From assembly GCA_019915135.1 (NCBI GenBank), contig JAHLMK010000026.1, forward strand, positions 240,001 to 304,000: a stretch of DNA of 64,000 nt, in the 5' to 3' direction. This document shows, piece after piece, positions 1 to 64,000 of the stretch. The position numbers and the translations under genes are program-made. Source of the stretch: Strobilurus pachycystidiatus. Its lineage: Eukaryota; Basidiomycota; Agaricomycetes; Agaricales; Physalacriaceae. How positions within the stretch are numbered: position 1 is the stretch's first letter; the number at the start of each line of letters is the position of its first letter. Under the pieces are notes generated by a model that did no database searches, was not told where the DNA came from, and saw nothing but the letters and a program-made list of their open reading frames with translations.

Positions 1-522
1 TCCCTCTACACTCAAGTCAATTGAGCGTGTAATTGCGTTCGATTCGAGCCAGTGTTCCAAGGCTTGCTTGCTTGTGCTTGGGCAGTAAGTTGTCGACACA
101 CACCCTTATTCAAAGTAAGCGAGCATACTAGACCGTCCCAGTTAAAGGACGACGTTCAACTCTGGTGCATTGAGTGGAGAGAGTATCGTGGTACTCAAGA
201 CTGAAGTACATCGATGAACGATGCACTTAGCTCTTTCACACTTGTCTCTCCTGCGTAACTTATTTGAACAAGAGTGTACATTCGAGCCCACTTATCAAGA
301 CTTATCAAGAAGGACCACCCTCAGAACTCTGAACTCTTAAGGCTTACTCGACGCCACACGACCTATACCACAACGGTTGACTGTCGACCACTCAGAGAGT
401 GTTAATGTCATTGTTATTCCATTGAAACTGTGCTAACAAAGTGTTGCAACAGTTCTGGATCAACCGTGGGTAAGGCTGCATGCCACCTTTCATCCTTCAC
501 TAGGGGAAATCCGCACCTGCAG
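1..522. other. no gene seen
   Basis: No convincing coding region, RNA gene or known repeat was recognised here. It precedes the 68-bp repeat at 523. Confidence 0.4.
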
Positions 523-590
523 ACCCCCCAAAACAATGTAATTCATGAGGCGTGAGGGCCACTGTCCACCAAAACGCGCCTGTACATTGG
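523..590 (+). repeat. 68-bp leader repeat, copy 1
   Basis: This stretch (a C6 run, then AAAACAATGTAATTCATGAG and so on) is nearly identical to 1988-2055, with only two or three differences. Both copies stand directly before a minisatellite array. The TGTAAT start after a homopolymer tract reminds me of a retrotransposon LTR border, but that is inference. Confidence 0.85.
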
Positions 591-1140
591 TAGAGTTTAC
601 TTACTCGAACTACACTACAGTTTACTTACTCGAACTACACTACAGTTTACTTACTCGAACTACACTTTGTTGACTCGATCAACACTTTACTTACTCGAAC
701 TACACCTTACTTGACTCTTTACTTACTCATTCAACACTTTGTTGACTCGGTCAACACTTTACTTGACTCAGTCAACACTGAATCAACACTTTGCTTGCCC
801 GGTCAACACTTTACTTACTCGAACTACACTACACTTTACTTACCCAGTCAACACCTTACTTACTCGAACTACACTTTGCTTACTCGAACTGCACTTTACT
901 TGCCTCTTTACTCACTCAGTCAACACTTTGTTCACCCGGTCAACACCTTACTTGCTCGAACTACACTTTGCTTACCCAGTCAACACTTTACTTACTCTAC
1001 CCGCACTTTGTTGACTCGGTCAACACTCGATCAACACTTTGCTTACCCAGTCAACACTTTGCTTACTCGAACTACACTTTGTTAACTCGGTCGACACTTT
1101 ACTTGACTCAGTCAACACTCGATCAACACTTCACACTTTA
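590..1140 (+). repeat. minisatellite array 1 (20-bp units)
   Basis: The array is built of degenerate 20-bp units such as tttacttactcgaactacac, tttgttgactcggtcaacac and tttgcttacccagtcaacac. It is less ordered than the array at 2056-2750. The units contain few stop codons, so long overlapping open frames rich in Thr, Leu and Tyr appear in all forward frames. These are artefacts of composition rather than genes. Confidence 0.9.
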
Positions 1141-1987
1141 CTTACTCTACTTGACTGCCTTAATGCGATACTTGACTCTCAAGACTGAACCAACCCTAAA
1201 CTTGGGTTTACCCGAATGCCATTCATTGACCCAACCCGACACTACTTAACCTTACTCTACTCTACAACTCCTTGACCGTCTCAACACTCACTTAAGAACC
1301 CTAAACTTGGGTTTACCCGTCCATTCACAATCCCACTCAAGATGACTCAACCCTAAAGTTGGGTTCAATTGCCCATTCATGCATGGTTCAATCGTGCCAT
1401 TGATAACCCACTGCTACTACTACTCTTTTACTTTCACTTCACTTTCACTCCCCTCCCCCTTCTCCCCTCCCTCCCTCCCTCCCCGCCCGGCCCTCATCTT
1501 CCTCCCAATCTCTCTCCTCTTCCTCCTCCTGTCTCAACTTGTGCTAGTCGTTAGCGTGTCTTCACCCATCAAGGAGCTGAAGTCAACTCCAATGGGTGAG
1601 GACTCGCCAAAGACTAGCACAAGCTCTCACAGAAGCGAGAGAGACTTGGGAAGCTAGACTGAGGCTTTCCCCGCTCCTTACCCAACTTACCTTGGCCCCA
1701 AAGTGGCGGCAACCAAGGCTTCGAGTTGCTGGTGGAAACAACCCTTCATACTGGTCAAATGTGAGACTACGCTCCGAATGATTGTGCAAGTGTTCATAAC
1801 ACACGACTTCCTTCAAACTCGAGTACACAAGTTATGTACCGACCAAGTTTGTTCAACGAAGACCGACCGTGCACGACAAGCACCACACTATTCATTCCAT
1901 TTGAACCAGCGTTCGAAAAGACCACCAAGACTGTGTACTGGTAAGGTAACACACACTCTTTTCTTATAGTAGGAATTTCACCCTGGT
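1141..1987. other. spacer between minisatellite arrays
   Basis: No gene was recognised. A near-palindromic 17-mer, AACCCTAAACTTGGGTT, or a close variant occurs at about 1192, 1297 and 1350. A pyrimidine-rich tract lies at about 1420-1530. Confidence 0.4.
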
Positions 1988-2055
1988 AGACCCCCCAAAA
2001 CAATGTAATTCATGAGGCGTGAGAGCCACTGTCCACCAAAGCGCGCCTGTACATT
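1988..2055 (+). repeat. 68-bp leader repeat, copy 2
   Basis: Direct repeat of 523-590, again standing immediately before an array of 20-bp units. Confidence 0.85.
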
Positions 2056-2750
2056 TGTTACTCAGTCAACACTCGATCAACACTTTGCTTACCAAGTCAA
2101 CACTTTACTTGACTCACTACAGTTTGTTGACTCAGTCAACACTTTACTTACTCTATCCACACTTTGCTTACTCGGTCAACACTTTACTTACTCGGTCAAC
2201 ACTTTACTTACTCGAACTACACTACACTTTACTTACTCGAACTACACTACACTTTACTTACTCGAACTACACTTTGTTGACTCAGTCAACACTTTACTTA
2301 CTCTATCCACACTTTACTTACTCGGTCAACACTTTACTTACTCGAACTACACTACACTTTACTTACTCGAACTACACTTTGTTGACTCAGTCAACACTTT
2401 ACTTACTCTATCCACACTTTACTTACTCGGTCAACACTTTACTTACTCGAACTACACTACACTTTACTTACTCGAACTACACTACACTTTACTTACTCGA
2501 ACTACACTTTGTTGACTCAGTCAACACTTTACTTACTCTATCCACACTTTACTTACTCGGTCAACACTTTACTTACTCGAACTACACTACACTTTACTTA
2601 CTCGAACTACACTTTGTTGACTCAGTCAACACTTTACTTACTCTATCCACACTTTACTTACTCGGTCAACACTTTACTTACTCGAACTACACTACACTTT
2701 ACTTACTCGAACTACACTTTGTTGACTCAGTCAACACTTTACTTACTCCA
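2056..2750 (+). repeat. minisatellite array 2 with 105-bp higher-order repeat
   Basis: The 20-bp units are arranged in a higher-order repeat. The variant tttgttgactcagtcaacac recurs at 2273, 2378, 2508, 2613 and 2718. This gives spacings of 105, 130, 105 and 105 bp; the 130-bp unit has one extra 25-bp piece. The near-identity of successive higher-order units points to recent unequal exchange or slippage. Confidence 0.92.
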
Positions 2751-3598
2751 TTCACAAGAGTCAACAAATCCTTACTTTGACTTACTCAACCGGTGGAGTG
2801 TCTTAGAATGTATGGCTTGTCTCTCACGTTTTGGTCTCTCAACTTGCTTTGTGCGTGCCATTCTTGTACTGGATTTGTAGTCAGCACCATACTAGACGAT
2901 GAACTTTTGTTCCTTCTTCGCCATGTTTGCAATCATTGAACGGTGAATCAAATATTCATCTCGACTACAACTGATATCGGTATGCTGACCTCGATACTTA
3001 CCTGGAGGTTTTTCTGGTGCTTGCGTTTGTCGCTCCGTGGCGGTAGGAAGCAAGTGGGAAAAGGTCTATGATGCGCAGCAGCTTAGGCAAGTCCGCCACT
3101 TTGCGTTAAGTCCGTAATCTCGGGTTTAATCTCGTGGCAACATTGGGTTGCTGGGAAACGCGTGAAGTTCCTCATACTCCGACATCAGCAAAGAGGTCGC
3201 CGTCCATATCTTGACTGTATCCCTCGGCTAGTGGGTTGATACTTCGGGATCTGCGGTAGGTCCTCGTCACTTTGCTCCCACCATGGTCACATCGTCAAAT
3301 TACCATGCGTTCCACCAACACCATACGATCATTCTTTTACTGCCCTCCGACGCAGTATGAAGTTGCTCAGCACATCAACTGACTGTTTAGTATGGATAAA
3401 TGGGTGTGTGTTCTTTTGAACGATCACGATTGTCACAAACATGTGAATAGTGAATGCAGAGTGGCCGATCGTTCACGCTGCCTGCCGAAGCTTTCCCTGT
3501 TACCACGACAAGGGGTTTTGCTAGCGCCCTCTAGGTACAGCCGAGACCCGTCGTTTCCGTCACTCTATAAAACAACTTCGCCCAACTATTAATGCGGC
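2751..3598. other. intergenic, upstream of E(z)-like gene
   Basis: No gene was seen. About 3020-3190 is similar to 11580-11760 (dispersed repeat, described there). A TATAAAA box lies at 3566-3572, about 30 bp before the ATG at 3599, and may be a core promoter for the following gene. Confidence 0.45.
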
Positions 3599-5884
3599 AT
3601 GTCTGACTCCAAGGCCAATCTTATACGTTCTGTCCTGGAAACAACCTGGAACGAGTTCAATGAGTGGGAACAAAAGGATTGCAAGAATGCTATAATGGCT
3701 CTTGCTACACCTAATCCGGGTCTGTATGATCACATTGAACAGAATGCTGCTTCGCGCCCATCAGGACAAACTCTGCCAGACGACGGCAATACGGTCCTGA
3801 AGGTGCATCATATCGAGGGCTCTTCAACCACTGTGGTATTTGCGCCAGTCAAGGTCATTGTTGTCCAGAATGACCTACCCGCCGCCTCTCCGTACGAATC
3901 GTCACCGTTGACGACTTGAAACATCTTCACTGGCGACGATTCCGACGACTTGCCATTCATTCCTTTTGCGGATGACAAAACCTTCGACTTGCGGAGCCAC
4001 GTTATGCGACATAAGCACTTCGCCTGGGACAATGATTACAATCCTAATAGTAAGTCGCCGCTGCTTTGGCGCCTCCGTCCCTACTGAGAAATTTATGTCC
4101 CGACAGTCGAGGTTGTCGTGATGGAGGCATCCCACCAGATAGAGTCTCTTCACGGGATCTTGTTTGCTGAGATCAATGCCACCGGAATCATGCCACTCAG
4201 ATTGTGCAGCAGCGACACTGACGGGCCCGGACTGCTGTCCAATTATGCGACAAGGTCAGTCGTCTTGACCCTCTGTGCACAAACGAGTCTGAACAAATGC
4301 AGAGATCATTTGGCCTGGCCAGCGTCCACACCAGAGGAGTCATTGGGGCCACGGTCATCTGAACAGCCAGCGTCGCTGCTGGAACGATTCACATCATTGA
4401 CTACGCTGTTCTGCAGCAACTTGAACTGTCTAACTAGCCTGTGTATGACCCACCAACGAGGTGTGTTCTTGCCACTCTACTTGTGCATAGAGAGAGGCCT
4501 AATGTAACTCAATGTGGAACAGCGTCCAGTGAATACCCCATTGAGCAGGCAAAGCTTTCCAGTAGCAAGCTCCTCAAGAAGTGTGTGAAGCCTTGCAGCC
4601 ACCTGTGTTTCTCAATCAAGGATCCGAAGGATGAAACTGAGCAGTCCACTGACACTGGTGTCATAACAACCCCTAACAAGATGGATATAGTCCAGCTGCC
4701 CGAGTGGAGTGTCGATGATGTTGATGTGTTGAAGTCCACGCTACGCTACTCCCCGGACCTTTCCCCATGTGATTTAGCTGTCATATGCAGGAAGCCGTGT
4801 CGAGAGGTTTGCACTTCAAAGTCTCATACCTGGCATTACTGAGGAACAAGCAGGTCTTCCAATACCGCAAGAACATCATACCGGATGATTCTATCCCAAA
4901 GCGAGTGCGCACATACAAGCAAGGTCCTTGACTTTGTCTGGTCCTGATTATTTTTACTGACCACACCGCTTGTAGATATGACTGATATCCTCCTCCAGTG
5001 AGTTATTGTGACCTCTGGATTCCGATACAAGGGTTTTGAAATGACTGCGGGATAGCAACAAGCCCTGTGCACATCCAGGACAATGCACGGATGACGATTG
5101 TCCATGCTACGCAAACGGCACTTACTGCAAAGCGGCTTGTCGATGCAAACATCAACCTTGTGCGTGCCGCCTCCTGCGCTACAACAGACACTATGTCAAC
5201 TACCATCTATGTAGATCTGGAGAGTGGGAGATGCAAGAACAATGCTATACAACGGGGTGTAAACAAGGTGTTTCATTCACCATTGATCTCATAGCCAATA
5301 CTGACATGATAGGTAGCTTGTTGAAGTTAAAGAAAGCCACCACGGTCGGGGACTCTTCGCCGGCAAAGCCATAAAGAAAGGCAACTTCTTAGCCGGTAGG
5401 CAGGTTTCTATTCTTGGCCGGCTTCTTTCGTTGACAAGAACGGATCAAGAGTATGTTGGTGAACTGGTATATGAGCCGACCGTCAAGTCCCGAAGGTGAA
5501 AGTGAACTTGATTTCAAATGGCTGCGTGCTGAGTACCGCTGCAGTGACCTTACAAGCCACCGAGGGCGTAACTATTTCTTTCAACTTGACAATGAACTCG
5601 TGATCGACAGCACCTATATCTCGAACGAGACCAGGTATATTAATCATAGCAAAGATGCAGCCAATTATCATCCAGAGGGTGAATTGAATGCTTCTGGGTT
5701 TGAGACCATCGGCTTACAATTGGGCAGTCAAACTTGTCAATGGAGAGCAACAAATAGGGTTCTATGCCAGTAAGTATCTTTTAAGTATGGTGTGTGCTCT
5801 TACAGCTTGTGTCTGACAGGCAGGAATATCAAAGTCAGGGAGGAGATTCTTTTCAACTACGGGCAGAATTTTCCTTTGGACTAA
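3599..5884 (+). CDS. Enhancer-of-zeste-like (EZH/PRC2) histone methyltransferase, possible lesion near N-terminus
   Basis: The family methylates histone H3 lysine 27 as the catalytic subunit of Polycomb repressive complex 2 in the nucleus. Reading through several short introns, the order is: an N-terminal part with IPFADD (about 3960); a zinc-binding CSNLNC/CMTH segment (4405-4450); a SANT-like part with EWSVDDVDVL (4700); a CXC part beginning CAHPGQC (5066), then CKNNAIQRG (5232); and a full SET domain (5318-5884). The SET domain contains GRGLFAGK, EYVGELVYEP, RYINHS and a terminal FNYG. A 55-bp intron (5160-5214, GTGCGT...TAG) reconciles a frame change inside the CXC region. The anomaly is an in-frame TGA at 3917-3919 with no obvious intron to remove it. 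Either the start lies elsewhere or the N-terminal exon is broken. The family call is sure; intactness is not. Confidence 0.82.
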
Positions 5885-6599
5885 CCTCGAATAACAATGT
5901 CTTGCTATATATATATATATTGTCTACATATGGTTTATCTTGCACCAAAGAATCCCCAAGTGATTTTCATTACGGTGCCTGGTTGAGAAGATCCTCAAAG
6001 ACGCCTGGTATACGCCCGGATTGTGTGATGTTTGACTAAATACTCAAAGCCTGGACTTTACGGTCTGTTATTGATTGTGCTCGGGTATGTGGATGAGAAC
6101 TTGAACGAGTGGACTGAAGGATGATTGACGGATGGCATTCACTGCATCGACACGAACGTCTCGCTCGGTGTCGGGCTATGGCCAGGTAGGTATTGCCGAG
6201 GCGAAGCCTGCGCGTAGGCTGTGTCATGCATTCACTACACCACGGCGGTCGATGTAGATTGACACCGCCCTCTCCTAAATCAACCCTCATTTTTGGCTTG
6301 GAAACTTTTGCAATCAGGAGGACGTTTATCCCCCTGTTCGGAATGACAGACGTGCCTGTTTTTTGAAGACTTTTGCAAACGGTACGCTTGCCCACATCTA
6401 CTGAATGTGATAAATACGTGTCCCAGCAGAGGTTCACATCAAGAATATTTTTCTTCTGCGGCAGCAGGGTTTGGACGGCACATTGAAAGACTACGCAGGG
6501 AGGATTTGACCCGCAGGGATTGGCCGTTCGGGTGACGACTAGTCGGATACCAGCTTTGCCTTCATCTATCTTCCTCTTTTTTTTTTGTATGCCACCCTG

Positions 6600-9288
6600 A
6601 AAGTTTGTCTCGATGACTTTATAGAGAACTTTGACATGCATATCATGGAGACGGTGACTTTCCAGCCAGTGGGGATGGGCCTTGGGCGGTTCTGGAGGGG
6701 GAGTGCGGGATTTAGGTGGAGGGGGCATTCAAGGAGGTTGAGAGATGAGTGTGGGATCATTCGACCTCATTTCCTGGGCACGCTTGAGAGCTATTCCTTC
6801 CTTCTCATCCCTCCGATACCAGCCAGACCGTTTGGCAAGGTCCTCTGGATCCCACTTGGGATGATCGGCACCCCATTCCAAACGTCTGACCTCCAACGGT
6901 CCCTCAAATGCGGTCTGATTTTGGCGGAGAGGGCAGGCGATACGCAGTGGCCACCGAGTTCTGAAGACCCGTTAGTATTGAACTCAAAGAAATAGACCTA
7001 GGCTACATACTCCCAATTGCAAACTTGCTTGTAGTAGTATGTCCCATGAACAACGTGGTCGCGGACCATAGTGAATTGGACTACGATCCGGATGCCGTTG
7101 GCGTAAAAGGACTCTTTGATGGGCTGAGAATTCACATGGACTTTCTCAAAGCAGTCAATGATGACCGCATCCGGCTTGTAGCGCTTTGAGGCTGTGATTG
7201 TTCCTTCCTGGTCCAAGATGACATCCTTGACGATGGCTTGCTCTTTGTGATGTACATCACCTTCGGCGTCAATCATGACCTTCCGTCCAATCCAAGGAGT
7301 CGGTCCTGTATGTTCCAGGAAGGGAGCTGGTTCACTCGTCGTCTCCTCGGAACTCTTGTACCAGTCCGGGTCAAGGACACGAACGGTATTGACATGTACG
7401 GTGCGAGACTGCAAGAAATGAGCATGCACTTAGGGAGGAGGAACAGTTGTAGACGCACGCTGACTTTGTAGACATCCTTGAGGCGTACGTTGCACTTGAC
7501 GCGTTCGTTACGGGCCTGCAAAATCTGAGCATGCACTGTCCAGGAGCAGGGAAAATAGAAAACACACAATACCATTTTTGGGATTCCTCTCATTGACATC
7601 AGTCTTGTCGGCATCAGAGTTGTCGCAGGCTTCAATGACTGTGAGAGTATGCAGCACCACTGTTGCATGCCGTTGACCGCCCTGTTCCAAGATGTCCACA
7701 ACGAATCCTGGTCCAACATCCTCCTGGTCCGCCAATTGACACTTGACCAGATCGCCAACTTGCACCACCTTCATGAGATGATGCCGGGAAACAAAGAAGA
7801 CCTGTCCATCAGCATCGAAGATCTCGACGCCAGTCGCCGATGAATGACTGGACATGGTGTATGTCCCTAACTGTTTTGTCACAAAGTCTTCAACGATGTC
7901 CCCGAACGCTAAGAACCAGTTTGAAGGAAGAGGGAATGAGGCGTTTGGATTGGTGCTCATGGAAGACAACGTGGGATGCTGCGACCTGAGGAAGGTATCA
8001 AGGAGAGAGGGGTCATGTAACTGGTGAGATGACGTCTCACAACGGAGGTACGGAGATGGATGATCTCCAGATCGTGCTCGAAGGTACAATGGGAGATGCC
8101 TTGATAGATGCGGAGTTCCCCTTCCTGACTTTTGACAGGCCGAGCAATACTTCCTGGTGGTGCCAGTCGGGCAGGTGGACGTCAAACGTTGTCTTGTTCA
8201 CCCCCTTTCCTCTTCCTCTCCCTCCTCTCCCTCGCTACGGGCCGCGCCTCGACGACAGCCTCCCCCACCCCTTCCTCTAAAATATCTCCCTCCTGCGGCA
8301 TCAAATCGAAATCGTAAGTTGGCGGACGAGGGACAACAAGCATGGAGCACAGCCAATCTTGAGATTCAAGCTGATTCTGCATATTGTCGCGGTCCTTTTC
8401 GATTTGGCGGACTTCCCTCTGATACACAAGCCGCCTCCGCCTCCATTCTTCTTCGCCTCCTCGTCCAGAGCTGCCTTCTTTGTCAGCCAAGCACGACGGG
8501 CGTCAACCCTCTGAGGCGGCCGGCCCGTCTCCTGCGTCTTTGCCTCCACTTTCCTCGAAGTCCTCTCCCAAGCAGCATCCAGCTCCGTTTGTTGCTGCAA
8601 TCTGAGAGCGTGAATCTCCTACCTCTTATTTGCTGCCATGCGCTGTACTCTGTCGATCCTCCTCCGTAAGATTTCTGTCTTGGCAACATCCTCATCAGAG
8701 ACGTATTGACGAGTAACAAGCCCAACATCCCCTCTGTACAAGCCCGTTGGGATCTGAGCCCACTTGCCGGCTAGTTGGGGGGTGGGGGGAGCTTTGATGA
8801 CTTTGAGGAAGGCGGCGTGATTTGAAACATCGGAGATATAAACACGAAATGGACGCCAGCGAGGGGGGTTAGGAGGAGGATTGCCGATGGAGCGCATTGC
8901 AGCCAGGAGAAAGCTTGAACGGGCACAGGCAGGGATTGACTGGAGCACGTAGCCAATCTGGGGATTAAAGTCGCGCTCCAGAATCAGGAAGACACCGTCC
9001 ATGAGAGGGTGGGGAACAGCTTGGAGGATGTTCAAATTGACGCAAGCAGTCTGCACCTCGACAAGGTGTGATAACACTGCGGCTTTGCAGCCGGTCTTGA
9101 AGTGGGAGTTGAGCGCATCCGACGATTTTAGAAACGGTACCAACCTTGCAATATAGAAGAACGATAGGGATATATATGTCTGTGTAGACCCGCTCCAGGA
9201 GTTGTTTTCCCAGAGGGCAGTCGGTGTCATCCATGGCCAAGGAAGGTCTTTGCGAAGTCTGGCCCTGCCCCGCCGCGTTGATGTGCAC
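6600..9288 (-). CDS. Spt5-like KOW-domain protein, probably damaged near the C-terminus
   Basis: Spt5 binds RNA polymerase II with Spt4 and controls elongation through an NGN domain and several KOW domains. The minus-strand exons run from MHINAAGQG (9288). Next come an NGN-like part (about 9000-8790, with VFLILERDFN and RVYISDVSN) and a first KOW (GKWAQIPTGLYRGDVGLV, about 8770-8710). A coiled, charged linker (8600-8200) and a second KOW (VQVGDLVKCQL, about 7760-7700) follow. A third KOW (PWIGRKVMID, about 7300-7200) is then followed by EVRRLEWGADHPKWDPED (about 6870). An in-frame TGA at 6729-6731 separates this from a tail with HWLESHRL and VKVLYKVIETNFQGG. It could be a basidiomycete Spt5 paralogue rather than the essential copy, because such copies are multiplied in this lineage. 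Exon edges are not resolved. The frame open from 6599 to 6036 is not clearly coding. Confidence 0.65.
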
Positions 9289-9289
9289 G

Positions 9290-10239
9290 TTATTTTAGAG
9301 GCGTATAATCACACCTAACAAACAACACAACTCTTAATACTCCGAATGAGAGTAAGGTTTCTGCGGTTTTGGAATATTGGGTTTTTGCAATAGAAAATCG
9401 AGCTTGATTTACTGCAACACTACACTTGAAAAACAAGGTTCTTGCGTAACAGAAACGTAGGTGTGCACAAAGTGCGAGTTTGAAGGGGGTGATAGGGATT
9501 TTGACCGATTGACAAATCGTCTGGTTTTCAGGGAACAATACACAAGCCTCTGACTGAACTTAAACTATGCGACTTTCACAATCCTCGCGCTGGAGGGGTT
9601 GTATCAAGAACACAATAGTCTATTGCCACACTTGGTATGTTTCTTATAACCTCGGTAGGAGCTTATTCTTTGAGTCTTAGTGTTTGCGTGGGTTTTAGAC
9701 CAAATCGTGCTCGAATTGCACTTGAACTCTCAAGAGGTTATGCTGGTTAACGCTTTTCGCGACTGAACGGTCCTCTCTAGGGAAAGGCTGGCTCAGACTG
9801 CAAAGTCTCTGTAGTGTCTCTAGGGAGATACTATGCTCAGAAACACCGCCTCTAGTACGTTGAATTCAAGGAACTTTGCTCTTCGATTAAGTTCACTTTT
9901 GTTCTAAACCCTTGCTCTTAGTGCGTTAGGTTTGTTCTTTGGTTCTTAGGTTGGACTCGAATTCGAGTTTCTTTGGGTGCGTGCAAATCGAATTCGATTT
10001 TGTACAGAGTTAGATTACTACAGTAGAGCTTTGTGGGCTCGTGGCTGCGGGTCACTAAACTAAACTACTATACTGTATCGACACTTCTTTTATACAAACG
10101 GGTCCCTACTGTACACTAATCTTAACTTACTAACTAATAGCCACTTGGAGTTAATTTCCGCGCTGTAGACACCAGTCTAGGCGCTTCCATTTCCTTATTA
10201 TGCCAGTTTATTCATGACGAACCCTCTAGAGTTGATCCA
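9290..10239. other. AT-rich region, possible LTR remnant
   Basis: No gene was recognised. On the minus strand a TATAAAAG stretch occurs at about 10098-10091, followed by AT-rich sequence. This could be the LTR downstream of the gag-like relic at 10240-10740, but no terminal repeats were matched. Confidence 0.3.
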
Positions 10240-10740
10240 CGTTGACTAATTTCAAGCTCGGATTGCAACATCCTTGCGTGCTATCGGTCGAATCTATCAC
10301 ATGGGGTTCATCTTCTCTTGGCTCTTAATTGTTCTGAATGCTTCTTTGCGACTCGGATTCTTCAGATTGCGTCACCAATTCAGTCTCGATTATCTGATTG
10401 AGTCTAGAGCTTCATTTCGCTTAAGAATCCACTCTAAGATCCATGGTAGATCGTTGACTTGTTGTTCGCAATCTGTCTGCTTGTTCCAATCTCTACTGAT
10501 TTCAGGTCAGATTTAATCACCTGAGATCTGAAGAAGCTTGGCTTCTTGATTCTTAACACTCTTGGCATACTGCGGATTATTCATGAAGAACACTTGATCA
10601 TCTTTATCTTTATTGGCTTCTTCGAATAGCTCGGCTGTTACTCGATTTTGTGCTATCGTGGGTTCTAGACTTAGAATTCCAAGGGGATAGTTGTATCTTG
10701 TGATAACATTACTGGGCTTTCATCCCCATTTATGCTGACC
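10240..10740 (-). pseudogene. decayed retroelement gag-like coding relic
   Basis: Read on the minus strand, a protein-like stretch contains NVITRYNYPLGILSLEP, then AELFEEANKDKDDQVFFMNN and NQEAKLLQISGD before a stop. It continues after the stop with RDWNKQTDCEQQVNDL and WILEWILKRNEALDSI. The interrupted but clearly coding character, in AT-rich sequence, suggests a decayed LTR-retrotransposon gag. The family was not identified, and no protease, RT or integrase is near. Confidence 0.45.
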
Positions 10741-11318
10741 TAGACCATTCTGTAGCTTAACCCCATTCTACTCATCAGCAGGAAGTGAGCTAATCGAACT
10801 CTAATCGTCTATGAACAACACTGACAAAGTCGAGTCCGAATTACTTGGAACTCGAGTTCGTTTCTTAGACGAGTCCTCTTTAAGAATGTGTACGTGATGT
10901 TGACTTGATAAATCAAGTGGGCACTTTGGATGGTGATATTCGAAGATGAATTTCTCCTGGAGGCTCATTCTTGCCCTAATGAGGTCTCCGTATTATCACT
11001 GGCAATCTTATGGTCTCTCGTTAGATGTATCGTGCATTTCGGCTTCGAGTCTTATCTAGAAATCGCAAAATTCTCGGTTTCTAGGCTCAGGCGCGCATAA
11101 AGCGTGTCAGCGTATCTCACCGCGAGATGGTCAACCCAGCCGTGTCCGTCATGAGAGGCGTCTGTTTGCGGTAGAGGGAGAGTTGAGGATGAAGGGGATT
11201 GCAACTCTGAGGGGTTGCTTTGACGTGAGGGTCAAAGGTTGGCTCCGTCGTCAATGAAACCTGAGATGATATAGGCTAAGTGGGTTTGGTGCGCAACGTC
11301 CAGTGGATCACACGCCTT
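10741..11318. other. no gene seen
   Basis: AT-rich up to about 11090, then more GC-rich. No coding region or known repeat could be supported. Confidence 0.35.
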
Positions 11319-11404
11319 CCAACCCATCCTCATCATCTACCTCATCCTCCCCATCTGCAAAAGATTCCTCAGCCTCGACGTCAAATAGTTCACTAAGATC
11401 CATC
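11319..11404 (-). CDS. short acidic C-terminal exon (MDLSELFDVEAEESF...)
   Basis: A 27-codon frame rich in Asp and Glu begins MDLSELFDVEAEESFADG and ends in a stop. Such tails are typical of last exons of basidiomycete multi-exon genes, but the rest of the gene was not found. It may be a remnant. Confidence 0.25.
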
Positions 11405-11579
11405 TAGAAGAAATTTGTATCAGTGACCTGGACCCTCCCTGCTTTTTTCTGCTGCCATGGCGCTCAGACTTTCACTGATTTGGATTTCCGTTTTAACCCA
11501 TTGTATAATCCTACTCCATGATCACAATGGGCGGCTGGGCACTTACCTGCCTGTTCCCGCTGCTACTAGTACTGCTTAA

Positions 11580-11760
11580 TCATAACGTCCTGGCGGCAGG
11601 GAAGCAAGCGGGAAAAGATCATGTGTGTCGCGAGCACGTAGGCAAGTTGGCAGCTCAACGTTAAGTCCGGATTATCGGATTTAACGTCCCCGGCAGGATT
11701 AGTTGGCGCAAAATGAGGAAGCTTTTTGATACTATGTCCCAGCAAGCCAATACTTGCACC
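11580..11760. repeat. dispersed repeat, second copy (first at 3020-3190)
   Basis: Blocks such as ggcggYaggRaagcaagYggg, followed by gcacg-taggcaag-like and gcgttaagtcc-like blocks, occur in the same order at 3033-3125 and 11593-11670. Translated on the minus strand both give related peptides (IKPEITDLTQSGGLA against VKSDNPDLTLSCQLA). The source may therefore be an old duplicated coding sequence. Confidence 0.55.
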
Positions 11761-12292
11761 GTCCTCCTGCATGTTTTGCTGAGACTCACCGACGACCACA
11801 AACTTCAGGGGAAACCGCATTCAACATCGAGTCATCACAAAAAGTGTCAAGTCATGATTATGGCTGCGTAAGGTATAGCAAGGTCACCCAACCACATATC
11901 AGGCCTTCAAGACACGTTATGCATATCAGGCCTCTGTAGGTCTCACAGAACAGATTGGGTAGTAACAAGGGCCTCCATTGAGCCACATATGTGCCATTGT
12001 ATTGTATATAACAACGGCGTCGGAAGGTTTGGCACAGCATAATGTTGTCATTGGGATGTTCAGGAAAGGGATAAAGTTTTGCACAAGTAATACCCTGAAG
12101 CAAATGATAATCCAGATGCAAAGGATCTTAAGTACACGGAGAAAGCCTTAGGCACATGTACTTACACGTCACAGAAGGCATAGATTCCAGGCAGCAAACA
12201 CGGGCAGCAGATACAGGTAACGGATACAGGCAGAGCACTAAGAGCAGAAGGGAGGAGAGTCAAGCAAGCACAATCAGAGAGATCACGTAGTA
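11761..12292. other. no gene assigned
   Basis: A minus-strand frame at 11858-12121 is open, but it shows no recognised domain and no start context. It could be 3' flank of the DUF6698-like gene. Confidence 0.3.
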
Positions 12293-13359
12293 GTAGCAGC
12301 GTCGGTGTTCGCATTGGTCTGTTCAGGCTCCTCTGTGTCGTCGTCATCCGAATTGTCGAGCATCTTGTTGATCTTCGCAAAGCGGCTCGTCTGTGGCGCC
12401 TCCAACCCCTCGCTCGAAGCCTCCTCTTCTGACGGTGTCCAGTTGCTGGATTTCTTAGATTGGCTATATCTGAAATCAGTACAATGTTCAGGAAATTACG
12501 GGAACATAGTCGTTCTACCATGTCAGTGTATCCAGAACGCCGTTGTCATCCTTTGCAATACCCTTCTCAAAGAACTCCAAGGTCCAATTGTAGAGCTTGA
12601 CCATGTACGGCGTCATCAAGAAAGACCACATGTCAGATAGGACGTAGTAGGCCTAGAGCCAGAAATCAGATCGGAACAATCAGAACAAGAGTTTTCACCT
12701 GTATCATTGAGTACGCTATGTGGTGAGGATCGACACCGGACATCTAATGGATATGAGCGACAGGCGATTTCTTGTCCGAGTTATCGACGCCTGGGATCCC
12801 GGAAGATAAGAACAGATGGAGGAACACCTGCAGAATCTCGATTAACATACTGTACAATGTGAGTCGGTTGCTTACCCAAAGAAGAAAGTAGCCGCGGAAG
12901 AGCCCTGCCTGGAGATCCGTGTTGTTGAGCATCTGCTTGTCAAAGAGAAAGAGCGGCAGGTCCCAGACGTCGTAGACTCGGTGTCCATCAATAATTTTGG
13001 CCATATACTTGAGAGGAACGAATAAGAAGCTTAGCGTTAGAACAGGCTCACGACTTACGTAGTGGGATCATTGTCAAAATCGGCCAGGTCATTGACATTA
13101 GTCAGCAAGCGAGCCGTCTCAAGATACTATTACTTGAATCCATAATCAGTCTTGCTCTTGGGCACAGGGCGTTCCAGGATGTGGTCGTCGTCGAGGGGAA
13201 GCAGAGCAAAAAGATCCCTCTTTAGTTTATGCGTGTCGTCACATCGTGCCTGTGAGGCAGCCTTCTGGAACTATAAGCTAATCAGTAGTTGAATGCAAGG
13301 CTGAGCAAAAAAACTGTAAGTTACCTTCTTGAGGAACATCTTTGTGACTGCGGCTTGGA
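12293..13359 (-). pseudogene. DUF6698-like basidiomycete protein, decayed
   Basis: Minus-strand exons read QAAVTKMFLKK, FQKAASQARCDDTHKLKRD, TARLLTNVNDLADFDND, YDVWDLPLFLFDKQMLNN, LQAGLFRGYFLLW, VLSDMWSFLMTPYMVKLYNW and LEFFEKGIAKDDNGVLDTL, then an acidic tail ending at 12293. The GLFRG motif and the FYN..LELFED..E...LL.WWN-like ending match the DUF6698 family of Agaricomycetes, whose function is unknown. Lesions are a TAA-TAG pair at 13127-13132, a TAG at 12515-12517 where the family has the second Trp of WWN, and a frame problem at one splice junction. Its 5' end is cut by the repeat element starting at 13362. I am fairly sure of the family and of decay. Confidence 0.6.
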
Positions 13360-13634
13360 TAGGGTTCAAAGGTTCAGTTGTCAAAACTGCAACTGAACCG
13401 GAAAAAAACCTGAACTGAAAAGAACTGAAGACCAGTCTCAGTTTACAGTCTATCATCTCACTATTTTAACCCACAACTGTGAAAAGACTGGTTAAACCGG
13501 TTAAACCGCACAACAGTTTAACCGGTTTTAAACCGGTTTAAACTGGTCTTTTGACATCCAATTCTGTTTTTTTTTTGTGAAAGATGTTGGAGAGTCTTCC
13601 TGGGGCTCTAAAGGACATAAGGACCACGTCCGTT

Positions 13635-14096
13635 TAGACATGACCACGAATAAGGAGTAAAGGAGAATATTCATGAATATATTCTTAATCTTATTCATGA
13701 ATATGAATATGACGAATATATTACATTCGTGAATAAGAATAAGTTGATGAATATAGAATATGAACCTTCAAGTTCACATAATCCTCAACTCATTCATGAG
13801 TGTCTGACAATACTGAATTCTCAGTACTAAAGACAAGTTTATGATAAATTTAGATGCTGTTTGAATGATTTATACGTCATTCAATAACTTTAACTGTGAT
13901 CTTGAGTGACATTGAGATGATTATACTTGTGTATTCGTGAATATTCATGAATAAAAGCGAAATATTCGCAATGAAGATTAAGTTGATGAATAAAATTAAG
14001 AGTATATTCATGAATAACAATTATGACCCTTGGAGGGGGGATTATTCGTGCGCATGAATAAGAATATACTCGAATATATATTCGTGGACATCTCTA
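13635..14096. mobile_element. hAT-type MITE, 462 bp
   Basis: The ends are TAGACATGACCACGAATA and the reverse complement of TAGAGATGTCCACGAATA, an 18-bp inverted repeat with a few mismatches. It is flanked by the 8-bp duplication CGTCCGTT (13627-13634 and 14097-14104). The interior is AT-rich with many ATTCATGAATA palindromes and no ORF. The 8-bp duplication and TA(G)nG-type ends fit the hAT superfamily. The insertion falls exactly upstream of box A of the host element. Confidence 0.9.
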
Positions 14097-14104
14097 CGTC
14101 CGTT

Positions 14105-14173
14105 TGGCCTAGAGGTTAAAGTCCTTGCTACATGTCTTGTAGAAATGGCTCAGAATGGCCCGGGTTCAATTCC
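14105..14173 (+). promoter_or_regulatory. tRNA-like Pol III boxes in TIR element copy 1
   Basis: TGGCCTAGAGG (14105-14115) fits the box A consensus and GGTTCAATTCC (14163-14173) fits box B, 47 bp apart. A CTAC/GTAG anticodon-like hairpin lies between them. This looks like a tRNA-derived (SINE-like) module embedded in the element. Confidence 0.75.
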
Positions 14174-14757
14174 TGAGCGGTTCATTTTGCAGCTGAGTGG
14201 TGATAAAACCGGTCTTGAATTGGTTCAAACTGGTTAAACCGCCCAGACAGTTAAACCGGTTTAACTGGTTGCTTGAACCATCTCAAAACTGGTCTCTTTT
14301 TTTTTTGGTAGAAGCGTTTATATGATTCGCAAAGACAATGTACTGAGTACTCCGACCTAGTCGTCCCCCGCTAACCCGCTTGTTGTTTTGAGGTGTCTCG
14401 ACCCCAACTATCCAACTTACCCCGAGGAAATGCATTACGCACTCGGTCCCGCAGCAATCGTCCCCATCATTGTCGCCCTTCTTCATCCTCCCCCTCGCAT
14501 ATGGCATAAAACATAGAACACATAAAAGATACTCTCCTCCATCTCACCTCCCTCTACCTGATGCTGCGTGGATTGCCGCAAGCGGCTCCATACCCACTAA
14601 AACCCCGGTTTTCCCGACCCAATCGTCAGGGAGGTTCTTCTCGTTCGAGATTAAGCCTCGCCATGTTCCTAGGACTACTTGTTTTTGTATCGCGTGCCGT
14701 CCAAATCTAGGCTTGTTTGTCTGTGCAATATCAATTCACAGTCTCTCGTTCATTGTA

Positions 14758-15362
14758 GGGTTTGAAAGTTCAGTTCAGTTGGGTTTTTTTCCAAGATTTT
14801 CAAAGAACCACAACTGAACTGTGATCTAACCTTACAGTTTTTCCTGCAACTCACAACTGAACTGCAGTTGCACAAGAGACCAGTTTTGAGACGGTTTAAG
14901 CAACCAGTTAAACCGGTTTAACTGTCTGGGCGATTTAACCGGTTTGAACCGGTTCAAGACCAGTTTTATCACCACTCAGCTGCAAAATGAACTGCCCAGG
15001 AATTGAACCCGGGCCATTCTGAGCCATTTCTACAAGACATGTAGCAAGGACCTTAACCACTGCGCCAAACAGACGTGGTCCTTATGTCTTTTGGAGCCCC
15101 AGGAAGACTCTCCAACATCTTTCACAAAAAAAAAAAAAAATCGGGTGTCAAAAGACCGGTTTAAAACCGGTTAAACTGTTGTGCAGTTTAACCGGTTTAA
15201 CCAGTCTTTTCACAGTTGTGAGTTAATGTAGTGAGATGATAGAACTGTAAACTGAGACTGGTCTTCAGTTCTTTTGATAAGGCCTTTGTATGTTGAACTG
15301 CTGGTTCAGTTCAGGTTTTTTTCCGGTTCAGTTGCAGTTTTGACAACTGAACTTTTGAACCC
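14758..15362 (-). mobile_element. TA-flanked TIR element with tRNA-like core, complete copy (605 bp)
   Basis: The ends are GGGTTTGAAAGTTCAGTT and the reverse complement of GGGTTCAAAAGTTCAGTT, flanked on both sides by TA (14756-14757, 15363-15364). That is the target duplication of Tc1/mariner-like elements. There is no ORF. A T15 tract, tRNA-like Pol III boxes and AACCGGTTTAA-type palindromes fill the inside. The element sits in the LINE reading frame and creates a premature TAG from the TA plus its own G. Confidence 0.88.
14999..15067 (-). promoter_or_regulatory. tRNA-like Pol III boxes in TIR element copy 2
   Basis: On the minus strand, box A TGGCGCAGTGG (15067-15057) and box B GGTTCAATTCC (15009-14999) are perfect matches to consensus. 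The T arm is a 7-bp stem, GCCCGGG with CCTGGGC, around a TTCAATT loop (one G-T pair). The paired T arm supports true tRNA ancestry. Confidence 0.78.
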
Positions 15363-17602
15363 TAGTTCATCGCGTGGATGAATCGATTGCTGATCTCTGG
15401 TGGGGACGCTGCTTCTGCTAGTTCGCCCGTCATCTTGTCTGGGATCACTCTTTGGTTCCGTAGCAACCATATCAGGTAGGCGGACTTCATTATGAGGATT
15501 TTGTATAGTCGTGATTCACCCGTCTTTAGCTTCCTGTCTCTCGTTTTCATCTCTGCGAGGCCGCATCCGAGGATCATGCCGAAGTTGGGTCTTCTGAGGT
15601 TTGACTTTTTCCCTGACCATAGTTCTCTTGCTAGGCGCCACACTTCTGCTTGTCCGGTTGCCTTGCATTTTGTCAGTATGTGGTCTAGCGTTTCTACCTC
15701 CCCACATGTGGTGCAGTTGGCTTGTTCTGCTCTCTCGTCGGAGTATTCTGTCCAGTATGGCCCAGTCTTATAGGCGCCGTGCATGGCCATCCAGAGGAAG
15801 TACCGGTTCTGCTTGCTGAAGACTGGACTTCTGGCCGACTTCCATATCTTCCTGTTGGTTGGTATTTTACCGCTCAGCTCTAGTGCCCCGTACCGTGCTC
15901 TTTCCACATTTATTGCGGTCTCTCTCCGGTTTATGTTTCTTTGGTACGTCCTACTGGAGTTCTGCATTTTCTTTTGTCTGATCGCCTTGTACGCCAGGCG
16001 TTGGGTGATGTGCTGCAGTTTTGCGCCGGTGAGTTTGTATTCCCGGGGGACGTCCAGGTCTATGTCATTGGACTTGTCTCTCAGGGCGCCGTCGCCTGCC
16101 AGCTTGTCCGCTTCTTCATTTCCTTGCTCCCCGGCATGTCCTTTGACCCATTTTATTACAGTCTCGGTTTTGCGCTCACGGAGCCTTGCTGCGGTTACCT
16201 CCAGCAGTTTCTGGCTTCTCAGCCCGATGTACCCAATGTCTTCATTGGATCTTAGCCTTTTGGTCAGGCCCTCAATCGCGAATCTCGAATCGCTTTTCAT
16301 GATCAGAGGTTTGTACTCCGTTGACTCTTTGGGCGCAATTTTCATCGCCACTACTTCGCCGGAATTATTCGATTGTTCAATCTTGGTCGGGATCCTTACG
16401 CTCAGGTTCCTGTCGTCGTCTTCACCGAACCAGATTCCTGCCCCGGCGCGCGCGTTCTCATCGCCATTATTGATGCAGGATCCATCCGTATACACTGTGT
16501 CGTAGACCAGGGATACATCGCCCGGAGTTCTCCCGTCAGGAGTTTTATTGTAGGTTTTTCCTTCCATGAAGACTCGGAAGCCTGCACCTAGGCCGTCTCG
16601 TTCCGACACCCGTCTGTCAAATATATAGGTGTGTGGCTCATCGTCTTTGTTGATTCTTTGTGGTTCGCTCTCGTAGTCCTCCGGCTGGGTTTCTAGTTGG
16701 TTCCATTTCTGTGGTAGGCATCTTAGCAGCTCCGCTGCTTTTGCGTAACATTTCCCCGTGTGTTTGCATTGACGGTTGCTTCTTTCGCGAGTCTCTCGTC
16801 TTGTTGTGACGCATTCGGTGCAGCGGCACTGTCCTCGGTGTTGCCTGGACATTCCTCTTCGGGCTAGCGTTTCTGCTTTGCCTACTAGGCGCACTTTGTG
16901 TCTCAGTTGTAGGCACTTGCTCTCCTTGGAGTGCATTAGTCTCCTAATTCCGGGGTCTGCTTCCTTGTGGAGCCATATAGGCATCTCTCTGAGTGTCGCG
17001 CGATTGAAGGCGAGTCCTTCAAGCCGTACTCCATATGTCTTTCCAGTCTTAACCATCTGTTTTAGGTCGTTCAGGAGGTTCGTTACCTCCCACAATTGAA
17101 GGTAGGTGTTGAGCATCAGGTCTCCGTGGATTCTGACTTGATCTGTGGCGTGGTGTTCAAAGATGGCGTCAGCGAAAAAGGCCCAGGTCGCTCTGTCTGG
17201 CCCAAAGTTCAGGTAAGATTTGAGCCACATCAGGTTCATTGCCTCATTCCTGGATTCAAGGTCGAGTAGGCCTCTTCCTCCCTTGTCGTTTGGTATACGC
17301 ATGGTGTCTATGTTGACTGTGGGTGATTTCTCAGCCCATATGAACTTCCGAATCCTCTTATCGATTCTAATTGCTGTAGCTTTGGGCATGCCTTGGACAA
17401 ATGCCAGGTATTGGGTCACACCGCCCACTATGGACAATACGACTATCTTTCGCCCCTCCATCGTTGGGTGTGGGGTCTCCCAGGTCTGCAGTCTTCCGTT
17501 GATATTGTCGATTATCTTCCCCCAAGGTGCGGCATCTTTTGTCTTATTCCCCGGCCAGCCGCCGAGGATTCTTATTGCTCTTCCGTCCTCCGCGAGCTTC
17601 AC
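15362..17602 (-). CDS. LINE ORF2 C-terminal part: thumb, RNase H, zinc finger
   Basis: The 746-codon frame starts in a frame different from the RT part at VKLAEDGRAIRILGG, which continues RT homology. It carries a CRCTEC...CKHTGKC cysteine cluster (about 16810-16740) and an RNase H domain. The RNase H has YTDGSC (16480), GEVVAMKIA (16350), KSDSRFAI and KWVKGHAGEQGNEEADKLA (16150-16090). A zf-RVT-like CTTCGEVETLDHILTKC lies at about 15710. The true ORF would end after the inserted TIR element. Confidence 0.9.
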   Translation of the reverse strand: MKLAEDGRAIRILGGWPGNKTKDAAPWGKIIDNINGRLQTWETPHPTMEGRKIVVLSIVGGVTQYLAFVQGMPKATAIRIDKRIRKFIWAEKSPTVNIDTMRIPNDKGGRGLLDLESRNEAMNLMWLKSYLNFGPDRATWAFFADAIFEHHATDQVRIHGDLMLNTYLQLWEVTNLLNDLKQMVKTGKTYGVRLEGLAFNRATLREMPIWLHKEADPGIRRLMHSKESKCLQLRHKVRLVGKAETLARRGMSRQHRGQCRCTECVTTRRETRERSNRQCKHTGKCYAKAAELLRCLPQKWNQLETQPEDYESEPQRINKDDEPHTYIFDRRVSERDGLGAGFRVFMEGKTYNKTPDGRTPGDVSLVYDTVYTDGSCINNGDENARAGAGIWFGEDDDRNLSVRIPTKIEQSNNSGEVVAMKIAPKESTEYKPLIMKSDSRFAIEGLTKRLRSNEDIGYIGLRSQKLLEVTAARLRERKTETVIKWVKGHAGEQGNEEADKLAGDGALRDKSNDIDLDVPREYKLTGAKLQHITQRLAYKAIRQKKMQNSSRTYQRNINRRETAINVERARYGALELSGKIPTNRKIWKSARSPVFSKQNRYFLWMAMHGAYKTGPYWTEYSDERAEQANCTTCGEVETLDHILTKCKATGQAEVWRLARELWSGKKSNLRRPNFGMILGCGLAEMKTRDRKLKTGESRLYKILIMKSAYLIWLLRNQRVIPDKMTGELAEAASPPEISNRFIHAMN

Positions 17603-17631
17603 AGCGCTCGGGAGGGCTGTTGACCCTGGGT

Positions 17632-18972
17632 TCAGTTTCCTCGTCGTATTCCCTCAGTTTTTGCTATGTTGAACTTTGCTCTGGACGCTGCACACCACTT
17701 GTCGAGGATTCCTTTCAGGTCATCGTAGCTGTCGGTCTCAGCGAGGAAGACGGTGGTGTCGTCCGCGAATAGCTGTGCAATTAGGCGTTCGAGTGAGAGG
17801 TCACCAGGTATGTCAAATCCTCGGAGGTTTGACTGTCTTAACATCATTGCCAGCGGTTCAATTGCTATATTGAAGACTATACATGACAGAGGGTCCCCTT
17901 GGCGTACTCCTCTCGTTACTTTGAAGGGCTCGGAGAGCATCCCGTTAACCATGACTTGGGTTTCCGCGTTCTCATAGAGGGTCGCTACTGTTGTGACGAA
18001 ATTTTCAGGTAGCTTGAAAGCTCTCAGAACTCTCCATAGATAGTCATGGGCAATCTTGTCGTACACCTTTTCTTGGTCAAATGCAATGATCATCCCATTT
18101 GTTTCTGTGGCTTCGGCGTATTCGATTATGGTCCTGACAAGTTTGACCTGGTCATGGATGCTCCGACCGGGTATGAAGCCTGCTTGGTTCTTGTGGATTA
18201 TTTTTAGTGCTATCTTTGCCAGACGGAGTGCCAGAATCTTGGTCATGATCTTATAGTCCGAGTTGAGGAGTGTTATCGGGCGGTAGTTTGCTGGATCTGT
18301 TCTGTCATTTTTCTTGTAGATTGGGCACATCCAGCCCTTGCAGAAGTTTGTCCCTTGGACTATTCCATGCGTCTCAATGTCGTTGTACGTTGCCAGCAGT
18401 AGTTTCGCGACATCAAAAGCATCCTTGCTCTCTTTCGCGCGGTCGGCGGCGTGTTCTTCCATTAGCATTTTCCAGAACTTGTACGTCAGGCCGTCTATTC
18501 CTGATGCCTTTCCGGACATGAGTCTCTTCAGTACAAACAGTAGTTCGTCTTTTCTTATGTCTCCTTCCATGTCCGACATTGTTTCTGGCGGCACGTCGAT
18601 CTCTATTCTTGAGAGAACCTCCTCGAGGTTGGCCTCTCTGGACTTGACGTTCTCGGGAGTCACGCCGTCTTTCTGTAGGCCCTTGTGATGTTTGCGGAGT
18701 ATCACGGCCATCCGCTTTGAGTCCTTCTCGTAGATGATCTCCCCATTTCTATTTCTTCTGCCTGTATTCAGAGCTTGGAAGAGGTCTCTGGGTTTCCGTG
18801 TCTTCCCCATTTCAAACCAGGACTTTGTCATTGTCTCTCCTTCAATCCTCATTTTGACTTTTAGATTGTGCCTTGTTCTTGCATGTTCCCTTGCTTTCAG
18901 CTCGGCGAGTCTCTTTTCTATGATGCCGGTGTCTTTGATGATCTGTTCGTGATCGCTGGTTGGGTCGTTCAT
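17632..18972 (-). CDS. LINE ORF2 reverse transcriptase part
   Basis: Reverse transcriptase fingers and palm are seen: ANYRPITLLNSDYKI, NQAGFIPGRSIHDQV, IIAFDQEKVYDKI, VRQGDPLSCIVFNIAIEP and the catalytic FADDTTVF. The frame then runs FNIAKTEGIRRGN and stops. Related LINEs read KTE(I/V)IPIG plus about ten residues before TRKLNP, so a frameshifting deletion has occurred at about 17632. This LINE cannot make a complete polyprotein. Confidence 0.92.
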   Translation of the reverse strand: MNDPTSDHEQIIKDTGIIEKRLAELKAREHARTRHNLKVKMRIEGETMTKSWFEMGKTRKPRDLFQALNTGRRNRNGEIIYEKDSKRMAVILRKHHKGLQKDGVTPENVKSREANLEEVLSRIEIDVPPETMSDMEGDIRKDELLFVLKRLMSGKASGIDGLTYKFWKMLMEEHAADRAKESKDAFDVAKLLLATYNDIETHGIVQGTNFCKGWMCPIYKKNDRTDPANYRPITLLNSDYKIMTKILALRLAKIALKIIHKNQAGFIPGRSIHDQVKLVRTIIEYAEATETNGMIIAFDQEKVYDKIAHDYLWRVLRAFKLPENFVTTVATLYENAETQVMVNGMLSEPFKVTRGVRQGDPLSCIVFNIAIEPLAMMLRQSNLRGFDIPGDLSLERLIAQLFADDTTVFLAETDSYDDLKGILDKWCAASRAKFNIAKTEGIRRGN

Positions 18973-19575
18973 CGCGGAGTCGCGGTCTAGCTCGAGTTCT
19001 CATATCTCGTGTTGGGTTCTGGAGATCGTGATTTTAGCTCTCTTAGGGCCGAGTTCGCAGACTTTTGTCTTCCACTCTGCTTGGATTGATTGTGGGTTCT
19101 CTGACTGCGATCTAGTTCCTGGCTGATCTAGGACCTTGGCTATTCGCACTAGCGCCTCATCCCCCCACTTTTTGACTTGCTTCAGGAATACTTTGTCCCT
19201 GAAGACGTGTTTGGGCAGTACTCGTCATCCTGGTCCGACCTTGGGTGACTGGTCGCCCGCTATCTGTGTTGAGACCATGTAGTGGTCCGTGGAGACCCCA
19301 CTAGGTGTGATCTTTCACTCTCTGGTGTTGTCGAACTTGCTACATTTGATGTAGATCCTGTCCAGCCTTGACTTCCCGTGTCTATGGGTGTGTGTGAAAT
19401 CTAGTGTATCTGGGTATGTGTTCCTCCATCCGTCGATTAGGTCTAGGTCGTCTTTCAGCTCATCAAATGCCTCCACTTGGGGCTGTTCCGAGTCTTCGTC
19501 TCTGGGAGGTAATCTGTCTATACTTTCTTCTACAAACTTCATGTCCCCCGCTAGTACATCCGGTTTTGGTGTTTG
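18973..19575 (-). pseudogene. LINE endonuclease remnant
   Basis: The end of an AP-endonuclease (EEP) domain is visible: PKPDVLAGDMKFVEE, IDRLPPRDED, LDLIDGWRNTYPD and HGKSRLDRIYIK. It has a stop after FDNTRE, and further stops occur before the RT frame. The N-terminal half of the domain is missing. Confidence 0.8.
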
Positions 19576-20774
19576 GGACCCAGACGATCTGAACGGCGCG
19601 TAGCTTGCGCTGCAGCTCCTTTATGCCTGGGCTGCGGTTGCGGTGGGGGTGGCGGTGGGGGTGGGAGGTTTGGATCAACGATGGTCCCGTCAGCTATGCC
19701 CGCATTAGCGTGGCGCAAATAGTCGGTGGGCGTCATTCCCGTCAAAGGGAGACCCATATCCTGCATGTGCGTCATTCCAGCCAGTACGAGCTTATTGCGA
19801 TGGATATTCGCATCCCTCTCAACTTTGATTGCACTCTGCCGCATCTTCTTTGCCGGCGCCGTCGAGATTGTGGACGCATTCTCATGCCTTTTCCTTTTTC
19901 CCCCAACTTCTTTAGCCACCACCTCCTCGCCGCGTTCATTGGCGTCCTGACTCTCCTCCTCTTCGTCAGAGGAATCCTCCAAACTCCCTCCATCAATATC
20001 CTTGAGCTCGGCTAACATCGCCGCGGTGTCAACAAACCGGCTTGCGTCCGTGCTGGTGTCGGGTTCTACGTCATCTGGAGGAAAGGCCTCTAGCGATGAA
20101 TCTCCCATCGACGGCAGCACCACAATCTCTGCGCCATATACTGGCATTGTCGTTGTTGGTTGGGTCAAAGTAGGCGAGACCACGACGGAAGCTCTCTCGG
20201 CCGTATTATAGCACGTCCCAAGCCACATCTTGTAGTCGGCGATGAACGCGCTCATTTTCGCCTCCCCCATCCACTCCGGGAAGGATAGCGGCGCCGCCGC
20301 TGAATTGCGAGTTGTCGTTACACTATAGTCATTGTGAGTCTACTCCATGTCTATGAGGTGTTATTGCTCACTCACTTGAAGGTATCAATCTATCCGTTAT
20401 ACATATCCATGGGTCCGCCGATGATGGTGAAGACGCGACAAAATGTGTGCTCTTCAATGCCGCGATTGACCTCCCCAATGAAACAATCTGGGTTCGAAAC
20501 TGCACTGCACTACATAAATCAATTTGACGGATACATGTTGCACAAGAAAACTTACACGTTGCGATCCAGCGGCGCCTTTGAGGGCGGCTCGCGGAGTGTC
20601 TTCTCGTAGTTGGCTTTCGCCGCCGCTCCCTTCTCCTTTGCTTGTGTGGCATACAAACCACGCTCATCTTCTGACAGCTCCCTGAAGATCCTTTGCACAA
20701 ACTCGGTACCCATTGTCACCGTTTTCCTCGCCTTGGCCTTCAGTGCCCAGAGCTCGTCGACTGCCCGTACCAGT
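19575..20774 (-). CDS. 3' part of host gene split by the giant transposon
   Basis: The minus-strand frame enters from the target duplication (20774-20767) as LVRAVDELWALKAKARKT and continues FVQRIFRELSEDERGLYATQ. A second exon reads CFIGEVNRGIEEHTFCRVFT, IIGGPMD. A third begins after an intron of about 90 bp (GTATAA...CTATAG) and reads TRNSAAAPLSFPEWMGEAKM, FIADYKMWLGTCYN. An acidic, basic and proline-rich tail follows, with TRRSDRLGPK near the end. The LINE 5' truncation point lies at the tail. The protein belongs to a basidiomycete family also seen at 41856-45487 and 47411-50166; its function is unknown. The charged tail suggests a nuclear or chromatin protein. Confidence 0.72.
20767..20774. 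repeat. left target-site duplication of giant transposon
   Basis: GTACCAGT here is repeated at 51218-51225. If the terminal base is assigned to the inverted repeat instead, the duplication is 7 bp (TACCAGT). Confidence 0.9.
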
Positions 20775-21076
20775 CACCCTATGCAGTACCTGTAACCTGA
20801 TACAAGCCCTATTATACAAAGCATCATATTACACTACAAGCTGTAATCAACAAATGCATCAGAATAGCCTAGTATCATGATACGGGACCTCCTACCATAT
20901 ATAGAATGGGCGGTAGGGCCTACCGGGCGGTACCCGCTCTTGCCGTGATGCCGGTTCAAGCATCAGTTGCCGACACGGGGCCGTTCTCGGATATGCCCGA
21001 GAAATGACGCATCCTGGTCCACGCGTCCCGATCCGGATATACGCCCCGCACCCTTCCGAATATTTGTGCGCCACAC
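20775..21076 (+). repeat. left terminal inverted repeat (302 bp)
   Basis: It begins CACCCTATGCAGTACCTGTA and ends TTTGTGCGCCACAC. Its reverse complement matches 50917-51218 with no difference that I could see. A 60-codon frame inside the repeat is therefore present twice and is probably not a gene. Confidence 0.95.
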
Positions 21077-21191
21077 GCTACTCAAGAGCGCTTGCCTACA
21101 CCACAATCCCTCGTGCCACCAATGGATGCCGGATCATTATGTGCTGAATCCGAATATGTATGCTCCACATCCGAATATAAATGCGCCACAC
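21056..21191 (+). repeat. subterminal 21-bp repeats (3 copies)
   Basis: A 21-bp unit reading CCGAATAT, three variable bases, TGC, G or T, then CCACAY occurs at 21056-21076 (inner end of the TIR). It recurs at 21150-21170 and 21171-21191. Subterminal repeats are the usual binding sites of large-element transposases; that role is inferred here. Confidence 0.7.
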
Positions 21192-21759
21192 CCTGCTTGT
21201 GAGCACTTCCTGCCCCGCCCCTCTGCTATACAAGCATGCTGCCACTGAATGAGCTCTGTCTGTCATGGCCCGAGCGCCACCTATAGCAGCCAGATGATCT
21301 GTATTCCTATATCCGGACACGCTCCCGGCCTGCCCCGCATTGCATTGCAATCTTCAACATATCCGTCCGTCTGGCTTCACATTTTGTCATCACAAGTACG
21401 CCGTACATACATACAGTAACTGGCAGCTCAACATTTGCGCTCGTCTGTCCAGTGCGTATGTGCAGATCACCTCATTTCCATATTTGGACATACCGTTCAT
21501 TGTGCGCCAATCGTGCCCATTCTTTCTGCCAGCGCTTCTGCCAGGCACACCAAGCACTGTCCGCTACACATGATTCTCAATGAATTGTATTGTCCGAAAT
21601 CTGTCTCGCAAATTTGCGTCCACACTGGCACCCATAGGTTCAGTGGCCCCGATTCCCGATAGGGTACATTACCAAATACGGATGAGCGTCGCGAGTACTT
21701 ACTGTAGGTCAAATCCTTAGAGAGGATGATTCTTAGGATACATTTTATTCATATTGAGA
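21192..21759. other. left subterminal non-coding region
   Basis: No gene was seen. Scattered ATATCCG and CCGAATAT-like words occur, as on the other side of the element. Confidence 0.45.
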
Positions 21760-24700
21760 CTATTCTTCAACTACATCCAGATCATCTTCATTGTCATCCG
21801 CGTGTTCTTCTTCCTCCACCTCAACATGCACTACACGGGATACTGGAAGCCCGTCCAGCAGCTCCTGACCCAGCGCACGCACACCCATCCACCGAGTCTC
21901 CAGATTATCTGCTTCCCTGTCTTGCAGGTACGCTTGTTCGGCTGCAAATGCCCGGACACCCTGCTGACACGCGGCGTCCATTTCGGGATGCTCCTCGGCG
22001 CCACAATTGCGCCACCAGGCAGCATTCCACCGGCGGTACACAACAACCCGACGCATCTCTTCAACGAGAAGAGCAACCTCCTCTTGCCACCGCAATTTAC
22101 GTGCACGCGCCTTGCACCACTCGATCTTCAGAGCTATCCGGACTGTTAACATACAAACTACATCAATTGAAGTAGACTCACCTTCATGAATAACTGGATC
22201 GTCATTGCGGGTTGCCACACTCAGCGCATCTACTGGCTCAGCGTAGCTGTACCAGACCCACGATAATTGACGTCGGCCCTCGCCACGAGAAACCACAGCA
22301 TCAGCAGTCGAGGGACCGGCAATCACCTCGTCAATGATGCCCTGTTCACCGAGTACCTGCCGTTCGGCCAGCTCTTCTGCTGTAAGCAGTCTCTCGTTCA
22401 TCCCCCTGACGTCAGCGTCATTCAAGACCCGTAGTTCCCTTTCCCATGTTCCGTGTCCTCTGAGTTGAAAGAGAGCATTGCGAGCCCATCGATATCGAAG
22501 TTTGCTGAGATAGATGGATACTTGGATTTTTTGTTGGACTCCCTCCGCCCGCGTGGTCGGATTCTGCCCGGTAACATTCCGAACTGTGAACAGATGCCCG
22601 GCTGAGCGTGTTCGCAGACCCTGGCGAAGTGACTCCAACGCATCCCGGCATTCTGCTTCCCGAAGCCAACTTTCGCCGTCGACTAAACCAGGCACGCATG
22701 CACGAGGAAGTACACGATCGGCCGCGCGTAGCTCTGATGGCAGGAACAACTTCGTCTCCTCGGGGAGCATAGACTCCGGTGAGTCAAGCACCTTCCTCTG
22801 GTCATCAGTCAGGAACTCTCGGAACATGGGCATGAACGAGATCTGCAATCGACGAAACTTTCTAATGTCACGAAGGATGACATTACGCTGGCGCTCTATG
22901 TTGAGCTCCTGGTAAGTGACCGTCCCGGACCGCCGGATCTTGACTTCCTACGCGAGTCCCCGTCTAGATGAACAAATCATTCGATGTACGGAATAATCAA
23001 TGCATCTCACTTACTGTTTCTCTTCGATCTCCAGCCCTAACGCGAGGAACAGACTCATACTGGATTCATGTGAGATAGACCCACGCTGCAAACTCGCTTG
23101 CTCTTCCTGCGCGAGTTGGAGTTGGATATCTTTCATTGTCTCTTTGTTTTGGAGCTGAGGCTCATAGGGACAGCGCTGAGAATGATCCCGTTCCCATATC
23201 AGAACCTCCCTCTCCCAAGACCTGACTGTCTCGGCCCCACAAAACGTCAGCATACCTCCGTTGAAGTTGTCGAACTCCTTTGCATGCGCGCGTGCTTCGG
23301 GAATGGCTTCAGCAAGACGATTGAGAAAAACACGTCCTGAACAAACACTCGTAAGTAGCATCGGTCTAATTCTGAGGGCACGCGCACCAAATGACTTGAT
23401 GACACAATAATTATGGGCGCCGAAAACATCATCAAGGGTATCCTTGCGAGCCCCTGGACCCATCATCTTGGTTTGAGCTGCTGCGCGGTTACTCTGAGCC
23501 CAGTTCTCTTCGATGGTTTCCCCGTGTGTTCTTCCAGCCCCGGAAAGGAAGTTAAAAGAGTACAAGGCGTGACATTGCACCTTCATTCAACAGTTAAGTA
23601 GCTAATTGACACATAATGCATGCATGAGATACATACACGATGTGCCCACAGGTGGAACTTGGGCACACAGAACCGCACTCGGTTCGGGTCAAAATTGACA
23701 CGCCACGGCAACGGTAACTGTGCGAGGCGGTCTGGAAAGTGTACTCCCCAAATACACACGATGTCGTAAGATAGCACAATGTTGAGACCAGCGTTCTTAC
23801 CGGCCATTGACACAGCAACTAAGGGATCAACATTGCAGAATCTGATCAGCAATTCAGTTTCTTTGCAGGGAATCAGGATAACGAAAACTTACCGCTCTCC
23901 ACGTTGAAGATCACCCATGCCGTTTGCTCTCCACACCCCGTGTCGCGCGCAAGTGACGCCAGCAACGCCGGTCGTGCGCAAGCCCTTGGCGTTCTTCAGA
24001 TCGGCCAAGAAAGTTGCCTGATTGAAGGATTAGATATAATTCGTCACATCACAAAGCGCGCATCAGCCCAAACCTTGAAGCCTGCACAGCTTGCCATGTC
24101 CTCTTGGCTCACAAATGAGAGAATGTGGCCGTTGTAGGGCGCCTGATGGATGAAAAAACCCCAACCGTCTCCGAGAGGAGGGTCGCGCTCAGTCGAAGAC
24201 ACAATTGCGTTACGGAGGCGGAAATTCGCGTCGATGGCCAAGAATAGTGTATAGATGAACCTGGTGATGAATGTCAGACGAAATAATGATGAGATCAACA
24301 AAGATCACGATTTCTGTCCGGATGCGGACAAGCGGGACACTGGACAGCGAGCTCACCTAACCCTGTCCCTGACACGCCAGTCAACGCGTGCCTGCGACCT
24401 GCGCGCTTCAGCAATTTGATATGCCTCCATTGCCGTACACTGCGAAGGAGGACCTTATACCGATTAGGTGGGCTGGACAGCGCACGATGCTCGGTCATTG
24501 TTTCGAGAGCTTTCCAAAGGTCCCAAGCCGGAAGTTTTCCGAGGGAGTTCAGATTGTGAAACAGGCGAAGAAGGGTGAATGTCAGGGCTGTACGTGGCTC
24601 CAAAGGGGTAGACGGCCACCAAGAACATCTGAGTAATTGCACGTAATGAGGGGCAGCCGTCGAGCAGCCGCAGAAAAAGAGACTGATAGAATGAATTCCG

Positions 24701-25487
24701 TTCACGTGGAGGACAGTGAACAAGCTAGTGGTAGTCGTTCGAAAAGGGCAGCGCACACCAGCTGGGTGGCCCAATTGAACGAAACCACCTAATTCTTTCA
24801 GCGAACATGGCTCAAAATGAACTCCGTTCCATTTCTAGACACATGTGTCAGTGAACCTGCTACAGGCATCAAGTCTGATGAACATACCTCAATCCAATGC
24901 AAGGGTAGCGTCGAGTGCAGCGATACGCAACAATCTCGGCACATCAACCCAGCAGCATTGCACTCGTTCTCGCAGCAACGATACATCGCAGATAATGCGT
25001 CTTCCGCCAAGCAACAGTAACACATCTCCGGTACCCCACTCAAGCCATCAAGCCTCAACACTTCCAATAGATACGAGTCCCTATAGTTGCGCCACGTTCG
25101 CATTGGATTATTCTAACAGAGGGTGAGTGTGTAAATTGCTGCGTGAAATGAAGCACTAACACTGTTTGTATTCCAAGCTTTGATCTCGATCACAACGCCA
25201 TGATCATCCGGTGTCGCGATGGGCTCGGTTTGACTGTCCACGTCTTCGCCAAGCAGGTAAGAAAACCCATCGACCGCGTCCGCAAGCAAGGCGGAGCTCA
25301 AGTCCTCCTGCTCCTCAAAAGGTGGTGCTTCAAATAGGTGAGCAAGTTCCTGAACGCGACGTTCCTTCCAGGTCGCGCGCCGCCCGTCGTCTGATACATG
25401 AAGAGTTAGTGCAGCGGGTCCGCGATCTTCGACGCGTTGAGAGGTAGCGAATACGGGGGCTTTTCCTCTCTTGTTGCGGGAGTGCAT
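21760..25487 (-). CDS. KDZ transposase A with CxC2 domain
   Basis: The predicted enzyme cuts and joins DNA ends of KDZ transposons. From MHSRNKRGKAPVF (25487) the exons give a CxC2 zinc domain (CYCCLAEDALSAMYRCC, CRDCCVSLHSTLPLHWIE, 25010-24890). The family segment GIHSISLFFCGC..LLRCSWWPST..PRTALTF..FH (24700-24560) follows, then ERAG/WRHIKLLKRAGR..GELAVQCPACPHP (24430-24310). Next are FLAIDANFRLRNAIVSSTERDP (24250), LSYDIVCIWG and VPKFHLWAH (23780-23640), then GAGRTHGETIEENWAQSN (23540-23490) and GPGARKDTLDDVFG. The helical C-terminal part has IEWCKARARKLRWQEEV and ends acidic. No internal stop was noticed once introns are removed. The usual GRTDGE is GRTHGE here, a possible loss of one conserved residue. 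Confidence 0.9.
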
Positions 25488-26163
25488 GATAGCGTCAGGA
25501 GGAACAACCGAGGAGGGGATGGTGGTGCTAGCAGACCAGATAGATACTTTTAATACTCACCTTGCTCTGCTCAGAATTCACATGTCCTGTTAGTTATAAT
25601 AGACGCTTGAACGTCGCAAAAATGAGATGACAATTGCGCTAGACGTAGAACCAGTTGGAAAATCAGTGGAAGTTAAGCATGCTTCCAAGCCAACACGGGC
25701 TGATCAAGTCGATTGATACCTCACGTTGGCACTCTGATTTTCAAACGGTACGAGTCCAGCTTTCCAAAATGGTGTATTCACGTCCACCCTATATTTCCCT
25801 ACTTTGTCAAAGTACCTGTACCCTGATAGACATCTATTTGGCAAAGCTTCGCCGGCCGACAGGGTGTCGGTCCACACCCAATTTGCCAAAGTTGCCAATA
25901 ATCCGCTGGAAAGAAATAAAAATTTGGAAAAGAGGTAAATTACTGACCTCAGCAAGACTCGAACGCATGACCTTAATGTATCCTTGTGCACGCCGGCCCA
26001 CTAAGTCATTGGTTACCTGTTCACTGTAATTGCAATGCGCCCATGTCGCCTCTCACCTTCTCTCTCCCAAAAAAATGGAAGGACTAAACATAACATGGTG
26101 CTACTACTTGGTAATGTGATATAAGTAAGGTAATGAAGTAATTAAAGTGTTCCGTTGAGAATA
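25488..26163. other. intergenic between transposases, with tRNA-like sequence
   Basis: No ORF of note was found. The segment at 25935-26020 is tRNA-like on the minus strand (separate entry), and the flanking 25640-25935 may be the body of a SINE. Confidence 0.4.
25935..26020 (-). ncRNA. tRNA-like / SINE-like segment
   Basis: On the minus strand TGACTTAGTGG (26008-25998) matches box A. CGTTCGAGTCT (25965-25955) matches 9 of 11 positions of box B, with the tRNA-like spacing of 32 bp. Arm pairing is imperfect, so this is more likely a tRNA-derived SINE or tRNA pseudogene than a working tRNA. Confidence 0.45.
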
Positions 26164-29100
26164 TCATTCGTCACCTACCATACTTTGGTCGTCGTTGTCT
26201 TCCTCCTCATTCTCGCCACCTTCATCCATCTCATCAACCTCGGCCCACCCATCGTCAAGACTCTCCATATCGACACCTGCACCCGTCCAGCGGCGCACAA
26301 AAGCCGCCAGCAGATCACGCTGGACACTGGCCTGCTGCACCGCATACGCTGTGATTCCCTCCTGCACGTCCGGGGCCAGAGATGTGTCTTCGGCTATCCC
26401 GTGGTCATCCCACCATTTCGCCTTAATTTCCATCGTTACTTGCACGCGCCTCATCTCCTCCTCCAGAAGTTTGACCTCCTCAGTCCAACGCATTGCTCTT
26501 GCTCTGCTTTTCAACCACTCGACCCGAGCCCCTTCGGATTGTGTCAATATTCGCTCACCCCAAAAGGAAAAAACGGACGTCCTAACCTTCAACGACATCA
26601 TCGTCATGTCCAGAAGCACTCCTGTTCGTCCAAAGCCAAGAGAGCTCACGCGAACCGTCACCCCAAGGCAAAAACACGTCAATGGAGAATCCGGAGCCTG
26701 TCATGTTGGAGACGTCCCTATCTTCGAGAGGCCTCAACTCGCCGACCCAATCACCCTCCGGTTCCAGTCGCTCGAGCGCACGCCGACACCGACGATATTT
26801 GTCCACGGCAAACCTTGAGCGTGCGGTTTGCGTGTTGATAGTCCCTTGAGCTCGTGTCACCATCGTCTGACCGACGCTCTCCACATCCCGATAGACGAAT
26901 AAGGCACGTAGCGTTTCCTCGGAGTTTCGAATCGTCTGAAGACAATCATGACACTGGGCGACACGGAGCTGGGCCTCCTTCATCGCTATCCCGGGAAGAC
27001 AACCCGCAAGCCGCGCCTCGGAAGAGAAGGCTGATGGCATCCACAACTTTTGGTCCTCGACATCGATGGCAACCGACCTTGCGACCGTGTTTGTGCTGAT
27101 TTTGGCGCGTGCCCCGGGCATGTACACTTCCTGGCTTGTTCGAAACAGGGCTATCCGTTTCGCGAGATCCACTCGTTTCTTCTGAATGGCAGTTGCCTGA
27201 GCAGGCGTCAAAACGCCTTCACCGTCGGTAAGTCGCCTCAGCTTTTGCCTGCAAGCCCGTGTTAATATCACTCCCAGCCCACGCGGTGAAGTATACGCAC
27301 TGGAGTTCCTCGATCATCAAGCCGAGGGTCAGACAACCAGTCGGACTGGTGTCATCCAGCGCGCCGGCTCCAGACGCCGCTTCGAGTCGTTCTTCCTCCC
27401 GTAGGCGGTAGCGAACCTGTCCCTCTGTTTCGTCTATATTATGGAACGGTTAGTACTCCAAGATTGTCTAAAAAGGGATAGTACTTACGAATGACATCGT
27501 TCACATAAGGGTTGGGTTGGTCTCCATCGCGTTCCCACATCTCGATTTGCTCTGTCCACTTCCGCACAACATCAGGAGGGAGATGAGCTGTGAAGTCCGC
27601 GTGGAGGTTTCTTTGCTTCACTGCTTGCGCCTTGGCCTTGATATAACGCCGCATGAACGACTCACCTGGAACCCAGTTCAGACAAATCATTCGCAGTACA
27701 AAGAAAAGACGTACCGAGACCTATAAGTTTACACCAGTTCAAAAAGCCAAAATGGTCGTCGAGGGTGTCCGCGCGCGATCCAGGTCCCATCTCTTTGATA
27801 CTAGCGGCACACATTCTGATAAGCGCCCAAACACGCTCAATCGCTTCGCCATCTGTACGCCCGACCCCTCGCTGAATCGCCATAGCGAATCTGACTTGAC
27901 ACCCGTACTTGTGACCGGGACAGTGGCCCTTTGGGATCGCGGCAAGAATCTCCATTGTGGCGGGGAGTTGGAGGTGTTCTGGGAGCTCTTTCATGCGCTC
28001 GAAGAGGTTGATAATCCATTGACAGACGATGTCATATGAGAACAGAACTTGTAGAAGGGCGTGTAGTTTCTTGAGGGAGGACATCGCGACGTAGTCAGAA
28101 TTGCAGTACCTGGTAAACTACCTTGATTAACAACGCCTCGAAAGAAAGAGATTTAAGCGTACCGTTCACCCTTCTGCAAATTTCCTACTCCTTCCGGCGC
28201 TACCATCTCATGTCGTGCGCAAATCGCGGCGACCACACCTGTTGTCCGCAGTCCAGAGTTATCCTTCTTGTCGGCATGAGCTAGGGCCTTGAAGCCGCTG
28301 CACGTCGACATCTAATGGGACATAGTAAGCAACGCACGCGAATGACTCCGAAAACGCTTACATCTGCCTCGGTAGCATGCTCGAGAATGTGCTGAGCGTA
28401 GCCGGAATCTTCGTCTATCATGTACGCGCCACTGGGATGGAGTGATGGGTCGACCGTCTGGTTGGAACGATGCAATCCGATGAACCGGAAGCAGGCATCC
28501 ATGGCAACGATCTTTCGATAGAGATACCTGCGACGGGACGAAAAGGTCAGCCAAGTGAAGAGCAGAGAACGCATTAGACTCACTGGTCGGTCCGCGTCTT
28601 CCAATCGGGCGGCAAGTTGACCTCGGGTATTGGACAAGCTGGGCATACAATGGCCAACTCGCCAGGCTCCACTCGCGAAGCACCATTTGTCTGGCTCCCC
28701 TTCCCTGCCCGCATGAGCATCATAAGATGGCGATATTGCCGAATCACCCGCAGGAAGGGTTGATAACGCTTCTATCGAGTGAAGTCAACAAATCGAACTA
28801 ATACCGAACTAATACGATGTTCGCAACTTTCACTAACCTTTGGCACCCTCAATCCGAGCGCGTCGGTCAAGTAAACCAGGGACTTGTAGAAATTGTAGGC
28901 GGAAGTTTTCCCGGTGAGCGTCGCGGCATGAAAAAGTTGGAGCGCCTCAAAGCTGACGCAAGTGGCGGGAAGATGCACAGTGGCCGGATACCACCCCATG
29001 CGAAGGAGTTGTCTGCGGCGGGGGATATTTGACGCATGGAGGCAGTTACAGTATTTCACGGATACCTCATGGAGACCATTGTCGTGAATGACAACGAGGA

Positions 29101-29922
29101 TATGTGGATCGACGAGCTGCATGATGCATTGGGAGTTGTCGGCATGGCCAAGTTCCACGTGGAGACCTAGTCGAATAAGAGCTATCGGTATGAAGCGTGA
29201 GCCAATCCACTCCTACGAAAGGGTAAGCTGAGGCAGAGTTAGCAAAAAGACAGACAAACTTCGACGATGTGCAGCGGTTGGCGGACATGATCGCGAACGA
29301 TACAATCTTGACATCGCAGACGGTGGCGAGAGCATCGTGTACAACGAAACAGTCGGGCTGTAGGAGCGTGGCCGCAGCTACACTTCCTCGGAGCGTCTCC
29401 GCGGCCTTTATGCCAGAGAAATTCGTATAGAAACTCCTGGGCGTAAGCGTATCCGCCAACCCGGCCGGCCCAGACATCCATAGCGCGTTTCTAAAAGGTA
29501 AGGAATGTGAATCGACTATCTATATGCAGAGCAGAGAGCGGACATACCTTGCCTTTCAGTGGAGGCTCTTTGGCGCGTACCTTCTTAGCAGTCCCAGCAA
29601 CGTCGTCGCCGAATTCCTCCACAATGGGACCAGAGGGCGGCGATGGGGGATCGAGGTATTGCAGCACAATATCGGTGCTCAAATCATCGTCGTCTCGCCA
29701 GTCGTCCTCCCCGGCGTCGACATCACTGCTACAGGACGGTCCTGCAGTGCACTCTAACTCTCCGTCCTCGTCTAGACCCAATATCTCCGTGGCCATCCCC
29801 ACGTCACCTTCGGAAAGCTGGGAGCTGCAGGAACTTCGTCGGCGATGCCTCCGGCGCCTCGTTGCAGGCAGGGAAAAGGTATTGTTCTTCCTCTTCTTGG
29901 CGGTGGGTTTTCGCCCGTTCAT
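26164..29922 (-). CDS. KDZ transposase B with CxC2 domain
   Basis: A second, different KDZ transposase starts MNGRKPTAKKRKNN (29922) and has an acidic leader. Its CxC2 domain reads RKCSCGHAPTARLFRCTRC, CQDCIVRDHVRQPLHIVE (29390-29270). It continues GLHEVSVKYCNC, LLRMGWYPATVHLPATCVSF and ALQLFHAATLTGKTSAYNFY (29080-28880), then GELAIVCPACPIPEVNLPPDW, RKIVAMDACFRF (28510) and FSYDIVCQWI (28040). The conserved RGVGRTDGEAIERVWA lies at about 27870-27820, then GPGSRADTLDDHFGFLNW. The C-terminal region has VEWLKSRARAMRWTEEVKLL and IKAKWWDDHG. No lesion was noticed. It keeps GRTDGE, unlike transposase A, so it is the better candidate for the active enzyme. Confidence 0.92.
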
Positions 29923-30200
29923 CCTATCACATAGAGCGGCACAGACCGCAGGGTAGAGGACGGAAATGGCTCTTGTTGAGTAAGGAGTGGAGCAAGGCAA
30001 GAAGCGCGGAAAGCCTGAAAGAAGGAGGGGGCCACCGTGTCAGTGGCAAAGCGGTAAAGGTGAAGAGAGAGCCGTACTTGGGCCAAACGTAACGGTACTG
30101 GCATTACGTTCGGCTACGTCCAAACCGAACAGCGATGATATAAATGCAGCGGGGAGGATGAGTGTGAGCGAGAAGTCCCTTCGCGCTATTCAATCCACCC

Positions 30201-30810
30201 ATGAACGCTGAACAGTACAACGAGTATGTTGCACGGCTGGACGCTGAGGCTGCTGCGCGGGAGGACGTGTTGGAATATCGTCGCACCATCCTGTCTCTTC
30301 CGTCAGTTGCAACCACTCGCTTTGTTATGCCCCAAACTCACCTGTTTGCCAGAGACGACGCGCCGGGCGATGATACCACCTATCCCACCTTCTTCACTAC
30401 CCACGAATACCTTATCTGGTACCCCTTCACCGAAGACCACTACGCCCATCTGAAAGAGAGCTTTGGCGAGTTTGAGAAGGCGGTGCTCAAGAACGACGCC
30501 CAGAACTGGCTGCGCAGCTACTTTCCTCGCTGGTTCAAGAAGTTTCCCGAGGATCCGACTGGCAGTTGTGATGCAGACGACCTCGCCATGAACATGAAGC
30601 ACCGTAAGAAGGTACGTTGTCTTCTCGCGCCTCCGGGACTACGGGTCGACCGCGGTTTTGTAGACAATCTTGAAGATTTATATCAACGTGTTATCGCGCC
30701 ATTGGAATGGGGAAGGTCGGCCTAGCGGGAAGAACGGGCGGTTGGACGTCATGATGGTCCACTTCGACATATTGCACGAGTTGGTAGAACACTTCCGTAC
30801 CTTTTTCTGA
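30201..30810 (+). CDS. unrecognised FFTTH-family protein, copy 1
   Basis: Starts MNAEQYNEYVARLDAEAAAR, then YPTFFTTHEYLIWYPFTED, SFGEFEKAVLKNDAQ, NMKHRKK. After an intron (GTACGT...TTTGTAG) it continues TILKIYINVLSRHWNGEG and ends DILHELVEHFRTFF. It is paralogous to the gene at 37862-38479, with the same intron position after HRKK and the same HWNGEGRP motif. The function is unknown. It starts 280 bp from, and divergently to, KDZ transposase B, so the two may share a promoter. Confidence 0.8.
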
Positions 30811-31104
30811 TGTAATCTTGATTTGATGGCCGATGCCGATGCCAAAGAATATTCTTACAAGTCCTCTTTGAGTCCACGTCGTCAAGAAATTACAATAAAT
30901 AGAAGTATCAGACTTTGAGAAATTACAGTTTGGAACTATCAAGTAGATAAGACGATCGACAACTGGAGAGAGAGAGTATATAACAGGGGAAGAAAATTCA
31001 TCAAGATACATGTGTACATCAACAACAAGAAAGAGAGTATATTAGTATAACTTTGGAAAAAGTTGGGAAAAAGCGTCAAAAAAAACAAATGTGGCAGGGC
31101 CAAG

Positions 31105-32764
31105 CTACCTCTCTTGATGCTTGCCAAGTACTTCGTCAAAACACCGGTTCAAAAGCTCGCCCGCCTCGACCGGCTGGTCGACCAGACTTCGGACGAGTGC
31201 CCTGTCCATAAGGGGGTCAACATGGACGCGGTGGGCGAGGTCACGGAAGAATGAGTTTCCAATCACCTTGACACTCTCCTCGTCAATGGAATCATCCTCG
31301 TCACCGACAGCGGGGGCGTCTACGCGAACCTTGTATTTGGTGGTGGACCCAGTCGAATTCATCGCCGCCTGCACCTGAATATCCCACTCCTCGTCCAGCG
31401 CAAAACCATACTCGGACGGCGTAGAAGGTGGCCCAAATGGAGCATGGCGCTCGACAAAGTAGGGACTGCTATGAACGACGAAGGACTCTTCCGAAGGAGG
31501 CGATGCGTCGCGTCCGAAAGTCTCGTTGATGGAGGCACGATGCTGGCGATCTTCTTCTTCAAGTCGATGCCACTCGTCCTCCCAACCAGAGACAATGGCA
31601 CTCTCGCGCCAACGCAGCTGATCACGCCGAGATCTAAGCTCCTCGGCGAGGGCCTCGTTGAATTCGTTGGCGGCATTCTCGAGGCGGTCCAGACCATTGA
31701 AAACGACGTTCGGTTCGGCATCAACGGGAGCCATCTCTTCAGCGAGAGCCGTACAGGACGCGGTAACGGACGCACGAGGCAGAGCTCTCTGCAAGGAGGC
31801 GGAGAGAGCCTCGAGATGAATAGAGCCGGTGACTTGAGAGGTGGAGTTACGAGGAGGAATGAGTGGAGCCGCCGCTCGCTCAGCAAGCTGAGCCTCCCGA
31901 GCGCAGGCAGCGATCTGGGCGCCAATTCCCTCGCTGACTGCCTTGAACCAATCCTCCCGCCCTGCGGGAAGCCGCATCGAGTCACGGGCGATAACCATAC
32001 CTGGACGCTCAGGCGCTAAGTAAGGACCGGGTGGACGGCGAGGTTCATGGGGTCCGCGGGGCGTCTGACCGCCACGGGTGCGAGGAGTAAGTTCGTCGAG
32101 AGGCATAGGACGGTCCTGGCGGACCATGTGGAAATCCGGCGGAGGGAGTGGGGCGGGCTTGTCCAGACCCCAGCGAGCACGGCGGCGCAAGTGCCAGTAG
32201 TGGATAACTTCGATAGCAGCCTGGTAAATGAGACCGCGCATCAGGCAAAGTCCCTCCAGAAAGACAAAGGAATCAACGTACTCGCTTACGATGCCTCAAC
32301 GCGTAGTCTTGAGCGGGTCCCCGAGGAATCGGGAACCGGCATTGCAAGTCGTTAGCTATCTCCTCCTCAACCGAGGCGAGCTCGGCGCCTGTCCCGCTAT
32401 CGAACAAAGAGGCCCACTTCGGACTCCAGTTCACCAGAACGCGCAACTCTGGGGGCTCAAAGCGCTGCCAAAGACAATAAATGACATGCGATTAGCGGGC
32501 GGAAAACACGACGTACACTATGGCCGCGCATGAACAGCTGAGAGGGCTGCGTAGACGAACAAAGGAGAGGTTAAGTGTAGAACGCGATGGGAAGTACAAG
32601 ATACGCACGAGGTCGACAATTGGGAGCTGGATGATGCTATCGCCGGGGCGGACCTCCTTCCTCATGCGTTCATACCGCCTGAACTCTTCCAGGCGCATTG
32701 GAAGGATTTGCGTCGGGTCTTGATGAGCCTTGACATCGCTAGACGGGCGCAGAACATATACCAT
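31105..32764 (-). CDS. unrecognised disordered protein, about 480 aa
   Basis: Exon 1 starts MVYVLRPSSDVKAHQDPTQI and ends SIIQLPIVDLV. Exon 2 reads RFEPPELRVLVNWSPKWASL to ALRHRKR. Exon 3 runs from AAIEVIHYWHLRRRARWGL to LLNRCFDEVLGKHQER. The long last exon is Pro-, Arg- and Glu-rich with probable coiled-coil stretches (ANEFNEALAEELRSRRDQL). No domain was recognised. Part of the giant transposon cargo. Confidence 0.68.
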
Positions 32765-32872
32765 GACGGGCGTTGAGAGAGAAACAAGTCGACGAACAGG
32801 ATGATTGCGCAGGGGAAAGATGGGCGGATGAATCAAGTCGGTCGAAGATCAATCACTTATTAGAAGAATAAC

Positions 32873-33530
32873 TCATGTCGGAGTTTTTGCGAAGAAAGCT
32901 GAGGGATCGTCGATAATCCGGTTGAGACACGGAGAGCCGAGGAAGTTGAAAAGGTAGTCGATTCCGTCGGCACAATACAAGATACCCTGGCGTACATGGA
33001 ATGCGACTCTCCTGAGGAAGAGAGGGATAACTTCTAAACGGCGGGGCTTCCCACAAACGACAGTGAATGAGATAAATTGTCCCAGATACGGGTCACCTAA
33101 CACGCCGCTACTGTAACTCGACTTGTCAATAGAGTAGGACGCGGAAGTGCCTCAAAAGAATACCTTCGTAATCGTCTGCTCGCCACACTGCACCTCTTCT
33201 ACGGGGGTTGCCACCGCTAGGTCTTACATTACGTTCTTTCAAGTTAATGAGCGGCGTCTGGACAAAGTATCACAGTGACGAACCTTCTTCAAAACAAGCG
33301 GGGCGGGAGGGCACAATGCTTGTGCTACCCTAACCAAGAGTGGGTGCGCCGAGTAGGGCGGTCGTTGTACAGCGTGTTGGCGTGGCGAAAGAGCAAGATG
33401 CCGAGCCTATGTTCTATGGGGACCGGCTCTGTCCAGAGATATTTGACCACGGGGCGCCACCGCCAATCAAAGCATAAAGGAGGTGCGAAGCAGGAAGTTG
33501 TGAAGTATGGCGGAGCCGGTTAGCAAATCC
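32873..33530 (-). CDS. unrecognised small protein, 5' end uncertain
   Basis: Coding-like minus-strand segments read WRWRPVVKYLWTEPVPIEHR, LGILLFRHANTLYNDRPTRR. After one or two introns they continue ATPVEEVQCGEQTITK, LGDPYLGQFISFTVVCGKPR, RLEVIPLFLRRVAFHVRQG, FFAKTPT and a stop at 32873. The start codon was not found. The hydrophobic and aromatic pattern suggests a folded domain, but I do not recognise it. Confidence 0.5.
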
Positions 33531-33728
33531 AAACACGTCACGAATTACCGGGCCCAGACCACGGCCAGTGTCTTCTTATCGAATATTTTCCATTGTCATA
33601 ATATGTTACACTAAGTGCAAAATTGATGTCTTATTTTCTACGAATTATCGCGAACATGGAGTAATCCTGGAGGTCATATGTTATCAAAGTACACAACAGA
33701 AACTGGGCGTCTAAACAGGTTTTGAGAT

Positions 33729-35378
33729 TTACGGAAGTACGGGAAACAATTCGAGGCCCCGCTGCCAACGTGTAGCACGATCTCGTAGCCAATCCTCCCT
33801 CTTAGCCGCTGATGCGTTCTCCCAAAACTTCTCCTGTGTTTGAAAATCATTCGCGACCCATCTGAAGAGCCCACCGGCGGTATACTGCGTCCACGAGTAG
33901 CGACGTTCACCGGGCTGAATAGGGCAATTGGAATGTACAAGGAGGGCAGAGGGTATGAAGATGGTGGCGCCAGGAGGGAAGTCAATTACCAATTTCAGAT
34001 CCCAAAGAACGAGTTGCCCTCCGCGTTTATAGTTGAACGGACCAGCGCAGGTAATTCCGCACCACCCATCGGGTTTATTGGCGGTGTCGGCGTGCGGATT
34101 CGTAGCGGTCTGGGGACCACTGTTAACAGTCAAACAAGAAAAGACGCTATTATCAAAGTTCCGGCGAAGGCGAGGGTTGGCTTCGTGAAGTTGAGCCTGA
34201 TTCGCTGCGTAGGCATCGTACATTGGGCGATTATACGTCCGAAAGAGGTCTGAGAGAGCTCAGCCGGGGAAGCAGATGAAGCGTATAGAAGTGGCTTACT
34301 ATTGAGAAACCCTGAGGCGCGATGCATTGCGGGGTGGGCGCGTAGGCTTTCCATGAAACGGCGAGCCGACTTTGAAAGTCGACGATTACCCGGACGCTGC
34401 CATAGCGTCAACAACAAGAAAACCAAAAGAATAGAGGACCTACCGTCTCACCACCGCCATGAGAAACACCAATCGCGGTTGCGGGAAACGGCCCTCGTTT
34501 ATGATTCTTTTCCTTGTGGGAGAACTTGACTTTTGGCGCACCCTCCTCAATCGCAGTTCCCAGGGGGCGGATCACCTCCCTCATCCATTGCTCGGCGTCC
34601 TTGGGCATTCCGCCAATGCATGCGAGCAGGCGACGCTTACGGTCGACAAGGGGAATGCTTCCCTGGCCCTCGTAGCGAAGATGAACCCATCCCGGTTGAG
34701 AACTGAGAGCATCGGCGTCTCGTCTATCTTTCGCGAAGGAGCGTCGTAGGCCGCCGAAGCCAGAGGAGTTCACAGGCAAATCCTCCGCATCGAGATCGAA
34801 CTCCAGAATACGGTCCATGGCCTCCTCGACATGCTGTTTGGTGGCCTCCTTCGCATAGTCGCCGGAAGCATCCCGCTCCCGGCGTTTCTTGGCGCGACGT
34901 TGGTGAGATCCTCTCTGCCGGGCCTTCTTGCCGCGCACCGGACTTGACGAGCGAATTGGGGGGCAGGATGGCAAGGAGACACTATAGAGGGAGGGGGTGC
35001 GAGGACCGAGAATAGGGGAGGGATGTATCGTACTGGCAGGACTTGGAATATGCAGCGGAGGGGGGCAGAGAGACAGACGACCGCCGTCACAGGGAGAGGC
35101 GGAGAAAGAGGAGGAAGGTTGCGTTTGGGCGGGCTAAGAGGCATAAATGTCACGAAGGGCTGACAAAAGAAAATAAGTACCTGCACGGCCTCCCCGCCCA
35201 ACGCGCTCTCTTCGTCCGTCTCAAGATCTTCCTCGCCTTCCTCCACGTCTACGTCGCTCACGGCGTCGAGCTCTGCAAACCGAAGCTTCAACAGATCTTC
35301 AGCGTCAACGTCGCATACATAGGGCTTGCCTAGGGCGTACGGGCTGAAGGTGGTACCCGAACGCGTCGCTCGCGACAT
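33729..35378 (-). CDS. TET/JBP-type 2-oxoglutarate/Fe(II) dioxygenase
   Basis: The family oxidises modified bases (5-methylcytosine in TET, thymine in JBP) using Fe(II) and 2-oxoglutarate. The protein starts MSRATRSGTTFSPYALGKPY. A basic region follows (GKKARQRGSHQRRAKKRRER), then VNSSGFGGLRRSFAKDRRDA, SQPGWVHLRYEGQGSIPLV and RRLSKSARRFMESLRAHP. The catalytic core begins RRNFDNSVFSCLTVNSGP. Iron ligands are the H-A-D of NPHADTANKPDGWCGI (about 34090) and H of LLVHSNCP (about 33935). The arginine of GERRYSWTQYTAGGLFRWV is the likely 2-oxoglutarate binder. No lesion was noticed in the core after short introns are removed. Its place in a KDZ element matches the reported linkage of these genes with KDZ transposons in basidiomycetes; the substrate is not known. 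Confidence 0.88.
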
Positions 35379-36002
35379 CTGGGGCAGAAGTCAGTGCCGT
35401 ATTTGAGAGGAAACCCAAACCAGAGAAGAGTAGAGCGTAGACAAAGGTATAAGGCCTGAAACAAGCAGTGACGGCGCGGGCGCGTCCCATGGTGGAGTCG
35501 GCAGACCCCGCGCGCCAAAGTATGCCAAAGGAGCAGGAGAAAGGAAAGGAATAATAGTATCACGCAGATAAAAAATAATCGAGGCCGAAGGCAAGCAGCG
35601 ACGGTGCGGGCGCGTCCCATGGTGGAGTCGACGGACCCCGCGCGCCAAAGCATGCCAACGGAAGAGAAAGAGAGAGGGAGAAAAAAAACGAACGCAGTAC
35701 TCACCGTTCTGTGCCAACCAGTCGTCGCTGTCTGGCCTGCGCAGGCGTTGTCAATGTAACTGTTGGGGTGAAAGAACATACACGAACTCACGTGCACGAA
35801 GTCGTCATTTCCAAATCTGTGGCTCTGCGCACGGACCACCAAGCCACTATGGATGCGGGTACTTTTCACTCAAGGCAATCAATACAAGTGAGGTTCAGCT
35901 CTAAACAGCTGTAACAAGAAAAGTAGTTTAATTATTAGACATGATATACAAAGAAAAGAAAATGAATATGAGAGGTGTAGGCGATCTTCAACACGGCTAC
36001 AG
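35379..36002. other. spacer with 70-bp direct repeat
   Basis: A GC-rich block of about 69 bp at 35462-35530 (AAGCAGTGACGGCGCGGGCG...) is repeated at 35592-35660, 130 bp apart, each followed by an A-rich purine tract. No gene was seen; a minus-strand open frame through it lacks any domain. Confidence 0.6.
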
Positions 36003-36682
36003 TTACTTCTCCGTCTCAACAGCCAAAATATGCTGACGACGTTGAGCCTTGAGCTCGTTGTTCCACCCACGAACGCGCAGGGCCGAGTCATCGTAGTCGT
36101 TCGGTCGCTGGAGATGACCGGTACGCGGGAGCAGTAATTTGTTCGCGCTACATCAATCATGCAATGCGTGAGCCGTAGGAGTCTTCGAGCCATGGAGAAG
36201 TCTACACACAGATACCGCCGCTGTTGACTCTCCGACCGCAAGCTTGGGCGACGCTTCTGGCGACTGGCGGCAGCGTAACGGTTTTGCTGGGCGCGATAAG
36301 CCTTGAACTCCTCCGCGGGTACGCTTTTCAGTTCTGCGCGCTTGCTGCATAGGCAATCATTAATCAGCGCCCGATTCAGTAAATGTAATGCAACATACCG
36401 TGCTTTTGACGCGCGATACGTTGCCCGTCGCCGTTCCGCCCTTGCCTCCTCCTCGCTGATTGGTCCGTCCTCTTCCTCCTCCTCGACCTCTCCGTCCAGC
36501 AAAGAGCCCGCGACATCCTGGTCGGCTAATGGAGCCGGTGCACGCTCATCCTGCCCAGAAGTACCGCCGGTGTGGTCGTTGTCTTTCGCGGCTTTGTCGG
36601 CTGCCCACCGCCGATTGAGTTCTTCGATTTGAGCCGGCGTGTGTCCAGCGCGAAGCATCATGGCATATTTTTCACGAGCCAT
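36003..36682 (-). CDS. small charged protein, unrecognised
   Basis: Starts MAREKYAMMLRAGHTPAQIE, then an acidic stretch (GEVEEEEEDGPISEEE) and a basic part RAERRRATYRASKAR. After an intron it reads RAELKSVPAEEFKAYRAQQN, RYAAASRQKRRPSL. The last exon reads LLLPRTGHLQRPNDYDDSAL, RVRGWNNELKAQRRQH and stops at 36003. Alternating acidic and basic coiled segments suggest a nuclear DNA- or protein-binding role. No named domain. Confidence 0.6.
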
Positions 36683-37861
36683 GGCGTGCGTCTGTCGGAG
36701 GCGGGTGGGAGGGCAAATGAAGCTGCGGCAATACTGGTTGATGGTGGTGGAAATCAAGATCGGCTAGCTTACGTGGTGTGTCCACACCTCAACTCCTCTT
36801 GTCCTCCTTGCGCTAACTCGAAATTGACTCAAGATACTACCTTGAAACAACGTACCTGCATGCTATGAAAGCAATTCTATTCTGTGAAAAATTCTTACAG
36901 AGCACTGACCGAGTTCTGGTGCTATAATGAACACAATTTTGATTGAGAGCTATGTAATACGGGGTGCGCCTGTGATTTTAGCATACGTGGTGTGTCCACA
37001 CCGATGACTTGTCCTTGTTGTTAGTTTGTGCGGTCGTCTTGGGAGGCCTCCCCGTCCTACGACTTGAGCATGTTATGTACAAGCATTGCGGTCCCATGGC
37101 AAGTGTGCTATGAATGAGAGCAGCGAACGACGTTCAATTAACCAGCTTACCACATTTCATTCGAAGGCCAAGTACACACCACTGTGGTAGTCTTGGTTAA
37201 CGGCGGTCCTTGTGCGCGTATGAGGCCAACTGTAGAGACGCCATAAATATGGCTAAGAAGCTGAAGCCAACTCGCGGCCAGGACTGCGAAGGTGAGCTCA
37301 ATGAAAGATCGCGAGCAGTCGAGAAAACCGAGGAAAACGAAGCCAGGAGGGAATGCGAACCTACGTGGTGCGTCCACATACTCGGTCTGAACCTACGTGG
37401 TGCGTCCACGCGCTGGTCTCAAATGCGTCAAGCTTCGCTATAGACTGTGCTGGAACGAGCGGGGAGACGGACAAGACTCTGAGTAACATGGGCTGTCTTA
37501 ACTGTGTCCACCAGAGGCTGTCCTGAGCGTGTCCACCAGAGATGTGTCGAAGTGAGGCTTGGAAGTAGACATGCGATAAAGCAAATTAACTCCAGTGAAG
37601 AGCCATGCATGACACAACCGCAGAGTGATACGTAGGCCTCCTTTTGAGGTCGGTTCTCATAATCAGCTCAATCGTCTTTGAATTATCTGGTAAATTGATG
37701 AGAACACGAGGGAGAACATATCAAGATTGGCGAACTTGACACAGAAGTCCCGAGAGCCGATTTGGCAGGTTATTACGTCGAAAGGTGGCGTAGGCGCCTT
37801 CAGCGGTATTAAATGATCACGGCAACTTAGTGTCGACCCATAAACTTGCCTTGTAACCACC
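36683..37861. promoter_or_regulatory. long intergenic region with four copies of a 16-bp dyad motif
   Basis: TACGTGGTGYGTCCAC occurs at 36770-36785, 36984-36999, 37362-37377 and 37394-37409. GTGG and CCAC form a dyad. Two shorter GTGTCCACCAGAG words follow at about 37503 and 37527. It lies between a minus-strand gene and a plus-strand gene, so it could be a shared upstream control region. No gene was found inside. Confidence 0.65.
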
Positions 37862-38479
37862 ATGTCCGTACCAAAGTGGTGCTCGTACATGACCGTAGAG
37901 CAGCGCGAGGCTGAGGTTGCTTTCCGCCGAGCTGTTCTCACTCAACCGTGAGCCGACTTCGTTATGTTTGCGGCCGCGAACACTTACCTCGCACATCCAG
38001 AAATTACCAATGGGAGTCTCCTCAGTATCCCTCCTTCTTTACCACCCATATCTACGACATTTGGTTCCCCACGACGCCTGAAATGTACGCGGATATCGAC
38101 CATTTTTTCCCGGCTTTCGAGGCGGCCCTTGTAGAATTTCGCCTGAAGCACACGCTCCGCATCTATTACAGGGAGTGGGCTCAGCGGTTCCCGGAGGATT
38201 CCGAAGGGTTCTCACCAGCGGAGCGGCGCATGCATCAGAGGCACCGCAAGAAGGTGCGATCGTTCTTGCCATGTCGAGTCGCCAGCCGTTGCTGATGGAG
38301 TTCATTGCTAGACGATAGTCAAGATTCTCATCAACAAGCTCGTGCAGCATTGGAATGGAGAAGGTCGTCCTACGGGGCGTGACGGGCGAATGGATGTCAT
38401 GTTGGTTCGCGTCGATGTTTTGCATGAGCTGGTGGATGACTTCGATATACATTTCCCCCCCGGTGAGGCGATTACCTAA
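37862..38479 (+). CDS. unrecognised FFTTH-family protein, copy 2
   Basis: Starts MSVPKWCSYMTVEQREAEVA. An intron (37947-38003, GTGAGC...CCAG) precedes YPSFFTTHIYDIWFPTTPEM and YYREWAQRFPED. A second intron after RHRKK is followed by TIVKILINKLVQHWNGEGRP, TGRDGRMDVMLVR and VLHELVDDF. It is the paralogue of 30201-30810 with the same exon layout. The function is unknown. Confidence 0.8.
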
Positions 38480-38735
38480 AGTACAGCGCGTAGTGTAGCA
38501 CCAATATCTTGAAATCGACTAGTTAGCAGTGGCGCACTTTGATAATATGTGAACGTGAGGAAAAACATACGGAGAAGGTGGGGATCAAGTGACGGTGCCA
38601 CCCCCGGTCAGTTACCTCGCGACCGAGTCTGGAATTCAACTAGGTAGCCGACCGGCTAAAGCCGGCGTACTACATATTGAGGCACAGTTTGCGCCTCCGT
38701 CCTTACCTTTTCCGCGACTCAGCTTGCCCGCCACT

Positions 38736-39251
38736 ATGAGCGACTACCTTGATATTCAGCCAGTTCGTGAGGAGGCCAGAGCGGAAATATACGAGGCCGT
38801 GCGACGCCTGCGTAGCGTTGTGCGTAACGCATATCTCGAGTGGAAGCCAGGTACGCCACTCGTATCCGGCGGTTACCGATAATGATTACTGATCGATGTC
38901 ATACGTTTTAGAAGTTCCACCCGACAACCCTGATGATATTGTGCCTCGTACTATGGAGGTTGGAGAACTCGACAATGAGGTCGACGACTGGCTCACCAGT
39001 ATCGACAAGCCGAATTACCGCACCGCTTTCGTTCAAATGAACTTGAACGACATGTTGAACCTCCGGCTTTTTGCCGTCAGTACGTGCTTCCGTTCCTGAT
39101 CGTCGCCTCCGCTGATAATGACTTTCTAGTTGTTACCCGCCTGGAGACTCGTGTCGCGGGGTTACTGACTCTGGCTCTGCCTTTGGAGCCCCACTCCGCG
39201 GAGCTCTATGATTTCATCAATCAGTTGAGAGAGTTGGTAGTGCATCACTGA
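38736..39251 (+). CDS. small acidic protein, unrecognised
   Basis: MSDYLDIQPVREEARAEIYE, then an intron (GTACGC...TTTTAG). EVPPDNPDDIVPRTMEVGEL and WLTSIDKPNYRTAFVQMNLN follow. After a second intron it reads IVTRLETRVAGLLTLALPLE and HSAELYDFINQLRELVVHH. The helical C-terminus could be a coiled coil. No known domain. Confidence 0.6.
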
Positions 39252-39622
39252 GACTGTTAATAGCGCGATACTCGATTGTAGTTCACTTTGAATTTGTGAT
39301 AATCTTGACACCTGAATCTCGGCACACGAGCATGTTCTCTTACGCGAACTGACGCTCAACGGCGTTTGCGAATTTACGAATACTCTCGCTTTACGCGAAC
39401 TGACGCTCAACGGCGTTTGCGAATTTACGAATACTCTCGCTCGCCTCCGGACGCCTCTTCTGAATCCGACTCGTATACCCGCCTGGAGACTCGTGTCCGC
39501 GGTACTACTGGACTTGAATTTGGGATGATCTTGAGACCTGAATCTCGGGCACACCCCTATTTCCTTTTATGCCCACTGACGGTCAACGGCTTTGGCAAAT
39601 TTACGAATCCGACTGGTAAGTA
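39252..39622. repeat. 51-bp tandem repeat and partial gene duplication
   Basis: TACGCGAACTGACGCTCAAC and following bases are repeated exactly at 39341-39391 and 39392-39442. A decayed third copy lies at about 39578-39608. CCCGCCTGGAGACTCGTGTC occurs at about 39128 (last exon of the preceding gene) and again at about 39478. The 3' end of that gene has therefore been partly duplicated. Confidence 0.75.
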
Positions 39623-40112
39623 TTAACCGGTAACCCTCTTCGCGCGACAGGCAGATTCCTCTCCTTCGGCCTCTTCTCCCTCGCCCGAACTCTCATCCGA
39701 ATCCGCCTCGAGTTCGTCCATGTCCATATCTTCATCGTCCGGCGCAGCGGCAGATCCCGGGCGCACCGGGTTCGTCCTCGCTAACCTCTCCTTTATCTCA
39801 TCAACCAGTTCATTGTACAGACCGCCGTAATAGTCGAAGCAGTACAGGCATTCGTCCGCCGTTCCCTGATGCACGACCCCGTCCCTGTTCTTGTCTGCGG
39901 AGCACGTTAGTCAAGGAAGAAGGGTCCCCGGAAAGTCCAACGCACGCTCGGGAAACAGTACTTTCAGCAGCAATTTATCTAACTCATCTGCGGGGATGAG
40001 TCGCTCACCTGAGGAACATGAGCATCTCGAAAAGGCAATGAAAAGAGAAACGAACTATACCTTTGATCAAATCTACGTGTGTATCAACCGGTGTGTTAAC
40101 TGGAGCGTTCAT
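39623..40112 (-). CDS. small acidic-tailed protein, unrecognised
   Basis: Three minus-strand exons are read. The first is MNAPVNTPVDTHVDLIK. The second, after GTATAG...CCTCAG, is GERLIPADELDKLLLKVLFP. The third is NKNRDGVVHQGTADECLYCF, DYYGGLYNELVDEIKERLAR with an acidic Asp/Glu/Ser tail. The CLYC mot suggests at most a weak metal site. Function unknown. Confidence 0.6.
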
Positions 40113-40571
40113 GGTATCGTGAATTCGAATGAAGCGACGAAGACTGAGGCAATGTAATTTATAAGACGGCGATGGAAGCGAATAGATTTATATTTATACG
40201 ACGGTCGACGCATAGATGGCCGAGAGATAGAGAGAACCGAAATGGACCAAGGAAGAAGATGCGTCTAAATCACCTTGACAGTCAATTGACAGTTGCACAA
40301 TTACGAGAATGAGTACTCTGAACGCGAATTCTAACGCGTCCAGCTCAATTGAAACAAAACAAAACAAATAGCATTCCTCGCGGCGGGAGAACAACAACAA
40401 CATACTACGACTACATACAAGAAGAAAAGCGACTACGCTACATCAGACAACGATACACAACAAGCACGCTACTAAACTAATCAAACACGCTACGCAACGA
40501 AGATATCACATGAAGAACTTGTATGACAGTGAGCCACGATGGAAACAAAAACCCCGCCGAGCACATAGCCC
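40113..40571. other. no gene seen
   Basis: AT-rich spacer between two minus-strand genes. A short CAATTGACAG-type repeat occurs at about 40270-40290. It probably contains 3' flank of the following gene. Confidence 0.4.
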
Positions 40572-41532
40572 TCACGGGAGGAAATACGCAGAACCGGTAT
40601 TGAGAGCCGCTTCAACTTCTTCGCGGCCCTTCTGGATGGTGAGAACACCGTTGTAAGTGGCACCGCTGACTCCCGTGACGTGGGGCGAAGTGCTGTTCCT
40701 AAGAAGGGAGGGTAATGCGTCAGTGTCGTCTTGGGAGACGGAGGCCAAGCACCAACCAACCGGCCGTAACACCAACAACGCCGCGTCCGCGGGTGACCGC
40801 GTAATATGGGCCCGGCGTCCCGGGAGCGGGTACTTCGTAGTTGAAGTTGGGGGGCAGAACCGCGTACGGTGGGTCTGTCATGATAGATGGTGAGTTTAGA
40901 AAGAGACTTCAGCGCAAGTAAGGAATACGAACATGTAAGGGCGACCGGGGTCGCAGGCTGGACGGGCTGGACGGGCGCAGCGACGGGCGCAGCGACGGGC
41001 GCAGCGACTGGCTGGGCGACTGGCTGGACGACTGGCTGGACGACGGGGGCCGCAACAGGCGGGGCGATCGGCGCAACGGGCTGGGCAACAGGCGCAACGG
41101 GTTGGGCGACGGGCGCAGCGGGTTGGGCGACGGGGGCAGCAACAGGCTGGGGGGGGGCTGAATTGACATAAGTCACTAAACTAGATATCTCGTAAATTAG
41201 GACGAGAACTTACCAGACTGAACATGCGCGCCAACATTGGACTGGCCGCCAGCTGTGTTGACACCTAGGTCGGAGATATCAGGAGATATGCAAAGTGGGG
41301 AAAGCGAAAGAAACACGTACCTGACCCTCCCGGGACAGAGGTTGCGGACGCGACTAGAGTGTTCAGCAAGTCGGCCTGGCCCGGCGCCAAACTGACAGCA
41401 AGCAGACGCTGCGCCAGATCTGGGCGACGCGATCAGTCAGTGGTCGGAGAAGAGGCGTAAGGCAAGGCGGTTCATACCCAAAAGATCACTGGCGTCGATG
41501 GGAGCAGGGGTTTGCGGCTTGCGTTCGACCAT
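40572..41532 (-). CDS. Pro/Ala-repeat protein with RNase H1 N-terminal (HBD/viroplasmin) domain
   Basis: Starts MVERKPQTPAPIDASDLL, with several short exons (DLAQRLLAVSLAPGQADLL; VNTAGGQSNVGAHVQS). A low-complexity region made of PVAQP and PVAAP units lies at 41160-40945. The last exons read PPYAVLPPNFNYEVPAPGTP, YYAVTRGRGVVGVTAGW, then HVTGVSGATYNGVLTIQKGR, EEVEAAL. The YYAVTRGR..G(V)..W....VTGVSGA.Y...T...EA pattern is the hybrid-binding domain of RNase H1 N-termini and caulimovirus-type viroplasmin domains. It binds RNA/DNA hybrids in known members. A catalytic RNase H domain is absent. Confidence 0.7.
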
Positions 41533-41855
41533 TGTCACTGGGAGATGATGGGAGGCGAAAGAGGGAGAGACAAGGAGCATTGTGGACGGAGAATCGACGT
41601 TAAATACGAGAACCGTGGGTATGACTATACAGTCGCGGCGTATTGGGTTCAAGTTGGAGATTGCCGTGACTGGTGGCGTGGATTTCGTCGAAGGCCCCAG
41701 GCCGAAATTACTCAGCAAGTCCCCGCAACCCACAGACAGGACGCTAAGGAACGGCGCTGTAGGCGCGAAGACTGTGGCGCGAAGACTGTGATGGCAAGAG
41801 AAAAAGAAAAGAGAGGTGCCGGGTATGTTTTTCCACGATCAAACATGTGTTGTGA
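41533..41855. promoter_or_regulatory. divergent intergenic region
   Basis: The HBD gene starts leftward at 41532 and the large AT-hook gene rightward at about 41856, so both probably use this 320-bp interval for initiation. A first small exon of the rightward gene may lie at about 41791. Confidence 0.4.
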
Positions 41856-44800
41856 TTGACGTACGGCATCAGGCACACTGACGACGACGTTCTTTCCGAC
41901 CAATCATCTGACGACGAGGACGACGAGGACGAGCGACCCACGGCCAATGGCGACGAAGACGACGAGGAAGAGCTGCCCAAGCTGATACCTTGGAGAAAAG
42001 GCTGGCTCAAAGGCGACGCCCTAGAGTACGCCCTGACTCATCGCGACAAATTCCACGAACAGAACGCTCTTGACCACAAGCTCGGCTGCGCCTATGTGAC
42101 GCGGGTTGCGAACGATATGTTGCGCGAATTCGGAACCTTTGGACCCTGGGGCGCGTCGTCGAAGGCTCTCGAAGACCGTACCGACTACTGCTCCACCGAT
42201 GACGAGGAAGAGGTTGAAGGGAAGAAAGCCCCCCCCGAGGGCGAGACTGTGCAGGCCCGAGACGCTCGCCTACTCAAGGTGGCCGAAATCCAGCGCTTCC
42301 GAAAGGTGCGTTCCGCTTCGTGTTCTTTAACGAGCAATCTAACATAACTCATGTTAGAGCCTCACTGGCTGGTTCAAATACGAATACAAGCTCAGTCATG
42401 GCGATACAACGCGCAGCCGGGGTCGCCCCAAGAAACGAAAGAAAGACGCCGCGACATCGAGCGCAAACGACGACTCGCCTGAGTCGCTTGCTTCTCTTCT
42501 GGTCCATGAATTGCTCGGACTTGGCCAGAACTCCACCCGCGTCCCCCATCCTTGCCAACTCTATGCCAAGGATCAACCTCCCGCTTTCCGTCAGCAATTT
42601 CTCTCCCGCTTTAAGAAGTCTGGCAAGCCGGCGAAGGACAGGGTGGGAGATGAGATGGCTTGGGCGGCTGCTCGATTTCGCGCCGAACCAGAGGGCGTTC
42701 AGACGGAATATCAGAGAAAGGCTGAGATTTTGAAGGAGGAGGCAGCCGTGCGGCGGGAACGATTGGTGGAGAAGGTTCATTCGCGTCTTGATCCTGAGGA
42801 TGCCGACGAGTGAGTTATTCCCTTCTTCTCGTCATTTCCTTTGCCTTTTTTTCCTGACCTCGACATGTCAGGTTGCTCAACGATCTTCCGTATCTTCTGG
42901 ACCCGTTCTTCAACTCTCTCAGCGAAATGCTTAATTGCAAGATAAGCTTTCTGATGGGTGTTCCGCAACCGAAGGACAACGGCAAATTAATTGTTAAAGC
43001 GTTCGTATTTCCTCTTCGCTATCACGGGTTTCCCTTCACTGACCTTATCACGATCATACAGTATCACGAAGGGTCGCAATCACCATCCAGTTCCCGTGAA
43101 TTTCGAGAAGACGCCGCACTTCGGTATCCACATCAAGGGATTTCAGGACTTCCTGAAAGATAATGCCTACAGTGTGTATTGTTGTGTGGCATCGCGGTTC
43201 TTCCGGCTGACCTACTTGTGCAGAGAAAGAAGAGCTTCGTGCGGCCGCCATCCCCAACCACAAGCCATCTTCGTCCCCCAAGAAGGTGCCCCAGTACGAC
43301 GCAGACAAGATCGTCATCATTGTGCAGTCAATGGAGCTTCCAACCGGGGCCAAAGGCTCGGCGCGTCGAGATGGTCAGGAGGAAGACGAAGATGAAGATG
43401 GGGAGGAACCGCCTAAGGGATTAGCAGGGCGCCTTCAACGCAGAAATGAGCGTGACGCTAAGCGAAAACGCCGTGAAGAAGAAGGTTCTCCCGTCAAACG
43501 TCCTAGAGGTCGTCCGCGGAAGGAGAGAAAGGGGAAGCGCGCTGGTGACGAGGAGGAAGACGACGACGACGACGACATGGAGGAACCCAGGGATCGTGCT
43601 GGTAAAGAGAAGCGTGGCGGTGATGACGAGGAAGACGAGGAAGATGACGATGACAGGGCTGAGAAGGACAGGCCTCGAAAGCGTCAGAAGAAGTCTTTTC
43701 CTGAACCCAAGCCAAAGAAGATTCGCGCGCAGGCGAAAGCCAACGCCCGACCCCCCCAAGGAGACACTTCGATTGGCAACGTCACCACCAGCCGGCCGAC
43801 AGCGAAGGCCTCAATGGGAGCGTCAAGGGAGCAGCTACGAGCTTTGGCCCGTCGACTCGATGATCGATCCCCCTCGCCGGTCTTTGATGCACCCCCGCCG
43901 CGCAAGAGAGCTAAAACGACCTCACAATCGAATCGTGCTTCTCGCAGCGCTATGACACCAGCATCCGCCGAATCATTCACTTCGCAGACGAGCCGGCCAA
44001 AACCCAAGCGGCGATCTAGACCAGCTCCCATATCTCTCTCTCCGCCAGCACCAACGTTGCCCACTTCGCCCCGCCCGAATCCTTTTTCCCCGGTTGATAC
44101 GCGACTCCCTGCGGACGATGTGTCTCCGCTGGTTACACTCGCCAAGAAACGGCGCCGGAGAGTCATCGCCGAAGAGGAGGATGAGGAAGGGGAGGACCAG
44201 GCGGTGACAAGTCCGTCAACGCCGGGCAGAGATGAGGCAGGAGATGAGCAAGGAGACGATATGTCTCCGATGATTACACTCGCCAAGCGCAAGGAACGGC
44301 GCCTGGGAGTCATTGCCGAAGAGGAGGATGCGGAAGCAGAAGACCAGGCGGTGACAAGCCCGTCAACGCCGGGCAGGGATGAGGGCAGAGATGAGGGCAG
44401 AGATGAGGCAGGAGACGATCAGGAGAAAGGGAAGGCGAAACACGTTCCCTCCCCAGAGGATGAAGGCGATCCATTCGACTTCCAGGACTATCCAGACAAC
44501 CCCTTTGACAACTTCCACGACGATGCGTTCAATATCGATCCTGAAGATCAAATGGAGCAGGAGGTGGCCGCGGCGAGGGCAAGTGCACTGCCGGGAGACT
44601 CTCAACGGCGGTCTGGTGCTCGGCGAACCTCCGCCGGAGAACTTGTTGCGCCTCAGAGGCGGAAGGCGCTCGCAGTCTCAACACCACGGGTCCATCGGTC
44701 CCAGCCGAAACGGTTCGCGACTCCGCGTGTCGCTGATGAGCAACGCGTTCCACCAACCTCCGTTCCAACACTAGCACGCCCCTCAGTCGCACCGGCAGCT

Positions 44801-45487
44801 CGCGCACAGCGTATCCCGCCCACCGGCCAACGCCGCCCTGGCACCGTGGTCGTCTCGACAAAACCACCCTCTACGCGAGCGGCTATGGCGGCGGCGAGGG
44901 CTTCCGCACCACCCCACCCACTCCCTCCTCCCTTCAACCCCCTGGATCCGACGTTGTGGACGGACTGGGTGCAAACTTGCCACGCAAATATCAAGAATCT
45001 TGAGGTGGCAGAATATCAGACCTTGATCGTCTTGTGGCTCCGCGTCGAAGGCCTCAGCAAATTCGAGGTCGGGCAGTACAGCCTCCCAGCACGTCATCGA
45101 CCCGCACAAGTGGGCAGCTGGCAGAAGGCGAAAAGGAAGATTGTTCCGTCTTTGCCGCGGAAGGACGTGGGCAGTTTTGCAGCCGAATTCTGGGCATGGT
45201 GGAAGTCCATGCAGCCAGCTTGGAGGAATGTCGACGACGTGGCTGGGCCGTTGACGTCCGATCATCGCACGACAAACAATCGTGAGCGTCAATGGGGGAT
45301 ATTGCAGGACGCCAATGGTCGGAATGGGATGATATCGGTGATTGCGTGCCTGTACTGGTGGGGCCTTCACCATCATACGGGTGTTGAGCGCTTGCCGTCT
45401 GGGCTTATTGAGCAGTGGGAGGATGCAGTAGCGGACGTGGCGTTTGTTTTGAATGGTCTGTTGACGGCCGTCTCATTGATACCGTGA
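41856..45487 (+). CDS. large AT-hook protein of the split-gene family
   Basis: An acidic start (HTDDDVLSDQSSDDED) is followed by WRKGWLKGDALEYALTHRDK and QNALDHKLGCAYVTRVAND. After introns it reads WFKYEYKLSHGDTTRSRGRP, CQLYAKDQPPAFRQQFLSRF, EMAWAAARFRAEPEGVQTEY, then LNCKISFLMGVPQPKDNG, FEKTPHFGIHIKGFQDFLKD. A very long disordered exon from 43286 has the AT-hook KRPRGRPRKERKGK, acidic runs and two copies of an internal repeat around SPLVTLAKKRRRRVIAEEED and SPMITLAKRKERRLGVIAEE. A folded C-terminal domain ends it (DPTLWTDWVQTCHANIKNLE, FWAWWKSMQPAWRN, CLYWWGLHHH). That domain recurs in the gene ending at 50166. Minor-groove DNA binding by the AT-hook is the only role that can be suggested. 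Confidence 0.75.
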
Positions 45488-46495
45488 GTCGTCTCGCAGC
45501 GTCTCGCGGTTCCTTTTCTTTTTGTTGTTGGGCATTGTACTACCTAATGTAGTATCTTGACTTTGAACTACATAATGTAGTATCCAACTTAAACTACAAT
45601 AATGTAGTTCTGTAATTGACGACAGTTGTAAGTACTTGGGCCTGGACTTGAATGAAAATAGTTGGCATCCGGAGGCGAATCTGGGCCCTCGGCCGGTTTG
45701 CCGTGAGTCCCGGGTAGCCTAGGCCTTCGGACCCTTGACCCGAGCTCCGAGCTCGGGGGTTCAAGACTCGCATGCTGCATTTCTGAAAACACATTTTCTA
45801 CCTGTCCTGGATGGTGGCAGGTAGTTTTCTCGGACTCAATGAGGAGAAAAATGATAAGGAGGCCTGACCAAAGCTGACAGTAGAGATATATATAATAACA
45901 ACAGAGCATTGTCCATTAATCAGTATTTTGACAAACATTTGTTTTGCAAGTGCCGTTGAAAATGAAGTAGTGGCCACTGGCACTGAACGTCTGAGTGGAG
46001 AGACAGCTAAGTATATCCAATTGATAAGAATAAAAGTACTATCCACCGCTACGGTGAAGTACTGTCCACCGGCTAAAACTTTGTCAAAATTTCAATTTCT
46101 GAGGGGTCCCGGAGCAATTGACTGATACAGGTAATACGGAAGTGTTGATACAGGTCTAGGTTGATGCAGAGCCTTATTAGATATATTTAGAGAATTCCAG
46201 CATACTGTATAGAACCCCTACATATATAACAAGGGACCCTGTGCCGGCTGGCCTAACTTTGACAAATAATTGTCTGTCCTTGGACATGCTTATTTGACAA
46301 AAAAGGTATTTATGGGCTGTCACGTCTCATGTTGTGCATGCCCTGCGCATGCCAAGGGACGGTTAGCATGTGTGCCAGGTAAACGATGTGGTACACAGAT
46401 GACCGCGAGAACAAAAGTCGGCAGATGATCATGATAAGTCTGATAACCGGCCGTCCGCTTTGCCTCCACTCCCCCATCACCTCCCACTTCGACGG
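45488..46495. other. spacer with three small palindromes
   Basis: CTACCTAATGTAGT (45539), CTACATAATGTAGT (45568) and CTACAATAATGTAGT (45594) are three closely spaced imperfect palindromes just after the stop of the preceding gene. The rest is AT-rich without a supported gene. Confidence 0.5.
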
Positions 46496-47217
46496 ATGGA
46501 GGAGAGCCTATTACTCCGACAAGACCCTATCGTCCACTCAGCTGGCGACTACGACTCCGGCGATGACCTGTCTTGCCTTCCTGAATGGTTTGGCGACATT
46601 GGACCGAATGGAACACGAGATGCATGTGCGGAATTTTTTCTGGTTAGTCGCGGATCGATGGTTGGCGTTTTTGCCAGCAGGTGCGTATCATGTTTTGCCG
46701 GTGCCAGTCATACTGATTTCACGGTAGGAAAACAGCGGACACCCTTCTCAGTGGCAGGAGGGGCGGTACCCTCACCATTCTTCCGACTTGGGACGACTGC
46801 ATCCGGGAGTGGCAGAAACTGTGCAACAACGGTGAACTTGACCCCCACGATTGTCCAAAATCTCCGCCATCGCCTCCACTCGAGCAGCGCCGGCAGCGCA
46901 AGCCGTTCCCGAAGTATGTTCCCAATCGCAATCAGTCGTCGTCGTTGTCGGAATCGCCCGCCGTCCACGCGTACAAATCATCCGCTACACCCGCTTCCAC
47001 CTCCTCTGTCCTATACGCCTTGTATGTTGATGGAGTCATTGCAGTAGATGTCTTCCCTCATCGGTGCGTTCAAATTGTTATCGATCCGATTATCGCTCAC
47101 AGCTCCGTCAGGCTGCAGGCGGAGGAAGCCCTACGGGAAGCTTCAGAACGCGGTCAGACGGCACACCTGCGCGTAGGATCGACACTAGACGATGTACTTC
47201 CCCTCCTTATACAATGA
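46496..47217 (+). CDS. small protein with RNase H1 N-terminal (HBD)-like domains
   Basis: MEESLLLRQDPIVHSAGDYD, then CAEFFLVSRGSMVGVFASR and an intron (GTGCGT...GGTAG). KTADTLLSGRRGGTLTILPT and WDDCIREWQKLCNNGELDP follow. Further on come LYALYVDGVIAVDVFPHR, a second intron, and LQAEEALREASERGQTAHLR to a stop at 47217. FFLVSRG..VGVF...A..L..G..GG...TWD...W is the pattern of the basidiomycete HBD domain, and the second part is a weaker copy. It is less certain than the domains at 40572 and 52127. Confidence 0.6.
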
Positions 47218-47410
47218 TGTTGATCTTTTGCCACTATCTATCACAAAATACTCTACCCATTCACCCCGCCGGTCTGATCACCCCAAACTCACCTCAACAC
47301 CCCCACGTGGCAAGGCTCTCGCTTAGTAGCCAACCCTGTTTGCTGTTCTGTGTCACAGCCGTTTCGATTTCCACAGAACTGCGAAATTTTCGTAGCCGCC
47401 CTCATTCGTG

Positions 47411-50166
47411 ATGCCAAAACCCAAAGCCTCTAAGAAAAAGCCCGGCCCCAAGTCGTGGATTTTTGGCACGAAGGAGGAATTCTTCGCATCGGAGAAGGAC
47501 GACTGGGCCGTATCCTGTAAAGCCAAAACCAACCTGCAGTGGTCGCGATGTATGGCGGTTCGTTACTACATTGCCTACAAAGACCTACCGCCAAAGGCAA
47601 GTCTCTGTTCTCCGACCTTCCGTCCCACACTAACTCCAATATAGGAAGACCTCGAAGAGGTGCCGCCGATGCCCAATGCGAGCCAAATTGCCGACTGGGA
47701 GAAGAACTTTGCGGAGGAATTGTCTGCTCTACCTGACGATCAAGCGGCGGAACGAGAGGCGAAAGTTGCGGATATGGCGAAGGTGCGTACCAAATCGTTC
47801 AACTTGCCAATGCATTAACATTACCTGTAGACCATTCTCGGCTGGTATCGACACAAGTTCGGCAAGTCCAAGAGCCAGAAGGACGAATCTGTTCTGGAGG
47901 GCATGTTCACGGAACTGAGTTTGCGCAAGGAGAAACCACGCCGAGCCCAGGTCATCCAGATGTACACAAATGTCAACTGGGACAACGGCTTGAAGACGGC
48001 CGTCAAAACCGAGCACGACGCTGTAGTTGCTGCAGCCGATGCCGCCCACGCCAAGGCCCTCACACTTGATCCTAAAGCCATTCGGACCGAGCCCGAAACC
48101 TTCCTATCTGTTCAGCGGCGCATCGTCACCGCCTTGTGGGAGAAGGAGTCGACGGAGGTGCGCGAGAACATGAAGCGCCTCGTCGACGAGAAACTGGCCC
48201 AGGATATCGACAACTACGAGGCAACAAAGGCGGCGACACTATCTCCCGCCAAGTATCAACAGTGAGTCTTGAATCTGTTCTCTTGGCGACATCGATTAAC
48301 AACTTCATAGTGCTCTCGAAAAGGGTGCAGCTTACTTGCAGCGCGTGGCTGATACGGTCTCGGCTCATATGGGCAAGGCCTGCAGCATTATATTGTGCGG
48401 CCCCATTGCGGACCGTGGTGGGCGTATCGAGTGTCGAGGGTACGTCTGTCATTGCTTTCACTTGCGGACACGCTAACATTTTTTCCTTCAGAATTCACTC
48501 TGGCAAGACTTTCGCTACGGGAGTCAAATGGAACGTCGACGACGCCGATGGATACCAGCAAGTAGAGAACTGTATGATCAAGTTCGCGCAAAAAGTCTTT
48601 AGTATGTTCTTGGTTTTGATTCTTGAGCCAAAAAATTGACACGAATATCCAGCGGACGCAGACATAGCTAGTCGTGCTATGGGGTCTTTCGGCGACGTTG
48701 ACGACGGCTCACTCGGCACCGTTGACGACACGTCGGCGGGCATCCTCTCAAGCCCGCAAACCAATTCTCATGAGCCCGTTCCCGGTGCATCTGTTCCTGC
48801 TCCCGCTCCTGCTCCCGCTCCCGCTCCCATTGATCCTGCTTCTGCTCCGGCCGCTCCCGCTCCCGCTCCCGCTTCCATGGCGCCTGTGTCCGCTACACCA
48901 ATGTCGACTCGGAAGCTCAACAATGAGTTCACTGCCCTCCTCGCCCTCCTTCCGGAGGATTGTCGTGCCGACTGCATCAGGGAACTGAATCGAATGTCGA
49001 CTTATGAATTCGATCGCGAAATGAACATCGCGTATGGCCATGCTCGGCTGGTCGCAATCATGCCCGACTCCCCACTGAACCAGACGTCTATGTTGTACAG
49101 GTATCTGCCAAAGGGAACGAAGAACCCATGGCACACAATGCTTTTTGGCGAGGGCGAGGATGACAATCGGGATGAGGATGACGACAGCGACGATACGGAT
49201 CTTCGAGCAGAGGATGGCGTACTCACCGGTGCAATCCCGCCCAAGGTTGCGGAACCGCCGTCTCCCGATGAAGGTGATGCAAATACGGCCGGACCCATCC
49301 TCGGCGCCCCTACCGTTGACGATCTGTCGCCCATCGTCACCGCGCCCATCGTCACCGCGCCCACCGTTACCGCGCCCACCATCTCCGAGCCCGCTGTCAG
49401 CGCACCCACCGTCGCATCCGCCGTCATCGCATCCACCATCACGGCACCAGCGCCCGTCACCAACAGGAGTGATGCTGCACCTCCTCCTGTTAGCTCTCTG
49501 GCTGACATGGATGTCGATGAAATCCTTCAAGTGGATGTTGCCGATCTTGATTGGAATAACGTGGACCAGTCCAAGTTCTGGCCCGAGCTCAAGCAGGCAT
49601 TACGGGCCTTCAGACGGGGGACAGCTTGGGGCACCGCGTGGATTGCCTTGATTGATTCACTTCTAGTCTTCGAGGAGAAGGCTTCATTTCTAGATGATGG
49701 CAAGATCAAGTTAGGCACCGAGCACCGTCCGCCAGTCGTTGCGGAGTTCATGCGGCAGCGCCGTAACTGGTCGAAGAAGTGGTCGGTCGGCGATCTCGAT
49801 GTTTTCGTTCCTTCCTTCTGGGAATGGTGGCGCTCACTTCAACCCTCCGGTCGCATTCAAGGTACCGAGCTCACAAAACCGGATTTTGTGGATTGGGACG
49901 GTCTCCAAGATAAGTCGGGTAGGAACGGGATTACCCTTGTCATTGGGGTCTTGCTTTGGTGGGGGGAGACGGTTTCGGAACTCACGGATGTGGCGGCTTC
50001 AGCACGGCGCGAAGATTGGTTGCTCGCTGTCACGGATGTTACCTGGGCATTGGATAACATGATACGCAACGCCAATTTCCGGAAAGTGACAAACTCGACG
50101 TCGCAGAAGCGCCCTGAGCCAGAGTCGGACAAGGAGAATCTCAGGCCAACTAAGGTAATAGTGTGA
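47411..50166 (+). CDS. large disordered protein of the split-gene family
   Basis: Starts MPKPKASKKKPGPKSWIFGT. Its introns include a GC-AG one (47597-47644, GCAAGT...ATAG) that keeps phase. Segments include TILGWYRHKFGKSKSQKDES, VIQMYTNVNWDNGLKTAVKT, FLSVQRRIVTALWEKESTEV, GKTFATGVKWNVDDADGYQQ and VENCMIKFAQKVF. These align with pieces of the host gene split by the transposon (KQPHAYHLFHHQNWEAGLQL, EFVQRIFRELSEDE, FPEWMGEAKMSAFI). A long Pro/Ala/Val/Thr low-complexity region (48780-49480) follows. The C-terminal domain (DLDWNNVDQSKFWPELKQAL, FVPSFWEWWRSLQPSGR, GVLLWWGETV) is shared with the gene ending at 45487. Function unknown. Confidence 0.78.
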
Positions 50167-50916
50167 ATTCACTCTCATTTGTTTTTCGTTGCTGATTTCG
50201 TCCTGCGTAGCGATTGCGGTCCACTTAGCCTTTTCACCGGCGACTTTGAGGGCCGTCTCGGACTTTTTTTCTATGCATTACTTTTTGCCTTATAACTACA
50301 TCCGCGCGCATCCAGCGCATTTACTGAGCTATGGACTTTTCCTATAGGTAGAATTAGATCTTAACTACTACATGAATCTATGCACTATGTTCCCGCCTGC
50401 ACGCCGCTCGAGGACGGCGGCATTTGCGCATTGAGCATTGATTTCACCAAGTGGACAGCACAGCCACAGAAAGGCTCTAATCTGTGTTGAGATGATTTCG
50501 GCACTCTGGGATATGAACAAGAATCATATTGCAACCGATTCTACTCTCAGAAAATATGCTACATTGACGGTAGAGCTGATATGAGAAAATGCAAAAGAAA
50601 TATTGCCCGGGATCAAACCGTCGCCCTGTGGCGATATCACGTGGCACTGCCAGGAAGGCTAGTACTAGTAGTATCCGGCTAAGGTATCTCATGGGCAGGT
50701 GCGGGCAAAGTGCGGATATGTACATGATTGAGAGCTGTGAGACAGTGAATGGGTAATGGAATAGGTGGGACCGGGCCAACAGATGTATCCGAATTAAGAA
50801 CTGATTCAATCATTCAGTTGAAATGACCGCGTGGGCAGCGCCGGCGTCATTATCACGATATGACGAGGTAGCAGCAGATGCGGAAAGCGCTGAATGCTAA
50901 CAGTGATGCAGTGGCA
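50167..50916. other. right subterminal non-coding region
   Basis: No supported gene. It lies between the last cargo gene and the right TIR. Confidence 0.5.
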
Positions 50917-51218
50917 GTGTGGCGCACAAATATTCGGAAGGGTGCGGGGCGTATATCCGGATCGGGACGCGTGGACCAGGATGCGTCATTTCTCGGGCAT
51001 ATCCGAGAACGGCCCCGTGTCGGCAACTGATGCTTGAACCGGCATCACGGCAAGAGCGGGTACCGCCCGGTAGGCCCTACCGCCCATTCTATATATGGTA
51101 GGAGGTCCCGTATCATGATACTAGGCTATTCTGATGCATTTGTTGATTACAGCTTGTAGTGTAATATGATGCTTTGTATAATAGGGCTTGTATCAGGTTA
51201 CAGGTACTGCATAGGGTG
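50917..51218 (-). repeat. right terminal inverted repeat (302 bp)
   Basis: Reverse complement of 20775-21076, ending GTACTGCATAGGGTG. No mismatch was noticed on reading. Confidence 0.95.
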
Positions 51219-51225
51219 TACCAGT
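51218..51225. repeat. right target-site duplication of giant transposon
   Basis: GTACCAGT, matching 20767-20774. Confidence 0.9.
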
Positions 51226-51961
51226 GCTAGCTCCAAGGCAGCGTACTTCGTCTTGAGCGCGTCATCCAACTTCAGCCATACGGAATTGACAATTTGTTCG
51301 CCAAAATCGGCGTCCTTGCTCACCGACGCCTCGTCTGAGATCTTCTTCCACGCCGCCTCGACCATGACGCGCAGTTGGAGGCCGGCCTCCCAATTCTGGT
51401 GGTGGAATAGGTGGTATGCGTGGGGTTGCTTGGGCGGTTTCGAAATACCGCACAATCTCGCCATGAGGACTTGGAATGTATCCTCGGGATCGCAAACTGT
51501 CAGGCGTTGGACGCGCTTGCGATACTTTGCAGCTCGATAGATGAACCAGCGCCGAAGACGCTGCCGCAACCCCATCATTAAGTGTTCTCACTAAGGCCAA
51601 AAATGCCACTCACCACATTCATCCTCAGGATATGCTGTCGTTTAGCCGCGTACTCCTCGTCCGTCAATTTGCTGTCGTCTGGTGGCAAAGCCATCAACGT
51701 ATCATAGGGCTTGATGGTCTCCGGCTCCTCGGAATCCTGCAGTGGCCATGGGAATTGGGCGTGGAACTGTCTTTCTATTGCCCTCAGCTTCTTCTCTACT
51801 GCTTGCCAGCCGTGCTGGATAGCATCGACAAACTCGGCGACCTGCGGCTCAAAAACTTCCGCCCTTTTCCCGTCCATCCATCCCTTGGCGTTGCGGCGCT
51901 CCTTCTTTGGCACGGGATGATACGCTCTCTTTCGTCCGGGTGCGGTCTTCTTGAGGACCAT
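51226..51961 (-). CDS. 5' part of host gene split by the giant transposon
   Basis: Starts MVLKKTAPGRKRAYHPVPKK (51961) and runs QVAEFVDAIQHGWQAVEKKL, LRAIERQFHAQFPWPLQD. An intron (GTGAGT...GCGGCAG) follows. Exon 2 reads RLRRWFIYRAAKYRKRVQRL, KPPKQPHAYHLFHHQNWEAG, VMVEAAWKKISDEASVSKD and KTKYAALELALV, where the element begins. The frame would run on unbroken into the part at 20767. It is a member of a basidiomycete family with two homologues carried by the element itself. Confidence 0.75.
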
Positions 51962-52126
51962 GGCGGTGTGGCGGCGTGTCTCTGGTGCGTGTGACTTAGG
52001 GATTCCAGAAGAGTATCAGACGTTGGTAATTCTTTCCGGCGGAAGGAACGGTGAGCGACTATTTCCAATCCTCTATCTCCTCAACCGTGTGACAATAACC
52101 TGTCACCCACTCAGTCCTTCACCGCC

Positions 52127-53490
52127 ATGTCTGCTCGCTCTGACGTAGATTTCACTAGTCCTGTTGACGCAAAAGCCTCAGCAGCACCGGCAGATTTGTC
52201 TGTCAGTGCTTCAGGTATGCAGTGTCTTACACTTCCTACATACAGACTCATTGATTTCATTTCTTTCCAGACCTGGTCGTGAAGCCGCCAGCCTACAAGA
52301 TTCCATCGTCCTTCCCCGCTCAATTTGTCTATGATCCGCTTATTACCCTTGACGAATATGTCGACAAGAGTGAACCTCTGCGCGCCGGCGTCCTGTTGTC
52401 AAAGGTCCCGGATGCGCCTCTCAAGCCTGCCTACATCCGAGCCAAGCCCGATGGGTCAAAGACTTTTTTCTATGTCATCACCGTCGGGTTGAAGGTTGGT
52501 ATCGTCACCAGCTCGTGCGTATCATCAGCCTTATTCTTTTTCTCTTTCACTGACACCATTAATCAGCGCTGAAGCCTCCGCCATGATAAACGGACTCTCC
52601 AAAGGCTTTCGCAAGAAACGACACAGTCAAGCGGCAGCCCTTCAGTTCTTCAACGAGGAACTCGCTGCCAACAAAGTTTGGATTGGCAAGTATCGCAAAT
52701 TGTCCCGCGACAGGTCATTGTCTTTCTTGTCTCCCAAATACAATGTTCTCCTAATCGGTCAACGTTTTCAGGTTGCTCTGCTGCAGCGTGATGTGATTAG
52801 ATTATCCTTTGGTCTTGAACGGGCCGGGCCACAAAGCCTCCCTACTTGTGCCCCTTTAATAGTGTCCCTCACGATCTGCGACTCCGCCACCCGCCTATGC
52901 ACAGATTGCGATAGCTGATTGCCCAGGCGATGACGCTGATGAACTTGCCGCGTCTCTTGCCAGCCTGGGTCTTGGCGCTCCGCATGTGTCGCCTGTCTAC
53001 GCCATACAAAGTGGGCCCACCACACGTATCACTACGCAATGGTAGGCAAATAGTTCCCGCGTTGGAAATTATATGTTCTGATAGTCGCTTCAAGGTCAGA
53101 CGCCGGCAATGCACAGCACTGGAAAGGCGCTCACGTCGAACGTCTATCCCCTGCCCGACAGCGCCCCGCAACCAGATGCAAAGCCTACGTTGTTTTCGTA
53201 GGACTCAAGCCTGGAGTATACAGAACCTGGTGCGCGGTATCTTCTCTGCTATTTTACAGACTGTCTGATCATTTCCAGGGACAAAACAAATATCGCACAC
53301 AGTGAGTAGCCACTTGACTCCTTCGCTGGACACCTTTGATTCATATCTTAGTGTCAAAGCAGCCTTTTATTATGTTGGTGTGCCCCGATCAGTTTACCGC
53401 GCTCTTCCTACTTACGACGCTGCGCTCGATGCATACCAACGTGCCTGCGACGAGGGTAACATTGTGCTCATGCAACTTATTACTACATGA
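52127..53490 (+). CDS. protein with two RNase H1 N-terminal (HBD/viroplasmin) domains
   Basis: MSARSDVDFTSPVDAKASAA leads to PSSFPAQFVYDPLITLDEYV. The first domain reads KTFFYVITVGLKVGIVTSS, AMINGLSKGFRKKRHSQAAA. The second reads CKAYVVFVGLKPGVYRTW and, after an intron, YVGVPRSVYRALPTYDAALD, AYQRACDEG. Both follow the (F/Y)YVV..G...G(V)Y..W......V.GVP...Y...T...A pattern of the HBD. A linker has DADELAASLASLGLGAPHV. No catalytic RNase H domain. It lies just outside the giant element, beside the 5' part of the split gene. Confidence 0.72.
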
Positions 53491-53579
53491 TTTCACGCCT
53501 ACTTGAACATTCTCAATGACATCGTCACATTTGTATATAAACGGTCGCTCTGCTTAAGTCAAGAAGGAGTTGTTATTAA

Positions 53580-53804
53580 CTAACGTGTTTCAATCGTGAA
53601 TCCGCCAGCGACACACTTTACAGCGAATCGGCAAATGTTACCCTTATCCTGATACCAAAAGTCCTGCCTCTCCATGTGCCCTTCAAAGCTTCCCTTGGCG
53701 AGCGAGAGACCGAAGTTGCTGAGTGACCGGACGAGGTAGTTAGAACGCCGTTCAAAATCAGTGACGGCCTGCAAGAGCAGGCCTCTGCCACCGCTGTCCA
53801 TCAC
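53580..53804 (-). CDS. orphan coding fragment
   Basis: A minus-strand frame with coding character (LLQAVTDFERRSNYLVRSLS, NFGLSLAKGSFEGHMERQDF, NICRFAVKCVAGGFTIETR) ends at a stop at 53580. The upstream part of the gene was not found, so it is probably a truncated gene end. Family not recognised. Confidence 0.35.
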   Translation of the reverse strand: MMDSGGRGLLLQAVTDFERRSNYLVRSLSNFGLSLAKGSFEGHMERQDFWYQDKGNICRFAVKCVAGGFTIETR

Positions 53805-54289
53805 CTCTGTTCCGGGGCACTGCTAAGTGTCCTGGTTGTCACATCCAAAGGTTTCTCCGAAATTCCCCCGTCGTGCAGGCACCAACTCCTGCTGACTCAT
53901 CACTCTGTGAATCACCACGACACACTCAGACTGACACGTCTCCCTCCCCCATCTCCAGCCCATCTCCCGATGCCAGCGCCCCGCCAGCGCCCGGAACGCG
54001 GCCACCATTCTATTGTAGCCAAACAGCTACAGACCAAAGCCGACCCTGGACGGCGCAGAGCAGGCCATGGACTTCCTAGTCGCGTCCAGCTACTGGGCGA
54101 CCAGGAATGGCCGCGTCGACCCGTCACAATGCCAGCTACGTTGTCGACATCTTGGAAGGACGCGGCATCTTGCACGAAGCTGGCATGGCTGCCTTGGATA
54201 AGGATACGGCCCGACGACGAGAAGGACGTCGAGCTCACCGTCACGAGTAGCGACAGCATCTCTGGCCTCAGCGCCAAAGATGCATTTGA

Positions 54290-54690
54290 GGACTTGGACG
54301 AGCTGCCGTCGCTACCACACCAGAGCCAAAACCCAAACTGTCGGCGGCAATGATAATACCCATCTGGATCATCCTCAGCTCGGCGGTCATCATCTACAAC
54401 ATCATCTGTACAACACCCTGGCCTTCAAAAACCCCGTCTTCCTCGTAACATGCATCTGACTTTTGCTGTACGTGGCCCTGCACTGCGCCGTCTGGCCCCC
54501 CGCTCACCCGTCACATATAGGCCATTGGAACCCGCGTGCTGCAACGGACGACCAGCCTGCTCGACGGCGTCAAGGATGTCGACCTGACCAAGGCCATGTT
54601 TGTCAAATCCATCATCCCATATGCATACTCTTCTCCGGCAGTCTTATCCTCAGCAATACGGCATACATCCATCTCAGTGTTTTCCACAAC
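54290..54690 (+). pseudogene. triose-phosphate/nucleotide-sugar transporter (TPT family), N-terminal half, decayed
   Basis: TTPEPKPKLSAAMIIPIWII, SSAVIIYN, YNTLAFKNPVFLVT, HLTFA, IGTRVLQRTTSLLDGVKDVD, FVKSIIPI, ILFSGSLILSNTAYIHLSV are all typical of fungal TPT-domain membrane transporters, but in changing frames with stops. Shifts lie around 54400 and 54460. Homology stops near 54690 and resumes near 56900. Confidence 0.75.
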
Positions 54691-54710
54691 AATCAACTTG
54701 ACTTGACGAT

Positions 54711-55425
54711 GGTACAGGCGCCGGATCCGAAGGCTCCGTGTGTCTTGCGCGCCAAAAACGAGCGCCCTACTCGGCGAAACGAACCCAGCTCACCTCAGAC
54801 GACAACTCACAGGCAGACGAATGGGACATACTCGACGCTCTTCCCTGGCATCCGTGAACGGACTCGTCGCTCCTCTAGTCGGAGAAGAACACGATGATTC
54901 CGTACTCGAATATCTACCCGCCATGAGTCTCAGTGAAGTGCTCGACATCCCGGCGTACCAAGCGAAGCTGACTGCCCACCCAAACATTCCTCGAGTCTGG
55001 TTCGCTTGCATATTGGCCGGTGTGGCGTTCTTGCATGATCACAGGATAGTGCATCTGTTCGTCGTCCTTCTCTTTACCACATCACACACTCACAAACGCT
55101 CTCAGTGACATCAAACCCGAAAACATCCTGATCGGCGCCAACTGTCATCCTGCTATCATAGACTTTGGGTACAGTCATCGGAATCAGCGCGGCTACACGC
55201 CAAATGGCCTCACCCCGCCCTATGCTCCCCTTGAACGACTCAACAACGAGCCCAATGCTGCTAAAGAGCGCATGGATTGGTACAGCGTAGGCTGTTTCCT
55301 CTTCGAGATGATTCACCACTACTTCGTGAGTGCAACTTCCGAGACTACACACCCGTCACTGATTGTATGCAGACGCTTGACTGGACGAGGACGGAGATGG
55401 CCAGGACGTCATTGAGCAAGTCATG
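54711..55425 (+). pseudogene. protein kinase, frameshifted
   Basis: A glycine loop (GTGAGSEGSVCLAR) and the following YSAKRT (ATP-binding Lys) are in one frame at 54713-54850. After a one-base frame change at about 54852 the rest reads VLEYLPAMSLSEVLD, ACILAGVAFLHDHRIVH. After an intron it continues with DIKPENILI, AIIDFG, PPYAPLERLNNEP and DWYSVGCFLFEMIHH. The HRD motif would read HLD across the intron. The kinase lies inside the broken TPT gene. Confidence 0.72.
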
Positions 55426-56899
55426 ACAAAGCAAACGCGAGTGCCCATCGACGACCTCCAGGCTCCCATGCAGCACAGCGGCCAAATCCGTGATACACGG
55501 TCTCACGCAATTCGAACCTCAAAATCGCTTCTAATTTCCGGAAATGGAGAACCATCGGTATATGCGAAATATAGACTGGGATAAACTGGTCACGATGAGA
55601 TACCTTGTGAGGATCTATTGCGTATCGCAGATTGCTGGGCTGAGGCAACCGTATATAGGCGCCCATCACGTTTCCGGAGATGCTGCTAACCGAAGGGCAG
55701 AAGCATCAACATTCCACGCGCCGCGCTGTGGTCGGGGATTTTCATGTGGTCCCGCCCCCACCGCACCTGGCGCACCGTGAGGCTGCCAGTTGACGCCATT
55801 ATAATCATGATTAAACGCTCGGAGCCTCTCCTCTATTTACTAGGTCAGTCTCGGATACAATCTTTCTACTCGTCTTGAATGCTGACGCTCCCATTTCCAG
55901 TATTTATTGGTGTCTTTACTTCCGTGTACTTGTCCGCGAATAGCACAATAGCCGATTACCTTGATGGCAGTGTGCATCCGTTTCAAAAAGCCGCCAGTCC
56001 TAAGCGCCTTGACCACAAGCCACATCAAAGCGGTCGAGGGTTCACGGGTATTGACATATCAAGCGACTGCATCAACTGGACAACTCATGTCACTCAGGAC
56101 TCGCACATTAACCGACAAAAGATGGTAGGCATCTCTCATGTTTTGACTGCTGTACCCTAGCGATCGCCGACCCCATCGTGCGCTGTGGGACCGCCTATTT
56201 TGGCACCATGGTTCAAGCTGCACAACTCGAAGGACATGTGTACATCGGCACGAACTCCCGCGCCATAGGATTTTGCTTCCAAAGTCTTGTGGGTGACCTC
56301 AGCCCACACTGATCAATGAGTGGGGGTCATAGGGAGGAGCAGCGGGCTGCCGGGCATAACGACTTTTGAGAGGAACTGCCGCCGGAGACTCGGGCATGGT
56401 GGGCGCCTATCCCCGTCCGCTCTCATGAATGGCTGGTATTCTCCGTCTAGCTGTCGAAATCCGCTTCCGACCTCGCGAAGGGTCTCACTGCGAGCATTCC
56501 CTGAAAAACCGTATATGTTGACCTGCTTTGCAGCAGTTCACGGACACGCTATATGTCTCCATGATGGTGACGGATCCTCGGTACATGAAGCGCGGCTTTG
56601 GGAGCTCCATCAAGGAACGGGAGAGTTAGGATTTCTACTTTTGCAGCTGGTAGCGATTCTGAATGACTGCGGGCAGAAGAATAAGAACGAGATTGGATCA
56701 ATGACCGAGAACGCGTCCTAAAAGTGAGCACTGCAATTCAGACATATTCCGCAATTTCTCTGCGTGCCCATTACGGTACACATTTTGGTCTGTCAACGCC
56801 GCTAGTTTGTTGTCAGACAGGCAGTACGCTGAAGCGACGTGCACGGACGTTTGCTTCACGACTCTGAGTCTCGTTACCTTGACTTCCGTACTGAACTCT
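55426..56899. other. unassigned decayed sequence within the broken TPT gene
   Basis: Short coding-like pieces (for example FIGVFTSVYLSANSTIADYL at about 55905) occur, but no domain was recognised. Together with the kinase this forms about 2.2 kb lying between the two TPT halves; no target duplication was found. Confidence 0.35.
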
Positions 56900-57235
56900 A
56901 CTGTACCCAGGCTTTCAACCCAGTCGCCATCCTCCTCATCTCATAGACATTCTGCATTGCCGAGCCTAACCGCAAGCTCGCCATCTTCATAATTTCCTCC
57001 AGCGTTGCCCTCGCATCCCACGGCGGACTACGCTTTGACCTCTTCGGCTTCCTGGTTCAGGCAGCTGCTGTTGCAGTAAGCTTCTTTCCCTCCCTTTTCC
57101 GCTTCAACGCGTGCTTAACTGCTTTGGCAGTTTGAGGCTTTGCGTCTGGTTATAGTTCAGATCCTCCTCCACGGACTCAAGATGAACCCTCTGGTGTCAC
57201 TGCACTAAGTACTACGCGCCCGTGTGCTCGGCCAT
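56900..57235 (+). pseudogene. TPT-family transporter, C-terminal half, decayed
   Basis: QAFNPVAILLIS, EPNRKLAIFIISSSVALASH, GGLRFDLFGFLVQAAAVA, an intron (GTAAGC...GGCAG), FEALRLVIVQILLHGLKMNP and LVSLH continue the transporter family. Frame breaks follow at YYAPVC. The last membrane segments are missing or replaced after 57240. Confidence 0.72.
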
Positions 57236-57239
57236 CAAC

Positions 57240-58099
57240 CTCGTTGCGCATCTACACAATCCGGCACTCATCCTGGTCCCTGGTACCTTCTTGTCGGCGA
57301 GTGAGGCATCAATGTTGCGCTGGGAAGTGGTTCGCAAGCGCGTCAATGTTAATGGAAATTATTGGCAAAGAGTGGAATGAGGCTCATGGTACGCCGCTCA
57401 CACCTGACGCGCATATATGTGGCTAATTACTGTTCAGGTCTTGAATTCATACATTCACTTTGTGTGGAGGATGACTCTCTGTTGCCAATAAGTGCGTATT
57501 ATGCTTGTTCTTTTGCCTCCTCCGGTCAACTCAACTGTAGATTATGCCCTTTCCGTCACATCTGCACTCCTCAAATACGCCGAGACTAAACTCAATATGC
57601 GCTTCGTTGCCAAATCTCTGCATTCATGACCTTGGTCATACTCAGACACATCAGCTCGCTCGTCCACTGGCACCAGCGTTGACGACAAGCTCTTTGCGCT
57701 ACAGCTGTGCGTTACGCGATTGTTTCACAAAAGACTATAACTGACAATTTCCATTCAAGGGTCATTTGAAACGTTGTGAAAGCGAGTTGAAGGAGCTCGC
57801 GAATATGAAGTGGCAGAAACCATCTCCAGAAGCAGTGACATTTAGGGAAGAGTTCAGCGTCTGTAAGTCATCCTCGCCGAAGCGTACACGACCTTTAACG
57901 TAAGTGTTTCCAAAGGTTGTGCTTCCAGCTCACACAAGACTCGGACTTGGACAGATCGAGAGCAATGTAATTGAGATCTAGCTACCGGAGGATTTGGAGG
58001 CCATGCAGCGCGCCTCGCTGGAAGAGATCAGAAGGAAGCTAGATATGATGCTGTTCATAGCCTGTTTCTTTCGAAGCCATATCGATACCAAGTTCTAAA
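57240..58099. other. unassigned fragments
   Basis: Pieces such as CESELKELANMKWQKPSPEA (about 57775-57840) look coding, but no gene could be assembled. Confidence 0.3.
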
Positions 58100-58712
58100 G
58101 TGTGTGCACTATTACATGATGAATCCGGAGTCGTGGTACCTACGGAGGTGGCCACGTTGAAGAGGTCGTGGAGCCGGTTGTGGAGAATGATAACATGAAG
58201 GTTGACATGCGAGAAGGTGACAGTGTCGGAGCCTGGACTGTGGCCAGCGACTTGGACGTGCTTTCCACAAAATTGGCAGTGCAAGGTGAAGGCGACCGGG
58301 TCAAAGTGACGGAGAGTATACACCACCGGGCCAAACACGCTGTGTGAAGTATTGTCAATGAGTATTGTGAGAGACTGCATGTCGTAAGCTGGCCCTTCCA
58401 GTTCCATGCAGTGGCCCGGTCTCTGCCGCACAAAGTGGCGGCCTATACTGTTCATCATCAAACGCCTTATGTGTGCACTCCTTGTCGTGTGAATGCTCTG
58501 AAAGAAAGGCGCACAACTTGTCGAGATAAGCACACAAGTCGCCATTGGTAGATTTTTGTAGTTGCTGCTCCAGACGGCGCAATTTACGCGTAAGATTCCG
58601 AGTTATGACAGCGTCGAGACGTCTATCATCTTTCTTAAATTCAAAACAAGACAGAAAGGGAGATACACACAAAGCTTCATATTCCTCCGCTGTATCAAAT
58701 TTGGCAGCTCTG
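58100..58712 (-). CDS. 3' part of host gene split by the hAT transposon
   Basis: Reads AGRAAKFDTAEEYEALCVSP, FLSCFEFKKDDRRLDAVITR, RKLRRLEQQLQKSTNGDLCA, YLDKLCAFLSEHSHDKECTH, directly continuing the N-terminal part at 63779-63570 once the hAT element is removed. The C-terminal exons are uncertain. Function unknown. Confidence 0.5.
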
Positions 58713-58720
58713 CCCGCCTT
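58713..58720. repeat. left target-site duplication of hAT element
   Basis: CCCGCCTT, repeated at 63562-63569. Confidence 0.9.
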
Positions 58721-58970
58721 TAGTGAATAGCAGGGGTAGGGTAGGGGTATGCCAGAGAGTACCCTTACCCTACCCCATGTTCCACCCGTACCCGCGTCGA
58801 GGGTCCGGGTAAGATGCCGGGTTAGCCGGGGGTCCACCAAAGGGTACGGGTCACCCTGCCACCCGCATTCTCGAGGTCATTTTCAAGCGTTCGGGGCGGT
58901 CAATGAGCATCTATTGCACTAGAATTCGTGTGTATATAACAGCGCGTGTACATTAAGTAGACTACAATGC

Positions 58971-61900
58971 TCATATATCAGCAATCACGTCGAAGTTGGC
59001 TGGCATCAGAACGTCATCCTCCCCGTCGGCAACATCGTTTGGAACAACAGGTGCCGACGTGACTACTGCGATGTCGCTATCGTGAACCATCCCATCGCGG
59101 CTCCATGCTCCCAAGCACATCAGGGCGCGGGCAGTTTGTGCAGAGAGGCGGTTCCGAATATGCGAGATCAAGATCCGGGCCTGGCTGAACAGGCGTTTGA
59201 CCGCAATGGATGTAGCTAGACCGTAACGTTGACATTAGCAAGTACTCGACAGGGATGAGATGAAGACGTACGAGGAACTGATAAGTAATCGAGGGCCATT
59301 CGTGAAAGGACCGGGTACTTCTTCCGATTAGTGTACCACCAAGCAACGACGTCCTTATCCTTGACAGGCTCCGGGTCGGCAGCAAGGTAGCGCTCTAATT
59401 CGTTGGAAACATCGATGGCAGATGCAACGGGGGTGGGCTCGTCGTCATCTGAGAACATGTTCGATTTCTTTTGCTTGGATTCCGTTGGCTAGACAAGGCG
59501 TCAACAAGCGTACGGCCAAGTTCACAGTTACGTACCTGAGACGACGCCGTCTTTGTAGTAGGTTTGGGTCTCGAGTCAATGGCCGTATCATATACGGTCA
59601 GGTACTCGTCAAAGACACGACGAATCAGTGCCGTTGCCGAGGCCTTCCAGTCGTCGGGCCAGTCATGGATGTCGAAGTATCGTGTCTTGTGTTTAGGGTG
59701 TAGAACTAGAGCATTGTCAGTCTGGTGAAGATGCGTAAGAGAGAATTACGCACTAAGAGCGATTCGATATAGCTCCGAGTCGTCTGTAAGAAAGTAATAC
59801 TTGTTCAGTGTATCCTTCGAGACGAGAAGAGCGGCTGCCATGGGCGAGGAGAGGATAACATCAGGCTCATCGTTGCGCTTTTTGATGACGGCAGTGGCCA
59901 GCATGGTATCGAGCTTGTCCATGGCCGGAATGACCGTTGCGAGGTTGGCGTCTGCACGCGAGAAATATGTAGTTGCGTCTTTGAAGGCCTAGACACAAAT
60001 ATAAGACGTATAAGTACACAGCAAGAGCTAAACTTACTCCAAGGACCTCAACGAGATTCTCAATTACCGTCCATTCACCAGCCGTCATGGCAAAATCGAG
60101 AAGAGTGTCCTCGCCGGTCATCTCCCGAATGACACGCTTGTACATGAGAGCGACGTCAAGCATATCGTATGTTGAGTTCCATCGAGTAGACACGTCCCTA
60201 GGTAAGATCTTGTCGTCAAGGTTGAACTCGGCTACGAGCTGCTTCCAGCGAGGGAGCAGAATAGTCGATGAGTTGATGATTTTGAAGGATATAGTTCGGA
60301 TCTAAGAAGGCGGTCAGCCATGCGTTGTACGTGAGAGAATAACGTACTTTGCGTAAGGCCGAGGCGATAACCTTGGTTGCCTCGGTGAACTTCTTCTTGT
60401 CAGCATCCGTCATCGTTGCAAAAGCGTCGTAGACATCATCTGGGTTGTCCTTATCTGTGTTCCCCGCCTCCAACTCCCTAAGCTGTTCCAGCAGATCCTC
60501 GACGTCCATACCATCGTCCTTCCCAACTGCAGCGGCCGTTGCCGCATGTTCGTCATCGTCGCCCTCCTTACGCCGCTTCTTCTGCACATTGAACAGACGC
60601 AGAAGGCTCTTGGCAACGAGATTCACCACATGTGTGAAACAGCGGGATCGAGCGCGAGGACCGCCAAAGCCAGGGAGTGCGTCAACCAGACGCTGCATCA
60701 TTACATCGTTAGGACTCGCATTATCGCAAGTAACACCTAGGATCTGTTGACGAACTTAGCTAACATTGAAAGCAGGACATCAAGCTGGACGTACTTTTCC
60801 CTCTAATCCGAACTCCTCAAGCACAGCCTTTGTGAGGATGGCCAACGCCTCGCCTGAGTGTGACTGGATGTCGGGCTCGGTCAGACTCATAGACGGTTCA
60901 GAGATCTCAGTACGTACCTCTGCAAGTTCGCGGAAATCAAGCACTGTACTCACACATTTGCCGTTCTCCTCCCAGTGTGCCGTATATGCGACAAATGTTT
61001 TGTGGTTAGGCGAGGTCCAAGCATCAAGAGCAATGTAGACACAACTATGAAGTGTCTGTATTTGATTCGGTTTGGTGAGTCTCAGTCGTCTCTGAGAACA
61101 ATTCGACGCGTGGATGCGAACAGTGTCTTGGTGTCGCGGGAAACCGTCGTTGGATGCGGGATATACGTGTTAGGCCGATCGCTCTTCATCAACTTATGGA
61201 ACGCTCGGTCGGCGACGATCTTGAAGGGTCTGTAATTCTCGGCGCACCAGCGTACACATTCGGCACTGCAATTCAAGGTGAGTACTGTGATATCATTGCA
61301 AGATACAAAAGAGCTCACCGCGTCTCAGGCTTGGTCAAGGGGATCATTGAAAAGACTTCCTTGCCCTTTGCAATCAGACCCTTCAGCATGTTCGTAAGCA
61401 CGCCCTGTTTCTTTCCGCCTGCTTTTTTGACCATCTCCCGTGTAGCTGAGAGATCATTAGACTCCTTCGCCACCTTTACCGCCTCCGTTCCGAAGCACGC
61501 CTTGGCATGAAGACAAAGACCACTCGTTGATGACTTATCCTGAGTCGTCATGTTACGGGGAACGCGGACGCCGCACATACAGCATTTGAACATCTCGTGA
61601 GGGACACCCTTGCCCCTGTCGGTATCCTTCTTGATGATTATGGGGTCCGGCTCGAAGAATCCATACATGGGGGAGTGACGTGCGGGGGCTCGCTTCTTGG
61701 CTTTGGCTGCTGAGAATATACGGTGAGTTTCTGTTAACTTGAACTATCATAGATGGGAACTCACGGTGTGTCTCAGTATCACTGGGATCGTCAGCGATGT
61801 TCACCGCCTTTGGAATTGCAGAGATGTTGACGGGAGGTGTCTTCTTTGTCTTCTTTCGTTGAGTTGAGCTACGGGGCGAGCTCTTTTTACGAGGTGCCTT

Positions 61901-63274
61901 GGACGCCGTCGATGTAGCACCAGTAGCTGTGATATTTAGCCTCCTGTCTTGCTACAGCTAGAGAAATTGGATTGCAACCACTATAGCGGTAGCTAAGGTC
62001 CTAGCTACAGCTAGCTCAAAGTAAATACTGTCTAAGCCTTACATAATCAGCCTTGTGTATTATTTTCAAGAACTTAGGTTGCGACGAGCAACCTAAGTGC
62101 GGATATTAGTGGTTAGAGAGGTTAGAGAGGTTAGGGGGTGGTTAGGGAGTGTCTCGGTGGGTTGAAAACGTCTATTTGTTAAGTGATTTAGGTGCCCAAT
62201 ATAGTAATTTGCTCTACTCTGTCAATGCTTTTAAATACAAAACTTTACTCATATCATTCAATTAGAATCAATACAATCATTCATTAGTGTCATTATCATT
62301 GATAATTTAGAGATATGTTATGATAAATATTATTGTTTATATTTTACTTATGTCAGCATATACTACTTACATAATGTAAACTCATATTTGAAAAGTGCAG
62401 CTAGGCTCCTAGCTACAACTAGAGTGGTTCCAATCCAATTAATCTAGCTACAGCTAGAGACAAAAAGGCAATATTTTACAGCTAGGACTCGATGTAGATG
62501 GACCGGTTTGGTCCGCGGCTAGAAGATGGCGACCATTATACTGATGAACCACATCATTTAGAAACATCGTACCTTTCTCGGTAGGCTTAGGCACTCGACC
62601 TGATTGACGTGCAACTTTTGGTGATGGCAAACGGGTATGTTCGCGTTCCAATCACCGACTTTAATTGACTGATGACATTAGATCAAGAGATGAACAACGT
62701 ACCCTTTCCCTTGGCCGAGCTGGCCGCCTTCCATGTTGGACTGGACCGACGAGCACCACCACGTCACTGAGCTGTAGTGGGCTTACCACGACGGCCATGA
62801 GGCGCTTCCTCCTCTTCCTCGTCAGAAGTCTTTCCCGGCTCGCTTTCAGAATCGGATTCAGAGGAGATGTCTATGGGGCGAGAAGCCGGCTCGGGGACAT
62901 GATCGTCATCGTCCTCGTTGTCATCGTCTCCGTGGCCACGGTCAAGATGCGTGAAACGGAAAGAACCTTTGATGATATAAGCAGACTGGAGGTGAGCGGA
63001 TTACATTGAACTTACTGGTGTCCGAGGAGACTGATCTGAGTGATGGTAGGATATCGTGGTCAAAGTTCTCTGATGAGCGACGAGAGCTTCGAGCATGAGA
63101 CGCCGGGGACGGAGATCTGGTCAGAGAACGGCGGACAAAGGCAAGCGTACTTTGGACCCCTTTTTTCACCCCACCACTAACTCTAGATGCCGTTTTAGAT
63201 AGCTTCAAGGTAGACGAGCCTGTGGGTGACCCCGAAGCACGACGCTTGCGAGGGTTCTCATTGTCTGATGGCAT
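58971..63274 (-). CDS. hAT transposase (BED zinc finger, RNase H-like core, hAT dimerisation)
   Basis: It starts MPSDNENPRKRRASGSPTGS with a basic and acidic leader over several exons. A BED finger reads FKCCMCGVRVPRN, SGLCLHAKACFG (61590-61480). The core follows: PFKIVADRAFHKLM; CVYIALDAWTSPNHKTFVAY (about 61040-60980); ILGVTCDNASPNDVMMQRLV (60730); GGPRARSRCFTHVVNLVAKS (60660-60600); SFKIINSSTILLPRWKQLV; and VSTRWNSTYDML (60190). The C-terminal dimerisation region has NELERYLAADPEPVKDKDVV, AWWYTNRKKYPVLSRMALDY, then ATSIAVKRLFSQARILISH. The conserved Asp, Asp, Glu/W residues are present. The exon at about 61910 is interrupted by a 571-bp MITE, so this copy may be non-functional unless that sequence is spliced out. 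Confidence 0.9.
61918..62488. mobile_element. 571-bp MITE with 9-bp target duplication (Mutator-like)
   Basis: Terminal inverted repeats of about 85 bp, imperfect, are built on TAGCTGT, ATATT, GCTAGA and AATTGGATTG..ACCACT blocks. It is flanked by TCGATGTAG (61909-61917, 62489-62497). No ORF; AT-rich centre. The 9-bp duplication and long TIRs fit MULE-type MITEs. Removal joins PST and TASKAPRKKSSPRS in frame in the transposase. Confidence 0.85.
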
Positions 63275-63561
63275 CAGAGCCGAGAGAACGTGGTTAGAGG
63301 AACTCGGAGGTGAAGGGTCGTTGGATGCTACTCGTAGTTGTAGGATGTCGTGTGAGGGGGCAACGATGTTTCAGATAGCACAATAAATTCACGGAGGCTA
63401 ACTTTAATACAAGAACTGACAAGTTGGAACCGCCACAGAGTGATCGAGTAGAACGGATAAGCAGGGTGACTAACGGGTTGACGGCCCGATACCCGCACTC
63501 TACCCTTTACGTACCCCTACCCCTACCCGGATCGGGTACCCGTGCCCCGCGCTACACACTA

Positions 63562-63569
63562 CCCGCCTT
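63562..63569. repeat. right target-site duplication of hAT element
   Basis: CCCGCCTT, matching 58713-58720. Confidence 0.9.
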
Positions 63570-63779
63570 CGTGCGCCCGTCAATGGTGCCCGGCACCTTG
63601 GAACGATGGTAGTTATTCTTAGCCTTTGCGTTAAGACGGACTTTGTTGCTAGTGTGGACTTTAGCGCTGTGGCAATGTGTTAAATGTGTACACTCGTACT
63701 GTTCCCAATAATCACTTTTAGCCTTGCGTTTGGCCCATTCACGGTCTTCTTCCGAGAGATAAAGCTTCTTGCCGGGCAT
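63570..63779 (-). CDS. 5' part of host gene split by the hAT transposon
   Basis: Starts MPGKKLYLSEEDREWAKRKA, then KSDYWEH. An intron (GTACGA...CACTAG) follows, and the next exon reads NKVRLNAKAKNNYHRSK, VPGTIDGRTKAG, where the element begins. Short basic N-termini with A(K/R)RR..RYY...R....AK...Y are common in a large unnamed basidiomycete family. Confidence 0.6.
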
Positions 63780-64000
63780 GGCGGTCTCCTCACGGAATCT
63801 GAGAGTCACCAGGTGCAGATGTAACGAAAAATGTGCACCGCGGATGGGAGATCAAAAGCAAGTGTCGATGATCTAATTGTGGTAAGATGATCACCTTCAC
63901 GATCACAGTTTCCCTAGATAGTTTTGCGATGTTTCATTCCGCATACATTGCTTACATTGCGTCGCGTCAAAACTCTTTGAGAAGGATCACAACTACCGTA
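63780..64000. other. upstream flank, no gene seen
   Basis: Probably the promoter region of the hAT-split gene. No feature was recognised. Confidence 0.35.

Follow-up and report, generated by a model that had tools for sequence, protein, structure and literature searches.

Is a 30.4-kb locus with inverted ends, two KDZ transposases and a TET/JBP-like dioxygenase gene in the agaric Strobilurus pachycystidiatus a single giant transposon, or a composite of smaller ones? The KDZ class and its association with TET/JBP genes are already known. Iyer et al. reportedly described in PNAS in 2014 a dispersal of TET/JBP genes along with KDZ elements and other proteins; what they reported was an association of genes, whereas the elements described here have borders. 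According to passages of Kojima 2025 (PMC12730594), earlier work had not revealed complete transposon structures. Here, we analyze a window of 64,000 nucleotides (contig JAHLMK010000026.1, positions 240,001 to 304,000), to which all coordinates without a contig handle refer. We consider it very probable (roughly 93%) that a 30,444-bp unit in this window consists of two Kyakuja-like KDZ transposons, a 20.5-kb inner one nested in a 9.9-kb outer one, with the outer one interrupting a likely cargo gene of a third KDZ element.

The whole nested unit spans positions 20775-51218 (30,444 bp). Its terminal inverted repeats (TIRs) at 20775..21076 (plus strand) and 50917..51218 (minus strand) are exactly 302 nt long and match at 302/302 positions (100%), in agreement with a preliminary description of this DNA that had called them identical in appearance and the copy probably young; the ends are indeed young-looking. 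The same description had placed the borders at 20775..51217, flanked by an 8-bp duplication. The 302-bp inverted ends and the duplication are real, but the right border is 51218 and the duplicated target is the 7-bp TACCAGT (20768..20774 and 51219..51225). An 8-bp duplication was rejected since base 8 agrees in one of six elements, and in the outer element it does so because the last base of the element is G. A genome search with the 302-bp TIR, proposed earlier as a check, returned two matches in the 51.8-Mb assembly, both of them the element's own ends, and no sister composite. The terminal 23 nt, with at most three mismatches allowed, likewise had no genome-wide copy beyond these ends, TIR searches of this kind being blind to more diverged ends, for example in the C26 relative discussed below (70% over the first 76 nt). 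Without its insert, the outer element measures 9.9 kb and contains a transposase gene, KDZ-B, and one 822-aa gene. KDZ-B (21760..25487, minus strand; N-terminal exons tentative) encodes CxC2 and KDZ domains: CxC2 positions 1-104 of 107 were matched in the ORF at 24295-24834, and KDZ positions 1-217 of 217 on a piece spliced across a single hand-picked intron (137.3 bits, compared to 57.2 bits for the bare ORF). The 822-aa gene model (47411..50166, plus strand) has relatives within uninterrupted outer-type elements.

Inside the outer element lies a second KDZ transposon at 25785-46319 (20,535 bp), with its own transposase and CA..TG ends. The single mobile unit with two transposases that had been proposed for this locus was therefore not confirmed, as its size, transposases and paralogues come from nesting. 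The inner element is flanked by perfect 7-bp copies of TCACGTC (25778..25784 and 46320..46326). Its left end (25785..25865, plus strand), an imperfect inverted repeat, begins CACCCTATATTTC, while its right end (46236..46319, minus strand) ends in TATTTATGGGCTG, with the terminal 13 nt being the same in the C4 element. The end-anchored inverted repeat scores 29, a value reached by 0 of 1,980 random 100-nt pairs from the window (highest score 22). As the two ends are just 68% alike, age is not readable from them. Genome-wide, CACCCYATATTTC occurs three times (backwards control: two), i.e., at the inner left end, a C9 end and a C7 end; the C4 element has an end similar to the inner left end.

Internal DNA and protein sequences, used as queries, recovered relatives of both element types in the same genome, and these decide the structure. 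The outer-type relative C26:36810-46972 (10,163 bp) is uninterrupted, with 494-bp ends that differ by one mismatch and a GACTCGT duplication, and the C20 outer-type relative is likewise without an insert at that point. Two homologous blocks lie 2.0 kb apart in the C26 relative versus 22.5 kb here; the difference, 20.49 kb, compares with the 20,542 bp that the insert and one duplication make up together. When the insert is removed, the spacing across the junction becomes 647 nt versus 674 in C26, and 767 versus 746 in C20, a comparison of spacing because the sequence at the insertion point is too diverged for base-by-base alignment. Some 470 nt extra are present in the C20 relative slightly beyond the junction. 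Among inner-type elements, C9:318170-334913 and C7:1416029-1433224 have identical end sequences (124 and 172 bp, 100%), with different flanks and different duplications. The ends of C4:2960829-2977524 align with the inner ends from the first base, and within the two stretches read no CA..TG pair other than its borders has a 7-bp duplication (here GTAATAT). For the C9, C7, C4 and C26 elements, the ends and some genes were read. Since the C9, C7 and C4 elements are all bordered (16.7-17.2 kb), the inner type is mobile in its own right.

The outer element in turn interrupts a gene. Its 5' part (51226..52260, minus strand) and its 3' part (19551..20774, minus strand), the latter with relatives, rejoin across the element to give one model of 604 aa and seven exons with a score of 64, compared to 31 and 25 for the halves alone. 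This gene is most likely KDZ cargo, belonging to a third KDZ element, rather than an ordinary host gene, because, of 27 target-like loci that have a KDZ transposase gene at most 15 kb away, 25 are divergent to it, 24 of these 25 at a distance of 7.3-10.1 kb (among the matches listed). Of the target-like loci, 24/35 have a listed KDZ position at most 10 kb away, as do 23/71 TET-like loci, again among the matches listed. The uniform expectation for such proximity is 4.6%, an unfair control given the clustering of repeats; the orientation result is independent of it. These counts comprise 121 KDZ positions drawn from 174 matches (among those listed, gene second pieces mostly dropped), 71 of 77 TET matches (six dropped as second pieces) and 35 target-like loci drawn from 86 matches (after removal of those in the window itself and of additional exons belonging to a locus already counted). 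A KDZ partner of the target gene was not found within the window; the nearest listed KDZ match, C26:311347, is oriented as expected, ~19 kb away from the end of the gene, and has a stop inside the match.

Two KDZ transposases had been claimed for the locus, and both genes were confirmed. KDZ-A, the transposase gene of the inner element (26101..29922, minus strand; 1,032-aa model), matches CxC2 at 2-107 of 107 and the KDZ superfamily domain PF18758 at 1-217 of 217; this domain scores 190.6 bits in KDZ-A and the above 137.3 bits in spliced KDZ-B (cut-off 26.6). The KDZ-associated cysteine cluster is CxC2 in both. All six elements (6/6) have 7-bp target duplications and 5'-CA..TG-3' termini; the C4 search required both features, but the two positions it gave are also those obtained when C4 is aligned to the inner ends. 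Passages of Kojima 2025 (PMC12730594) characterize Kyakuja by 7-bp duplications and CA..TG termini, and by these sequence features the elements classify as Kyakuja-like. The 8-bp target duplication of Zisupton and Dileera was also considered and rejected, as base 8 agrees in the single case (1/6) mentioned above.

How might the nested structure have formed? Each element would move by cut-and-paste, with its own transposase acting on CA..TG ends, and insertion with a 7-bp staggered cut would leave 7-bp duplications at each end pair. We give even odds to sequential nesting in place, in which the outer element landed first, the inner one inserted later and the composite never moved: the inner duplication is perfect, and KDZ elements in this genome land in KDZ genes, e.g., the C7 copy, which splits a KDZ transposase gene, yet this order of events leaves just a short time since the outer landing (0/302 changes). 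We are slightly inclined against a second scenario, in which the nesting took place at another locus and KDZ-B subsequently carried the composite (30.4 kb) into the target gene. Since the outer ends are complete and identical around the insert, KDZ-B alone could mobilize all 30.4 kb, and a full KDZ domain is readable in both KDZ-A and KDZ-B; however, neither the TIR nor the terminal 23-nt search revealed a second composite in this assembly, and the Cryptococcus KDZ elements whose jumping is documented in passages of PMC12810828 measure ~9-11 kb, against which 30 kb is large. One giant KDZ transposon that evolved with two transposases and all cargo and is mobile as one unit between the 302-bp ends is very improbable: it would accord with the long identical ends being the outer ones only and with a domain common to the two large cargo genes, but not with inner ends that have their own 7-bp duplication, the uninterrupted relative C26:36810-46972 or the inner-type elements that stand alone at C9, C7 and C4. 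An assembly artefact joining two places is hardly credible, for even if a long inverted repeat could mislead an assembler, both duplication pairs match, the flanks rejoin into an open 604-aa model and the window is internal to a contig of 458 kb. Two nested Kyakuja-like transposons illustrate that a very large two-transposase KDZ locus can arise by a complete element inserting into another. The part of the preliminary description that spoke of a delimited KDZ insertion with TET/JBP cargo is upheld.

The inner cargo comprises the TET/JBP-like gene and five other predicted genes. Adjoining KDZ-A is a small backbone gene (30201..30815, plus strand) that has relatives, followed by a functionally unassigned 469-aa backbone gene (31105..32698, minus strand) with relatives in inner-type elements. 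Outside this genome, one homologue of the 469-aa protein, from a metagenome, was found among 7,994 candidates scored. The dioxygenase gene (33729..35378, minus strand; 498-aa model) is adjoined by a small gene (36003..36682, minus strand; 187-aa model) that is conserved next to TET at C6:1184k. A 316-aa gene (37862..39291, plus strand) and a large backbone gene (41545..45602, plus strand; 1,227-aa model) complete the set. The paralogous proteins claimed earlier could be recovered as two pairs: the 30201 and 37862 genes (39% identity), and the large backbone protein, whose C-terminal domain is common to the outer 822-aa protein (29%). HBD proteins, also claimed, were not borne out, with no above-cut-off Pfam match except the transposases in the cargo ORFs and four gene models scanned. 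Gene models stem from a home-made finder, and the gene list is given without the weak models 39623-40025, 40572-41580 and 48677-49508, all on the minus strand.

The TET/JBP dioxygenase of the preliminary description belongs to the inner element and is TET-like as judged from its predicted fold and catalytic residues. Neither a TET-family profile nor the single sequence gave a TET match among PDB sequences, so a fold search was needed; in it, the predicted fold resembles TET enzymes. Residues H56, D58, H109 and R120 are invariant in 13/13 aligned sequences (13 chosen loci of 77 TET matches); we take the first three to be the HxD...H iron ligands and R120 to be the 2OG arginine. Pfam Tet_JBP scores 24.3 bits, below the gathering cut-off of 34.9, which is a curated threshold and no catalytic feature. 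At the equivalents of CcTet Asp337 and Gly331 (5mC/6mA specificity), ungapped counting from HxD places, approximately, Cys and Asn. The oxygenase may oxidize methylated bases on the element and thereby counter silencing, as suggested by published work on such elements.

TET-bearing Kyakuja elements of Agaricomycetes, as presented in passages of PMC12730594, are alike in their KDZ transposase, 7-bp duplications, CA..TG termini, TET/JBP gene with HxD and agaric hosts. Two Laccaria families are described in these passages without TIRs, whereas the outer element has TIRs of 302 bp and its relative of 494 bp; long near-perfect inverted repeats thus occur on elements with Kyakuja-type 7-bp duplications. 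The inner element differs from the Kyakuja described there in its imperfect ends and in additional genes, which its relatives also carry. In the main text of Kojima 2025 (PMC12730594), the terms 'nested', 'composite' and 'HMG' are absent, and no paper on a nested KDZ composite was among the literature matches listed. The active KDZ1-KDZ3 elements of Cryptococcus neoformans, according to passages of PMC12810828, share a KDZ transposase with a cysteine cluster and, at ~9.2-11 kb with 139-241-bp TIRs, are much like the 9.9-kb outer element, but have duplications of 8 bp (KDZ1) or 4-8 bp (KDZ2, KDZ3) rather than 7 bp and CxC1 rather than CxC2; TET/JBP is not mentioned in these passages. Starships, in the parts of the literature covered, are also large fungal elements with cargo, but are tyrosine-recombinase elements of Pezizomycotina (Ascomycota), in contrast to the KDZ transposases and inverted repeats found here. 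A tyrosine-recombinase captain gave no Pfam match in the 20 ORFs and four gene models scanned, which are part of the possible exons.

With borders now available for versions of the same element type that carry or lack TET within a single genome, whether TET helps element spread becomes a comparison between relatives. We regard as doubtful, at present, a broader model in which the Kyakuja-like elements of this fungus are machines of several genes: a backbone of KDZ, small, 469-aa and large gene is conserved in order and orientation, a TET/JBP cassette is swapped into a central slot, mutual capture occurs by nesting, and the 30.4-kb composite jumps under its one pair of outer ends. If this were true, a demethylation-like enzyme would spread as the passenger of a passenger. 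TET matches occur in two of seven backbone loci. The nearest TET relative, C6:1164001-1204000, has solely the TET gene and its small neighbor in common with the element, and no TIRs were detected around it.

At C2:1370001-1440000, where own element ends were not found, lies a fragmented relative of the cargo (window 29975-45492); its DNA pieces are 67-94% identical (most 73-87%), its TET gene contains stop codons, and its KDZ gene is a different one in opposite orientation. Between TET and its relatives, synonymous sites are saturated in 5/5 window pairs (pS 0.79-0.86, pN 0.15-0.21). A dN/dS of 0.06 was obtained for L021 versus L022, and one of 0.35 (300 codons) for the 469-aa gene versus the broken C2 copy.

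The 51.8-Mb assembly (61 contigs) contains at this locus a real, delimited element with good borders, as the preliminary description had proposed; the window corresponds to C26:240001-304000. The outer KDZ transposon (20775..51218) has a perfect inverted repeat of exactly 302 nt, and TACCAGT lies immediately outside its CACCC...GGGTG termini on both flanks. The duplication had been read as 8 bp, but its eighth base, a G, doubles as the last base of the element, leaving 7 bp; of six elements compared, all show seven perfectly duplicated bases and one has a matching eighth base. Joining the flanks leaves the frame of the interrupted target gene (19551..20774 and 51226..52260, minus strand) open throughout, and the rejoined gene yields a 604-aa, seven-exon model with a score of 64, the separate halves scoring 31 and 25. 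A reverse transcriptase with RNase H (RVT_1; 15362-18999), non-LTR-like by eye, is separated from the 3' end of this gene by ca. 0.6 kb, and protein kinase (Pkinase) exons are found to its right (54707-55415).

Rather than one giant KDZ unit, as first supposed, the locus is a nested pair. Traced from the end sequences of an inner-type element on contig C9, a second KDZ transposon of 20,535 bp runs from 25785 (CACCCTATATTTC...) to 46319 (...TATTTATGGGCTG) and is flanked on each side by TCACGTC. Its ends are 68% alike over 85 columns in an alignment starting at the first base of each, with a score of 29 that none of 1,980 random pairs reached (maximum 22). The insert sits after base 5,010 of the outer element, between its transposase KDZ-B (21760..25487, minus strand) and its 822-aa gene (47411..50166), and its removal leaves 9,902 bp. 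DNA searches with both outer arms recovered relatives at C26:38-46 kb and two on C20. The transposase and 822-aa-gene blocks are 2.0 kb apart in the C26 relative versus 22.5 kb in the window, an excess of 20.49 kb that compares with 20,542 bp for the insert plus one duplication. After removal of the insert by script, spacings over the junction were 647 versus 674 for C26 and 767 versus 746 for one of the two C20 relatives (C20:102901-105700), which carries ca. 470 nt extra slightly beyond the compared junction. The C26 relative is complete with both ends (36810-46972; 10,163 bp; duplication GACTCGT) and looks recent; its inverted ends are 494 bp long with a single mismatch between them.

For the inner transposase KDZ-A (26101..29922, minus strand), the gene model encodes 1,032 aa and includes both the CxC2 and the KDZ domain in full. 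In KDZ-B the CxC2 exon is open, and the KDZ domain is complete once a single hand-picked GTATGT...AAG intron is removed.

Two further inner-type elements, C9:318170-334913 (16,744 bp; duplication CAGCGCT) and C7:1416029-1433224 (17,196 bp; AGGTACG), share identical end sequences of 124 and 172 bp in different flanks, indicating that the inner type has moved. For a third, C4:2960829-2977524 (16,696 bp; GTAATAT), a search requiring CA..TG termini and 7 bp returned a single solution, at the positions given by alignment to the inner ends. Protein and DNA matches place a backbone of a KDZ gene, a small gene (30201..30815), a 469-aa gene (31105..32698) and a large gene (41545..45602) at no fewer than seven loci (the window, C2:1387-1423k, C3:2099-2113k, C3:2122-2137k, C4, C9 and C7), a count that leaves out loci on C1, C3, C7 and C28 holding just part of the genes. 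Gene order and orientation agree in six of the seven, the exception being C2, with a different, inverted KDZ gene.

Of these seven loci, the window and C2 have TET matches, from which we infer that the TET/JBP-like dioxygenase gene (33729..35378, minus strand), the adjoining gene at 36003 and the second small-gene paralogue (37862) occupy a middle part that would be filled otherwise in the other elements. This conserved multi-gene backbone carrying an optional TET part is one point of interest of the locus. Among the best 120 of 2,214 homologues, the nearest named proteins to the dioxygenase are from Mucidula mucida (72-83% over aligned parts), so the fungus is probably an agaric close to that species. 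The 37862 gene has a relative at C1:2114921-2118725 that adjoins a KDZ-A-like gene, the spot occupied by the 30201 gene in the window; two KDZ lineages may be mixed within the inner element. TET-like genes also occur at C6:1182861- and C40:1321-, within 3.5-kb stretches that are 99.9% alike and accompanied by a 178-bp-period tandem array, and as a pair 10.2 kb apart (C1:6296601 and C1:6306779) with 2,449 bp identical.

The C7 element constitutes a second KDZ-in-KDZ nest: it interrupts a KDZ transposase gene, its flanks matching KDZ-A residues 446-496 then 490-521 consecutively, and among the KDZ matches listed for the genome, one part of the domain falls on each side of the element. Relatives of the target gene lie within 15 kb of KDZ genes at 27 of 35 loci, 25 of these being divergent from the KDZ gene, of which 24 are 7.3-10.1 kb away; this makes it most likely that the target gene is cargo belonging to a third family of KDZ elements. 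Counting the outer element on this cargo assignment, three of the four elements with assessable flanks (outer, inner, C7 and C9) lie in KDZ material, the flanking sequence of C4 and the C26 relative being too short; around C9, the proteins tried found none.

According to Kojima 2025 (PMC12730594), Kyakuja elements have 7-bp duplications and CA..TG termini, and TET is proposed to let transposons evade methylation silencing. Both features recur here; the outer and inner elements belong to the KDZ superfamily and, by duplication length and termini, may be called Kyakuja-like. The two Laccaria Kyakuja families differ from the outer type, whose inverted ends are long. In Cryptococcus, KDZ elements of ca. 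9-11 kb with 139-241-bp ends were observed jumping (PMC12810828). A further point of interest is that the composite may move under the outer ends.

Three KDZ loci (C1:5442449-, C1:5455791- and C6:458817-) are alike over 3.78 kb (100% and 99.97%), so another KDZ family has been copied recently. By eye, a multi-exon gene model at 58971-61668 is hAT-transposase-like; a Pfam scan of two ORFs in this stretch gave no match. The window further holds tandem arrays with a ca. 20-bp unit (594-1119 and 2077-2754) and a long, MITE-like palindromic repeat (13360-15364) broken by a 462-bp sequence, of which five more copies (89-97%) occur in C2:1390001-1440000.
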